Assembly: GCA_031213475.1 (NCBI GenBank)
Contig: JARUPZ010000010.1
Span: forward strand, 7,294,776 to 7,358,775
Source of the DNA: Nereocystis luetkeana
Lineage: Eukaryota; Sar; Phaeophyceae; Laminariales; Laminariaceae
Reading direction: 5' to 3'
Length of the DNA: 64,000 bases
A program made the position numbers and the translations under genes. The notes beneath the pieces are model-generated. The model was not told the origin of the DNA. It saw only the letters and a program-made list of their open reading frames with translations, and did not search any database. Positions 1 through 64,000 of this stretch are shown here, piece by piece. Positions within the stretch are counted from its first letter, which is position 1; each line of letters opens with the position of its first letter.

Positions 1-20
1 CGAAAAAAATCTCGGATTTT

Positions 21-190
21 GCATATTTGGACTGCATGAGCAGGGTCATTCGTTTTTGAGATCGAAAAATACAAATCTGAAGCTCGAAATCGAACCGCAT
101 AGGAAACAGCCTATGCGATTTTTTCGAGCTTCAGATTTGTATTTTTTTATCCCAGAAATGAAAGCATCTGCTCATGCAGGTCGAATATGC
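21..190. repeat. Long hairpin (foldback MITE-like)
   Basis: The arms at about 21-103 and 110-190 are near-perfect inverted copies around a short AAACAG loop. Matching ends are GCATATT / AATATGC and CTGCATGAGCAG / CTGCTCATGCAG, with a long central stem at 58-103 and 110-155. It lies upstream of the last visible EXO1 exon, probably in an EXO1 intron. No coding sense was found. Confidence 0.75.
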
Positions 191-893
191 AGACCGTAAT
201 TTACATAAATTTGAGAACCCGGTGGCCCCAGTTGCCAGATTTTGTCCCAAAATCAGACTTCTTGGGCCGTCAGATTTCAAACCGAAAAATGGCATGGTCG
301 CTAAATTCAACCACGACAGAAGCAGCAGCAGAACGATCGATGAGTTGGATGATGACACAGCAGTATAGCGACGTTGCTTCGCGCACGACACACGGTCGGC
401 GTACGATGCGTCCCGCCGTGACCAGACACTACAGTCGGCTGGCGCGGGCTCGGGCGTAACGACCGAGAGAAGCGCACTCGACGCCCACCTCTGCGTGGAT
501 ACGTCCTTGTAGACTACAGTAGCAGTCAGTCCCATTGTGAAATACTGGCACAAAATACCAAGATAGGTTGACTGTAATTATATAGCATATGAGGGGTTTC
601 AATGAAATGACTCAGGCTTGGCCCATCATATCAGTGAGTGTACCGAACATTGACTCTTGCGCACTCGGCACGTCTCTTAGCCGCCAGACCAAAGGCAGTC
701 AGCGTGGGCTCGGACGCTTAGGTTCTACGAGCAGTGCAGCACACCCAGCGCATCTCTTCGTGGCGCCAGACCACGACAACAACAACAGCAGTTGGTCTCG
801 GGGTTTGCTCGAACGTGTGCACGCACAATAAACCGATTTCATCGCATACCTGGTATGAAGAATGTTTTGATTTGCGAACTGCATCAGCTGAAA

Positions 894-960
894 ATGCGAT
901 CGGGTCAAAATCTGAAGCTCCAAAATTGAACCGCATATTATTATAGGAAACAGCCTTACG
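894..960. repeat. Fragment related to the hairpin at 21-190
   Basis: It repeats the central part of the 21-190 hairpin (AATCTGAAGCTC, then AACCGCATA, then GGAAACAGCCT). An extra 8 bases, TTATTATA, sit between CCGCATA and GGAAACAG, exactly where the first copy has none. Confidence 0.6.
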
Positions 961-1289
961 AATTGTGGGCACGGGCCGGCTTTTAACGATGAGCTAAATG
1001 TGATATGTGCAACGCACAACGCAACGTACAATGGCTGTACCACTGTATCATACCGGGATGGAGTATCATCGACCAATCAACCAATATCAACCAAACCCAG
1101 GTTGACATGGGGTCGAGTTGCCTCGACGAAGAAAGCGATGCACCTGCTGGTATTGTATCATACAACCAGGTTCAGCAGGCCTTGCGCTTCTCGAGGCACA
1201 ATATAATATGCATTTCGTCCTAGGCCAGCGAGATGCTACTTGGTGGACAACAAAGCCCTGTATCTGCGGAAACTTCAGGCCCCACTCAC

Positions 1290-1898
1290 TTGTCGGTGGG
1301 TACACCGGTGCAAAGCTCCGTCCCGCAGCTGAAAGCTCCGCGATGAAGCCTTGCGGATAGAGAAAAGACGGAAAAGCATGCAGCAGTTTTACACCAGCGT
1401 CGCCACAATGTGAAGTCGGTGTGACCTATCAGCACGGCATGAATCAGATGCGAAGCCATGCAACAACAAAAGCATGCCACGATCAAACCGGTGACGCACG
1501 TAAGGTGCGGTCGTGAAGCAACATGATTTGCGAGGTACTCTCCCCTGGGTTGGTTCGCTGACGGTTGGTTCTTTCGCCGTATGGGTGTGTTTTGTTTGTA
1601 TATAGAAGCAGGTAAACGCGTACCAGGTAGATCGTAGACTATCGTCTATACCTGGTATACGAGTACCAGTACATATTCGTACCGCATGTCCGACACTTGT
1701 TGGGATACGCGCTCGAAGGGTACTGGTGTTCGGCATAAAACGAGGCAGCAACACATCCATATTGAGGGTGTAGACAGCGCACGCGTGTCAAACTTACCAG
1801 CAGTAGGCATCGACCCCAACAGTCAGGCCCCGGTATTGGCTGATGTGGATCGGATAAGTCACGCTCTTGAGGGCGCCCAGCAATCCTGGGATGCCCAT
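1290..1898 (-). CDS. EXO1: Exonuclease 1 (EXO1/FEN1 family), first two coding exons, gene runs off the window
   Basis: EXO1 is a 5'-3' exonuclease and flap nuclease of mismatch repair and recombination, acting in the nucleus. Two minus-strand exons are visible. Exon 1 is 1898-1798, starting MGIPGLLGAL and ending AYC plus two bases of a Trp codon before donor GTAAGT. Exon 2 is 1349-1290, after acceptor CGCAAG, and reads LHRGAFSCGTELCTGVPTD before donor GTGAGT. Together they give residues 1-53 of the N-terminal nuclease domain. The required Gly2, the first metal-binding Asp (D30 in VGVDAYCW) and the EXO1-type WLHRGA segment that follows are present; FEN1 differs at this point. The next expected exon (RYV..CM, VFDG) is not found between 1 and 1283, so it most likely lies beyond the left edge. 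A decayed gene cannot be excluded, but both exons are intact with good splice sites. Confidence 0.85.
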
Positions 1899-2358
1899 GG
1901 CGTCGGGCTGAGTGCCGTTCTCCAGCCAAGGGGAGGAGACGGATGGAGCAACGAAGCTGACCCCAACTCCTCTATATGCAGGAGTGGAATTACCTTACGA
2001 GAGACAACCCCTACCCCCTGCACGGGTGTAACAGCTGAAGACCGCCGTGCTCGTATTCTTGACTCTTGGCAACAGCAAGTACTCTCGTTACGGTACCTGC
2101 GTCTGGTGTGAATTTGGAAAGTGGTTCGCTTTTAAAATATATTTTCGTATAGACCTGGATGGCATACAGGTTCTGGATTTTAGTTCTTGGTCCTTTTGGT
2201 TCGCCTCGCGCCCACGACTACACACCGCACACGCACGGCGCAGCAGCACCATATCTTCTCTCGGTCTGGCTCTTGCCACTTGTGCCCGCCCCGGCCGCCG
2301 CCTGTTTTTACAGCACTGCTGTTCCATCTCTGCAACCATCAGTTCAGGGGCTCCAAGT
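1899..2358. promoter_or_regulatory. Short intergenic region between divergent EXO1 and dihydroorotase genes, probable shared promoter
   Basis: The two start codons point away from each other and are 460 bp apart, so both promoters and 5' UTRs must fit here unless there are upstream noncoding exons. An AT-rich TTTTAAAATATATTTT stretch at about 2130-2146 is the only TATA-like sequence noticed. The dihydroorotase frame stays open upstream of its ATG to about 2047 but has no other in-frame ATG. Confidence 0.5.
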
Positions 2359-5300
2359 ATGTCAAGTAGGGTAACAATCACTATCCCTTCGGCAGACGAC
2401 TTCCATCATCACTTTCGCGATGGGGAGGTGTTGAAGGACACGGTGCAACACGCGTGCAGGATGTTTCGACGGGCGGTGAGATAGAGAACATTTGCGGCTG
2501 CTGTCATCGCCTTGGCTCGCTAAGTCGCTGACCCCTGTCTTTGCTCTAACATCTTCAGACGGGGGGCGCTATATGTCGGTATGCCGTCCGCATCTGAGCT
2601 TTATTACTGCTGCACGAATCGGTTGTTGCAGATCGCGATGCCCAACCTCAAGCCACCCGTGACGACAACAGACGAGGCACTGGACTACCGCCAAGTGAGT
2701 ACGCATGCAGTCGCCCCTGTAGTGTGTACACGCGCATCTCCGGTGCTCGTCATTGTAGGTTAGAGATACAATGTTACGAGTGCGAGTCTAGGAGTACTGT
2801 CTTCGTTTTACGAGGCGCCTGGTACATACATACGCCACCTGGTATAATACACCGTACCTCGTATCGTACCTGTGGTACATATATCTGGTACGCACCAGTA
2901 CGTACGCACGAGTATCGCACAGCAGTTATCCCGCTGTCTTCATATTATTATAGTAGTATTCATACTATTAATACTGTACGTACAGCAAGCAGCATGTTTG
3001 CCTCAAGAATCCCACGTCTGATCAAACGGACCAACTCTGTGCCTGGTGGACGAGCACGTTTCGCCACTTTGGCAAACGGGCTGACAAAATCTTACGTGCC
3101 CTCAACTGATTTTTCTGTTCGCTCTCCAGCGCATCCTCGCATGCGTGCCAGACGGGGTGGACTTCACTCCTTTGATGACGCTATACATGACGGACAAGTC
3201 CACGTGAGCACGAATACCAACCTACCGGTAGCAGGCCTGATTCGTTCGGACAAAGTGCTCTGGAAAATAAGCTTTTAGGACCGCAATCCCGTGTTGGGAA
3301 CAAGCCACTCAAATTCCAAGTACTTTACACAAATTCCAAGTACTTTGTCCCCAAAACGGGACTGCAGTCCTCTCTCGGCCGCCCACAGCCGTCGTGTGTT
3401 GTCAGCGTAATTCAGACGTTCTACTTAAAGACGGAGTTTTTGTTGTGTTGAAAAAATTGAAACCGTTGGGTTTTTTGTAGAAGGACCAATAAACGGCTAC
3501 TTCGTGACGTATGTCATACAGGAACAGATCTGCCACAAATCGAAGCAAAATAGACAGGCCCTGTAGCTTCCCGATAGTAGGCACAACCAGATTTCTGCGA
3601 GCACGACGCCATCGTAGCCCCTCAAGGGATTTACAAGACCACATGACTGTATGTGGTCGTCATTGAAGTTCTTGGGCTTGTCTCTCCTCTGTGTGTCGGA
3701 AAATCTCGCCTCGTGGATTTTCGCTCGTGTGTGTGCTGGTCGCCCAGTGAGCGAACGCTAGATAAGTGTTTTGGACCTGGTTGCTGATGGGCAACAGCGC
3801 AACGTGTTTGCGGGAGTCGCACGAACTTTGGTGTGGGTGGAGAACCCGATCCTCGAAGTATGGGTCCCATTTTCCTTCCTGGAAAGAGCTTCCCAATAGC
3901 ACCGGGGGGCGGGGATGACAACGATGCGAGTATTCTCCAGGCCGAACGGTGTGCCCGCCACTGCTGACGTACAGGGCACACCTCGAAATACCCATTTCAA
4001 ACAATCTCCCGGGGTTACAGGGCACTACGTGCAGATCTGAAGGAATGCGAGGTGATCCCGACGTATGACCCAATTTGACTGCCAAAGAGTCATTTCGGCC
4101 TGAATAGTCAGATTTTCAATGCGCCGTAACTCCGTTCGCATAATGACTACGAGTGTCGCCCGAGACCTAAAGATGCCTGATGTGCTTGGCTTGCCGAAAA
4201 GTCTACGAACGTCGATGAACTCAAAACTCCTGCGAGCAAAGTTTTTATTACCGCGTACCAGGTACGTTCTTTTTTTTTCAAGCGTTTTTTTGCTTATTTT
4301 GCCGCTGTACACACCCGAAGGTGCTAATTTCAGCGAATACAGGTATTCGACGACTTTAGGTCATTTTTTTTTGGCGATTCACACGAATCGCAACACATAA
4401 AGAGAGTAAAAAGAGCAATTGTTCATGAGGGATCTAACTACCCCCTCAAGAAAAATCATGCTAAAATAGCTGTATACGGCAATCATGTGGCTGCCTCTAC
4501 GTACGGAACCTTTAACAGCTTAAACAGAGGGTGACATAGGAAGCACCAAGCTCGTCGTCGACATGCTTATGATACCTGGTATGTATTATATGTGGCTGTA
4601 TAATTACCTCAGGGCGCTATGCTCGTAGTCTGGACTGCAGTCTTTAATCTGTGTGTACCAACAAGCTGTCATTGCTTAGTGTTTTGTATCTTAAAGTAGA
4701 AAGTGCCGCTTTCACCCGCCTTTACCGCTTGATGCGGGTGTCTCACAGGCATGTAGGCATGGAATACACACAGCACAGGAAAGTGCAGGACAACATTGAA
4801 TTCCGCTTCGGCCCCACTGATTCTTGGAGGCGGAGACAAGAACTGACAAACAAGGTTTCCGGTCACAATGAGCTCCCGGTCAGCAGTCCCGAAGACCCCC
4901 CCTCCTTGCACGACGCACGACATTTTGCACGTATGTTTGTCCATGACAGGCCGGAAGAGATACAGAAGGCCAAAGCTAGTGGCCACGTTTATGCCGTTAA
5001 GCTCTACCCGGCAGGTGAGACTGGCGCGTTGTCTCTCTGCCCGCTGTTTAGCAGTTGAGTGTTTGGACTCACTCGCAGATGACGGCTCTAACCCCGACTA
5101 CTCTGTGTGCGTTGGATCGCGCAGTTGAAGCGTACCTATTCCATTGTTGGTTCGAACGCCCAATGCAGCAAGACATTAAAGCGCAACACAATACCACCAC
5201 CGTGCTCACGTATTTTGTTGTCACGGTGGTTTTACAGGTTTCTTCCTTTCCACTCCCCTCACTGAGGTTGATTGATGCTACTGTAGTTGCATATATTTTC

Positions 5301-8074
5301 GTGCCTTTAGCATGCTGCGCCGGCGTTCACCGCACGTGAAAGCAGCAGTGAATCGAGTAGGGCGTCGGCATGCTCTCCTGAAGAAAAGAACATGGTTCGA
5401 AAAACTGCAGGTGTCTGGCGATTTAAGGCGTATCGCGTGTAGTTTGCCTGCCCGCCGGCCCGTTGGTCAACCAACAGCGGTGCATATTGTTTTCTTGCCA
5501 TGCACGCAACAGGGGCGACCACAAACTCGGACTCGGGTGTGACAGACTTAGCCAAGGTAGCCCCTGCCATGGAGGTGGGTACTATCACGGTATCGATGCG
5601 CACTCAGCTTCATTGTGAAATACTATTTTTGGGTGTTGAACTCGACTGTTCTATATTAGAGTGTTGAGTGAAATGCGTTGGTGCTTTGGCCGCGAAACTA
5701 ATGAGGTTAACGTAGACGACATGTTTTGCTGACGCGCCGCGTGTGTGGTCTATTACGTATTCCTCGATGCCTGCACGATTGCTCAGCTTGTCTCGAGAAG
5801 CTGCGTGTTTTCGTGCGCAAAGTGCTGCAGTTGATAGAGTGAACGCCCTGACGAGAATCAATGGTGCAATCTGTGTTCGGTGGTATTTTTTCCAGGCGAT
5901 GGCGGCGGTGGGGATGCCGTTGCTGATACACGGGGAGGTGACTACGGCAGGAGTCGACATTTTCGACAAAGAAGCTAGATTCATCGAAGAAGTGATCAAG
6001 GTGAATGCACTTGCTGCCTGTATGCTGCTGTTGTTGCGTTCTTTGAACGAGGGTCTCCACGAACACATTGTGCCATGCCCTGGCATTGCCGAACGGCTAG
6101 ATTCCGCTCGCCTGCATTCGTTTCGCTTCCCCCGTGAGTGGTCTGCTATTTTGATGTTTGAAACTATTAGTTGATTCACGTGGATTAACATCTGCAAGAG
6201 TCGCTCATACGAGTAGCGCGAGAGCGTGAGTGGGCAAAGTTCGATGAAAACCAACGACCAGTGGGAATGCTGAACCCTATGCACGATAAAAATCAGGGTA
6301 TGTACCGGGGGAGGGAAGGGCAGACACCAGTGAATCGTAGCTTGTCCACAAGGTCACCGAGCCTGAAAAAATGTACGGGGTGAGGCTGGAAAGAAAAGGT
6401 GTCGATTGGAAAAAAATGGAAGGCAATTGGGGAGATCTTCCTGGCCGCGTGCGGTGCCGTATGCCTGGCTGACGTTCGTTCTCTACCACGGTTGGTTCTT
6501 GAGCACTGGACACTTGGCGCATTAAACTCAATACTCCGTGCGCCGCTCACCGTACCGTAATTGTGCAGCCGCTCGTGGAGAGAATGCCGAAGCTGAAAAT
6601 CGTGATGGAGCACATCACAACCTCGGAGGCCGTGGCTTTCGTGACAGCTGCCCCACCCAACGTGGCGGCCACCATAACCCCGCAGCACCTGCTCTACAAC
6701 CGTAACGCTATTTTTCAGGTAGTTGGCCGATAATTTTAATGATGCCCCGAAACTCGGCGGACATAACTTGGAGCTAGAAATTTGGGTTCCTTGAACACCG
6801 CTATTAGTTTTTTGGGTCGCAGCTGTAACGATTCGTTGCCGCTTGCGTTCATGGTGAATACGTCACGGTTGATTCGCTGTTGTCTTGTCATGAACACGCC
6901 GCGTGTTCGTGACGAACGTTCGCACGTGACAGGGGGGCATTCGGCCGCATATGTACTGTCTCCCCGTGCTCAAGCGCGAGACGCACCGACTAGACCTGGT
7001 TAAAGCGGCTACCAGCGGGAATCCCAAGTTCTTTCTTGGCACGGACACAGCGCCACATGCGCAAGAAGCCAAGATTTCTGCTTGCGGTGAGGCACGCGTA
7101 ACCCTGCCGTAGCATGTCCGACTGGGTAGCCACTTGTGGAGCCGTTCCACGTGTGAATCTTCACAAGATACATCGTTGGGTACGATGTCCTCCCGGTGAT
7201 CAAATCGGCATCGCGTATACGCCAGTTAATGCAGTTGCGCACTACAAGGCGTTGCGAAAAACTAAATCCCCCCTCGTTTTGTGTTTCGATTGCATGTTGA
7301 GTTGCAGGTTGCGCTGGAATTTTTACGGGCCATGCTGCCCTTGAGCTTTACTGCGAGGTGTTCGAGAGCGAAGGGGCTCTTGACAGGTTCGTCACACAAG
7401 ATGGGGAGTTTGTCATGCCGAGAGGTCGACGATGAACCGTGCATACCCGTTACATGGCCAATGTCGTGTAAAGAGAACAACCCATTGTCGATCCCATACC
7501 TGTTCCCCGCGGCCGAATTGCAGACTATTATCGAACTACTATAACAGAACAATTTGTCGAGGTCGACACGTTAGACTATGCTTACACACTATGCTGATAG
7601 TTTTTACTATGTGCCGCACGATCACTGAGGCCGCCCTTCTCAAAGGGCTGTTATAGCCCGTGCCACAATAGTTTTGGCGCAGTGCGTGGCGTAGACGATA
7701 ATCCGAACGATTACCTGCAGCACACTCGAGACGAGACTTTCTGGCGTCGTCAGCAACCGACTTACGACGGGCCAGCTGCAGATACTCTTGACCCAACAGC
7801 GTTATTTTGTACCAGTACTTGTACTTTGTATAGTATCACGTAACTGACCAAGCCTGTTCTCGTTTTTGTCGACAGGCTGGCTAGTTTTTGCAGTCACTAC
7901 GGGGCGGATTTTTACGGCCTTCCTCGGAACGACGGCGTACAAACCCTCGCCAAGGAGAAGTGGGCGGTCCCAGCTTCTTACACGTTCGGCCAAACGCAGG
8001 TGGTGCCCCTTCGGGCAGGAGAAGAGGTCGCCTGGCAGATGACTGGAGAGGGCAAGCACCCACGAGTAGCGTAG
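2359..8074 (+). CDS. pyrC: Dihydroorotase, class II (PyrC/URA4 type), 10 exons, complete
   Basis: The enzyme interconverts carbamoyl-L-aspartate and L-dihydroorotate, the third step of de novo pyrimidine synthesis. Exons: 2359-2475, 2632-2694, 3130-3203, 4950-5014, 5513-5574, 5896-6000, 6569-6718, 6933-7086, 7308-7386 and 7876-8074, totalling 1068 nt and 355 aa. All introns start GT and end AG (donors GTGAGA, GTGAGT, GTGAGC, GTGAGA, GTGGGT, GTGAAT, GTAGTT, GTGAGG, GTTCGT), and every phase joins cleanly. The metal and catalytic residues fall at the same numbers as in E. coli PyrC: H16 and H18 (HHHFRDG), carboxylated K102 (AVKLYPAG), H139 (LLIHGEVT), H177 (VMEHITT) and D250 (LGTDSAPH). The length is near the bacterial 348 aa. 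The metal site starts only about 15 residues from the Met, so no transit peptide is visible and a cytosolic enzyme is inferred. Introns 3 and 6 contain transposon relics. The gene is transcribed divergently from EXO1. Confidence 0.95.
3277..3375. mobile_element. Degenerate copy of the 89-bp TTAA MITE, in dihydroorotase intron 3
   Basis: It matches the MITE at 16171, 17054 and 46980 (GGACCGCAATCCCG and AACGGGACTGCAGTCC at its ends). Its middle is duplicated: CAAATTCCAAGTACTTT occurs twice. It is old compared with the three intact copies. Confidence 0.6.
6175..6320 (+). mobile_element. Relic of SINE family A in dihydroorotase intron 6
   Basis: The SINE-A body is recognisable (GCGCGAGAGCGTGAGT, GTGGGAATGCTGAACCCTAT, GTACCGGGGG). 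The tRNA-like head is almost erased. Many substitutions relative to copies at 36 and 63 kb suggest an old insertion. Confidence 0.6.
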
Positions 8075-9835
8075 TACGACTTATTGATAGTTATACGTAG
8101 AGAAAACGTGTGTACGCCCTGTTGTGGAAGCGCTGCTGCGAACGAACCGACAGGACCGCCGATGCGACGCGTAGACCATAGATCGCGACGATTTCACGAC
8201 TTTGCGCTGCTATAAGGCCTTGCTCTCGCTCTGTTTTGGCGAAGACGTATTGCATACCCCACAGTGACACCGGTATTTGATTGTCGTATCCCTGATGCAT
8301 ACGGTAGATTACGAACTGGAGGTAAACGCACCCCTCGCCTCTGACGGAGTGTTGTTTATTGATTGCGATATACCTTTCGGTTCTACCTCGATGCCTCTTT
8401 TCGGAGCATCAACAGCATATCATAGCAGGCAGTAGACACCCGCCTTGCGTCTTTTTTCGGCACGATACCCAACGATTGTGCAAAAAATAAGTTGCGTAGG
8501 CGAATTTAACCAAGTACGCCGTGTGACATGTTTCAGTCACTTCACTCTACGTCAACTGCGGAGCAAGGTTTACAAACGGATGCTTCTTCAGCCGCGTGCC
8601 CGCAGCAAAGGCACCTTAGGGTACAATTACGTCCTACAACAGCTATCGTTCTAGAACTCGAAACACACGTACATGTTCTCCACTTCTCCAGGCTCAGGCC
8701 TGGAGACTCGCGATCGGAAAATATTCTATGGCTCCCGTTCTGCAGTCTAAAACCGGCATATTTCACAACAGTCTAGAGTTGGTACATAGACACACCGTCA
8801 AAACGTAGCATCAAAACTACCAGGTACCAACTATTAATTAATACTGAACTTATAATTCGTACGGAAACTTTCACCAGGGAGATCGGAGCATTTTTTGGTG
8901 GTGCCGTAAAAAGAGATGTTCGACAATTCAGTAAGTGAATACTCCGGCCACTGGGCATGGATTCACAAACGGGTTCTTCCTTGGTCATCTGTGGGATGTC
9001 CTGCTGTAGCTGTCGAGGCTCGTGCCAGGTAGCACGGCATGGCGGGGCTGAGGGTATGTCGCGCTGGAAAGCCAAGTAGAGACGAGCGGGCCTGACGAAG
9101 TCTCTTGTTTTGCGCCACCATCTGGCCGCGTCCCGTAGATTCTTCGTCCAGGCCCTTCCTTTTGGTCTCTCGTAGGTGCCTACGAAGCGCCATCTCAGCC
9201 GTTGCCTGATCTGTGGAATTTGCTGGTATTCATTATCTTGCTCCCTCGTAAAAAAACTTCGAACCCAGACCCTGTACGGGTATGAAACGAGTATGAACTA
9301 CCCCGGCTGAATTGAAAAACTCTCGCAAACTTAATAAATACCAGGTAGTCCTGGCAGCAGAGAATATCATTTTGAGTTCCCCGCGAGAAACAGCCGCTGA
9401 AATGGTGTAAAAACAGATAATTCAAGCATTTAAGGTACTGAGACGTTCCCATTGTCATCGGTCTCCCAGTGTTAATATTTCCCAGAATTTGTTCTGGGAT
9501 TTCTACGACCGAAACTTTAAACTTGTCTGCCTGGCGCCACCTCTGCTTACCCCCCTGCCTACCGAACCTTTGACTTTTTCTCGCTGGAATCGAATAGAAA
9601 GCTTTCCGTAAGAAACTCCGCGATCCAGATTCGGGAATATGAAATCCATCTTTTTCCGACGAGAAGAGTCCAGAAAAAAATAATGAGAAATTCGATATTA
9701 AAAAAAAACAATTCGGGAGCTGCCACACTCATAATTTTCAAGTGCCCCAAATGTCCTGGGGAATAAGAAACTCGCTGCTACCTCCCGTCTTGACGAGCTC
9801 CCTCCGGTCAGCGGGGTCGATGGCAGCGCGCGCGT
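8075..9835. other. 3' flank of dihydroorotase and unannotated DNA
   Basis: No recognisable exon, RNA gene or transposon was found. The longest frame (minus strand, 9195-9728, 177 codons) matches no family I know and has no supporting splice pattern. TACCWGGTA words occur at 8818 and 9339. Confidence 0.4.
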
Positions 9836-9837
9836 CG

Positions 9838-9962
9838 ATAGCAAGCGCGCAGGCGCTTGGCCATGCTTCACCCGTGCGAGGACACGCATGCAGAGAGCGC
9901 ATCGAAGCGCGTCACTAGCAAGCGCGCAGGCGCTTGATCATGCTTCCCCCGTGCGAGGGCAC
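9838..9962. repeat. Two-copy tandem repeat of about 80 bp
   Basis: TAGCAAGCGCGCAGGCGCTTG followed by CATGCTTC and CCGTGCGAGG occurs at about 9838 and again at about 9917. The segment after it (about 10000-10080, TTTCATCCTG to TAGCGACGC) is repeated in altered form at about 10945-11020. Confidence 0.6.
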
Positions 9963-10407
9963 CTGCTGAACCCTCTCTTCATGACTATTTTTTCGACGTC
10001 GATTTGTTTCATCCTGTTTTTTTTCTCGTGGGTAATATGATGCTGTCTCCTGGGATTCTGTAGCGACGCGTGCCACAGCATACCATGATGGTTGCACCTC
10101 TATGCGAGTAGCGCCCTCACATACATACGGAGCTATAGCAGCAGCAGCACAAGCAAGGTGCCCCGCTCCTCTTGTAGCAGTCCTTGCGTCTCGTCGCGAG
10201 CTCGTGGTAGAATATCATCATTCGTGGTTGCCGGAAATAATTTCGTTTTCGAGTAGCGTTTTGAGTATACTCTAGTTACTTATTATCGCTCTTGGGACTT
10301 GACAGCGAAACAATGTGACGGTGGTAATAAGTGACGATTACAGCAACGGCCACTGCGTGCTTGGGAGGTGGTATGGCACAAGTTGGTGCCCGAGTTATAT
10401 ATATATA

Positions 10408-10560
10408 TTTTTTAATCCTCCGGCGGATTGGTAAAAATAAAGCTTGAGCTCACCTCACTTCCACGCCCAATTTCGTGTCGTGTCAATTTAACCTATAGCT
10501 CCCGTTCCAACATCAGCACAGGCTGCTGTTGCCACTGGCGCTTGGGCACTTTGACCCGAC
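10408..10560. repeat. Dispersed repeat shared with 26643-26760
   Basis: TCCTCCGGCGGATTGGTAAA, then AATAAAGCTT, and later TTGACCCGACCTGACCCC are found both here and at 26643-26760. The element type is unclear. Confidence 0.6.
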
Positions 10561-10865
10561 CTGACCCCCGAAAGGGGCAGGTGCGGCAAGAATAGCCACC
10601 CGGAAGGAGTCATCTCTCCCGGGCAGTGTGGGACTTTTGCACGAGCTCACCCACCAGCGAAAAACGAGGCTATGGGTCCGTCCCGCCGGACTTGGTCCAG
10701 CTACGGTCCACCCTACCCGTTTGGACGCTGGTCCTACAATGCCAGGAGTCGTACGGCACGGCCGCAACACTATTTACTTGCACGGCTGCGTTTCGAGGTG
10801 GATTTGTTGCATCTTGTCTTTTTTCTCGCCACTCGTAGTCTAAAGCCACCCCCCCCCCCTTGCTT

Positions 10866-10940
10866 CCGTCTCGAAAGGGATGCGTGGTCAATGGTCAAAT
10901 GACTAAGGCAAGCAACAAATGAGTACGCCCCCCCCCCCTT
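10866..10940. repeat. Dispersed repeat ending in a C run, shared with 22387-22475
   Basis: GTCTCGAAAGGG, then CTAAGGCAAGCAACAAATGA, then GTACGCC and a poly-C run occur in both places in the same order. No coding content. Confidence 0.6.
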
Positions 10941-11065
10941 CATACGTGTTTCATCCTGTCTTTACTCTTGTGGGGATTGTGATGCTGTCCTCTAGGTTTC
11001 TGTCGCGACGCAAATTTACACAACAGTTGTAGTTATCGATATGCAAATCATTCGACATGCATACT

Positions 11066-11113
11066 ATAAGTATTGTTGTTATGCTTGCCATCCGACAATG
11101 TGTAGCGTTGTTC
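11066..11113 (-). mobile_element. Short 3'-end fragment of R-LINE
   Basis: The reverse complement reads CTACACATTGTCGGATGGCAAG, the same terminal block that ends the R-LINE copy at 49.3-51.1 kb. A 5'-truncated retroposed tail is inferred. Confidence 0.55.
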
Positions 11114-12160
11114 TAATAAACGACTGACAGAAAGTGAAGAACTCTCCAGAACAAAAGCGCGGCAGTATCCTACGACAAATCAGAACTGATGTGACGCTCA
11201 TGAAGACTACTACAACCAACATCCCTCCATCTCATCCACCTAAAAACGACCACTCCCCTTCCTTAAGCACCCCCGAAGATGCATCTACCAATAACCCGCT
11301 GTCCATCAAAATGGCTGGTTTATTATATAATACGCTACGGAACCTACTGGAGTACGAGTTACGTATAAATACGTACGAAGTATATCTTATGATACTTCTT
11401 AATAACTATTGATACTACGTACCGTTGTTTTGTACATACAAATAAAAAGAAAAAACTGGGAAATAGCTCACGAAGGGATATCGCAGATTATCGGGAGCAC
11501 TACAATCAAAAGATGATTTTCCATAAATCTCGCCGTGGTCACTGACCAGGATAAGAATGGGCGAAATCCAAAAAATGGCACATCTTACGCGTTTTGAGCC
11601 ATCTATAGGTACATGGTATCCCCGTGTCCCCTCCATTGTTGAGGTGGCGTGTTTCTGATGAAACGCGCCAAGCAAAAAAAATGTATCATCGCCCTTCTGC
11701 TCAGTAACTGTTTCTGACACCAGGAGCGTGGAAACATCAATATCCTCGTACACCAAACTCTGTGAGTGACAGAACGTGTCTAGCTCGACCTGCAACACAG
11801 TAGTTGCAGTCGGCCAAGCCCCATACTGCCGCCTTTGTTATCGAGTGTCAACCTTCCCCAGGAGTACCTTCAAATACACTACTGAACGTATTTGGGAAAT
11901 GGCGTCTTGCCCCTCCCTCTGATCGGCCAGCCGCCGATCGTACCTATTATTAGCCGTACTGTTCCAGGTATATCTTTCTGTGTCTACTCAAGTTGAACTT
12001 AACCTACCATGGCTTCAATTTTAGCAATGAAATGACTAAATTGACAATGGAACTCTTTTGTGGCAAAACCGAAGTACGGCCACTGGGCAGTTGGGACCAG
12101 AGATGACCCGAGCTGGCAACAACAAAAAACAAGGATACGCGAGGTAGATGTCGAGATGGG
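11114..12160. other. No gene recognised
   Basis: Short frames on both strands (11134-11412 plus, 11415-11798 minus) match no known family. The phrase GAGCCATCTATAGGTAC at about 11591 recurs with changes at about 38526, so part of this region is also dispersed repeat. Confidence 0.4.
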
Positions 12161-12164
12161 AAAC

Positions 12165-12390
12165 TGTGGTCGGGACGGGAACGGGAGAAACCTTGGGATA
12201 TACTTCGTCCCCGCCCGCGATTTCCCGACCCGTCCCGCCGTCGGTTTCTGTTCCCGCCGTCTACCACCCCGCCGCAAGGTGTCGCGTTCCCGTCCCGACT
12301 GCTCCCAACCGTCCCACTATTTATTGTCTGCCCACCGATTGTTTTGATCCTATCCCGACGTTCGCACACAGTTTATCCCATCCCGCTTCT
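12165..12390. repeat. Degenerate CCCGAC/CCCGTCCC array, first of two
   Basis: Loosely spaced words TTCCCGAC, CCCGTCCCG and TTCCCGTCCCGAC fill this stretch; the left part carries them inverted (GGTCGGGACGGG). A similar array lies at 13560-13745. Confidence 0.55.
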
Positions 12391-12599
12391 CACTATTGGG
12401 GCAGATATTTCCAGCTCGTTCGCCACCGGTTTTCTGGTGTTCTCATGATAGATACCTGGTATATAACCATAGATGCAACTGTATTATGCAACTGCACTTT
12501 AGATGCAACAACAGTAGAGGAGACTGGAGACTACAGATCTACTCGTACCTGTTTTTTTTTTTCTGGGTGTTCCGTTGGATTTTGCGGAGATTGATGAGT

Positions 12600-12660
12600 G
12601 CATACTACTATAATGCTTGCCATCCGACAATGTGTAGCATGAGCTTCAATGTTGATCACT
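12600..12660 (-). mobile_element. 3'-end fragment of R-LINE
   Basis: The reverse complement carries ATTGAAGCTCATGCTACACA followed by TTGTCGGATGGCAAG, matching the last 45 bp of the R-LINE copy ending near 51.13 kb. Only the tail is present. Confidence 0.6.
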
Positions 12661-12689
12661 CAAAACATTCCTGAAAAAAGAAATTCCGG

Positions 12690-13555
12690 GAAAATATATA
12701 TATATATATATATATAGGAAACCTATTAATATGCACAAGGTATATCTACCTTCTATGTCTACTTCCCTCTATGCTTTATCTACGATACCCCATTTGTTGT
12801 CTTCGCTCCTCCCTCCAACTCAATGCGTACTCTTCACGTTCTATTCATAAATCCTAAGCCGCATTCAAGCTCCATCCCCAAGCCAACGGTGTGGGTCTGT
12901 CACCCCCCCCCCCCCCCCCTGCTCCTTCTCGATTCCTGTCGACGCCTCCTCGAGATGGCGACCTGTGGATATTGTGGAAAGGGGAGGCGGGGGCGGGGGG
13001 GGAATTTTTGTTGGAAATTCTTATCGGTGATTTTTTCTCTGTATCCCTCCTCCTTTTTCCCCCGTCTGTTTGTCTTAGGGGGGGGGGGGGGTTGAACACC
13101 TCGATCGAGAAGATCGGTTCGTTGATGAAAAGGAAGCACACGGTAAGAGGTGCTACACGGCTGATTTTACGTACACACCGCGTTTGGGTCATACTACTTC
13201 CCGTTGAGGCGGGCGAAAATACGATATTATGTAATAATACCCTGGGTAATGAGATAACAATCTGTACGGGATACTTGGAGTATACTATGTTATTCAAATA
13301 CGAACAACGCGTGATGTTGTGTACCCGGGACTGCTATCCTGCAGCTGTTCAGTTGTACGCATAAAATATATGTTATTCCTTTTCGATAAGTTCGTGTGTA
13401 AAACCTGAGATGTCTGTCGTAGCTGGTCGCAACACCAGACACGATTCGGCAATAAAAGGAGCTGGATACTACCCTCGGGTGGGATGAAATATACACGAAA
13501 AGGACGTGGCGACATTTCCCTCTTCTCAGCCGCTGTCTCCACAGCCCGTGCTCTC
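12690..13555. other. Noncoding stretch with TA, poly-C and poly-G tracts
   Basis: It contains a (TA)n run at about 12694-12714, a C run at about 12903-12920 and G runs at about 12997-13003 and 13078-13092. Frames across it are low-complexity products of these runs. Nothing else is recognised. Confidence 0.5.
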
Positions 13556-13559
13556 CATT

Positions 13560-13745
13560 GCGTCCCCAACCATTCCCGACTGGGTTTCCCGACCGTATTC
13601 CCGACTGTACTCCGGACGGATTTCCCGACTTATTCCCGGCCTGTTCCCCGATCGTTTCCCGTCCCGTCCCACTTACTTATAAATCGTGTAGTCCATCCCG
13701 TCAGCCAAATGATTTCCCGGCTTCTTCCCGTCCCGTTCCCATCCC
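13560..13745. repeat. Degenerate TTCCCGAC array, second of two
   Basis: TTCCCGACT, TTTCCCGACC, TATTCCCGACTG, TTTCCCGACTT and related words follow one another at roughly 14-bp spacing. The frame across it repeats Phe-Pro-Asp only because of this periodicity. Confidence 0.6.
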
Positions 13746-14020
13746 GCGGCAAAATAAAGGAAACTTGCCACATACCGTCCCTCGGGAAATTCCGAAAAAA
13801 ATTCTTGCAGCCGGCGAGACGGTTCCACACCGAAGGCGTCGCTATCTAAGGTGTCTCCGGGGGGATTTCTATCATCACCCGCGAAAGTGAGAGGAAAAAT
13901 TGTTCGATAATTCCCACAGTCTTTCAGGAAAAAAGCCAAATTATATAATACCATATACCGGGGTACAGGGGGAATCCGTCTCAGAAAGCACCTTACTATC
14001 TTAATTTTTTACGTATTATT

Positions 14021-14115
14021 ACGGGGGGGCATATTAAATAGGACCTAAGGTACACGAAAAAAACTACATATTTCCCTATTTTTACTATTAATACCACCAA
14101 TATTTGGTCATATTT
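14021..14115 (+). mobile_element. MITE of the TTACGGGGG family, 3' end lost
   Basis: ATTACGGGGGGGCATATTAA and GTACACGAAAAAAACTA match the complete copy at 42308-42415. It carries an extra ATTAATAC block after TTTTTACT that the other copies lack. Confidence 0.65.
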
Positions 14116-14147
14116 ACTTTTTTTATTTCTTATTTTATTTCATTTTT

Positions 14148-14468
14148 CATCATCGCTTTTACTTTCCAGCCTAGCTCGTAGGAGGTTTTACCACTCGGCG
14201 GTCTTCTGGACAAGCCGTGGTCACAGGTGTCGTCCCTTCTCCCCCCCGGTACGTGCCTTTCTTTTTTATTGGGCATAGGGTTCAGCATTCCCACTGCTCG
14301 TCGATTTTCATCGAATGTCGCTAACTCACGCTTTCGCGTTTTCCGCCAATCAATTTCTTCATGCAAGAAAAAGTCCCTGAGAGCATGTGCACTCGGTGAG
14401 ACTTTAACCCACGAAATTGATCTTGATTGGCACGCGGACCACCTACCAAGCCACCGGGGACGCCGGCT
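14148..14468 (-). mobile_element. SINE family A, tRNA-derived, full copy
   Basis: On the minus strand the head carries an A-box-like TGGCTTGGTAGGTGG and a B box GGTTCAAGTCTCACC, here with small changes. The body (GCGAAAGCGTGAGTTAG, AGTGGGAATGCTGAACCCTA, CACGTACCGGGGG) and 3' part (AAAGTAAAAGCGATG) follow. The Pol III boxes identify it as a tRNA-derived SINE. It directly follows the poly(A) of the SINE-B copy at 14474-14700. Confidence 0.8.
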
Positions 14469-14473
14469 ATTTT

Positions 14474-14700
14474 TTTTTTTGTTCACCCCATTTATTATCT
14501 TCGCCCATCTTCTTCTCTCTCTCCTTCCAACTCGTAACTCAGATCCGGGGTCACATAGCAGGCTCTTCTCCCCACTTCCCGCTACGGTACGTGCCTTCAT
14601 TTTTATCGCGAGAAGATTTCTGCCTTTTCTTCCCTCGTCGACTCGCATCGAATTGTACCTACCCACGCTGCAAGGCGCTCTCAACAATTGAATCCTTTTT
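14474..14700 (-). mobile_element. SINE family B, headless copy
   Basis: The body matches the full SINE-B copies (TCAACAATTG, GCAAGGCGCTC, GCGAGAAGATTTC, CTCAGATCCGGGGTCACATA on the plus strand), but the tRNA head is missing. Its poly(A) abuts the head of the neighbouring SINE-A, giving an apparent B-A dimer. Confidence 0.75.
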
Positions 14701-14719
14701 TGCTATGGCCCCCCGCAAT

Positions 14720-15830
14720 AGTAGTATTTAGTTTCATACCATGGTATACCTTTCGATAATAATGTTATTCGTTCAGAATTCATAATAAATAAGCTGACGC
14801 AAACAATTCGTCGAATACTCGTACCTCTAATCTAATCCAGTCCCTTCTTCCTCCCTGCATATACTCAATTGAATACGCACTATTAATATCAGTACCACCC
14901 TTCAACCAATACTTCGTATATATATAGACAACGCCCATTCTGGAAAAGGCACCACTCACTCACTACTGTTGTTAGGCTTCGGATTTTGTATTTTAATATC
15001 ACAAAAAGTGTTTTGGACGTTCTTCATGACGCGTGCCTTCCCGCGATAAGTACCTGGTGTAGGGCCGCCCGGACTCCCTCGCCTGCCTCCAAGGCCCTGC
15101 TTTTCGGTTTCCCCTTTTTTTCTTCTCTACTTTCTTTGTTCTCTTCTTCGCTTGATCCTTTTTCTTTCCTTTTTCTCTCGTTCTTCCTAAAACTTTGTTC
15201 TGATTTGCCCTTTCGCTTCGATTTCATTTCCTTCGCGTTTGTTTGTTTTGTACGCGTGCGTTCGTAGCTCTTTTACGTTCTTGTTATGATATCCCCTCTC
15301 CCCTGTTGCGGCATTATGATTTATTTGTAGAAAGCGTCTCCTCATCATAACTGGCAGGCGTTATCGTCTTTCTTTCCGATGAGTCCCTCGCCCTTTCATT
15401 CGGAGACATCTGGCAAGTCAAGCAACAGCTAATAATACAAGAGCCTGTAACTTCTAACATCCTCAAGCACCTTGTGTGAGTGACCAGAGCAGAGCCAAAG
15501 GCACCACCTGCTAGCAGTAGTCGGTCCCTAGGTCTATATGTTGCGGCGAAGGGACGGGACGGGAGCAACCATAAGTACGACGAGTCGAGGCATGCCGTCA
15601 CGAGTCCTTGGGCGCAGAGTAGAGTTGAATTACTCTGTGGGTGCGGGATAGGTGTTTCATTGAGCAGACGTTTCAGCCTGCTGAATGCAAAACGTCTGAC
15701 CAAGGTGTACAGCGCATGCAGCGCGTGGACCAACACGGAGTCTCTTTACTAGACGCTACCAGGCCAGAGAGAGAAAACGTGCAAAACCTGAAAAGTTAAG
15801 TAAATAATTAAGTGCTCTGGAATTAAAGGC
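14720..15830. other. No gene recognised
   Basis: AT-rich then T-rich sequence with no conserved exon on either strand. The frames at 14986-15267 and on the minus strand at 15314-15736 match nothing I recognise. Confidence 0.4.
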
Positions 15831-15833
15831 TAA

Positions 15834-16400
15834 GGGTCATTCTTATCGGAGAGCTTTTTTTCCAAATTTTCGATATTTTGTTCGCGCAATTTTTCAATCT
15901 TCCATTATTTCCTCTTTTGTTTTCCAAATATTGGAATGTTAACATACTTGATATTTTTGGCTCTGGAGAATTTCACGAATAGTGACAGAACGCCTCCGTA
16001 CATTGATACATATCTCCAATTATTTCCAACTTTGGAAATTATGGAAAAAACGCTCTCCGATAAGGGTCATTCTTATCGGAGAGCTTTTTGTCCAAATTTC
16101 GACATTTTTTTCGCACAATTTTTCAGTCTTCCATATTTTCCTGTTTTTTCCCCAAATATTGGAATGTTAACCCTTTTAGAACCGCAGTCCCGTTCTGGGG
16201 ACAAACCAGTCAAATTTCAAGTAGTTTTGTCCCCAAACGGGACCGCGGTTCTAAAGGGGTTAACGAACTTGATATTTTTGGTTCTGGAGAATTTCACGAA
16301 TAGTGACAGAACGCCTCCGTATATTGATACATATCTCCAATTATTTTCAAACTTTGGAAATTATGGAAAAAACGCTCTCCGATAAGAATGAACCTAAGGA
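15834..16400. repeat. Two tandem copies of a terminal-inverted-repeat element (about 230 bp each)
   Basis: Each unit starts GTCATTCTTATCGGAGAGC and ends CGCTCTCCGATAAG, an inverted repeat. The units run 15834-16060 and 16065-16395 and share the junction; the second is longer because it contains the TTAA MITE at 16171-16259. Apart from that insertion they are closely similar (for example GAATTTCACGAATAGTGACA in both). Confidence 0.75.
16171..16259. mobile_element. 89-bp MITE with TTAA target duplication (piggyBac-like), copy 1
   Basis: TTAA at 16167-16170 and 16260-16263 flanks an 89-bp element with ends CCCTTTTAGAACCGCAGTCC and GGACCGCGGTTCTAAAGGGG. The neighbouring tandem unit has the unoccupied site ATGTTAACATACTTGA at about 15937. 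TTAA duplication and a CCCTTT-type terminus are typical of piggyBac-mobilised MITEs; the transposase source is not in the window. Confidence 0.85.
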
Positions 16401-17049
16401 TGAACCTAAACCGACTGTTTGCTCGCATAAACGCATCATTCCGCGTGGTAGCGGGCATAACCGAGTATCCGCATCTCTCGTAATCGGGAGTTTTGGTCGT
16501 CGTTTGCTTCGCTCTCGCCTGAGCGAAGCACTGGAGCCACTTGGACTGCCGACGTGTCTAGCGTACGAACTCAGGAGGCGAGTCAAGTTAGCGTCGGCAG
16601 CTCACGCCGGGGAGCTTGCCGTAGCACGATGAACCCGGGGGTTGACAGAGGCAGGATCAGGAAGTGGTGATAGGGTTACGAGCACCATGAAAGTCGGAGA
16701 GCAAGTCACGCAAGCACCAGCTGCTCGAGCTGGAGTCTGAAAAAACGATTGGGTGGGTTCGGCGAACTGATGGAATCTGATGCTGTTCTGAAATGTTTAT
16801 ATAGCGGACTTGGTGGAATCTGATCATGCTTTCGGCCTGGTAAAGCTTTGGCCTGGCGAACTGGTGGAATATGATTAACCGTTGTAAGTCGCCGCACATA
16901 GTTGGAGGGCGAAAGTAAGCACCCGCCAGCTACAGTAGACGGGTCGCGGGGTGAGCACCTCTCGGAGGCAATGCTCAGGATGATGGTGAGCACTGACCAG
17001 CCGGCATAGTGAAAGGGGTATGATATACAGCAGTAGCTCTGTACACTAC
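16400..17049. other. No gene recognised
   Basis: Moderately GC-rich unique-looking sequence. A frame at 16303-16632 continues out of the MITE units and ends here without family similarity. GGTGAGCACTG words at about 16986 recur near 35.2 and 35.4 kb. Confidence 0.35.
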
Positions 17050-17053
17050 TTAA

Positions 17054-17142
17054 CCCCTTTAGAACCGCAGTCCTGTTTGGGGACAAAACTACTTGAAATT
17101 TGAGTGGTTTGTCCCCAGAACGGGACTGCGGTTCTAAAAGGG
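17054..17142. mobile_element. 89-bp TTAA MITE, copy 2
   Basis: TTAA at 17050-17053 and 17143-17146 borders an element of exactly 89 bp. It is nearly identical to the copy at 46980 and inverted relative to the one at 16171. Confidence 0.85.
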
Positions 17143-17206
17143 TTAAGACATCGCGTAAATGACGACCTACAGCTGGTATACTATTTTGTGGTACAAAATG
17201 AAAAAC

Positions 17207-17302
17207 TACTACGGGGTACAGACAAACACGTATATAAATCGCTATTTTTACTGACAGCAGTATTTGGTCCTACAGTATATACTATGCCCCCCCGTAATAG
17301 TT
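17207..17302 (+). mobile_element. TTACGGGGG-family MITE, diverged
   Basis: TACGGGGTACAG on the left and ATTTGGTCCTA, then CCCCCCGTAATA on the right match the complete copy at 42308. Extra GCAG and ACAGTATATA segments distinguish it from the other copies. It abuts the poly(T) of the next SINE-B. Confidence 0.6.
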
Positions 17303-17304
17303 TT

Positions 17305-17655
17305 TTCTTTTTCTTCTTTTTTGCTCATCCCATTCATTATCTTCGCACATCTTCTTCTCTCTCTCCTTCCAACTCGTAACTCAGATCCGGGGTCACATAG
17401 CAGGCTCTTCTCCCCCCTTCCCGCTACGGTACGTGCCTTCATTTTTATCGCGAGAAGATTTCAGCCTTTTCTTCCCTCGTCGACTCGAATCGAATTGTGC
17501 CTACCCACGCTGCAAGGCGCTCTCAACAATTGAATCCTTTTTTTTATTTTTTTTAATAAAGTCAAATGTCCGACCCACCTGGGGCTCGAACCCAGGACTC
17601 AAACACAAGTAGAATTCGAGGTTAACCACTTGAACCACCGGGGCGACCGGCATGT
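17305..17655 (-). mobile_element. SINE family B, full copy
   Basis: Minus-strand order is tRNA-like head (GGTGGTTCAAGTGGTTAACC as A-box arm and the T-arm-like GGGTTCGAGCCCC), body, then poly(A). The match to the 18.4, 23.8, 46.7 and 48.0 kb copies is close over about 330 bp. Confidence 0.85.
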
Positions 17656-17789
17656 GGTACAAAATATTGTGGTACAAAGCAGATTGGCGACCCACGATAC
17701 ATTTACAGTAGTGACTGTGTACTACTACTGTAGACATACTGCAGCTGTCCCTGTCGAGTGCATCGAAATATATATGAGAATAACAAGCT

Positions 17790-18030
17790 GGATACGTGTG
17801 TGTGTGGTCTTCACACTAAACCGTTCCTTCTATCCGTCGACATCCAGCACAACTTGTGTCCGTGTCGATCCTTCAATCCTAAAGAGCTACCAGGTACAAG
17901 TTACGATGTGTTCATAAAACTTCGCCACAAAGACACTACATTGTTATGCAGTACCTGGTATAGCAGAGTAAACAACGCAGTTGCAGTGCCATACCATCAT
18001 GAGTGTCGTGAACGAGTAGTCGCGAGGATC
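17790..18030 (-). repeat. Solo copy of the LINE-C downstream repeat (repeat E)
   Basis: The reverse complement matches the ends of the blocks at 22040-22290, 26050-26290 and 46150-46400 (GTGCTGGATGTCGACGG and the following AGAA.GAACGGTTTA). It carries two TACCWGGTA words (17888 and 17952) where other copies have shorter sequence. Confidence 0.7.
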
Positions 18031-18395
18031 GTTTTCCAATCTGAAACAGCTTATCCAGCCCCGTAATACGTCTGGCATGGTTGAGTTTTTTCACTACGGG
18101 TATTATTGATGCGGTCGAAAAAGAGGTACCACCCCCCCCACGTCGCCACCGCAGACATGGATGTGTGAGTCTGCCGAAACCTTGGCCGCATTCGTATATG
18201 CATGGATAGTAGAGAATGACGAAGAAGATGACGGAATGTGCGAGAAGTAAGTGCTGTGATGCTGGACAGGGAAACATCGAAGTATTTTGTATATTTTACA
18301 AGAAGTTGCACAGGGATGTAAGTTGTCACCCATCAGCCTATTAGTCAAGATATATATATATACCAGGTATATAATATATATTAATACCAGGTATA

Positions 18396-18436
<41 letters not shown>

Positions 18437-18762
18437 TCCATCCCATTCATTATCTTCGCACATCTTCTTCTCTCTCTCCTTCCAACTCGTAACTCAGATC
18501 CGGGGTCACAGAGCAGGCTCTTCTCCCCCCTTCCCGCTACGGTACGTGCCTTCATTTTTATCGCGAGAAGATTTCAGCCTTTTCTTCCCTCGTCGACTCG
18601 CATCGAATTGTGCCTACCCACGCTGCAAGGCGCTCTCAACAATTGAATCCCTTTTTGTATTTTTGCAAATAAAGTCAAAGTCCGACCCTCCTAGGGCTCG
18701 AACCCAGGACTCAAACAAGTAGAATTCGAGGTTAACCACTTGAACCACCGGGGCGACCGGCT
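18437..18762 (-). mobile_element. SINE family B, full copy
   Basis: Complete head, body and poly(A) on the minus strand, with the A/T-rich end inside a (TA)n tract that also holds two TACCAGGTA words (18361, 18385). Confidence 0.85.
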
Positions 18763-18784
18763 TTATATAATATGTATATTATTA

Positions 18785-20367
18785 TATATATATATTACCG
18801 ACCTAATAGTAGCAGTTGAAACAGCAAGGCAGGGAGTCACGCTATGGGAAGATACGGCGGTGTTGGGATTGATGTTTGTTTGCGGATGACTTCGTTTGCG
18901 TGGGGATATCAGAAACACCCGAAGGATTGCAGAAACAAAGAAGGCGCTAAAATACGCTAGGAAGGTGACGGCGAACGTCAAGAAATGCGCAGTGGTTGTT
19001 TGTAACGAACCTCGGTAAGTTTCGGTCGGAAGTGGGGAGAAGATGGATTGCCGATCGAAGACCACTATACGTACCTTGGGGTAGAGATCTCAAAAGACTG
19101 CTCTTGCGATACGCATGTAGCAAAAGTAATAGGAAAGGGTAAAGCACACGTAGGCAAGATGGATTATATCCTAACAGACTCGCACCTTGAAACCGGGATT
19201 AAGAGATGTACCCTGATGAATGTGATATTAGTAGTACCAAAGATAGAAAATGCAGGAGAAGTATGGGAAGGGAACGCGAAACTCGTAAAACAGTTGGAAA
19301 CAGCAGTACATATGACAGCAGCTAAAAAAATCCTAGGATGCTCCAATACGACTACGAGTAGTAATACAGTATTAAGAGCAGAACTGGGAATGCACCCACT
19401 CATGACAATTAGAGTTTTGTTTTTTTCAACATCACTTTTACTTTCCAGCCTTACCGTAGCGTGGGAGGTTTAATCCTCACCGAGCTCCTGGACAAGCCGT
19501 GGACACAGGTGTCCACCCTACTCCCCCCCGGTACGTGTCTATATTTTTGTCGCGCATAGGGTTCGGCATTCCCACTGCTCGTCGATTTTCATCGAATGTA
19601 GCTAACTCACGCCCTCGCGCTTTCCGCCAATCAATTTCTTTTTTTTTGCAAGAAAAAGCCACGAGCATGCACTCGGTGAGACTTGAACCCACGAAATTGA
19701 TCTTGATAGGCACGCGGGCCACCTACCAAGCCACCGGGGATGCCGGCTGAGAAAGTTAAAATGGCAATATAAAGTAAGGAACATGCCATAAAAGTGGTTG
19801 CCAGCCAGAGTTGGTAGAGCTGCATGGGATGAAGTAACAAAAGGGCGAGCTGGAATAAGGTTGGGGGGATAGCGTAGTTGAGACAGTATGGGAGGATATA
19901 GTGGGAAACCAAGAAGAGGTGATGTCCGCCGGGAAGTTTGGGAAGTACAAGTCAGAAGTAGAAGAAAGGATAGAAAGAAGGGAAAGGCTAGCGCTACGAA
20001 ACAAGGGGGAACGAAAAGCACGAGATATACGGGGGATTGAGGGAAGGAATAGGAATGAAAACGTATTTGCACGGCCCAATGGACTCCGCGAAAACGCTGC
20101 AACTGCGCTTTCGTGTAGGTGACCTGGACCTGCCAGAAAGAAGAAAGAGGTATACCAGTAGCCCGGAGGAGGAGGAAATAGATGCACAGATGTGCCCGAG
20201 TGGCAAAACAATAGAGAGTAGAACTCACTTATTAAATAGTAGGAGAACGTGATGCGTTAGAAAAGGAGATGCCGGAAATAGACGAATGTAACATGGAGGA
20301 GTTTAACACACTAGATAGCAGCTAGAAAACGATCGCTATGCTAGGAGATAGATGGTGGCCACAGGCT
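18785..20367 (+). pseudogene. LINE family D, 3' half of a reverse transcriptase gene, decayed and split by a SINE
   Basis: Translation in shifting frames gives ETPEGLQKQ, ANVKKCAVVVCN, YTYLGVEISKDCS and KMDYILTDSHLETGIKRCT, then after the SINE-A insertion a C-terminal region ending LGDRWWPQA. The catalytic FADD motif is at 18879-18890 but out of frame with what precedes it. A zinc-knuckle-like MCPSGKTIESRTH near 20190 has Ser where a Cys is expected. Frameshifts and stops show it is dead. The missing 5' portion of the same family is seen at 27.6-28.3 kb. Confidence 0.75.
19413..19748 (-). mobile_element. SINE family A inserted in LINE D
   Basis: Full SINE-A in minus orientation: head GCGGGCCACCTACCAAGCCA at the right end and AAAGTAAAAGTGATG at the left on the minus strand. 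The LINE-D frame resumes at once on both sides, so the SINE came later. Confidence 0.85.
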
Positions 20368-20370
20368 GGA

Positions 20371-22290
20371 GGGCTCGCGAAAATGATGACAGTCATCGTG
20401 ACTGTCTTCGAAGCAGCAGGCCTCACGGTGTCGGAAAAGAATACAGGAGACAATGCTCCTACAAACACCAGACCAGACAACCCTCGCACCACCGCTCGTC
20501 ATCGAAGCGACAGGCCAGAGGTATAAGCAGACGATCCAGTTTTTATACCTTGGCGGCATTATCCACGGAAACGCTGACCTCTCGCTCGAAATCGACCGAC
20601 GGATCCGCCTCATGCGAGCATGCCTCAAACGGTTCGGCCCGGAGTTGTATGATAGGACGACCGCCCCCCTTAGCCTTAAAGTCCGAATGCTGAAGCCCGA
20701 GGTGATTGAGACCCTGCTGTACGGGTGTGTGACGTGGACCCTCAGACTCTTTGCCAAGCTTGGAACGGCTCACCACCAAGTCCTGTTGCGAGTCATTGGC
20801 TTCCAGCGCCGACTTCGTACTGACCATGCCACCCTCTCGTATGCGAACGCCCTCAAGACGGCACGTTGCGAGAGCATCGAAGCGATCATTCGTAAACGGC
20901 GGATCTTCTTTGCGGGGGGCGTGGCACGGCGAAGCAAGGAGCGATTACCCAGTCGGGTAATGTTCGGCGATAGCTGGTGGGGAGAACTCGAGACCAGGCG
21001 GACAGTGTAAGACTTGGCATAGATGCATAGTCAAAGACCTTAGGGAGTTCCGAGCCACCGAAGGGTCAACGAAACTTGCCCCCTTGGTGTTCGGAGTTGA
21101 GACCGCGTTGTGGTCCACTGCAGCCAAAAAGGCGGGGAAGTGGTACCGGGGGATCCTTGAAGCAGCCGAACGGTTCATGGTGAGGTGGCACGAGGCTGAG
21201 GCTGAGATGAGTAGGCAGCACCGCGCATCCGCCGTGGATGGTGTCCAAGGGAATGGGGGGGAAGGGGGCAACAGGAAAAGTGGCAGAACACCCGACCAAG
21301 GGAATGCGGGGAGGGGGGGGAACAGGAGGAGTAGAAGGGAAACCACGGTAGACGAAAGTAGGAAGGAGATGGCAGACAGGGTAGCAAGGCACCAGGCCGA
21401 CTAGGAAGTAGAACATGACCATACTACTATTAATAGTGCCACCAACTGGTGCAGCTGGTTCGAACGTGGTCTTCCCTTGTCTAATCTTTTTGTTTTGTTT
21501 TTTTTCTTTCTTGCGCTGATTCTCCGTGATTTTCACTTTATTTCTTTCTCTTCATTATTTTCTGATTGATTAGCCGTGCGTACTGAAGGAGTCGTGTGGC
21601 GTGGTTGGATGACGAACCTGCTCTGCTCGTTTCGTATTGTCTGACGCCAAGGGGCTAGGCATAGTTGACGAACGCAGGGCGGAGACGGCAGTCTGGGTAG
21701 CAAGGTACCAGGCGGATTAGCAGGGAGAACCTGGCTGGCACAAACTGCTGCCGCCACCTGGAGGGTGCTTCGGGCTTTGGTCTGCCTGTTATTTTCCCTT
21801 TGTTATTTTTTCCTTGGTTCTTTGTCTTACTCTCTTTACAACCAGTGGTGTTTTTGTTATTTTTTCCTTTTTTTTCCAGCTCGTTTTTTTTCAAGTAAGT
21901 GTTGGCCACCTTACCTGCGGGGGGGGGGGCACGACAGATTGTTTCTTCTAGTTTTTGCTAACTTCATCTCTTTTTATTTGTCTTCTTTGTTTTTGTTTTC
22001 TCTTTGATTGTTTCCTTTCTCGTTTCTCTATTTCATAGAATGTGTATGTCGTGCCTGTCGTATCTACTACTGTTGTAGTATGATGACATGGCATTGAATT
22101 GCCCACTGCAGTGCTTACTGCACACGTGGCAACGTAGTATCTCTGTGGCGTAGCTTTGTGACCACAAAACTTGTATCTCTTCTAGGATTGAAGAATCGGC
22201 ACGGACACTAGTTGTGCTGGATGTCGACGGGTAGAAAGAACGGTTTAATGTGAAGAACACACACACACAGGCGGTCAAACAGGAAGGGGA
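20371..22290 (+). pseudogene. LINE family C, 3' part of reverse transcriptase plus long 3' region
   Basis: The frame from 20453 to 21010 encodes the end of a LINE reverse transcriptase: YLGGIIHGNADLSLEIDRRI, LLYGCVTWTL and LRVIGFQRRLRTDHATLSYA. YLG and LLYG.ETW-like motifs are usual in the thumb region of APE-type LINE enzymes. Downstream are about 400 bp of purine-rich sequence (GTAGAAGGGAAACC) and a T-rich 3' region ending in repeat E with a (CA)n tail. It is 5'-truncated; the same block occurs at 24.4-26.3 and 45.1-46.4 kb. Confidence 0.75.
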
Positions 22291-22309
22291 TAATACTTAG
22301 CAAAAAGTT

Positions 22310-23060
22310 TCAATGTAATAGATGGAAACAACGAAATGAGCGCCCAACTGTTGGGGGTGTCTCTATTAGGAGTAGGAACGGTGCTCCGTCTCGAAAGGGG
22401 TTCGTGGTCAATGGGCCAATGGTCAAACAACTAAGGCAAGCAACAAATGAGTACGCCCCCCCCCCCCCCCCCCGCGGCTCTTAACAGCACCTAACTTGGC
22501 AAGTCTGCTCGACCGTTGCACCGGTCGTTCCTCCCTTTCTTCCACACCTCGTTCCATTCTGCTGTGTTACCGCCTGGCCTACATCCCCCAGCATCCCCTT
22601 TCTGTCGCCATCTTTCCCAACCCGATCATCACCTCCCGGACGCTGTAAGATCTAACCCCCTAATTCCACCACCACGCCCAACACTCCATCCTGCTCGTCC
22701 CCGTCCTGGGTTTTCCGTCTTCTTTCCCTCCCTCCGTCACCACCTGGCCCCCTTACGTAGTCTCATCCCGTCCTTTAATGACTACTGCTGTATATGCTGC
22801 CATAGCTATAGGGAGTTTATTTTCTTCAGGCCCCGTCATCCAGTGGCCACAGAGCTGTGTGTGGTTGATAAGGTTAATACGTGATACCAAATATAACAAT
22901 ATACAGGTGAAACAATAATGGTTGTCAGGACCGAACAGGTCGAAATAATAAAACGATTCTATTTCGTACCAGGTACGCATTTTGGAAATAAATACCAGGT
23001 ACCAGGGGTACGGTTGGTGCGAAACAAAAAAAAAGTGTCGTGCCCCTCAGAAGGAGATCG
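22310..23060. other. No gene recognised
   Basis: It contains the repeat shared with 10866-10940 and a long C run at about 22457-22473. The C/T-rich frame at 22516-22884 has no family similarity. Confidence 0.4.
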
Positions 23061-23061
23061 A

Positions 23062-23070
23062 CAGACAGAC

Positions 23071-23159
<89 letters not shown>

Positions 23160-23160
23160 C
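23062..23160. repeat. (CAGA)n microsatellite
   Basis: About 24 near-perfect units. Frames across it on both strands (Asp-Arg-Gln-Thr or Cys-Leu-Ser-Val repeats) are products of the repeat. Confidence 0.95.
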
Positions 23161-23289
23161 AAACAACACAAACAACACAACTATTAATACAATACCAGGT
23201 AGTAAACACAACACATATACTTCGAAAAACAAACGAACTATTCCTAGGAGACGAACAGGCTAACCGAAGCACAACTAAAAATGAAACAA

Positions 23290-23440
23290 ACAACACGCTC
23301 TTGGCAGCCGAAGCAGTTTGTGGCACGAGTAGCATAGACAGATTCCATCTACTCGTGCTACTACTAATATTAATCGATCTGGTACCTATAGCTATCCTGT
23401 CTGCCGTCTCCTCCCTGTTTTCGTCAACCGTGCTCCGCCC
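23290..23440 (-). repeat. Diverged fragment of the LINE-C 3' region
   Basis: The reverse complement aligns with 25720-25830 (GGAGACGGCAGA, TAGGTACCAG, ATGCTACTCGTGCCACAAAC). An extra ATTAATATTAGTAGTAGCAC segment is absent from the other copies. Confidence 0.6.
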
Positions 23441-23487
23441 CCGGAAAGGATGGGTCAGGCAGCGCAAAACAAGCAAAACAGGCTCGC

Positions 23488-23720
23488 TGTCCATTGTTGT
23501 TGTTGTTGTTGTTGTTCTCACATTAACTCACAGTACAATGCAGTCCGTGGTCGCAGGACAGGCTCCAATAACTCTGGAGTGGAAGAAATACCTCAAGTAA
23601 AACAGAGGCAAGAACAAAAAACAAGCATACTACGCACTCCACCACTCACTGCGGACACCAGGGAAGCAAAAAGGAGACTATTAACAGCAGACAAAAACCT
23701 AAAAAAGAAGATGAAGCGAA
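23488..23720 (+). repeat. Repeat G with intact R-LINE target site
   Basis: After a (TTG)n run comes TCACATTAACTCA, TGCAGTCCGTGGTCGCAGGA and ACACCAGGGAAGC, continuing GGAGACTATTAACAGCAGAC at about 23671. The copy at 30.7 kb is interrupted exactly between GACTATT and AACAGCAGAC by the R-LINE. A third, diverged copy is at about 44940-45100. Confidence 0.8.
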
Positions 23721-23832
23721 GCAAAAAAACCCCATATGCTGCCCCAACTCGCCCTCACGGCATGCGGTATGCTCCTATTAATACCACACTTTGTACGAAG
23801 TATCTCGTTTACTTCATGTCCCTACAGTAGTT

Positions 23833-24174
23833 CGGTCGCTCCGGTGGTTCAAGTAGTTAACCTCGGATTCTACTTGTTTGAGTCCTGGGTTCGAGCCCCA
23901 GGTGGGTCGAACTTTGACTTTATTTGCAAAAATAAAAATAAACAAAGGATTCAATTGTTGAGAGCGCCTCGCCGCGTGGGAGGCACAATTCGATGCGAGT
24001 CGACGAGGGAAGAAAAGGCTGAAATCTTCTCGCGATAAAAATGAAGGCACGTACCGTAGCGGGAAGGGGGGAGAAGAGCCTGCTATGTGACCCCGGATCT
24101 GAGTTACGAGTGGGAAAGAGAGAGAGAAGAAGATGTGCGAAGAGAATGAATGGGATGAGCAAAAAAAAAAAAAA
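23833..24174 (+). mobile_element. SINE family B, full plus-strand copy (reference copy)
   Basis: The head carries the A box TGGTTCAAGTAGTTAACC and a perfect T-arm at 23884-23902 (CCTGGGTTCGAGCCCCAGG), then a body of about 250 bp and a 14-base poly(A) at 24161-24174. The structure is that of a Pol III-transcribed tRNA-derived SINE mobilised by a LINE. Confidence 0.9.
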
Positions 24175-24430
24175 GTCATCTCTATAGGTGGTACATCAGT
24201 ACATGTCGGTACATACATACTGTACGAGTATACCTGGCGAGATATGCCCGAGGGTGTAATACCAAATAAATGGTATAATCATAAGATCCAAATGGTAGTC
24301 AGTACTGACTGTAGTATAATCATACCTGGTAGGTATTTACCAGCTGGGATTTACCCCGCCGATTACACCCGCTCTATTGTAGAATATCACAGTCATAGAC
24401 TGTGTTACATTTGGTTTGCTGGACCTTTCA

Positions 24431-24450
24431 AACCTAACCCTAACCCTAAG
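24431..24450. repeat. Interstitial telomere-type repeat
   Basis: CCTAACCCTAACCCTAAG sits directly at the left edge of the second LINE-C block. It is about three TTAGGG units on the minus strand. Confidence 0.7.
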
Positions 24451-26290
24451 ATGGCAGTCATCGCGACTGTCTTCAAAGCAGCAGGCCTCGCGGTATCAGA
24501 AAAGAAGACAGAGACAATGCTTCTGCGAACATCATACCAGATCGCCCTCGCACCACCTCTCGTCATCGAAGCAGCAGGCCAGAGGTATAAACAGACGGCC
24601 CAGTTCTTATACCTAAGCGGCATTATCCACGGAAACGCTCACCTCTAGCTCGAAGACGACCGACGGATTATCCGTCTCATGCGGGAATACCTCAAACGGT
24701 TCGGCCCGGAGTTGTATGATAGGACGACTGCCCCCCTGAGCTGAAAGCTCGAATGCTGAAGGCCGAGGTGATTGAGGCCCTGCTGTACGGGTGTGTGACG
24801 TGGACGCTCAGAACGGAAATTTTTGCCAAGCTTGGAACGGCTCACCACCAAGTCCTTATGCGAGTCATTGGCTTCCAGCGCCGACTTCGTACTGACCATA
24901 CCAACCTCTCGTACGCGAACACCCTCAAGATGACACGTTGCGAGAGCATCGAAATGAGCATTCGTAAACGGCGGCTCTTCTTTGCGGGGGTCGTGGCACG
25001 GCGAAGCAAGGAGCGATTACCCAGTCGGGTAATGTTCGGGACGATGGCTGGTGGGGAGAACTCGAGACCTGGCGGACAGTGTAAGACTTGGCATAGATGC
25101 ATGGTCGAAGACCTTAGGGAGTTCCGAGCCACGGAAGGTCAACGAAACTTGCCCCCTTGGTGTTTTGAGTTGAGACCGCGCTGTGGTCCACTGCAGCAAA
25201 AGAGGTGGGGAAGAGGCACCGTGGGGTTCTCGAAGTAGCCGAACGGTTCATGGTGAGGTAGCCCTTAGGATGAGGCACAGCTGAGTAGGCAGCGCCGCGC
25301 ATTCGCTGTGGGTGGTGTCCAAGGGAATGGGGGGAGAGGGGGTAACAGGAGGAGTGGAAGGAAACCCGATCAAGGGAATGCGGGGAGGGGGGGGGACAGG
25401 AGGAGTAGAAGGGAAACTGCGGTGGACGAAAGTAGGAAGGAGATGACAGAGAGGGTAGCAAGGCACCAGGCCGACTAGAAAGTAGAACATGTCTATGCTA
25501 CTCGTGCCGTCAACTGGTGCAGCTGGTTCGAACGTGGTCTTCCTTTGTCCCTTTTTTTTTTTCCTTTTTTGCGCGTGATCCTCTGTGATTTTCATTTTTT
25601 ATTTATATCCCTTTCTTCTATTTCTAAGCCTTATGAAATGAGTCGTGTGGTGTGGGTGGATGACGAGCCTGCATTGTTTGTTTCCTATTGTCTGACGCCG
25701 AGGGGCGGGGCATAGTTATCGAACGCAGGACGGAGACGGCAGATAGGGTTCGTAGCAAGGTACCAGGCGGACTAGTAGGGAGAACCTGGCTATGCTACTC
25801 GTACCACAAACTGCTGCGGCTACCTGGAAGGTGCTTTGTGTGTAATTTTCAGTTAATTTTTCCTTGGTTCTTAGTCTTATTCTGTTTCTTCTAAGTTGTG
25901 GCTTCTATTGTTTAGCCGGTTCTGCCACATCCCCTGCGGGGAAGCACGACAGTTTTTTCTTCTATGTTTCCCTGTTTTTTTCTTTTTTAAGATATGTTTT
26001 TTTTGTGTTTGTTTTTCTTTGTTCTCTTCCGTTTTCTCTCTTTAATAGAATGTGTATGTCGTGCCTGTCATATCCAGTATGATGGCATGACATTGCAATG
26101 TCTACTGCGCTTACTGCATACCAGGTACTGGTACTTAGCAACGTAGTATCTCTGTGGCGTAGTTTTATGACCACATAACCTGTATCTCTCTAGGAATAGT
26201 ATTGAAGAATCACCACGGACATTGGTTGTGCTGGATATCGACGTGTAGAAAGAACGGTTCAATGCGAAGAATACGCACATGCCATCATAC
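24449..26290 (+). pseudogene. LINE family C, second 3' block
   Basis: Parallel to 20371-22290 over its whole length. The reverse transcriptase end is recognisable (ALLYGCVTWTLRTEIFAKLG, MRVIGFQRRLRTDH) but broken by a stop at about 24646 and frameshifts near 24660 and 24740. The 3' region and repeat E follow, with a TACCAGGTA word at 26119 that the other blocks lack. Confidence 0.75.
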
Positions 26291-26572
26291 TGGGTATTAC
26301 AGGCACGACATACACTTTCTATAAAAGAGAGAAAACGAAAGAAAACAAACAAAAACAAAAACAAAGAAGCCCAAGAAAACAAATCGAGAGAGAAGAAGGA
26401 AAAAAGAAAAAATGGAAGAAAAAACTGCCGCGTGCTTCCCGGCATGGGACGTAGCAGGCGCTTAAAAACAACCGGCCGGCTAAAGAAAAAAAAACACAAC
26501 TTGTCAACGGCGTAAGACTAACAAGAGGAGTTCTACCATACCGGGTCACCCTGAACTTTCTGAGGGTCCTCA

Positions 26573-26760
26573 CTTACGCTGGCACCCAAACGTCTCCTGC
26601 TTCTCGGGTTTCCGGTTACTCTAATCTCTAGATTTTTTTTTTTTTATCCTCCGGCGGATTGGTAAAAATAAAGCTTAAGCTCACCACACTTCCACGTTCG
26701 TGTCGTGTGTCAATTTAGCCCAGTTGGGCACGTTGACCCGACCTGACCCCCGAGAGGGCA
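26573..26760. repeat. Dispersed repeats shared with 38990-39062 (inverted) and 10408-10560
   Basis: TGGCACCCAAACGTCTCC and CGGGTTTCCGGTTACTCTAA recur inverted at about 38990-39062. The TCCTCCGGCGGATTGGTAAA block follows from 26646. Confidence 0.6.
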
Positions 26761-26799
26761 AATTTCTAGATGTTTTATTGGAACCGAAAAAAAACATCG

Positions 26800-28320
26800 C
26801 TATACCTTCACACGGCGCACGACGAACAACATATCAATCGTTGATCGTGCGGGGAGGAAGTCGCGCTGTTCCTCCGGGAGTACTCCCTCGGTCTCGCAGT
26901 AGTTGCTGAGGCGGGACGCGACGATTTTCAAAAAAACTTTGCCTGCATGGGCAGCAAGCGAGTTCTCTCTGCAGTTGTTGCAATCAGTTCGGTCCTTCTT
27001 TTTTGTGAACGACCTTGGTGATCGTATATTTCCATTGCTGGGGGACTTCTCCTGCTACCCAAACATTGACAAGGTTGTTGTGAAAGCACTGGGCGAACAC
27101 GGGGTCGTCGATTTTTAGGAGCTCGGCCGGGAGACCATCTGACCCACCAGCTTTTCAATTTGACACCCCCTTGAGTGCTTCCATCATCTCGTCCATGGAC
27201 GGTTCATCTTCGAGCGATAGTTTAAGCGGTCGCGGTGGCAAGAGGTCGATGATCGTGGGATCGAGATTAAGCGAAATCGTGTTCAAGAGTTTGTGGTAAA
27301 ACATCGTTCACGAATTCGCACCGTATCCCGCAACAGTGTGCCATCCTCGTCCCAAATAAACTGCTTGCTCCTCGCTTTAGTCCCTTCCAAACCCACCGTG
27401 CTCTTGAGGTGCTTGTAGAATCCCCTCTGGTCGTTATCCGCCAGGAGTTGTTCGGTTTCGGCGAGGTACTCTTTGAAGTACGCATGCAGTCCTGCGGCAA
27501 TCACCTTCTGTAGGTTCGCACACGCAGATCTTAGTGTCTTCCACGCGGTTCTATCCCGGGGGTGGGCACGCAAGAATTGTCGTGCATCCTCCCTCGCTGT
27601 CCATTTCTCCACATCTTTCCTCTGATTCCTATTTCCCATAGTTTTTTTCACAATCCATTCTCCATACTACTGTGTCGTAGGCCTTCTGTACATCTAGAAA
27701 GAAACAGTGCGTTTTTAGTCCCGCGTCTTTCGTACCTTGGATTATCTTACCTAAGGTGTACACATGGTCTACGCGGGTACGGTTTGGCCTAAACCCTGAT
27801 TGCCCTTCGCTTGTGTTGTCTTCCTTCTCCATCATCGTTCCCATTCTATCGTTCAAAATCTTACAAAATGTTTTGCCTACTGTGCTCAGTAGCGTTATCC
27901 CTCTGTAGTTCCCCGGGCCAGCCTTATCTCCTTTCTTGTATAAGTTTACTACTACTCCTTCTCTCCACCTCCGTAGGTGCGTACTCGTTTTTCCATATCC
28001 AGTTATTATACAACATAACCAGCATGGTAAGCATTCCTTCTCCCCCGTACTTCATGAACTCATTCACTATTTGGTCTGTCTGCCCCTGCTGCCTTTCTAT
28101 TCTAAATTTTAGCCACACATTTAGTTACTTCTTCCCTTGTGAACTCTCTCTGTATCCCTTCCGAACCACTGTCTTCCCTTTCTGATGCATCTACTTTCGC
28201 CTTCACCCCGCGTTGATTTCCTTCTGTAAGAGTGGGGGGGGGGGTGCCAATGGAAAAGGGTGCCGAAGGGGACTGGGAGTGGTGAAAGAAGGGGGTGGGG
28301 TTAGAGGGGGGCAAGCTCTT
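26800..28320 (-). pseudogene. Chimeric LINE remnant: family D reverse transcriptase joined to family C
   Basis: Reading the minus strand from 28320, frames give EFTREEVTKCVAKI, VNEFMKYGGEGML, QSGFRPNRTRVDHVYTLGKI and FFLDVQKAYDT, the N-terminal half of the family D reverse transcriptase (finger and palm, with the QxGFRP and FLDxxKAYD motifs). At about 27605 it switches to family C: ARQFLRAHPRDRTAWKTLR, FIWDEDGTLLRDTVRIRE, then in other frames [16 protein letters not shown] and [15 protein letters not shown]. Many stops and frameshifts show it is dead. The switch may reflect template jumping or a later rearrangement. Confidence 0.7.
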
Positions 28321-28329
28321 ACTTAGCCC

Positions 28330-30685
28330 AGAAAAACAATAGAGTCAACCTAGGTGCACTTAATTGGTGGAGAAGGAGAGAAATGAAAAAACAAATAAAT
28401 AACTATCGACATAATATATATATCGGAGAAACCCGGTAGTAGCCGACCTTCTCTGCCACCACTGCTGCTGCTGCTGTTCCTCCTGCTGTACCGATGCTGC
28501 TGCGTATGCCTAACCCCGTATCTACGTGTAGCTGTGCTGCTGCTGTGACCCCCTTACCAGGTATCTCCCAATACTGGAGCCACCCCCCCGCCCCTACCTC
28601 GTTTTTCTGTAATTTTCTCTCCCGATCTGCCAAACCCCAGACTGTCACGACACTCTTCTATCAAGCTTACACCTTATTAGGACTGCTATGTACTGTAGCA
28701 GTATGCACCAGGCACATAATTAGCTGTTGCGCTGTTGCGTTGGCGCAACATATTAGTCAAAATAACCGTTTTCCGCAACAGCCCCGGAGGGGCTGGTTGC
28801 GCGCAGCACAACACGCGGTTTCGGGTGCGCAACTTTACGAGGGCATATATATATTGTTCGCAGTATTATAAATAGTTTTTTTTTTCTTGAAACACTGTTT
28901 TTCAAATTCGCCTTTGGCGAAGAAAATTTTGTGCCCCCTTTTTGAATTCGCCGCTGGCGTTATTTTATATATTTATTTTTGCCCCTTTTTCTATTCGTCA
29001 GTACTGCAGTATCATAGAACAAAAGAGAAGTAAGTTCTGACCCTGATACACGCCTTTTCGAGGTTCGGGAGGCGTTTAAAACGTACTTTGTTTCTTGGTT
29101 TTCGGGCAGATATTCGAGCATACCAGGTAGGTACCTGGTATATCGCATTTTTTTGGCCTCCGCCGGCCCTCCCGTGGGGCCCTCCGGGGGCCCTCCCGGG
29201 GGGACACCGGACCAATAATTATCTCCCTGGTATGAACTACAGCAGTTTATGCCTACGATCTATTGTTGCAGGTTGTGGTTACCAGAATGTTGACGAAAAA
29301 TATATCGCATAATCTGAAATCACCCATACAGTCGCGGTCCCGGGACAACAGCGCCTGGAAAACGTAAACTCCTCATGTAGCGCATATAGATACAGCAGTA
29401 TCAAGTACCGGTATTTATGAACTACAGTATACACCTACGAATAAGAGAGCCTTCGAGCGCCACCCTGATAAACGGTTTGATCTTTTTTTTAGAGATTACT
29501 TAGCGGTTTCTGTACGGGTTCAAAGGTCTACACGAGTATGAGCGGACGTGTTGTCCTGGACGGGCCATACAAGGGTATCTTCATAAATTACGTACAACCA
29601 TTACGAGCCGGGCCAGCTTTCAAAAGGACTCGTTCTTGTCTATGCTGTGTCATAGCACACAAAACAAGGGGGGGGGGGGGGGGTTGATATAGATTGAATT
29701 GTTTTGGTGTGTATGAGGTATCTTTGATTGCATGTGTCGGGGTATATATATACCGTATGCTGAATGCTCCTGAAATGCGTGCAAGGATGGTGGCGATAGC
29801 GATGTACAAAATTGAGTACTGGTGAGGTAGATAGCTTCTCTGTTTGGGTGCGTATGAGGTATACTTATACCTACAGTAATTGCACGTGTGGGGATTAATG
29901 CTGAACGATGAGATCCGTGCGAGGGTAGCGATGGTAGTGATGCTACATTGAATACTGCTACGCAGTAACCTCAAAAACCTAAAAAAAACAAGTAGCCCAT
30001 CAGAAATACGACTGATTCGTAGGAAGAGTGCCCCGCTGAGTCAGCTGCACCCCGGCTGTGTTTGTAGTTCACGATTCGGCCATAGTACTACTGATGATGA
30101 CGCTAGTATAATCCCGTTTGTGCATTGCTGCTATCACTTGAAGTGGTGGCACACTAGAAGTGCTGCTGTTGTTATTTTGCGCGTCCCCCGAAAACAATCT
30201 TGGTACATGCAAGAGAAGGGAGTGATACAGAAAGGACCACGCCCGGCATGCACCCACGAAAACGTCCTTACTACTCGTAGTAATACACATATTATATGAA
30301 GCAACTGCAGTGATCGACAGTGGCTGTGACTCATGGGAGTATCTGACAACATTTGTGTTGGGAGTCCGTGGTGTTTACTGTAATAGATCAGGGATGAACA
30401 TAAGCCACACACAGTACACAGACCTGGCACGAACTGACAACGATGATACCACAGCAGCACCGTAATATCAGTACAACTGGCAATAAACTGGCATTCTACA
30501 CCTGGTGTTTGTAGGAGTGAGTTGCCATCTTTACGTGTCTTCACGTTGTTTACAGCCTGATTTGCACGTAACAACGAGAGGGAGGTTATGGCATTGATAG
30601 TATGACTGGTGCTCTTTGTACGATGGTAGGCGTGAGATGTGCATATCGGCTGTTGTTGGGGTTGTATGATGGGCAGTATTCTTGA
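28330..30685. other. No gene; GC hairpins and a tandem repeat
   Basis: CTG-rich sequence lies at 28460-28550. Organelle-like hairpin patches occur at about 28780-28800 (CCCCGGAGGGG) and 29150-29210 (runs such as CCCTCCGGGGGCCCTCCCGG). A two-copy repeat of about 135 bp is at 29710-29965 (GCGTATGAGGTAT...). TACCWGGTA words are at 28555, 29121 and 29132. No conserved exon was seen on either strand. Confidence 0.45.
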
Positions 30686-31028
30686 TCTTCTTGGTTGTTG
30701 TTGTTGTTGTTGTTGTTGTTTGTTGTTGTTCTCACATTAACTCATTGCCACAATACAATGCAGTCCGTGGTCGCAGGACAGGCTCCAATAACTCTGGAGT
30801 GGAAGAAATACCTCGGTAGTAAAACAGAGGCAAAAACAAAAAACAAGCATACGCATTCCACCACTAAGGACACCAGGGAAGCGAAAAGGAGACTATTCCT
30901 GTCCAAGTGCTGCGCGGCCTCTGCCCCCGGCGGCCGAAACGACACCACCGGGAGGAGAAGCCCTGGCTTCGGAGGGCGACTCGCGGATAGGGGGGCAAGT
31001 GGGTCAGAGAAAGGCTGTTGTGGTAGCG

Positions 31029-32162
31029 ATGGCAAACCTTCAAACAGCCAGAGACAGGGATGCCACGCCATCGGGACGCTTGGGGGTCCCCCTGACACCA
31101 TCCGGTGCCACCCCAGCAACAGCTGGGAATACTTCCTCTGAACCTGGTAGCGCAGTTAGGGAGGGGGGGGGCACAGGAGGCGGACGAGGTCGACCGCGTG
31201 GGTCTAGGAGGGGGTCACGAGCGACAAGCACTGGGAGAGAGGCCGTCACGAACCGGGGAAGAATCCCTCCACCCGGCGGCAGTGAGCCACCCTCGGTTCC
31301 TGAACCGAGAGGGGGCAGCGAGTCGCCCCCGACGCCCGGATCGAGAGGGGGCAGCGAGCTTCGTTCGGACCCTGGATCGAGAGGGGGAGGTGGCGAAGAG
31401 AGAGAACTCCCCAGGAAAGGAGAAGGTGGCGAGGGGGGAGGATCAGCATCGGGGGGCGTGGGGCGACTCCGTGCATCCGTTGGCACCAGTCAAGACGGCG
31501 TGATGTGCGGGGGGTGCCGAGCGGCAGTTGCTCGGGGGCACCGAGTGGTAGGGCTGCCATGTGGAAACCAGCACGTTATGCACGCGCGGTGTGTGGTGGA
31601 AGCTATTCGAAGGAGTGGGTCACACGCACAACTCATTTGCGCTACACGAGGGTGCACAGCCCGCCATGGGAGACGGGAATCACTGGAGGCAGTGGTTCAG
31701 GCTGATCCTGGACTCCGTGTTACGGTCGCAGGACTTGGAGGAAGGCCGAACAACAACTACGATGAACGGGGGGAAGAGCTTTGCTACCCGTGGGACCAGA
31801 ATTCGTTAGGAATAGCAGGGCCACTCGATGATGCTTCTCTCGAGCATCTACAACAACGTTTCATCACCGTTGTTAAGGTGCAGCCGGGGCTAGCTACTGT
31901 CCATGCCAAGCTTCTCACCCACGTTCTCGGTCTCCTGAACCACGCCCTCGGAGCGCATCGGCCAAACAGACACTCCGAGACGCCGAGTTCGCTCCTGAGG
32001 GCCATCAAGCTGTGGTACATAGTGCCAGCACTGCTACACTCGCAGGACAGCCGCGTGAAGCGACGCGAGAGATTTACGTCCGTCGAACGTGGTGACATCA
32101 CGCTTATTCTCACAAGGTTGATGGAGTACACCAGTCGAGCATCGACACGGCGCAGGGGCTAA
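31029..32162 (+). pseudogene. R-LINE N-terminal part: low-complexity region and RING-like zinc finger
   Basis: The frame opens at a GTG at 30999; the first ATG is 31029, giving 377 codons to TAA 32160. Residues about 20-155 are Gly/Ser/Pro/Arg-rich with repeated RGGSE and PGSRGG units. Residues 159-215 carry a RING-like cysteine/histidine pattern: MCGGC, then LPCGNQHVMHARC, then CATRGC. The rest (LLHSQDSRVKRRERFTSVER) is alpha-helical in character. After the TAA the same frame stays open to 32339 (AARGLLAEARAPGDEVTW), and the reverse transcriptase continues in the +1 frame. The TAA therefore looks like a nonsense mutation in what was one long ORF. RNA-binding or nucleoprotein function is inferred only. 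Confidence 0.7.
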
Positions 32163-32284
32163 ACCTACGAAGCCACAGAGGCGGCTAAGTACGAGAGAGC
32201 GTCGTCAGCCTGTCGCCACTCGGGCAGGGTGTCAGTGGCAGCACGCGGTCTTCTCGCGGAAGCTCGAGCGCCCGGCGACGAGGT

Positions 32285-34875
32285 GACATGGGAACGTCAT
32301 CAACTCCCGAAATGCGTTATCAGGCGCGGGGAGTGACGGTCTACGCTTCTCACACCTGCAGTCGATCATCAGGACCGGCTTCGGTCGCGAGAAATTTGGA
32401 GCTAGCATCGAGGCCCTTTGGAGGCGGATCTTCGACGACCCCGGTGCAATCCCGCCGGAATTCTGGCAGCTCTTCTTGCAGTCCAACCTCACTGCCTTGG
32501 GGGGAAAATGTCGCCCCGTATGTGTAGGTATGACATGGAGACGAATTCTCGCAGCTGGGACGATGCGGCAGTGGCGGCCACGGCTGGAAGAGATTAATCG
32601 TGAGGCAAGGCAGTTTGGGGTAGGGGTTCGAGGGGGGGTGGAGCAGGTAGCTCTACGCGCCCGGGTGCGCCATGAGGCAAGAAACTGGCTCATCCTAACT
32701 GACTGTTCCAACGCCTTCAATACTGTGAAGCGGACGGCAGTACTTGCCGAGGCGGCCACTTGCGTGCCCGCGCTCACGCCGTTCATTGCTAAATGCTACG
32801 GCGAGAGGACCGCCCCTACGTTCTTCCAGATGGATTCGGGGGAGCGGCGCAAAATTTACTGTTCCAGTGGAGTGCAGCAAGGGGATGCCATGGGCCCGGC
32901 GCTGTTCTGCATGTCACTGCTGCCAATACTCAAGCGGGTCCGTGAGGAGTTCGAACCCCGGGGTGTTGAAGCCTTTGCCTACCTCGATGACATCAGCATC
33001 GGTATGTCAGAGATCACACCGGACACGGTAAGAGTAGTGCCCTTTCTCCAGCACAAGCTGTGCGAAATAGGCATTGCCATTAACCCCAGAAAGACGGTTG
33101 CTTTGCCTCCAAAAGGGCATATGCCTACGTCGGAAGAGATAGCACTTCTGAGGGGCATCGGTGTTCGCATTGCGGAAGGGGGTGGGGTAAAGGTGGTTGG
33201 CTTGCCCATAGGCACTGATGCATTCGCGGTGAACTGCGCCGTGGAGATAGTCCGAGATGGGGGAGCAGAGCAACTCGCGCGCATCCTGCCGCGCATGCCG
33301 GACAAACAGTCGGCGAACCTCATCGCCACCAGTTCAATGGTGCAGCGGACCTCCTACATTGAGCGGGTAATGGACCCGGAGCTGTCACTACCCGCGTGTC
33401 AGCGGGCAGACACTTGCGCAATGTGGATGCTCGAGCGCCTTCTCGAGCTTCCAGGGACAGCGGACGAATCGCCGTTCTTTGCGGACGGATGCCCGGCGAA
33501 CCGGTTGACGCTACAGCCCCACCAGAAAGCGCAGGCGAGCCTCTCCATAATAGGGGCCGGGGGGGTTGGACTGGCGTCGGCTGAATCAAGGAGAATGTCA
33601 GCGTCCATCGGGAGCTTAGTAGCGACGGTGCCAGAGGTCCTTGCCGACCTCTCCGGTCCATTAGGGGAAAAAGTCCGAAGGGAGTTGCCCAATTCGGACC
33701 TCGTTCGCCGCATATGGAGCAGCGTCAGGGACCTTCGCGATATCCATGGGGTAATGGAGGAGGCAATGGCGAACGTAAACCCGGAAAGTTGGCGGAACAG
33801 GGCGTTCCGCGCAAGCGAGGAAGGAGGGCCAGCACAGTATGATGTGGAGGTACTGCGAGCGCATGATGCCCAAACGATCAGCTCCCACAAGGCGCAATAC
33901 AAGCTGGGGCAGCAGATCAACCGGGTACGGTACCAACGGTACGTTGCTTCTCTGGACCAGCTCCCCGAGGTAGCAGGCCCGTCGGATCGGGACGACGTGT
34001 TCGGGGGGACGGAAACCAGAGGTCTTGCCAAGGCTCGGCAACGGAGCCTATCGGGACCAGGCGCTGTCGCCTGTTTGAGAGCAAGGCCCGTGGACACGGC
34101 ACGCATCATACCGGCTTCTGAGTTCGTGTCTATGGGACGGCGCTTCCTGGGAATGGAGGAGCCCATAGCGGCGAGGTGCCCCTGCTGCGAAGCGACGGAT
34201 GTCACCAGACGTCACGCACGCACATGCCACCGAGCAGGCGCACAGGTTAACCAGCATCAGCCGCTAGTCCACGCGCAATCTCGCACCCTTAAGCGGTCGT
34301 CCATCCGCCATCAAATAGAAAGCGGAGCGCCCTTCAACGCCGACAGAAACCTCCGCATGGACAAAGTGATCGAGAGGGGAGGCCTCAGAGACGCTACATC
34401 GTCAGAGTACCGTAACAAGGCGATACTCCTCGACACCACGCATGCAGACCCCCAAGCGAGGGTCCACATGCGGGCTGGCAGCGCTGATCGAGACGGGTCT
34501 GCCACTTCCCCTTCTGAGGCGCGAAAGCGCAACCACTACGCTCGTGCAGGACAAGTGTCCTTCGACGAGCGCAGCCATAAACTTGTCACCCTCGCGGTGG
34601 AAAGCTTTGGACGCCTCGGGAACGAAGGTGGCGATTTCGTCGACCAGCTGGCGGCGAGCATCGTTGGAGGAACGGACGGGGGATCTTTAGCAAGAGAAGG
34701 GGTTTGTAAGGAGCACCTTTTCCAGGTCATATCGGTGACTACCCAGGTCGCGATCTCGCGCAGAGTGCACCGATATAAGCTCGCCCTGCGAGACCGCCAG
34801 GCCGCCAGGGGGAGAAGGGAGGAGGAGGGAGGACTACTTCCCATGGCGTGGGGGTGGAATGTAGATGCGGAGTAG
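32285..34875 (+). pseudogene. R-LINE reverse transcriptase and restriction-like endonuclease
   Basis: Open for 863 codons with no ATG before 32532, so it lacks its own start. Reverse transcriptase motifs: ILTDCSNAFNT (catalytic Asp at 32701), SGVQQGDAMGPALF (motif B), AYLDDI with the DD pair at 32986-32991, and INPRKT (motif D). A knuckle from 34177 has the form C-x2-C-x8-H-x3-C. The endonuclease follows: RNLRMD at about 34345-34362, then LLDTTHADPQ, the two acidic strands of a PD-(D/E)XK nuclease. The copy at 50 kb keeps the more canonical LRMDIVV and ILLDVT. It would nick target DNA and prime cDNA synthesis from the nick. The upstream nonsense codon and frameshift make this copy non-autonomous. 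Confidence 0.85.
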
Positions 34876-35194
34876 GAAGCATGGCGTATAGATAAATGGT
34901 GGGGGTGCATATTCAAGTGAGTATACGCAGGGAAGGAGAATTGGTTAGATGAAGTTAGTGGTATTCGATGAATTATGTCAGCTTTTTCATTTTGAATGAA
35001 TAACGCCCTGCACATTGTCAGAAGGCAAATAAATAATAAAACAGCAGACAAACCACTAGAAAAAGATATGACAACATGGCTGAAATGTTTACATACCGGC
35101 TGTTGTTGAGGTTGTGTGACAGTGTGCTTTTGGTACCCTTGGTATCATGGCATGCTGGGAAGTGAGCACTTTGTCATTGCTAGCGGGCGGGATG

Positions 35195-36085
35195 GCGAGG
35201 TGAGCGCCCTCGCGGATTGACCTTAATGAGGGTGAGCACTGTAGCACCTTGGAAGTGGAGGCAAGCACTTGTCATTGTGCTATCGTTGAGAGGGGAGGCG
35301 AAGGCAAGCTCCTCCCTGAGGTTTGGATGCTGTGGGGTTCCTGGGGTTTGGTAGGTCTGTGTGCTGTTGGGTATCCTGACGAGGTCTGGTTTTGTGGCGA
35401 AGTGAGCGCCCCCGTGGGTTGAGTTCAGTGAAGGTGAGCACTGAGGACGTAGCACCTTGACAGTGAAGATGAACGTGTGAGATTGTAGGGGCAGATGGTG
35501 GTGAGTTTTTCCCTGAGACGTGTGTTTTGTTGGGTTTCTGGGGGTGGGGTTTGTGTTTACTCCGCTACGTGATCGGTAACGGATACTATAGCAACGTACC
35601 ACTGACAACATACAGTAGATGCACTCATTTTTGTTACTTAATGGGTAGTGGACACTTCAGCACCGTACTTACATCTTACAGTAGACGCACTTATTATCGC
35701 TCAGACGACGTGAGGTTATGTGCGGTCGTTTTGAAAAAGGCTATGCCACTCGTGCTCAGACGACGTCACAGGTTACGTGCCACCGTTATGGCTAAGGCTG
35801 AGCCACGTTTTCCCAGACGACGTGAGGTGTTATGCCGTCGCTGTCGCAGAATGCTTTGCCATCTGACCTAGGCGACGTGAGGGTTTGTGCCGGCGCTGCG
35901 GCAAATGATTAGCATAGTTTGCTCAGACGACGTGAGGTTGTGGTATGCCCTCGCTGTGGCAAACGGCTTTGCCACTTTGGCCTAGACGACGAGAGATTAT
36001 GTGCCGTCGCTGCGGCAAAGGATTTGTCACGTTAGCGCAAACGACGTAAGGTTGGGTGCTGTCGTCGTCGCCAAGGCGGGCGGTG
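35195..36085. repeat. Two tandem-repeat arrays
   Basis: First, a unit with GTGAGCGCCC, GGTGAGCACTG and GTAGCACCTTG occurs at about 35200 and 35400. Second, seven units of about 56 bp starting at CAGACGACGTGAGGTT run from 35702 to 36085 (starts near 35702, 35758, 35813, 35869, 35922, 35983, 36038). In one frame these read LCRRCGKGF-like, but stops interrupt and no His pair follows, so a zinc-finger gene is not supported. Confidence 0.65.
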
Positions 36086-36473
36086 GGTGGCAGAGGATCA
36101 TACCCTGCTCCGTAGCAGTGTGCATATACCTGATATCTATTTTCCATGAGCATATGGCCTGGGTGCTCCGATAGCCGACGAGCAAAGAGCTCTTTATGAC
36201 CTATGAGGGCGCCCGGTTGGCCTGTTGCACCGGCACGTATTTAGACACAGCTCTGTGTATGGCATTGTATTGAGGAGCAAGCGGGCACGTCCGCTCGCCG
36301 TACCCGCGTGCGGTCTCGTAGCTTTCCACTACAGTTTGGTCGTTGCCCATGATGAAACAAGGAAGTGCTAGTCCTTTATCAGTACAGTTTATAGTACTGG
36401 AAGTAACCATACATGCAAGGTAACGGTATAAACAACATCACACCCCGGACAATTCTTATTTTGACATTTTATT

Positions 36474-36775
36474 GTAGGTGGTCCGCGTGCCTATCAAGAT
36501 CAATTTCGTGCGTTCAAGTCTCACCGAGTGCATGCTCGTAGGGACTTTTTCTTGCGCAAAAAAATGATTAGCGGAAAGCGCGAGAGCGTGAGTTAGCTGC
36601 ATTTGATGAAAATCGACGAGCAGTGGGAATGCTGAACCCTATGCGCGACAAAAAATAAAGGCACGTACCGGGGGAGAGAAGGGACGACACCTGTGGCTAC
36701 GGCTTGTCCAGAAGATCGTCGAGGGTAAAACCTCCAACGAGCTAGGCTGGAAAGTAAAAGTGATGTTGAAAAATA
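36474..36775 (+). mobile_element. SINE family A, 5'-truncated, upstream of the first SDR gene
   Basis: It starts within the head (GTAGGTGGTCCGCGTGCCTA) and keeps a B-box-like GTTCAAGTCTCACC, the body and the 3' end AAAGTAAAAGTGATGTTG. It lies about 340 bp before the SDR start codon. Confidence 0.8.
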
Positions 36776-36820
36776 AACAAATAAGTGTCTACAATTGACC
36801 TAGAAGGCTGTGTGTTTATT

Positions 36821-36990
36821 GGAATTATCCGGACAGTTGGTTTTGGCGACTGTCTATCGATAGGAAATGCCCAGACAATTGATTTCGTCGATTGTCCACT
36901 AATTGGGATTGTCCAGACTAATGATTTTGGCGATCGTTTATGAATTGGAATTGCCCAGACAATATATTTCGAATGTCATCTATTCAATTG
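36821..36990. repeat. Four 42-bp direct repeats in the 5' flank of the first SDR gene
   Basis: GGAATTATCCGGACAGTTG, GGAAATGCCCAGACAATTG, GGGATTGTCCAGACTAATG and GGAATTGCCCAGACAATAT begin at 36821, 36863, 36905 and 36947, exactly 42 bp apart. Each unit also carries a TTTTGGCGAYTGTC-like part. They end about 130 bp before the ATG and are absent upstream of the second SDR gene. A regulatory role is possible but unproven. Confidence 0.7.
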
Positions 36991-37114
36991 AATTGTGTGA
37001 CGGGCCGAACGCTTCTGCACGAATGGGCCCTAACCACAAACCCGGTCTACTGCGCCCTCTCTCGTCCAGCAGCTATTCTTCACTGCTTCGCTGCCGAAGA
37101 CGCAAGTCACCACC

Positions 37115-40100
37115 ATGGGCTCAGGGTCATCGCATCAGGCGAAATCGCTGAGCCAAGATCTCAGTGGGAAGCACTTTGTCGTGACAGGCGCCAACACCGG
37201 GATAGGGTATGTCACCGCCCGTGAGCTGGCGAAGATGGGGGCCAAGGTGACGTTAGCGTGCAGGAACGACGACAGGGGCCAGCAGGCGGCGGACAAGCTC
37301 CGCGGGGAGGCGCTGGCAAAGCCCGTTGAGGAGGTGAACACATTCTCCCTCTGCACTCCCGGCGACCCTCCTTGGCTATATGATACTTCCAGTACACTAC
37401 GATAGATACTCAGAGAATACGTTGTATGTATAATACAAGGCATATACCACAAAAAAAATAAAAAGAAATCACACGCCGAGGGCGTCCGGAACAGTTTTTT
37501 TTCGACACGCCACGTCAAAAAAGGTCAGAATGGAAAACAAACTGGAGCGCTGTGATCACACGGGGGGGTCTCTAAAATCAAGTGGTCCAAAATTGGAAAA
37601 ATTAGAAAACAAGCTTGTTTTCTGCTAAATCGTGCTACGATCACAGCGCTCCGGTTTGTTTTCCATCCTGACCTTTTTTTAAGTGGGGTGTCGAGAAGTG
37701 ACTGTTCTGGGCGTCCCTGGCCACGAAGGGCAAATATTTGGCTCTGCACAACAAGTTGGATGGACCTTGTAGGAGATGCAGCAGATGGAGACTCTGCTGT
37801 TATCGCGAGACGGCAAACGTGCTCGCTTCGAATGCGACGCTGTTGCGTTTGGTTTTCTATTTTTTCCCCCTTTTGTCTTTATTCTTGCGACATGAAAGAA
37901 ATCCTGCCTGGCTTGGTGGGTGGCGAGCCTGTTTTCCTTGGTGCTTTTTCTTGTTTTACTTTTGACATGTGCCAACCATAGACATCCATCCACGTATGTT
38001 CCCTCTCTTCTCTTTTTCTCGGCTAGATGGCACTTGTGTTTTTCATGTGTTTGAGTTCTGTTTTTTTCGGTCTGTGTCTCGCGCGAGTTCGCAAGGTACG
38101 CTCGGCGTGGCGTGCTGTCCTATTGCCGATAGGAGGCAACTGTATTCAGAGCACACAGTCTACAGATTGAGGCCCGCGGTCAATCAACAATAGGACAATT
38201 CACACACTAACTGGTGACATACTCTTCATCTACTAGTACTATACCTGGGACTAGACAAACGTCGCGCCCCTACAAGTAGCTCTGCTAAGAACAAGGGCAC
38301 CATAAGAACACGAGACAAGCTGAGCTTCTCGAAAAGATATAAGAAATTCGGATAGGTGGGTTGATATGAAATTCAGAAGAATGAATGGGTGCCCTGTGTT
38401 GTCTCCGGCGTCACCTGAGTTTGTCCTGTTTCCGAAGTCTTTTCGGGCGTTTGTGTTGACAGGCAAGGTCTGCTGGTTGACAGTCCCGGCGGTGTGACCG
38501 AATGTCTAAATTTCAGTACCGAAAAACTGGTTCGAGCCATTTATAGGTACAATTGAAGCCAAAGTTAGGTGAGACGGAAGTTGAATACCTGGTAGCTGAT
38601 AGAAGGTGTACCTTGGCCTTTTGAGTCATTCGTAGGTACGATGGAGCGCAGACCAAGTATCAAATATCAGGCGGCGCCCGGAGCTTTTTCAGGGCGCAAT
38701 GCCAAGTGTACCTATGAATGGCCGAAATGGCGTAGGTATACCTATTTCTGGCTAATACCATTTTTTGTGTCTCATATTGTGCACCCCAAATTTCGACCAA
38801 TTCCGACCACTGGAGCACCTCTCAGTCGAGGTGTAGACCTCTGTTGAGAACCTGCGGGGGATCAATCTCAAGAGAAACACAAGCTGCTGTGATGCACCTC
38901 GAACAAGTCACCGTCGCTCTCCGGTGAGCACGAACCAGCCCAAGTTTTAAACGCAGCGTGTGAAGGTAGCGATGTTTTTTTTCGGTTCCGATAAAAAATC
39001 TAGAGATTAGAGTGACCGGAAACCCGGAGACCAGTGGACGTTTGGGTGCCAGCGTGTCCTTAAAGCCACTTTATCAAAGGATGCTTACGGGATTAATTCT
39101 AGAGAAATATAAGTTGTTTTCATGGCGGGAATGGTTGAGCGCCCTCAAGACCGTAAGCCCCAAGCAGCAAATATGTCCGAATACATCACTTTCACCCGTG
39201 GACAAACAGCGCCAAGGCAAAATGCCTCGTAGGCAGACAACCTAGACAGCAAAAACCGGGGACTCGATAGAAAAAAAAACACTCCATATTATTGTGTTTC
39301 ATGGAAACATGTTATCAGCCGGTGACGACGTTAACTCATGAATTTATCCCTAACTAGCAAGTACGGTAGATCCATCCTAGTAGTAGAGAGACTTATCACA
39401 GTCAGTACTATTTAAATACAGATGCATACCGCGTTAGAAAAGCAACAACACTTACTCGCAAACACAGCAAGCAAAAATTATCGAGCTAAGGGCCGTTCCT
39501 AACGAACTGAAAAAAAACACGATTCGTGACTTTTGGCATGCCAAACGATCACGATGCCTGGCATTATTTCAGTTCTAACGAAAAAAACAAGAAAAACGTC
39601 ACGTTTCGTGATATTTTCAAATTGTAAAACTTCCGATATTTCAAACCCAACGTTTTTTGCGGGTGGAGCCAATTCTCGCTAGTGGGGCACGGCCAGGCCA
39701 AGCCGAGCCGACCGCGCCTGGCCCGGCCCGTGGTATATTCGAATCGCGGGCCGAAGCCTGACCCAGCCTGCGAGATTCCTATTTCACCGACCGTCGGCCA
39801 AGCCCGGTTCGCGACATTCCATCTCGCAGGGCGTCTCTGTCCGGCCTGGCCTGTGACATCTTCAGGTCATTTTCGCGTTTCCCTTCAAGCTGTGGCTCCT
39901 CCTCCTCGAAAATTCGAGGCCACAACCTGCTCGTTAGCCCGCGCCCAGCGGTGTCTTTGGGTAGCCGCCCGTTGCCCACAAGCGCCGTGCGAAGCAGTGT
40001 CTGCCATGCCCCTATACCGACCTTCGGATACCGTTGGTGCGCGTAGGTTGCGTAGTGCCTTTATCAGGCGCGATTGGAGACACAATAAATGTCACGAATC

Positions 40101-41141
40101 GTGATTTTGTTTTTTTTTAGGGAAAAGCTAAAAAAATTGGCGTCATGAATCGTGATTAACGACAAAAAAATCACGATTCACGACAAAATTATCACGAATC
40201 GTGTTTTTTTTTGTTCGTTAGAAGTGGCCCTAATAGCAGCAGGTTGTAAACACCAACACATCGACAGTTAAACTAACAACCAACAGCATCACTTTTTTAT
40301 GCTCATCTTGCTGTTTCGTCTTTTATCGTGTATACTGTACTTCTATTGGCAGGGCGTGGACCTGCTAGAAGGGCTGGAGGGCGTCGACGTGGAGGTGCAG
40401 ATCTTGGACCTCGGATCATTGCAGTCGGTGGTAGCCTTCGCCGAGAGGTTCAAGGCGTCCGGGCGCAAAGTCGACGTTCTCATCAACAACGCCGGGATCA
40501 TGGCCATCCCGGAGAGGCGTGAAACGGTCGACGGCCTCGAGATGCAGATCGGGGTGAATCACTTCGGCGGGCACCTCCTGACTAGGTTGATGGAGCCCAT
40601 GATAACCGACGGCGGCCGAATCGTGTTCCTATCTTCTGTGGCGCACGACCAGGGGCCCGGTTTACCGAAGACGACCATGGACTGGGATAATACCAACTTC
40701 GAAGAGCCTGGCACCTACGACGTCTGGATGGCGTACGGGCGGTCCAAGCTGGCGAACATCCTAGACGCCAAGGAGTTCGCGAAGCGCCTGGCCGGCCGCG
40801 GAATCAACACCTACGTCGTCCACCCGGGTATTGTCAACACCGAACTCTTTCGAAACTTGGGGGACAGCAGCATGGCGTCGCGTATAACGAGAGTGGTCTT
40901 TCCCTTTACGAAGCACTTTTTACTATCCCCGATGACGGGAGCTTTAACGTCCCTCCGGTGCGCCGTGGACCCGGCCCTGGCCGCCCCGGAGTGTTCGGGC
41001 AAGTACTGGGCCGACATGAAGGAGACGATGCCGTCAGCTATAGCTTCGGATCCCGCCAATCCGCCTCGCATGTGGACCTACACGGAAGACGTCCTGGAAG
41101 CGAAGCTCGGGAAAAAGGTGGACACGGTGCTTGCTTCGTAG
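37115..41141 (+). CDS. Short-chain dehydrogenase/reductase (retinol-dehydrogenase-like), copy 1, two exons
   Basis: Exons 37115-37333 and 40353-41141 encode 335 aa; the intron is 3019 bp (donor GTGAAC, acceptor TTGGCAG after a pyrimidine-rich stretch). The ATG has a strong context (CACCATGG). Classical SDR landmarks: cofactor motif TGANTGIG (24-31), NNAG (118-121), N142, catalytic S168, YGRSK with Y201 and K205, and HPG (230-232). The basic residue in ACRNDD suggests NADP(H) use. The family reduces or oxidises retinoids, lipids or other carbonyls; the substrate here is unknown. The N-terminus MGSGSS fits the N-myristoylation pattern (Gly2, Ser6), so membrane attachment is possible. A paralogue lies 18 kb downstream. 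The intron carries a PIF/Harbinger-like element at 39490-40230. Confidence 0.92.
39490..40230. mobile_element. PIF/Harbinger-like nonautonomous element in SDR1 intron
   Basis: TAA at 39487-39489 and 40231-40233 flanks a 741-bp element with inverted ends GGGCCGTTCCTAACGAAC and GTTCGTTAGAAGTGGCCC, followed inward by CACGATTCGTGA / TCACGAATCGTG. A 3-bp TWA duplication with GGGCC termini is the PIF/Harbinger pattern. The GC-rich interior (GGCCAGGCCAAGCCGAGCC) has no transposase. Its right end is 122 bp before exon 2. Confidence 0.8.
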
Positions 41142-43160
41142 GAGGCCAGGGCTGTTGCGGCGCGTATCGCGTCGCGGAAAGCGCTGTCTGCACCTTGCGT
41201 ACTTTAGGTGTGACTTCGACAATATTTAAATTGGTTGATACTAAGCGTTGCAAGCTGCGCGAGACGTCGACCAGGCGTGCTCTACATCTATCGATTCCTC
41301 GTGAAGGATATAGGCCGATGGCACCCTACATCCTACCCAGGGGTACAATACTGGTCCTATTGATGTGGCGATTGATCACTGAAATATGTTTCCGTTTGAA
41401 TCGCTAGCCGCGGCTTCCTGCGAGTAGCGACAATTCGCTTCCATGGTGGTTTCGCCGGTTTCCCGTCAGCAGGGCGAGCGAGTCAGGTGTGCGTTTGACT
41501 TCTAGCGAGCATGTGTAGCGCTGCATCTTCTACAGTACATTGTGCCAGGTATTACTTTTGCTTTTTTGTGCGCTTTTCTATATGCTCAGGCCTGGGCAGT
41601 GGTCGGGCATCAGTTTTAGCTGCAGGCAATGGGAAACATGAAACCGGCGGGGACCACTCCGACTGCACATTGTTATCGTGGGTCCTCAGAACGCGCCCAC
41701 CACTGCTCGTAGTTTGTTCGACCATTCACAATAATTGTAGGTGCGCTGTGATTTATGTTCGGAAGCCCAATTGGGTTGGTAGGTATTGATCTGTACCAGT
41801 GTTAATTCATGTATATGGGATATGACGGTGTTCTACGTTTTCAGTCTATCCAGATAGGGTTTCTGCTTAGGGCGTGGCAGGTGGGATAACGGGGGCCATG
41901 ACTTGCCGCACGCGGGGAAACAAATCTTTCTTTCTTGCGTATTCGAGCAGAAAACTTGTAGCTCCTCTGGCCATTTCTCTTGTGTCTTTCCCCTCTCATT
42001 TACTTCTAGAAGCATCAGCTATGGCAGAATAACGGCGGGTGTGAGGCGATGCGATGATTCAGATGCATGTACGAACCACAGGCCGTATTGATTTACAATC
42101 GCCCCACGTATATAGCAGGCTATGCGTGAACTCGGCAAGCTTTGGCGTGACGCAGTGAGGCATGTTAATGGATCGTGCATACCAGCAGTACGTCGAGTAC
42201 ATCGCCATGCTACACGGCGGAAAATATAATCGATACCTGTAAAAATGTATTCCTTGTAGAACAACAAGATCAGGCCTACTCGGCACAGGGTGATCTACCA
42301 GGTACATATTACGGGGGGCCATAGTTAAAAGGACCTATGGTACACGTAAAAAAACTATACGTTGAATCATTTTTACTCACAATATTTGGTCCTATTAACT
42401 ATGGTCCCCCGTAATAACATAAAAACGATACACACGCAGCCTTGTAACATGGTGTCCAATCTGAGAATCGAAGTCGGTTTTCCACCAACAATGTTCGCCC
42501 CTGAAATCAATACGTAGCGATCGATTATTGAAAATATCAAAAAAAACGCCGATCTCGATATTTTGGGCGATCTTCGAAATTGGGGCGATCTCGATTATCA
42601 CGATCCAGATTCCCGGTCCTCGCGCATTACGGTCGATTTCTACTGAAGTATATAATTATGTGATGAGCAGCAATACCGTGAATCCAAACATATTCCCGTG
42701 CTTCTCCAAGTAGTTGGTAATGTAATGGGTAATTGTTTTCGACTGCGCGTGGTCTGTTGTCTGATGTGTTGGTCAGGTGTGCGCGCTGGTGTGAGAAAAA
42801 TCGACGTTTTCCTGTGCTATGGTAAGGTGGTATCTGGGCTGGAAGAGGAAGAGATCGAAAGAATCGCGATTGGTGATCTTTCGATCTCGATTAAGGATCG
42901 AGAATCCGGAAAAATAAAAAGCGATGTCGATCTCTCCGGAAAATCGGGGAAATCGCGATTTATTTTAGAATTGGAAATTCGATCTCGATCTCCAACACTT
43001 GTTTTCCACACATAAGTATACATACACGTATGTTACGTTCAGATTAAAAAAAAACAGTAAATAGTACGAGGACGCATGTACTTCGTATGTGCTTGTGCCA
43101 GGTATTTTCGGCTCTCCGCCTGGTCCCAGGTTCTCCCAACCGGCTATTTTTATTTTTTAT
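41142..43160. other. 3' flank of SDR1 and intergenic DNA, no gene recognised
   Basis: The first 80 bp resemble the 3' flank of SDR2 (GCTGTTGC.GCGCGT, GCGCTGTCTG). Beyond that no conserved exon was found. 42520-43010 is rich in GATCTCGAT and CGCGATTT words. A complete TTACGGGGG MITE is listed separately. Confidence 0.4.
42308..42415. mobile_element. TTACGGGGG-family MITE, complete copy (108 bp)
   Basis: Ends TTACGGGGGGCCATAGTTAA and TTAACTATGGTCCCCCGTAA are inverted repeats, bordered by TA on both sides, consistent with a Tc1/mariner-like TA duplication. Related copies are at 14021, 17207 and 54405, with an end fragment at about 14703. Confidence 0.75.
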
Positions 43161-43164
43161 TTTT

Positions 43165-43484
43165 TTTAGACATCACGTTTACTTTCTAGCCTACGTCGTA
43201 AGAGGTTTTACCTCAGCGATCTTCTGGACAAGCCGTAGCCACAGGTGTCGTCCCTTCTCCCCCCCGGCACGTGCCTTTATTTTTGGTCGCGCATAGGTTC
43301 AGCATCCCCACTGCCCGTCGATTCTCATCAAATTTAGCTAACTCACGCTCTCGCGCTTTCCGCCAATCGTTTTTTTTTATGCAAGAAAAAGTCCCTACAA
43401 GCATGCGCTCGGTGAGACTTGAACCCATGAAATTGATCTTGATAGGCACGCGGACCACCTACCAAGTCACCGGGGACGCTGGCA
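43165..43484 (-). mobile_element. SINE family A, full copy
   Basis: Minus-strand head to tail copy, with B-box region GGTTCAAGTCTCACCGAGCG and AAAGTAAACGTGATG at the 3' end. Similar in length to the 14.1 and 63.4 kb copies. Confidence 0.85.
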
Positions 43485-43781
43485 TATGAATAATAATATC
43501 GTCGCGAACATCACCCGTTCTTGTGATCGCATCTCGTTTTGCCAGCCGCAACATGGCTCCCGCAAAGAAGAAGAAGCCGTTTGCGGATGGCCGTCTCGAC
43601 GCTCTCAACGTTTTGTTTCTTATTTTGATAAGGGCCTTGCTTGGCGTACGTGAGGGTGGGGTGTGGTCGGTGCAAACTCTCGGTGTTGTGAGCCAATCAC
43701 AATGAATGGTTCGCCGGAGGGCTTTTGGTGATTGGCAATTCGGATCTTGCGAAATATTGCGTACTGACGGCGAGGACCTTT

Positions 43782-44074
43782 AACAATCTGGGAGAAGGGA
43801 TCTTTAGGTTGGTAGGCTGTTCAGGTGTTTTGGCTCCTGTTGGGATCAAGGTACGGGCGAAGACCCAACCCAACCCTTGACTCTAACCCTAACCCTAACC
43901 CTGACCCCAAACCGAAGCCAAAACGGGCCAAAACTCGCCATAAACGCGGCTGCGCCGCGTTTTCATCGAACCAGGAAATTTCTCAGTTGCGGACGACGAT
44001 TCCGAAGTGCAGACCACGCGAGGCATTTTTCAAGTCAAAAAAATCCCTGAAGATCCCTTCTCCCAGGTTGCTAA
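43782..44074. repeat. Inverted repeat with an internal telomere-type tract
   Basis: AATCTGGGAGAAGGGATCTT at about 43784 is inverted as AAGATCCCTTCTCCCAGGTT at about 44050. Between them, 43873-43897 holds CTAACCCTAACCCTAACCCT, three telomere-type units. Confidence 0.65.
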
Positions 44075-44719
44075 GCCTCGTACCTGGTACTCCTGAAGGC
44101 CCATGTCATACACCCTACAGCCTACAGCAGATCACCTCGACCTTCACCATGCGGGCTTGCAAACTGAGCAGTGCGGTCGTTATGCGCTGCTGTTCTCTCG
44201 ACGAGATTTCACGACACCTCGCCAACCGCAAAAACCAGAGATCTTTCCAACGGCAAAACTCCCAAAATCCTTAAAATCTGAACACGAAAAGGGCACCTTC
44301 CCCTGCCCCCTCCCTCTCTACCGTCTGCCTTTTATCTCGTAGATGGAGGAGGCACTTTCGTAGGGAATTGTAGACTAGAAATGTTGCGTAACAAACGCTA
44401 CACGAATTTAAGGCTTATAAACTCGATTTCCACCACATTTTCCCTCACGAATAAATGTAAAACCTGACTTGTTTGGGGTCGATCGTAACGAGGGATATTT
44501 TCCAGTTTTCTTCAGTATTTTCCCGAAATTTCAGTATTTTCCCGCAATTATCGGGAAAAAAAGCCGAAAAACTCCGACCCCGAAAAATGACGTCTTGAAG
44601 TTTTTAGGGTTTTTCAGGAAATTTAGGTACAAGGCCGTGGAGGATCGGGCAGCCCCACCGATGAGACTCTGTTGAGTATCCAAGTTGTACCTCCGACTTT
44701 TCCGTACTGGACTCAGTTA
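44075..44719. other. No gene recognised
   Basis: No conserved exon. TAACAAACGCTACACG at about 44390 recurs near 47145, so part is dispersed repeat. TTTTCCCG words repeat at 44500-44560. Confidence 0.4.
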
Positions 44720-44732
44720 TTAGTTGTTGTTA

Positions 44733-44786
<54 letters not shown>

Positions 44787-44850
44787 GTTGTTTGTTGTTG
44801 TAGGTGTAGTTTTGTTGTTGTTGTTGTTGTTTAAGAAGAAACGATGAGAC
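44720..44850. repeat. (TTG)n microsatellite
   Basis: Over 25 TTG units in two runs. The same repeat precedes repeat G at 23.5 and 30.7 kb. Confidence 0.95.
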
Positions 44851-45104
44851 GAGAGCGATCATTCCATACTGTACTGTACTGAGCACTCGTTCGTATAGAT
44901 GTGCTTCACAGTTCGAGTTAATAGTAATGTGACACAACAACAACAACATCCATCGCCACAATAATACCAGTACAAAACAGTCCGTGGTCCGAGGACAGGC
45001 TCCAATAATAACTAACTCTGGCTGGATGGAGTGGAAGAAAATACCTCTTGCTCGGTAAAAATAAAACAACACAGCAATTAATAATAAGCAAAGAATAGTA
45101 CACA

Positions 45105-46410
45105 TAGCAGCGCCGCGCATCCGCCGTGGGTGGTGTCCAAGGGATGCGAGTCGACGAGGGAAGAAAAGGCTGAAATCTTCTCGCGATAAAAATGAAGGCA
45201 CGTACCGTAGCGGGAAGGGGATAGAAGAGCCTGCTATGTGACCCCAGATCTGAGTTACGAGTTGGAAGGAGAGAGAGAAGAAGATGTGCGAAGATAATAA
45301 ATGGGATGAAAAAAAAAAAAAAAAAAAGGGAACGGGGGTGGAGGGGGCAACAGGAGAAGTGGCAGAAAGCCCGACCAAGGGAATGCGGAGAGGGGGGGGA
45401 ACAGGAGGGGTAGAAGGGAAACGGCGGTAGACGAAAGTAGGAAGGAGATGGCAGACAGGGCAGCAAGGCACCAGGCCGACTAGGAAGTAGAACATGACCT
45501 TACTACTAGTGCTACCAACTGGTGGTTCGAACGTGATCTTCCCTTGTCTTCTCTTTTTTCTTTCTTTTTTTTTTTTTTTTTTTCTTTCTTGCGCTGACTC
45601 CCCGTGATTTTCATTTTATTTTTTTCCCTTCCTTTTCTGGTTGATAAGCCGTACTGAAGGAGCCGTGTGGCGTGGTTGGATGACGAACCTGCTCTGCTCG
45701 TTTCGTATTGTCTGACGCCAAGGAGCTGGGCATAGTTGACGAACGCAGGGCGGAGACGGCAGTCTGGGTAGCAAGGTACCAGGCGGACTAGCAGGGGGAA
45801 CCTGGCTATACTACTCGTACCACAAACTGCTGCCGCCACCTGGAAGGTGCTTTGGGCTTTGATCTGCCTGTTATTTCCCCTTTGTTATTTTCCCTTTGTT
45901 ATTTTCTTTCCTTGGTTCTTTGTCTTACTCTGTTTACAAGCAGTGGTGTTTTAGTTAAAAAAAAAAAAAAAAAAAATCCAGCTCGTTCTTTTTCAAGTGT
46001 TGGCCGCCTCGCCTGCCGGGGGGGGGCACGACAGATTGTTTCTCCTAGTTTTTGCTTTCATTTTTTTTCTTCTTTTTCTCTTTCGATTCGTCTACTTTGC
46101 TTTTGTTTTCTCTTTGATTGTTTCTTTTTGTTTCTCGCTTTTCGTTTCTCTATTTCATAGATTGTGTATGTCGTGCCTGTGGTATCTATTAATAGTATGA
46201 TGACATGGCTCTGCATTGCCCACTGCACCACTGCAGTGCTTACTGCACACGTGGCAACGTATAGTATCTCTGTGGCATAGCTTTGTGACCACAGAACTTG
46301 TATCTCTTCAAGGATTGAAAAATCAGCACGAACACTGGTTGTGTGCTGGATGTCGACGGGTATAAATAACGGTTTAATGTGAAGAACACACACACATACA
46401 TACATGACAA
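45105..46410 (+). mobile_element. LINE family C 3' region, third block, with a 5'-truncated SINE B inside
   Basis: The block matches 21230-22290 (CGCATCCGCCGTGGGTGGTG, GGAATGCGGAGAGG, then repeat E). At 45135-45328 a SINE-B body ending in an A run interrupts it, with GGGA repeated at both edges as a possible short target duplication. The reverse transcriptase portion is missing. Inverted repeats of about 80 bp (44831-44912 and 46418-46495) flank the whole complex. Confidence 0.75.
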
Positions 46411-46657
46411 CTATACCTCTGTGATGCACATCTACGAGTGCTCAGTACAGTAGTACAGTATGGAATGATCGCTTTCCTCATCGTTTCTTCTTGCTGCGTG
46501 TTTTCCAGGTGGTAGTTTTACAGGTAGGTAGGCTCCCCTTGTGTGTTTTTTAGTTCGGGGGATATATGGCGAAGATCGAACCACGGACCTCGCTCTTCAT
46601 AATCTCACGTCCTGCCGTCGACGCCATTGTGGGGCAATGTTGATTAAAAATGTTACC

Positions 46658-47100
46658 AGTTTTTTTTTTTTTTTTCTCATCCCATTCATTATCTTCGCAC
46701 ATCTTCTTCTCTCTCTCTCCTTCCAACTCGTAACTCAGATCCGGGGTCACATAGCAGGCTCTTCTACTCCCTTCCCGCTACGGTACGTGCCTTCATTTTT
46801 ATCGAGAGAAGATTTCAGCATTTTCTTCCCTCGTCGACTCGCATCAAATTGTGCCTACCCACGCTGCAAGGCGCTCTCAACAATTGAATCCTTTTTATTT
46901 TTATTTTTGCAAATAAAGTCAAAGTCCGACCCACCTGGGGCTCGAACCCAGGACTCAAACAAGTAGAATTCGAGGTTAACCCCTTTAGAACCGCAGTCCT
47001 GTTTGGGGACAAAACTACTTGAAATTTGAGTGGTTTGTCCCCAGAACGGGACTGCGGTTCTAAAAGGGTTAACCACTTGAAAGAACCACCGCGGCGACCG
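46658..47100 (-). mobile_element. SINE family B interrupted by a TTAA MITE
   Basis: Full SINE-B in minus orientation. Its head sequence GAGGTTAACCACTTGAACC is split at TTAA by the 89-bp MITE. AAAGAACCACC replaces AACCACC just after, a small extra change. Confidence 0.85.
46980..47068. mobile_element. 89-bp TTAA MITE inside a SINE, copy 3
   Basis: TTAA 46976-46979 and 47069-47072. Removing the element plus one TTAA restores the head sequence seen in the other SINE-B copies exactly. Ends CCCCTTTAGAACCGCAGTCC and GGACTGCGGTTCTAAAAGGG. Confidence 0.9.
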
Positions 47101-47108
47101 GCTATAGT

Positions 47109-47134
47109 TACCAGGTACCAGGTATTACCTGGTA
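47109..47134. repeat. Cluster of three TACCWGGTA words
   Basis: Words at 47109, 47116 (sharing TA with the first) and 47126 lie directly between the SINE-B end and the TAACAAACG repeat. Confidence 0.8.
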
Positions 47135-47139
47135 AGTAA

Positions 47140-48015
47140 TAACAAACGCTACACGGATTTATGCTAAAAATACTCTCGATTCCCCGCACCTGTGGCACCT
47201 GGCACCTTCCGTTTTCCGTCACGACAATTTTGTCAAGCAACAACAAACATCAATCAGCTGACATTATTACTTTACTTTGCCACCAGCTCTCTACTCGCAC
47301 TCACCTTGGATTCCCGATCCGCCGCTAAACTACCACCTATTATGTGAGTCGCGAATTTGTAAACTTGTTCCAGGGCGTACTCGTACTACTCTAACAGCAG
47401 GTGGTTGGCGTAGAGCAATGGGGATGACTGGCGTAGAGCTCTGCACCTGGCACCGATTCCTGCAGCAAATGATCCAGCGCTCGGTCGTCTCTCCCACGTT
47501 TGCCGCTCCAAAGCTCGAAGGCTATCGCACTGGTTCGAATCCCTTTGTCCGTACTGCTGCGTTTCGTACCTGGTAGTGCGCACAGCAGAACCTACATATT
47601 GATACTGCTGCATGCAGCCCATGTTTGATGCTGGGCGCATCCGGGTATGTGCTTGCGTAGTCGAACTGCTGTGGCTATATGGCCCATGTATAGATGCTGG
47701 GCGCATCCGGGTATGTGCTTGCGAGTATAGTCGAACTGGCTATCTATATGGCCCATATATAGCCAGTTCGACTATTAATATATACATGGCCCGGGTTGGG
47801 TACATACTGGCGCCAGCGCCAGTACCAGGTCAGCAGCCAGTAGACTGGGTCCAAACAGTACACTGGTGCCGCGGCGAAGCCGCTTGGTCGCGGCGCCCCC
47901 CCCGGCTGGTGAGGGGGCTCCGCCGGAGGCGCCCCGCCGGAGACGTGTTTTACGCGATTTGGCTCTACTATTAATAGAACATATCGAATGATTTTGGGCC
48001 CCTTCGATGCTGCCG
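47140..48015. other. Tandem repeat, hairpin and GC-rich patch; no gene
   Basis: Two units of about 70 bp starting GATGCTGGGCGCATCCGGGT lie at 47628 and 47694. At 47728-47773 a perfect 16-bp stem (TAGTCGAACTGGCTAT / ATAGCCAGTTCGACTA) forms. 47865-47950 is a GC-rich hairpin patch (GGGGCTCCGCCGGAGGCGCC). Confidence 0.6.
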
Positions 48016-48017
48016 GA

Positions 48018-48372
48018 CTTTTTTTTTTTTTTTTTTTTCTCATCCCATTCATTATCTTCGCACATCTTCTTCTCTCTCTCCTTCCAACCCGTAACTCAGA
48101 TCCGGGTCACATAGCAGGCTCTTCTACGCCCTTCCCGCTACGGTACGCGCCTTCATTTTTATCGCGAGAAGATTTCAGCCTTTTCTTCCCTCGTCGACTC
48201 GCATCGAATTGTGCCTACCCACGCTGCAAGGCGCTCTCAACAATTGAATCCTTTTTATTTTTATTTTTCCAAATAAAGTCAAATGTCCGACCCACCTGGG
48301 GCTCGAACCCAGGACTCAAACACACAACAAGCAGAATTCGAGGTTAACCACTTGAACCACCGGGGCGACCGG
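48018..48372 (-). mobile_element. SINE family B, full copy
   Basis: Complete head, T-arm, body and an 18-base T run at the plus-strand left end. The head has a small ACACAAC expansion relative to other copies. Confidence 0.85.
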
Positions 48373-48712
48373 CTCCTTGGACTTGGGTATAAATAGTACG
48401 TACAGTAAACGCAATATAATTGGGGACAACAGTCAAAAATGTTGTTGACAATTTTTCTTGACATCGGTGGATGACATAGCTAATCGCTAATCACATGACT
48501 GCTGTGTATTCAACATTTCATCAACAAGCTGCTCCCGAAAAACATTTTGAAGCAAGTTGAAAGCCATGGTGGTGGTGGTCATATTTCATCAACACATCCA
48601 CACTCGAAGCCATGAATAAATTACTTCAAAGTTTCAAAGTGTATGTACGATTGTATAAGACCCGCCGTTCGGGTCTGTGCAGAGGGCGTGCGTGTTGCTG
48701 CTACTGATAAAG

Positions 48713-48902
48713 CATGGCGTATAGATACATGCCAGGTAAAATATCTCGGTAAATGGTGGGGGTGCATATTCAAGTGAGTATACGCAGGGAAGGAGAGTTG
48801 GTTAGATAAAGTTACGAAGTGGTATTCGATGAATTATGTCAGCTTTTTCATTTTGAATGAATAACGCCCTGCACATTATCAGAAGGCAAATAAATAATAA
48901 AA
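48713..48902 (+). mobile_element. Solo 3' tail of R-LINE (same subfamily as the 30.9-kb copy)
   Basis: It matches 34878-35040 from GCATGGCGTATAGATA to GCAAATAAATAATAAA. It has a 24-bp insertion (CATGCCAGGTAAAATATC...) after GTATAGATA and a 4-bp insertion later. It begins exactly after the coding end, as expected for strong 5' truncation. Confidence 0.8.
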
Positions 48903-49252
48903 ATATTAGATTGTTCCATCGTGTGTACCCAACTCCCTCTAGCCTGTGTGTGCGTGCCTTTGTCTCACAGAGCCTCTCCCCTCTGATGCGGCGTAATTTG
49001 GTGGGTTTCCATGTGGTTTAGGAGGCATAGTGTAGGACGCACGTAAGTGGGCCAAGTACTGGCTGTACTGGCAGCCTCTAATCCAGTACAAGCAGTACCG
49101 CCAGTACAAGAAGAGTACTGCCAGTAGATACTAAGCCAGGACCCAACCCTGACGATATGGTCTACTTGCTGTACCGCAAATAATATAACTCAATAACAAC
49201 AACTGCTTACAACTAGTTTCTGTATAGTTTTACTTTGTAGTACAGCAGCGGT

Positions 49253-51130
49253 ATGCATAGTGAATACGTGCTGGGGCGAGCAATGGAGGTAGTGAGGGAC
49301 GGAGGCGCGGACCGCCTTGCACGCTGCCTCGCTAACATGCCAGACAAGCAAGCGGCGGCCCTCATCACCGTCGAATCCGTCGGGCAGCGGACGGGCTACC
49401 TCGAAAGGGCTCTGGACCCGGGGCTGTCACTCGAAGCATGCCGAAGGGCCGACAACGGGGCTCAGTGGGCCTACGAAAATATCCTAGAGCTACCGGGAGC
49501 GGCGGACGCACAGTCGTTTTTCCAGGAGGGGTGCCCGGCCAGCCAACTGACTCTTAAACCCTACCAACAAGCCCAAGCACGCCTTTCGACGGGAGCAGGA
49601 GGGTTAGGGCTGCCGTCGACGGAAGCGAGGCGAATGTCTGCCTCCATTGGGAGTAGGGTGGGCATCCTGCCGGAGGTTCTAGCAGACCTCACGGGCCCGC
49701 TAGGAGACAGTGTAAAGAGGAGTCTCCCTCATTCGAGCATCATTGCTGAGCTCGGGGGCAGCCTGCGAGAGATCAGGGACACGTGGGGCGTGACAAAAGA
49801 AGCGATGGAGGGCATCGTCCCCGAATCCTGGCTGGAATGGAGCATGGGTGCAGAGGGGGACCTGGTCCCAGGGCCCCCTGAAGCCGACACATGCTGGCGG
49901 CGCATGATGCCGTAACCACCAACTCCCGGAAGGCTCAACAGAGGTTGGGCAAGCTGGTGAATCAGGGTCGACACGCTGCACACACAGCTTCGCTGGAGGG
50001 GCTACCGGAGATTGCACGCCCACCTGGACCAGGCGACCCGCTGGGGGGGAGCGAGACCAAGGCCTTCGCCAAAGCTCGCTACAGGAGCCTACAAGGAGCA
50101 GGAGCCACCACTGCTTGCCTTCGGGCGAGGCCAACAGACTCGCTCCGTGTCATACCAGCAGAGGAGTTCGTGGGCAGGGGAAGGCGCTTCATAGGCATCG
50201 AGGAGCACGTGGCGGTGAGGTGCCCCTGCTGCGAGGCAGTCGACATAAACACACGCCACGCACGCATCTGTCCCAGAGCAGGGGCACAGGTGAACCAACA
50301 TCAACCGTTGGTTCACGCGATCTCCCGCACGCTGAAGCGGCTGGGAATCCCTCACCAAGTGGAGAGCGGCGAACCGTTCACTGCAGACCGGAACCTGCGG
50401 ATGGACATCGTTGTCAGGAGAGGAGGTCTTCGGGACGCTCCTAAAAGGGAATACAGGGAAAAGTCCATCCTGCTGGACGTCACCCATGCAGACCCGCAAG
50501 CGCAGGTCCACCTGCGAGGAGGCAGCGCTGATCATGATGGATCAGCTGCCTCTACCTCCGAGGCGCGCAAGCGCCAACACTACGCGCGTCCGGGACATGT
50601 GTCCTTCGACGAGCGGAGCCACAAACTAGCCACCTTAGCGGTGGAAAGCTTTGGGCGCCTCGGGGTAGAGGGCAGCAACTTCATCGACCAGCTGGCAGCT
50701 AGCGTCGTGGGGGGGAGGGATGGTGGGTCGATGGCAAGGAAGGGGGTAGTGAAGGAACGCCTGCTCCAAATCGTCTCGGTGACCACTCAGGTCGCCATTT
50801 CGAGGAGGGTGTCGAGGTTCAAGCTTCAGCTTAGGGACCGCCAAGAAGGAAGAAGGAACAGGGGAGGGAGGGACGACAGACCGACACCGATGGCGTGGGG
50901 ATGGAGCTTGGATGCAGTTTAGGATTTAAGGATAGAACGTAATGAGAAGGAAGGAGCAAATACAGCAAATAGAGTAGACAAGCTGAAAGTTGGGACGGAA
51001 GGGAGGTAGACTTGGTGCATGGGTTTCCTTTTGTTTCCGAGGTTTTCTTCTTTCGGGAAAGTTATGAGAGATCCATGTTGAAGATCATGCTGCACATTGT
51101 CTGATGGCAAGAGGAATAATAATAATAGTA
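49253..51130 (+). pseudogene. Second R-LINE, 5'-truncated and frameshifted
   Basis: The first frame (49253-49915) corresponds to the region after the reverse transcriptase palm (VVRDGGADRLARCL, NMPDKQAAAL). Near 49888 the frame shifts, and 49891-50922 continues with AAHDAVTTNSRKAQQRLGKL, the knuckle CPCCEAVDINTRHARIC and the endonuclease strands LRMDIVV and ILLDVTHADPQ. The 3' UTR ends TGCACATTGTCTGATGGCAA and a (TAA)n tail. Coding similarity to the 31-kb copy is clear, but the 3' UTRs differ except for the terminal block, so these are two subfamilies. Confidence 0.85.
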
Positions 51131-54100
51131 CCCGATATTAATAATGTTGATGCTGCTGTGTTTGTAGATCCGGTCGCGGGGGTCCCGGGCCGTGGTCGCC
51201 AGATGACAATATCCGTGGGAACCGGCACGACAAGGCATACGTTTATACCCAACAGCCAACCTCTGGCAGCCCAGTTGAGTGCGGTATGGGTCCCACTTCA
51301 ACGCGGTACCGCACTCAACAGGGACATAACATACATTACCTATGAGGAAACATTTAGAGCAGCACTTTGAATTCGTACAATAATGTCACTCAGAGCCCAC
51401 TGTTCAAGTGCACTCAGCTGCAAAACACGCATGCATGCAATCGTCCTCTCTCACACAGGCAAGCCCGAATTTATAGCACGATTGATTCTACAGGTACAAT
51501 GGGTAAACCAGGTGTGTGTATGGTAGGGTTGTGGGCGCTGGCACCGCCGTATGTACTGGCAGTAGTAGTAATGTACTGATTGAGGCGGCCAGTACATTCG
51601 CCAGTATTTTTTATCACACGTACGTGCAAGAAACACGCCATTATATACTGTTGTAGCACGGAAACCCACCAAATAAATGCGTTTCGGGAGGAGGGAGCAA
51701 GATCGTCACATCATCGCCATATACATCCGTGTACGACGTTGCATGCATTTTTCTTGATTGTTTTGTTGATTTTTTCGGTGGTGATGACCGCAATCACCCC
51801 AGGCCATTGGATGCAGCTTCGCTTTGGGTTGATTATGATGGAAAGTCCAAGTTTTTTTGTTTGCCCCCGACGGGCCTTAGGCGCCCCCCCCCCACCAGCC
51901 CCACCAGCCGGGGGGGGGGGGCGAGTGGCGTAGTGAATCTCGACTATTAGTATACTGCTGCAGCCCAATATACTGACTGATTTGACCACAACAGTACAAT
52001 CGCTAATTAACGAGTCAGTCAGTGCTCAGCCCTAATGTATATGGAATTACAGTGATACGAGGATGACCCACAAACAGTGCTCTTACGACACCCAGTTAGC
52101 TGATGCTCTGTACCGGGTACGTGAATATGTGGAGGCGTGCTTGCCCCACTTTAGTGCGGTGGCCGCACAAAAGCGGGACCGGCCCCATATAAGAGCGGTA
52201 GCCGCACTCACGTCGGATAACGCTGTCACAAGAGGTTTTCGCCTCACTTAAAGTGGTAGCCCGCACTCAAAAGTACCGTACGTACTTAAGTGGGACCCCC
52301 ACTGTATTTACTGTACCTGGTAGGTGATAAGATCGTAGAAAATATTTCTGGTCTTCTGGTGGTACGAGGTACATACGATGACATCAACATACCGGTATCT
52401 ATACATCTGCACCGCTAGTGTGCATATAACTTACTGCCGAAGTTCAACAGCAGTCCAACATATTTTCAAGACCTGTACATACTACAGCAGTAGTAGCCTA
52501 CATACATGTCGTACGTGTAGTGTTAATAAAGCGACCCGTGCACTTCTTGCAATTGCTTGCACCGGAGCACTTGGATATATAACACGTACCGGTATATATC
52601 TACGTGATGTGGCCTATCATAACACAGCAGCGGCTTGGCCACGTCGAAATATAATTATTAATGTTACAGCAGTATCAGGAGGAGAAATCGCGGTACTGCC
52701 GTAACGCGGTAGCATGGAGTAGTGCTAACTGCAAACGTACGAACGTACGTGCAGATGCCTTAACGTTATGTGTCTGCTCGATCTCGTCGGCTCTGATACC
52801 GCAACAATGTGTTGCGCCGTGATCAGTGCTTGTATGTACTACCGATATTTCCGTCTAACACGGAAGAAGGCACACTCCGGTGATCACGTCTTGACGTTTA
52901 GAAATAGTACCACCGGGCGTGCGGTTGTGGGGGAGTGTAATATCTAATGCATCCCTGGTAGTAACCAATACGCACGGGAGTCCCGCAGCTAGGGGGTGTG
53001 ATTAAGGTGCAAATAACGACCGTGCCCAGTACTCATTCTCTGGGCTCATTTAGCAAGGAAACAGAAGCTAGGGTTTCTCCGATAGGACCGAGCGAGGCGA
53101 GTTTCCCGAGGTATTTACTTTCAAGTCTTACATGTGTACAGCAGTAGTAGTCTGGGATCCGGCAAAAAGCCGGTACCCACAATGGATGACCCTCTCTGTC
53201 CCCCGGGGAGAGGTGTATCTCATGTCTCATGTCATAACCAAGGGAGCGCTTGCGACCCGAGATCGACGACTCGACCAGTAGAGCTTACGACTTCGAAAAT
53301 GGCTGGTACACACTGTGTACGAGACAAAGGGACCAATGCTAACTCTTACCAGTACTGCTGTACTTAACCTCGAGTCCACGAGGGCTCAAAGAGCTGAAAC
53401 CTTCTCGCGATAAAATGTAAGGCGCGTTCCTTAATGGGGAGGGAGGGGGGGGGGTGTTACTCCTTTGTTGCTTGCGTTAGTCATGTGACCTTTGACCACA
53501 AAGCACCTTGACTTCCAACCTTTGTTCTGGCTGCCGATCCGGATGCGGACCTACAATCGGAATCTATCACAAAGTTCGTGTGACACCTCATGGTACATGT
53601 ACCAGGTATTTAGCAGCGTAGGGCAGCGCCCACGTCACCGCCGAGCCAGTCAGTCAGTGATTGCAGCTATACTACTGCTGGAGGTTGGAGGAGGCGCACA
53701 TGGGATAATGTCTCGCTGGCGGAAGCGTCCACGCCCGTGCGTCCCGCTGCGGTGGGAACCATATGCTCCTTGGTGATGCAACTGGGTATATATATATACC
53801 ACGAGACATGTTGCACAACGAACAAAGAAAAGTGCCACACACGCGAAAAAAGTCCGCACAGCAGTGCCGGCAAACCGGCACAGAGCGGCAAGGGTAGGCT
53901 AGCACGAACTACGAAGGCTTCGGGGTACTAGCTATAGGCCCAGTCGCTGGAGTGAGTAACAGGGGGCCTTCGTGAAGATCCACCTCGCCCACGAGCTCAC
54001 AAGACCGCCCTCATTAAGCAATAAATAGAAGTCAGGAACATCGTTGTTTGTGCCTGAAGTTCCTGTCGAAGCACGACAACCGCAGGCAGCAGTATATACT

Positions 54101-54400
54101 ACTGCTGTACCTGGTACTCGTAGGTAAAATGACTGCACACCTTGTTCCAGCTGGTCCTTTTGAAACTGGGGGGGGGGGAGAGCCCGGATCTGAGTTAAGA
54201 TCAGGGAGGGAGCAGGAGAAAGAAGGACGAAGACAATGGATGATATGGGAATACCTGTCAAATGTTTGATTCGGCTCCGTAGCATTGCCGTTCAGAGGTG
54301 TCGGAGTGGGTTTTGAGGACCCGCATCTTCGACTCACATCTAGTTCGTAGAATCGGGGTTTCCATGAAAACCCCATGTGTCTGCTTTTATGGCTCAAAAG
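51131..54400. other. Intergenic DNA without recognised genes; clusters of short palindromes
   Basis: No conserved exon on either strand. GAGTGCGGTA / TACCGCACTC pairs and GTGCGGTGGCCGCAC-type palindromes lie at 51274-51325 and 52150-52300. GTACTGGCAG / CGCCAGTAC pairs lie at 51556-51620. A C/G-run hairpin is at 51870-51925. Degenerate SINE-B body fragments are at about 53372-53446 and 54178-54250. Confidence 0.45.
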
Positions 54401-54404
54401 AGTG

Positions 54405-54490
54405 GACCTACGGTATACATAAAAACCTATATATTTAACCATTTTTACGAACAATATTTGGTCTTATTAACTATGGTCCCCCGTAATAGT
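54405..54490. mobile_element. TTACGGGGG-family MITE, left end decayed
   Basis: AATATTTGGTCTTATTAACT followed by ATGGTCCCCCGTAATA matches the complete copy at 42308; the left end retains only GGACCTACGGTATAC. Confidence 0.65.
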
Positions 54491-54982
54491 GCGATGGTAC
54501 TGCTTGGAATGATATGGAATGGCCGGTGATTATCTGGGGACAGGTGTTGTGATCGTATTGCAGCACTGGGAGGCGTGACTTAGATGGGAAACCGGGGGTG
54601 TTCCGCAAAGACGAGGCCTTCCGTCAGTCTTTCGTCGTGCTCTAAACGGAATAAAACTGCTCTTCTCCTATTTCTAAGCAATCGACACACGTGAGTAACA
54701 ACGAATACTTGCTCAATAAGCAAACCTGGTAAGGGATACTCTGCGTCCCGACCTGATCTTACCACACTTGTGTCTGATTGTCTCACAATTGCCTACATAG
54801 GTCATTCAGGCCTGGCAGTCGAGGTACGTATCCATTGTCAAATGTTTGATTCCGGGGGGTCTCCATTACGTACGTCCGTACATCACACCATACTTGACGT
54901 ATGTAACGACCCTAACCCGGCTTCAATGCGCCCTCTTTTGTCCAGCAGCTATTCATCGCTACCGAAGACGCAAGTCACCACC

Positions 54983-57900
54983 ATGGGCTCAGGGTCATCG
55001 CATCAGGCCAAATCGCTGAGCCAAGATCTCAGAGGGAAGCACTTTGTCGTGACAGGCGCCAACACCGGGATAGGGTATGTCACCGCCCGTGAGCTGGCGA
55101 AGATGGGGGCCAAGGTGACGTTAGCGTGCAGGAACGACGACAGGGCCCAGCAGGCGGCGGACAAGCTCCGCGGGGAGGCGCTGGCAAAGCCCGTTGAGGA
55201 GGTGAGGATAAAATAACGCGCCTCAAGGTGGATGGAAGCCTAGTAGAGAATCTTGTGCGTAGCCCACGTGACGTAAGGGAGTATCCCCCATTTGCTAATA
55301 AACTAGAGCTGTGGCCTCTTTCACTCAAACGAGGTGGGTGCTTGACTAAACAAGGAAGGGATAAGTGGAGAAACACAACGTATGCCTGTTTGGCTTTTGA
55401 CATGGCCTGACAATTTTGTCTACAAAGCCGTGTTTTTCCTCTTCCGCTGTCACCGAAAACATCTTGCTATGGAAACCCGTGACTCGATTATCAAGCTAAC
55501 GTAGGAGGAATTTCCCAAGTCTGAAACACACCGATTTTTTACTGGCAGAATGAGGCAAAAATGGCTACTAATGGCCACGAGCACCCCACACGATCTAAGA
55601 GCACGTCGTGACAAGCCTAAACAAGCGCTCTTCACTAATGGTACAGATTGCTATTTTCCCGACAAGAGCATGTCGATCTTACTATTAGTATGTAGCACAA
55701 ATACGCTCAAAATCAAGCCAAACACGATCGTTATTCACTGCACGACTTGCGCTCGTGTTGCAAATTGTTTGAGGTGGATTAAACGCCGCTAAGCACACCC
55801 ACTGCGCAGGGCATGGTGCATGGTGGCGGATTCCTCTGGGACAGGCGCCCGCAGCGCCCACGCCTTTTATTGGGGTTTCTTGAATGATGCCGAGGCGTTA
55901 CGGACCCGATTAAAGAGCGGGTTTAATTCAGAGGATACAAAAAAAACTATTCTTATCGGTTCCTTTTTCGTGACAAGCAATTTTGACCGACGCGTTTAGT
56001 CCCGAATGGTCTTGTCTTGGATCCCTCAACCGGGGTAGCCGCTGGTGTGGTCCAAATGAGGTGTGTTCTGGGTTCGTTCTCGTACTCGTACAAACGTTAT
56101 TTATATTTATTTATTGGTAAGTTTTCTGAGGCTGCTCAATTTTTTGGTGTATAGAACTACATACTTAGATCACAACCCCTGAGCGTGCTCGGTTGGTGCA
56201 TCTCTGGCCTCTCAGAGCTCCCACCTCCAAACCGCCTCCTTTCATTACTTGCCGGACCTTTCTAGCAGTTCTTTGTTTTCTCGGTTATTTCTTCCTTTTT
56301 TCTTCTTTCGTTTCGTGTGCGTGCGTGTTCTCCGAGCACGGCATCGCGGGAGGACCCAGCACCGTCGCGGGTGCCAGCGGGTGGGTGCTGGCGGGTAGAG
56401 GGGGGGTTGCAAGGAGCGCGGTCGCCGCTTTCGTGCCTAGGCGTCGCGTGTGCCTCGAAACACGAGGGATGCATGAACGGGCTTTGTCTGGCTTCGATTT
56501 ATGGTTGTTGATAGAGTATGTACGATTTTATAAAGGTCGTTCGGGAGGGCAAGATAATATACAAGCGGTGCTTATTTTTGCGACCACGCTGAAGTTGAAA
56601 GAGGGAGGTGTGCAGTTTGAACACCAACGTTATCGAGCTGGCGAACGACGGCCACGATGAGCACCGGGCTTCACGCGGGGCGGGCGACGGGGCTGATTGT
56701 GGCAGAGAGTGATAAAAGCTTTACCCGGACCGGATCGGTAGCGAGGTGGTCGCGAGAGGGGCGGGCGGCGTACGAGGCTGAGAGAGAAGCTCTTCTGTGC
56801 GTTTTTTTTTTTCTTCTTTTCGACCGGGTGTAAGGTGTTCCAATCAGGCAGAAAAATATTACACGAGACGGGACGGGGATTTTTTTTCCTTTCCGAGTTT
56901 TCGGTTTCATTTCCATTGTTTTCGCTGCTGTGCCGTGCTGTGCTTTCGCTTTCTTCGTACATACAGTACAGACATAGAGCATATCGAAATAAGGAAATAA
57001 GTACAGACAGTAGGACCCTACCTGGGGTGTATGTACGTACGTACGACATCCGCGACGCGAAGCGCATATGTGGCATCCAAGCTGACGTCGGAGCTGTTTT
57101 TTCCTGAAGCATGGCGGCGGGACTCTTGGCATTATCAAGTCGCCGGTTTGCAATTGCGATCCTTGAAAACACTAAACTCAATCGTGGACCTCTGTTCGCT
57201 TCGCATAATTTGATGTACTTTTTTCCTTCCTGAGCGAAGCGCCTTGTATATACATATAGTAGTCCTGCTCTCACGCCAACGCATGCTCCGGAACTCACAC
57301 CTAACTATAATTTGTGCTTCACCAGGTAGCTGTCACCAGGTAAGTGTTCGGCGGGAAACCTAAAGGAACTGCCTTAAGGCAGCTCCGGTTGGCTGTGTTG
57401 GTGTCCACTTCCGCTTCCTCATTCTGACATGACCTACGAACTTGCATTCAATACGTGGTACTTTAGTTTTCGCGTGCGAAGTTGAACTACAGTATATTGT
57501 ACATTTTTTATTTTTTTTTGCTCATCCCATTTATTTTCTTCGCACATCTTCTTCTCTCTCTCCTTCCAACTCGTAACTCAGATCCGGGGTCACATATGTA
57601 CATATATGTTCCCGGCCCTTCAGCGGAGATTCGCGGCGAGAATAAGCGAGGCGGTTTGGCATACCAACTACGTGGTGGTCTCGAGTTTTGAATGCTTACT
57701 TGAGGCCTCGATCATATTTACTACTGTAGTACCAGGTGTACGGAGATGGTGGACTGAACGCGATGAAGTCAACTTTTCATACAGACAACGGGTATGTTCG
57801 GTAGAGTACGTACCGAAGTAGGGGTACTTGCTCGGTAAAAACCCTACCGAACCTTACCGGAAAGTTCGGTAGGGTATTTCGGCCGTACCGAACACTCCGG

Positions 57901-60900
57901 TAAGGTTCGGTACGAACTCCCCGAATACCGGGGTATTTACGCTACCGAAGGGGTTCAGCACGGCCGCACTACCCTGCCGAAGTTTACCGGTGTGTTCGGT
58001 ACGGCCGCAATACCCTACCGAAGTGTGTTCGGTACGGCCCCAATACCCTGCGGAACTTTACCGGATTGTTCGGTACGAACTCGACACCGGTACCCAACCC
58101 TTCGGTATGTTCGGTATGACCTCAATACCTGTACTTGACACTTCGGTAGGCTCGGTTCGCCCACCAAGAATACCCCGGATACCGGTATACCAATACCCGG
58201 CATACCCTCGTAAACATGGCGAGCGGGCTCAGGGGTTCCGTCGGTTTTTATTTTTGCCATCAGAAGTTCACGCCGCTTGTTTTACTTTCTTTAGTTAGAC
58301 CCTGAAACGTGGCACACACCTTCTGTGCCGTTTCTCATGCCGAGGGGTGTACGGAGGGGGTGCAAGTTTTTTTATTTCCGCCACTTTTTTTTGGTTCTTC
58401 GGCTTTTTTTCCTGAATATTGGGCTGTTTGGGAGCCCAGGGATATCTAGCAAACACGACAAAAAAATATTGTACCCCCTCGATACACCCCTCGGCATAAG
58501 AAACGGCACGGGAGGTATGTGCGCAGCTTCAGGGTCTACTAAAAAAAAAACAGTGAACTTCTAAGCTTTCGTGGGAAAAAACGTGGGGTCTCACCTTTTT
58601 TTTTCGAAATTTACCTGATTTCAGCATGGAATCGACTATATATAAGCGGATTGTATTGCTTAGTATTGATCTTACTCGGTCAATTCTTCCGAATATTTGC
58701 AATAACTCTTGGAGTGCCAACTGCAGAACCGTTTCGTCCGGGATAAACAATGGAAACCCCCCCCCTGCGGAATCGCCCGACTATAGTTGACCATTTCGAA
58801 AGCCTGTGGTTGTTCGGGACACAATTTCGCTGCTAGCGCCAGCTCTAGGCCCTCAACGAAAAAACTGTCGATGCCATCCGCTTCCACTGTTCATTACGGT
58901 CAGACACCCCCTTCGGGATATGGTCGGCTTCGTATCCCGCGGGTGTCACAAGTTGAAAAGGACCATTATTATCAGGCTTGCCTACGAGTATTTAGTTCGT
59001 GTACTGCTGCTGTGACTCTGCTGCTGTACGGTAGGGTGACAGGAGGATAAGGTTTGATGACGTGTGTTCGTTTTTTTTTTTTCAAAGTAGGTGATCATGG
59101 TTTTGCGAGTGCCAGCATGCCACCACCGTGTGTATGTACCGGTGTCTGTAGGCGAAACAGACGAAAACCACCGTGACTGTAAAATCAACGCCAGAGTTTG
59201 AAGACTGTTATAGCTGTTATAGTGCCGCTGTACGGCTGTGTTGTTCTTGTTGCTGTTGTAGTGTGTACCGTGGCTGCGTGGTTGCTTTTGAAATCCCTAG
59301 GCAGTGTGAGTTTCGCCCTGCCTCCCGCGCACGTACGAGCGTAGCATGCAATATGTTGAGATTATGTGCTCGTTTCTATTTCGTAGGTCGACAGGAAACA
59401 CGGCACACACACGCGCACACCCAGAAGCACCGTCGGTGGTCGATGTAAATGGAAGAGCTTGGTGTGGGACTGGTGGTGCTGTTATACGGTGACTGCCACA
59501 GATTAGAGAGCTAGAGAGCTTGAAGGACGATGTGATAAACTTATGGAATACAAGGCGCTTCGCTCCGCGGGCGGCCTACGCCGCCCGCTACGCTCGCTCA
59601 GGAAGGCAAAAAGTACATCAAATTATGCGAAGCGAACAGAGGTCCACGATTGAGTTTAGTGTTTTCAAGGATCGTAATTGCAAACCGGCGACTTGATAAT
59701 GCCAAGAGTCCCGCCGCCATGCTTCAGAAAATAACAGCTCCGACGTCAGCTTGGATGCCACATATACGCTTCGCGTCGCGGATGTCGTACGTACGTACAT
59801 ACACCCCAGGTAGGGTACTACTGTCTGTACTTATTTCCTTATTTCGGTATGCTCTATGTCTGTACTGTATGTACGAAGAAAGCGAAAGCACAGCACGGCA
59901 CAGCAGCAAGAACAATGAAAATGAAACCGAGAACTCGGAAAGGAAAAAAAATCCCCGTCCCCTCTCGTGTACTATTTTTTCTGCCTGATTGGAACACCTT
60001 ACACCCGGTCGAAAAGAAGAAGAAAAAAAAATCGCACAGAAGAGCTTCTCTCTCAGCCTCGTACGCCGCCCGCCCCTCTCGCGACCACCTCGCTACCGAT
60101 TCGGTCCGGGTAAAGCTTTTATCACTCTCTGCCACAATCAGCCCCGTCGCCCGCCCCGCGTGAAGCCCGGTGCTCATCGTGGCCGTCGTTCGCCAGCTCG
60201 ATAACGTTGGTGTTCAAACTGCACACCTCCCTCTTTCAACTTCAGCGTAGTCGCAAAAATAAGCACCGCTTGTATATTATCTTGCAATCCCGAACGACCT
60301 TTATAAAATCGTACATACTCTATCAACAACCATAAATCGAAGCCAGACAAAGCCCGTTCATGCATCCCTCGTGTCTCGAGGCACACGCGACGCCTAGGCA
60401 CGAAAGCGGCGACCGCGCTCCTTGCAACCCCCCCTCTACCCGCCAGCACCCGCTGGCACTCGCGACGGTGCTGGGTCCTCCCGCGATGCCGTGCTCGGAG
60501 AACACGCACACGAAACGAAAGATGAAAACAGGAAGAAGTGACCGAGAAAACAAAGAACTGCTGGAAAGGTCCGGCAAGTAATGAAAGGAGGCGGTTTGGA
60601 AGTGGGAGCTCTGAGAGGCCAGGGATGCACCAACCGAGCACGCTCAGGGGTTGTGATCTAAGTATGTAGTTCTATAATATACAGCAGCAGTGAAAAATTA
60701 AAAATCTCAGAGCGTGGGGTCTCCATCGTCCTGCTTGGCTCTGGCCGGTCGGAATGTCTCCCCGTGGTTACCTGGCAGACTTCGCGACTTTGAAGCCCCA
60801 GAGCAGGCGCCACGAACCTCGGCCGGGGCTCGCATTTGCGGCGTGGTGTACACGCGGACCCCCTGCGTGCCACGCAGCCGAGAGCGCGAGAAAACACCGG

Positions 60901-63269
60901 CGGCCCAAGGACAGAGCGTTTTGTGTTCCGCAAAGAAAATGTGTTTCGTACCAGGTACATATTGGACATATATGTGACATTCGAGTTGCTATTGCATTCA
61001 GCATTCATGGTTGATATGTAATTTTTTGCTTTAACCAGCCTGTACTCTGGTACTTAGCCGCCGCCGACGACGATGTAAATCCTTGCTTACATCCCAACTC
61101 AATAAGGGCCGTTCTTAGGGCCGGTCCTAACGAGAAAGAAAAAAGGATTAAAAAAAGGAATAGCAGCACTAAAAGAGCACGTGAATTCTATTGGTCAAAT
61201 TGAAACAACACTGAAGTAGAGATTCCGATACCTCCGTTTTCACATTTCGTTTTTTTAAGCCCCATTTTTACGAAATTGGTGCGAAAGAAACGAAATACGG
61301 GTGATACCCAGGGGCGAAGAGAAACATGGAAGGAGCTCGAAGCGTTGGGAAAGTTCCGATAAAGGTTCTACGACCGGTTGGCAAGTGCACGATGGCCGAG
61401 GTAGTGCATGTGGCTGCCACGCGGCTTGTCTGCCGACGGCGCGAGCATATATGGGTAGGGAATCACCAAGGGGTGCCCTCGCAAGAAACAGGGGGATCAG
61501 GAAGTGGCTGTGGCGGTACATTTTCGAGATGCGTTCCTCTCAACTTTCAAACGTCTGCCATCGAACAGCGATGGCCGATACACAAAATCTACAGCACTCC
61601 GGAGGGGGCGGGTTGGATCACGAGGACAGTGATGGCCGATACACAAAATCTAGAGCACTCCGGAGGGAGAGGGTTGGACCACGAGGACCTCCTGCTGTAG
61701 AAGGTGCCTCGCGTGTGCGAGTTGTGTCATCCACCGTCGCTGTCGAGCGCTATCGCCGAGAACTACGTGCTGTGGTGGTTGAGTCAATGTGAAAATTGCA
61801 CCGCGTATAAGTTTGACTCGGCTTCTTCTTTTTGTTTCGTTTTTTTTTCTTCGTTTTTTTTCTCGTTAGAACTCAACCTGCTGTTTTTTACGAAAAACGA
61901 AAATCTGTTCGGTTATTTCGTTTTTTAGCTTCGTTTTTTTTCCTCTCGGTAGGACTGGCCCTTAGCGAACAAAAAAACACACGGTTCGTGAGGTTTTCAT
62001 CAAGAATCATGACATTTTTTGTCGTCAATCAAGGATTCGTGACTTTTTGTCGAGTCTACCGGTGTCTTTGGCTGTCCCGCCGAGTAAAACGCGTATATTC
62101 GGCCTAAAAACCCAGTTCTGAGAGTCCAGAAGCAGAACATGACACCACGCGATATTAAGACCCACCGCATTTTTCACGTTTCCGTGAAGTTTCCGCGAAA
62201 CGAGAAGAAGAGTGAAAAATTCAGTTAAAAACGACCCTTGGTATCCATATTCATGCCTAAACGCTCCTCGGATTTCTTTCCAGCGTGTGTAAACGTGCTC
62301 GTAAGCACAGCAAGAAATTTGACACGTGTTAACAGCAGCACTTCGTATCATAGACACACCGTTTTATCAACACTATCCAGGTATTGACACTGGCGACATG
62401 CGTATAGCCGACAGCATCACTTTTTTATGCTCATCTTGCTGTTTCGTCTTTTATCATGGATACTGTATTTCTATGGGCAGGGCGTGGACCTGCTAGAAGG
62501 GCTGGAGGGCGTCGACGTGGAGGTGCAGATCTTGGACCTCGGATCATTGCAGTCGGTGGTAGCCTTCGCCGAGAGGTTCAAGGCGTCCGGGCGCAAAGCC
62601 GACGTTCTCATCAACAACGCCGGGATCATGGCCATCCCGGAGAGGCGTGAAACCGTCGACGGCCTCGAGATGCAGATCGGGGTGAATCACTTCGGCGGGC
62701 ACCTCCTGACTAGGTTGATGGAGCCCATGATAACCGACGGCGGCCGAATCGTGTTCCTGTCGTCTTTGGGGCACGACCAGCCACCCGGTTTGGCCAAGAC
62801 GACCGTGGATTGGGACAACATCAACTTCGAAAAGCCTGGCAGCTACGACAGCTGGATGGCGTACGGGCGGTCCAAGCTGGCGAACATCCTAGACGCCAAG
62901 GAGTTCGCGAAGCGCCTGGCCGTCCGCGGAATCAACACCTACGCCGTTCATCCAGGCATAGTCGATACCGATCTCATGCGCAACATGACGGACGACAGCT
63001 GGACGTCGCGCATGTCGAGGTGGGCCGCCCCCCTCATGAAGTACGTCTTGTCGACCCCGCTGACGGGAGCTTTGACGTCCCTCCGGTGCGCCGTGGACCC
63101 GGCCCTGGCCGCCCCGGAGTGTTCGGGCAAGTACTGGGCCGCCATGAAGGAGACAATGCCGTCATCGATAGCGTCGGACCCCGCCAACCCGCCTCGCATG
63201 TGGACCTACACGGAAGACGTTCTTGAAGTGAAGCTCGGGAAAAAGGTGGACACGGTGCTTGCTTCGTAA
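54983..63269 (+). CDS. Short-chain dehydrogenase/reductase, copy 2, two exons
   Basis: Exons 54983-55201 and 62481-63269 encode 335 aa, the same length and intron position as copy 1; the intron is 7279 bp (donor GTGAGG, acceptor GGGCAG). All active-site motifs match: TGANTGIG, NNAG, N142, S168, YGRSK, HPG. Exon 1 differs from copy 1 by two amino acids, and the first 270 bp of exon 2 by only about two bases. Residues about 169-197 and 234-268 differ strongly; the second block follows HPG and is where SDRs form the substrate-binding lid. The last 60 residues are again nearly identical. The 85 bp before the ATG also resemble copy 1, so the duplication includes the proximal promoter but not its 42-bp repeats. 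Intact and probably functional with altered specificity (inference). Confidence 0.92.
57510..57600 (-). mobile_element. SINE family B, 3' fragment
   Basis: GCTCATCCCATTTATTTTCT, CTCTCTCCTTCCAACTCGTA and CAGATCCGGGGTCACATA match the 3' end of SINE-B; the remainder is absent. Confidence 0.7.
57785..58205. repeat. Array of TTCGGTA / TACCGAA words
   Basis: At least a dozen GTTCGGTA or TACCGAA words in both orientations fill 420 bp, with spacing of about 37 bp in the clearest part (GTTCGGTACGGCC at 57991 and 58028). CCGGTA-type variants fill the gaps. It lies in the spacer of the inverted-repeat element. Confidence 0.8.
58325..58511. mobile_element. MITE with 38-bp terminal inverted repeats
   Basis: GTGCCGTTTCTCATGCCGAG at the left is inverted as CTCGGCATAAGAAACGGCAC at the right, continuing inward through GGGGTGTA / TACACCCC. 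The element is about 187 bp. No target duplication is clear. Confidence 0.7.
61106..62075. mobile_element. Relic of the 39.5-kb-type Harbinger element, split by a second element
   Basis: TAAGGGCCGTTC at 61103-61114 continues after the inner element as GCGAACAAAAAAACACACGG and TTCGTGA. This is the same order as the left end of the element in SDR1. Its right end is not found. Its place near exon 2 in both introns suggests it predates the gene duplication. Confidence 0.6.
61118..61961. mobile_element. Second PIF/Harbinger-like element, nested
   Basis: TTA at 61115-61117 and 61962-61964 flanks 844 bp with inverted ends GGGCCGGTCCTAACGAG and CTCGGTAGGACTGGCCC. Inside, a unit of about 60 bp (GATGGCCGATACACAAAATC) is tandemly duplicated at 61570 and 61630. 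A frame at 61301-61792 spans these and resembles no transposase. Confidence 0.75.
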
Positions 63270-63407
63270 GGGGTGTCGGCTGTTGCTGCGCGTTTTGCAT
63301 GGTGGAGAACGAGAGCGCTGTCTGTCTTCTCGCGGCTGGGGCGACCTGTTTCCTCTTTTGGCTGAGCTTGGCTCGAGCGGTCACGCCGACGAGGATTTTG
63401 TTTTTAG

Positions 63408-63715
63408 TCATCACTTTTTACTTTCCAGCCTAACTCGTAGGAGGTGTTACCCTCAGCGATCTTCTGGACAAGCCGTGGTCACAGGTGTCGTCCCTTCTCC
63501 CCCCCGGTACGTGCCTTTATGTTTTGTCGCGCATAGGGTTCAGTATTCCCACTGCTCGTCGATTTTCATCGAATGTAGCTAACTCACGCTCTCGCACTTT
63601 CCGCCAATCGTTTTTTTATGCAAGAAAAGTCCCTACGAGCATGCACTCGGCGAGACTTGAACCCACGAAATTGATCGTGATAGGCACGCGGACCACCTAC
63701 CGAGCCACCGGGGAT
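63408..63715 (-). mobile_element. SINE family A, full copy downstream of SDR2
   Basis: It starts about 140 bp after the SDR2 stop. Head (ACCACCTACCGAGCCACCGG on plus) and body match the 14.1 and 43.2 kb copies closely. Confidence 0.85.
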
Positions 63716-64000
63716 TGAAACCGCCTGGGCACCGAATCCGTGGCTCTCTCGACAGCCTGCTTCGGGGTTTGCGCCGTAGTTTTGAAATATTTCGTTCAAT
63801 CAGTAGTAGCGCTTCCTGATGTTATTTTGGCATCTCCCCCCTCCCGTTTATGGGTACGTGACACCAGCCAGGTTTTACTCTGGTCTAGAGACCTATTAAG
63901 AGCCCATGTGGAAATTGGCGCCTTCCTTGTTGAAAAGACATGCGCGTGGAGACTTGTCCACCCGCGTGGCTTTCTGTGTATATTTTATCCTTTGTCCTTC
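63716..64000. other. Right edge, nothing recognised
   Basis: No exon, RNA gene or transposon end was found in the last 285 bases. Confidence 0.4.

Follow-up and report, generated by a model that had tools for sequence, protein, structure and literature searches.

What could have placed the same nine-base palindrome, TACCWGGTA, at 31 positions in one window of the genome of the brown alga Nereocystis luetkeana (the window being the whole stretch of 64,000 nucleotides analysed here)? In the footprint of the transposon Sleeping Beauty, pairing of the overhangs gives an A/T centre, and a sequence-only reading of the window had proposed that TACCWGGTA is likewise an excision footprint, left by a TA-targeting element. 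In Sleeping Beauty and other Tc1/mariner elements the target TA is duplicated and the remnant corresponds to the 3' overhangs joined by end-joining repair, this remnant being of 3 nt in Sleeping Beauty and mariner (excerpts of PMC7827188); the words TACAGTA and TACTGTA occur in excerpts of PMC4378557 and PMC3432063. For rice mariner and Harbinger elements, excision was inferred at genome scale from empty sites, with 8 of 94 excisions 'perfect' and the rest carrying deletions or fillers (excerpts of PMC4423477). In Ectocarpus, 17 Mariner-Tc1 families have been described, most copies being non-autonomous (excerpts of PMC12477816), and the term "footprint" has 0 occurrences in the main text of that paper. 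TACCWGGTA itself was not found in the literature searched.

Copy number and distribution of TACCWGGTA

The 31 coordinates previously given for the word are all exact, and no copy in the window had been missed. As TACCTGGTA it lies at 847..855, 1649..1657, 4573..4581, 12453..12461, 24323..24331, 38586..38594, 44081..44089, 47567..47575 and 54108..54116, and at 29132..29140, 11 bp past a TACCAGGTA at 29121..29129. Exact TACCAGGTA copies are likewise found at 1621..1629, 4256..4264, 8818..8826, 9339..9347, 22967..22975, 23193..23201, 28555..28563, 42296..42304, 53600..53608 and 60949..60957, as well as in an AT-rich tract at 18361..18369 and 18385..18393; after the exact copy at 22993..23001 comes another, incomplete unit, TACCAGGTACCAGGGGTA. 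The remaining copies are described with their paralogs or neighbors below.

The random expectation, earlier put at about 0.5, is 0.35 per window under an order-1 and 0.56 under an order-2 Markov model, and 100 dinucleotide shuffles of the window gave a mean of 0.41 and a maximum of 2 copies, against the 31 observed. Among palindromes of half-length 4 in the window only even ATAT/TATA runs outrank the word, which is seventh among all 9-mers, behind simple repeats. The genome-wide count, named beforehand as a possible refutation, came out approximately 100-fold above the control, that is, the word read backwards: 182,395 copies in 465 Mb (0.39 per kb, or about one per 2.5 kb) vs 1,744. The density is 0.48 per kb in the window and 0.29 per kb at 20 loci taken at fixed offsets on large contigs (58 copies in 200 kb). 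When the flanks of the 31 copies were inspected by eye, no common sequence was seen beyond the target preference measured below.

None of the 31 words touches the 7,394 bp of the window taken as LINE or dehydrogenase open reading frames, where 3.6 were expected, these being six spans of which three are supported by Pfam, two gave no hit and one stands without a Pfam search. The absence of the word from LINE coding sequence, as earlier claimed, holds for these spans of the window and fails genome-wide, with a copy at L033:5422 interrupting the coding region of a LINE whose family was assigned by Pfam RVT_1 and Exo_endo_phos. Four words lie inside window open reading frames of at least 180 aa without a recognised gene. 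As side observations, the window is rich in repeats, and an EsV-1-7 expansion is present in this genome, as would be expected of a brown alga.

Alternation with bare TA in repeat paralogs

TACCWGGTA is a 7-bp insertion at TA. In a strict paralog test of 107 words, 12 had a cleanly alignable repeat paralog, and a bare TA was found opposite TA-CCWGG-TA in 12/12 of these, compared with 10/187 other TA-N5-TA words (Fisher p 1.1e-13); the cases are partly dependent, as four of the 12 lie within one tandem array, and every empty-site test rests on paralogous repeat copies within one assembly rather than on orthologs. Several of the bare copies carry a changed TA (CA, TG or AA). The cleanest case is the LINE copy at L033:5422, GGTGATACCTGGTAGTACAC, vs GGTGATAGTACAC in L016. 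Within the window, the TACCAGGTA at 17888..17896 has bare-TA paralogs at 22221-22134, 26235-26143 and 46350-46262 (minus strand); the TACCTGGTA at 17952..17960 is also present in the paralog near 26119; and the TACCAGGTA at 26119..26127 lies in a repeat whose copies near 22077 and 46194 are without the word and read CACGTGG (TA to CA). A 3.5-kb query from the window recovered a LINE family only, and no second haplotype.

In a looser paralog test, 14/17 words had a bare copy vs 43/204 controls, the latter becoming 74/242 when the satellite locus L008 was included; this locus was left out of the looser test, the strict test and the span screen that follows, and the duplicate loci L027, L029 and L030 were left out of the strict test, the inverted-pair search and the span screen. 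Among alignment gaps listed without selection, the word accounted for 6 of 30 seven-base gaps, and for 0-2 at each other length from 3 to 21. The span screen covered 4,137 spans of the form TACC...GGTA (8-700 bp) in 336 kb, 28 of which had a bare-TA paralog; nine-base spans made up 13 of these, and 13/13 were TACCWGGTA. Ten of the spans with a bare paralog were longer than 16 bp: five were set aside as chance, diverged-repeat or other-element matches, the other five lying in tandem or nested words, and no convincing donor was obtained among spans of up to 700 bp.

The shorter word TACWGTA, also described earlier as frequent, occurs 29 times in the window vs 5.25 in the shuffles, and it alternates with bare TA in the same manner, more weakly (strict paralog test, 6/22 words vs 9/141 controls, p 0.007). 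For TACAGTA at 17271..17277, which appears to be of this second scar type (TA-CWG-TA), six bare-TA paralogs were found and none filled; a TACTGTA at 52309 is overlapped by the TACCTGGTA at 52314..52322.

Target preference, doubles and decay

The flanks of TACCWGGTA display a target preference, TANTANR-TA on each side, which reaches 7 bp (chi2 28-90 at -1, -3, -4, -6 and -7). It is shared by the variants with one additional base, TACCWGGGTA and TACCCWGGTA (mean score 0.47 vs -1.28 for all TA; 20 flanks). The score is not unique to the word, being above the mean for TACSGTA (z 4.1), for TACWGTA (z 3.1, a weakly shared preference), for TAGGWCCTA inside a MITE (z 8.8) and for TA before ATAT runs (z 14.9).

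Head-to-tail doubles at 7-bp spacing number 15,917 genome-wide, vs approximately 72 expected; in the window, TACCAGGTA copies at 47109..47117 and 47116..47124 form such a double, adjoined by a TACCTGGTA at 47126..47134. The doubles TACCAGGTACCTGGTA and TACCTGGTACCAGGTA occur 4,522 and 1,856 times, a ratio of 2.44 that is predicted by the preference for A over T at -3 in the outer flanks (odds ratio 2.39, CI 1.64-3.48; 1.76, CI 1.26-2.47, with another background set). Homotypic doubles amount to 9,539 vs 6,378 under a simple re-insertion model, and thus about 3,160 need another cause.

One-mismatch forms show a genome-wide excess of 0.67 per exact copy and are transition-biased in the sample (39 transitions and 17 transversions over expectation); they look like products of neutral decay, and by this indirect measure there is no sign of purifying selection on the word. 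The remnant is palindromic about a single mismatched central base, CCWGG being found 89 times and CCSGG 3 times in the sample. Length variants include TACCGGTA (16 vs 4.9), whose flanks hardly share the target preference (z 1.5), and the CCAGGG type (9 vs 0.8); in the strict paralog test, two CCGG words had a paralog, none of them bare, and eight words of the 6-base form had no paralog.

TA-flanked elements and the search for a donor

DDE/D transposases of the superfamily are present in the genome (DDE_3 and DDE_1), none of those examined being tied to the TACCWGGTA scar. The DDE_1 matches number 28, and a DDE_3 score was common to ten loci, with DDE_3 open frames of 437-515 aa. An intact DDE_1-type element of the form TA-CAG...CTG-TA, which we take to be pogo-type, was resolved at L034:3108-5085, with ends CAGTACCGG... 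and a 542-aa open frame; it is itself inserted at the right-hand TA of a TACCAGGTA, and from its ends it is a candidate donor of TACWGTA. Like the proposed donor of TACCWGGTA it targets TA, but its ends are CAG and not CCWGG. A 4.27-kb DDE_3 element (L035:16-4283) and a 103-bp MITE (TACGGGGGACC...) are also TA-flanked, with CGG ends unlike CCWGG. Such CGG-ended elements would leave TACSGTA, which occurs 58 vs 41 times in the sample and 18 vs 5.6-7.6 times in the window, with bare-site cases for 2/28 in the strict paralog test. Thus, the intact TA elements resolved in the examined DNA have CAG or CGG ends.

An element of the form TA-CCWGG...CCWGG-TA with a transposase, as envisaged in the sequence-only reading, was sought in approximately 336 kb, and none convincing was found. 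Inverted TACCWGG pairs gave no convincing donor ends in 264 kb, and neither did TACC- and CNG-ended inverted pairs in about 289 kb, where all 28 CC[AT] pairs were considered, the others being taken from among the matches listed. No convincing TA-CCWGG ends were obtained with the transposase families PF13358 and PF03184, with a protein search using a gene on contig C17, around the transposase loci L021-L026 (1.5 kb each side), or around loci L031-L035, L036, L037 and L038. The C17 gene (L036) is a DDE_3 gene that stands alone and has an open frame, and no clear terminal repeats were seen within 5 kb; we do not propose it as a donor, as the TACCAGG words flanking it (875/882 and 4496) have non-matching inner sequences. 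An exact TA-flanked pair, TACCTGGGGTGTATGTAC, at window positions 57019 and 59812 was discarded as well: complementarity continues outside it (152/160 nt), placing the pair inside a larger inverted repeat rather than at the ends of an element.

Discussion

Base-composition or mutational bias, or spread within one repeat family, might be suspected in a repeat-rich window, but this is already contradicted by the genome count, with a control word 100 times rarer, by the 100 shuffles with at most 2 copies, and by the strict paralog test, a clean paralog existing for only 12/107 words; the 31 flanks, without common sequence by eye beyond the preference, argue likewise, and we give this explanation practically no credence. 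An exact palindrome with a flank preference, absent from the 7,394 bp of the window taken as coding, could also be a selected functional site, for instance a palindromic protein-binding or insulator motif. The evidence fits such a site badly, as the word is inserted, at exactly 7 bp, in some copies of a repeat and missing from others, its one-mismatch forms abound genome-wide and show a transition bias in the sample, as in neutral decay, and neither 15,917 head-to-tail doubles nor a density near one per 2.5 kb would be usual for a binding site; we consider it very unlikely.

No donor was seen in the DNA examined, and the lone DDE_3 gene on C17 has no clear terminal repeats, which would suit a nuclease or domesticated transposase that cuts preferred TAs, with templated or microhomology repair adding CCWGG and a TA, and no mobile element. 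Nevertheless, a constant insert of 5 bases whose centre is ambiguous is the product expected of two identical overhangs with one mismatch, we know of no template-free repair that yields the same five bases so often, and the similar scar TACWGTA has an ordinary candidate donor in the same genome (L034); this scenario seems to us very improbable. TA-bounded excision, together with the lack of visible donors in the assembled DNA that was examined, would also be consistent with programmed removal of germline DNA, as with ciliate internal eliminated sequences, the assembly representing the processed genome. This would be extremely surprising, since the wide decay range and the doubles suit events accumulated over evolutionary time, and no programmed DNA elimination is known to us in brown algae.

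The evidence fits a transposon that targets TA and ends in CCAGG (or CCTGG). TACCWGGTA is probably what such a cut-and-paste DNA element, duplicating its TA target on insertion, leaves behind on excision. Of the original footprint proposal, alternation with bare TA in paralogs is borne out (12/12 vs 10/187), whereas no convincing donor was recovered from the DNA examined. The element would enter a TA in the favoured context (TANTANR-TA on each side), and its excision by the transposase would leave the terminal CCAGG (or CCTGG) on both flanks in the form of 3' overhangs; antiparallel pairing of these, with a single A.A (or T.T) mismatch at the centre, followed by end joining, would yield TA-CCWGG-TA, whose new TAs, being good targets, would be hit again to give 7-bp doubles. 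From these patterns we infer a transposase as the cause, CCAGG/CCTGG ends, and re-insertion as the origin of the doubles. The stagger would be of 5 nt; an identical scar could also arise from one of 3 or 4 nt if the overhangs paired in part and were filled in. The presumed donor would now be low in copy number, and may still be active, or else would be extinct.

The TA duplication and the proposed overhang remnant with end joining are common to this system and to Sleeping Beauty/Tc1-mariner footprints. The dominant remnant here, however, is CCWGG, with five bases rather than three; natural scars reach approximately 0.4 per kb genome-wide, and no donor was found in the DNA examined. Unlike in rice mariner and Harbinger, one uniform scar dominates. 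Brown-algal Tc1/mariner transposons offer a likeness in the Ectocarpus Mariner-Tc1 families (excerpts of PMC12477816). We tentatively suggest, with a little less than even confidence, a brown-algal transposon lineage whose cycles of excision and re-insertion span ~7 to 21 percent of neutral divergence. Its cut would be staggered by 5 nt, for which no Tc1/mariner precedent was seen in the literature searched; it would remain very low in copy number, and roughly 350,000 scars would stem from it, themselves preferred new targets, so that its main product would be footprints and not copies.

Excision scars are usually seen at few loci; here, if the reading is true, there are at least 182,395 (~1.3 Mb at 7 bp each), constituting a time-stamped record of a transposon hardly visible as copies, which copy-number annotation would miss, and providing natural data on a large scale for target choice and end-joining outcomes. 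A donor with CCAGG ends, if found, would point to a longer-stagger transposase, and would establish a source of 7-bp indels for brown-algal population genetics.

Abundance and distribution of the TACCWGGTA word

The sequence-only reading had counted 31 copies of the palindromic 9-mer TACCWGGTA in the window, and this count proved exact to the coordinate, with no further copies; its random expectation of about 0.5 agrees with the mean of 0.41 obtained from dinucleotide-preserving shuffles (n = 100; maximum in any trial, 2) and with the Markov values of 0.35 and 0.56. Over-representation extends genome-wide, with 182,395 copies in the 465-Mb assembly, of which the window is C10:7294776-7358775, vs 1,744 for the same word read backwards, used as control word. 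This is a genuine and very strong enrichment. Since 20 other 10-kb loci, taken at fixed offsets on large contigs, hold 58 words in 200 kb, the window is slightly rich in the word, not special. Neighboring words lie less than 100 bp apart in 14 of 70 gaps, vs 2.3 expected (264-kb sample).

Insertion at TA dinucleotides

Comparison of paralogs revealed that the word, where it occurs in repeats, is an exact 7-bp insertion at TA. A strict paralog test covered 336 kb in 35 sequences, into which 107 TACCWGGTA words and 1,031 other TA-N5-TA words were entered as cases and controls; a bare-site paralog (plain TA) was found for 12/12 words with a cleanly alignable paralog, cases which form about eight groups and are not all independent, vs 10 of the 187 controls with a paralog (Fisher p 1.1e-13). 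Four of these cases come from one tandem array (locus L007; L numbers denote loci of the same assembly, with local coordinates). A single repeat seems to underlie both L016:831 and L032:1241, and a 103-bp MITE family accounts for L018:6298 and L022:2269, at two different TAs. The alternation with a bare TA that had been anticipated between strains was thus observed, between paralogs. In a looser test, a bare copy was found for 14/17 words and 43/204 controls (74/242 controls with the satellite locus L008 included). The TA itself is altered in several bare copies: CA was seen at L016:831 as well as in one L033 comparison, TG at L004:4504, and AA in one of the window 17888 copies. Most clear-cut are the MITE copy L018:6298, where GGTTAAATATA-TA-GGTTTTTATG stands against GGTTAAATATA-TACCAGGTA-GATTTTATG, and L033:5422, with the word inside a LINE whose family encodes endonuclease and reverse transcriptase.

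From an unselected list of alignment gaps, 6/30 seven-base gaps contain the word, vs 0 to 2 for each other length from 3 to 21. Among 4,137 TACC...GGTA spans, 28 have a bare-TA paralog; the 13 of nine bases among these 28 are without exception TACCWGGTA. Irregular inserts, at TAs bare in sister copies, were also seen at L007:8734-8749 and L013:3899-3912 (TACCTGCGTCTAGGTA, TACCCTGCCTGGTA), and may retain more donor end sequence.

Flank preference, insert center and length variants

The word shows a flank preference extending 7 bp outward (170 flanks), with T or A in 82 percent and G in 5 percent at -7, and with A favored at -6 and -3, T at -4 and purine at -1. The insert center is A or T in 89 and C or G in 3 sampled words. 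Pairing between two overhangs of identical 5-nt sequence, mismatched only at one central A.A or T.T, would be expected to give such a bias and a CCWGG insert. In the tested cases the flanks predate insertion; the preference, together with the A/T center, makes a transposase likely. The preference score is not exclusive, being high also for the MITE-internal TAGGWCCTA (2.07) and for TAs preceding ATAT runs.

The +1 length variants share this preference (mean 0.47 vs -1.28 for all TA, z 3.5; 20 flanks), which is partial at TACSGTA (mean -0.43, z 4.1) and TACWGTA (-0.77, z 3.1) and barely present at TACCGGTA (-0.69, z 1.5). Given that partial match of the CWG flanks, CCWGG and CWG scars probably derive from different enzymes. 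Both the shorter form TACCGGTA (16 vs 4.9) and the longer CCAGGG type (9 vs 0.8) are enriched as words, and might be compatible with end joining; in the strict test paralogs were available for 2 and 0 of them, respectively, none bare, numbers too few to weigh. At L032, one repeat copy has TACCGGTA at the position of TACCAGGTA in its sister copy.

Doubles and proposed re-use of sites

Exact doubles, i.e., two words at 7-bp spacing with the middle TA in common, number 15,917 genome-wide, vs 2 for the control word and about 72 expected if words were independent. The types differ in number: TACCAGGTACCTGGTA 4,522, TACCTGGTACCAGGTA 1,856, and homotypic (same central base in both units) 9,539. If new insertions entered the TAs of old scars and favored A f-fold over T at position -3, the ratio of the first type to the second would be f, giving f = 2.44; the outer-flank A:T odds ratio at -3 was 2.39 (CI 1.64-3.48) in the first sample and 1.76 (CI 1.26-2.47) with the satellite locus excluded and later loci included. 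This agreement is fair to good, but for homotypic doubles the model gives 6,378, leaving about 3,160 of those observed without explanation; slipped copying of the 7-bp unit can be guessed at as their cause.

Transposons of the same genome and donor search

The resolved TA-flanked element types served as controls for the reading. A full-length 4.27-kb DDE_3 element (L035:16-4283; contig C10:3951216-3955483) is TA-flanked, with CGGAGGCTC as inverted ends and an ORF of 483 aa, and its DDE_3 score is common to ten genome loci. The 103-bp MITE, TA-CGGGGGACCATAGTTA...-TA with ends CGGGGGACC, is common (window 42310-42413; L001, L004, L007, L009, L010, L012, L013) and has the CGG end type of that element. 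Such CGG-ended elements would leave TACSGTA, which occurs 58 vs 41 times in the sample and 18 vs 5.6-7.6 in the window, with 2/28 bare-site cases in the strict test. TACWGTA, rightly described earlier as frequent (29 in the window vs 5.25), has 6/22 bare-site cases vs 9/141 controls in that test; the CAG-ended type, represented by the L034 element below, would explain it. A 190-bp TA-flanked inverted-repeat element (L007:7755-7944), with ends CCGATTCA...TGAATCGG, has homologous sequence without the element. A 1.98-kb DDE_1 element (L034:3108-5085, contig C7), which we take to be pogo-type, has an open 542-aa frame and is TA-flanked, with CAGTACCGG ends (CAGTACCGGCCCGCTAG inverted); it occupies the right-hand TA of an older TACCAGGTA, a direct example of site re-use by another family. 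L038:1-5027 (contig C2) is a head-to-head foldback of an L035-type element with arms 100 percent complementary, either natural or an assembly artefact.

TA insertion and a uniform scar fit the footprint model, but the TA-CCAGG...CCTGG-TA donor it called for was not found in the examined DNA (264 kb, about 289 kb and 336 kb, three search forms). An exact TA-flanked inverted pair, TACCTGGGGTGTATGTAC, at window 57019 and 59812 was rejected as element ends, since complementarity continues outward (152/160 nt); it lies inside a large inverted repeat (56150-60676), whose arms reach 429 nt and are complementary at 96-99 percent. A lone DDE_3 gene (L036:1484-3277; contig C17:1213184-1214977) has a 597-aa open frame with VYMDES, LILDNEPYHHG and PIELFW motifs, presumably the DDE triad. 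It has TACCAGG words on both sides, but their inner sequences do not match, and terminal repeats were not recognised across the 5 kb covered. On C10 lies its next closest match, at 48 percent identity and with six stops; the gene is possibly domesticated.

Other features of the window and genome

The window fragment 26813-27604 is 89 percent identical to a LINE with a 1,250-aa open frame (endonuclease and reverse transcriptase), for which the 39 non-window matches listed score near-equal (40 scored of 4,960 candidates); three 3.8-kb stretches (L028-L030) are 99.9-100 percent identical, and both observations point to a very recent spread of the family. Two short-chain dehydrogenase genes (40272-41141 and 62388-63269), about 22 kb apart, are 98 percent identical in DNA over 300 nt. 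The EsV-1-7 cysteine-repeat family is large, with at least 150 matches (150 scored of 1,714 candidates; best E 2.4e-17) and none in 14 control genomes; passages of PMC12477816 describe this domain as proliferated in brown algae and otherwise mostly from giant viruses, and on this basis we take the genome to be brown-algal.

Discussion

The transposases of Sleeping Beauty and mariner place their nicks three nucleotides into the element, and the footprint corresponds to the 3' overhangs (PMC7827188); the pogo element Passer leaves footprints of 0-4 bp (PMC9976928), and rice excision sites are mostly irregular (PMC4423477). In contrast to the 3-nt remnant, the 0-4 bp range and the irregular sites, the scar described here is a dominant, uniform 5-nt CCWGG, and no such remnant at this density appears in the passages on footprints of those three papers. 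The strings TACCAGGTA, TACCTGGTA and TACCWGGTA as whole word are absent from the searched full-text literature, weak evidence as this is mostly open-access, and the term 'footprint' is not used in the main text of the survey of Ectocarpus transposons (PMC12477816). Excision footprints are the best supported and a probable reading of TACCWGGTA; the mechanism would be of a familiar type in an uncommon variant, whose candidate donor, stagger and any present activity we infer.

Genome-wide, one-mismatch words number 184,988 vs 64,511 for the control word, or 0.67 surplus words for each exact copy; in the sample this surplus comprises 39 transitions and 17 transversions, which looks like neutral decay. 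Such decay equals about 7 percent per site if there was one burst, under which the original scar number would be near 350,000, or a divergence span of about 21 percent under steady production. At the usual mutation rates, steady production at no more than a few hundredths of an event in each genome and generation would be enough, so a large donor population would be unnecessary.
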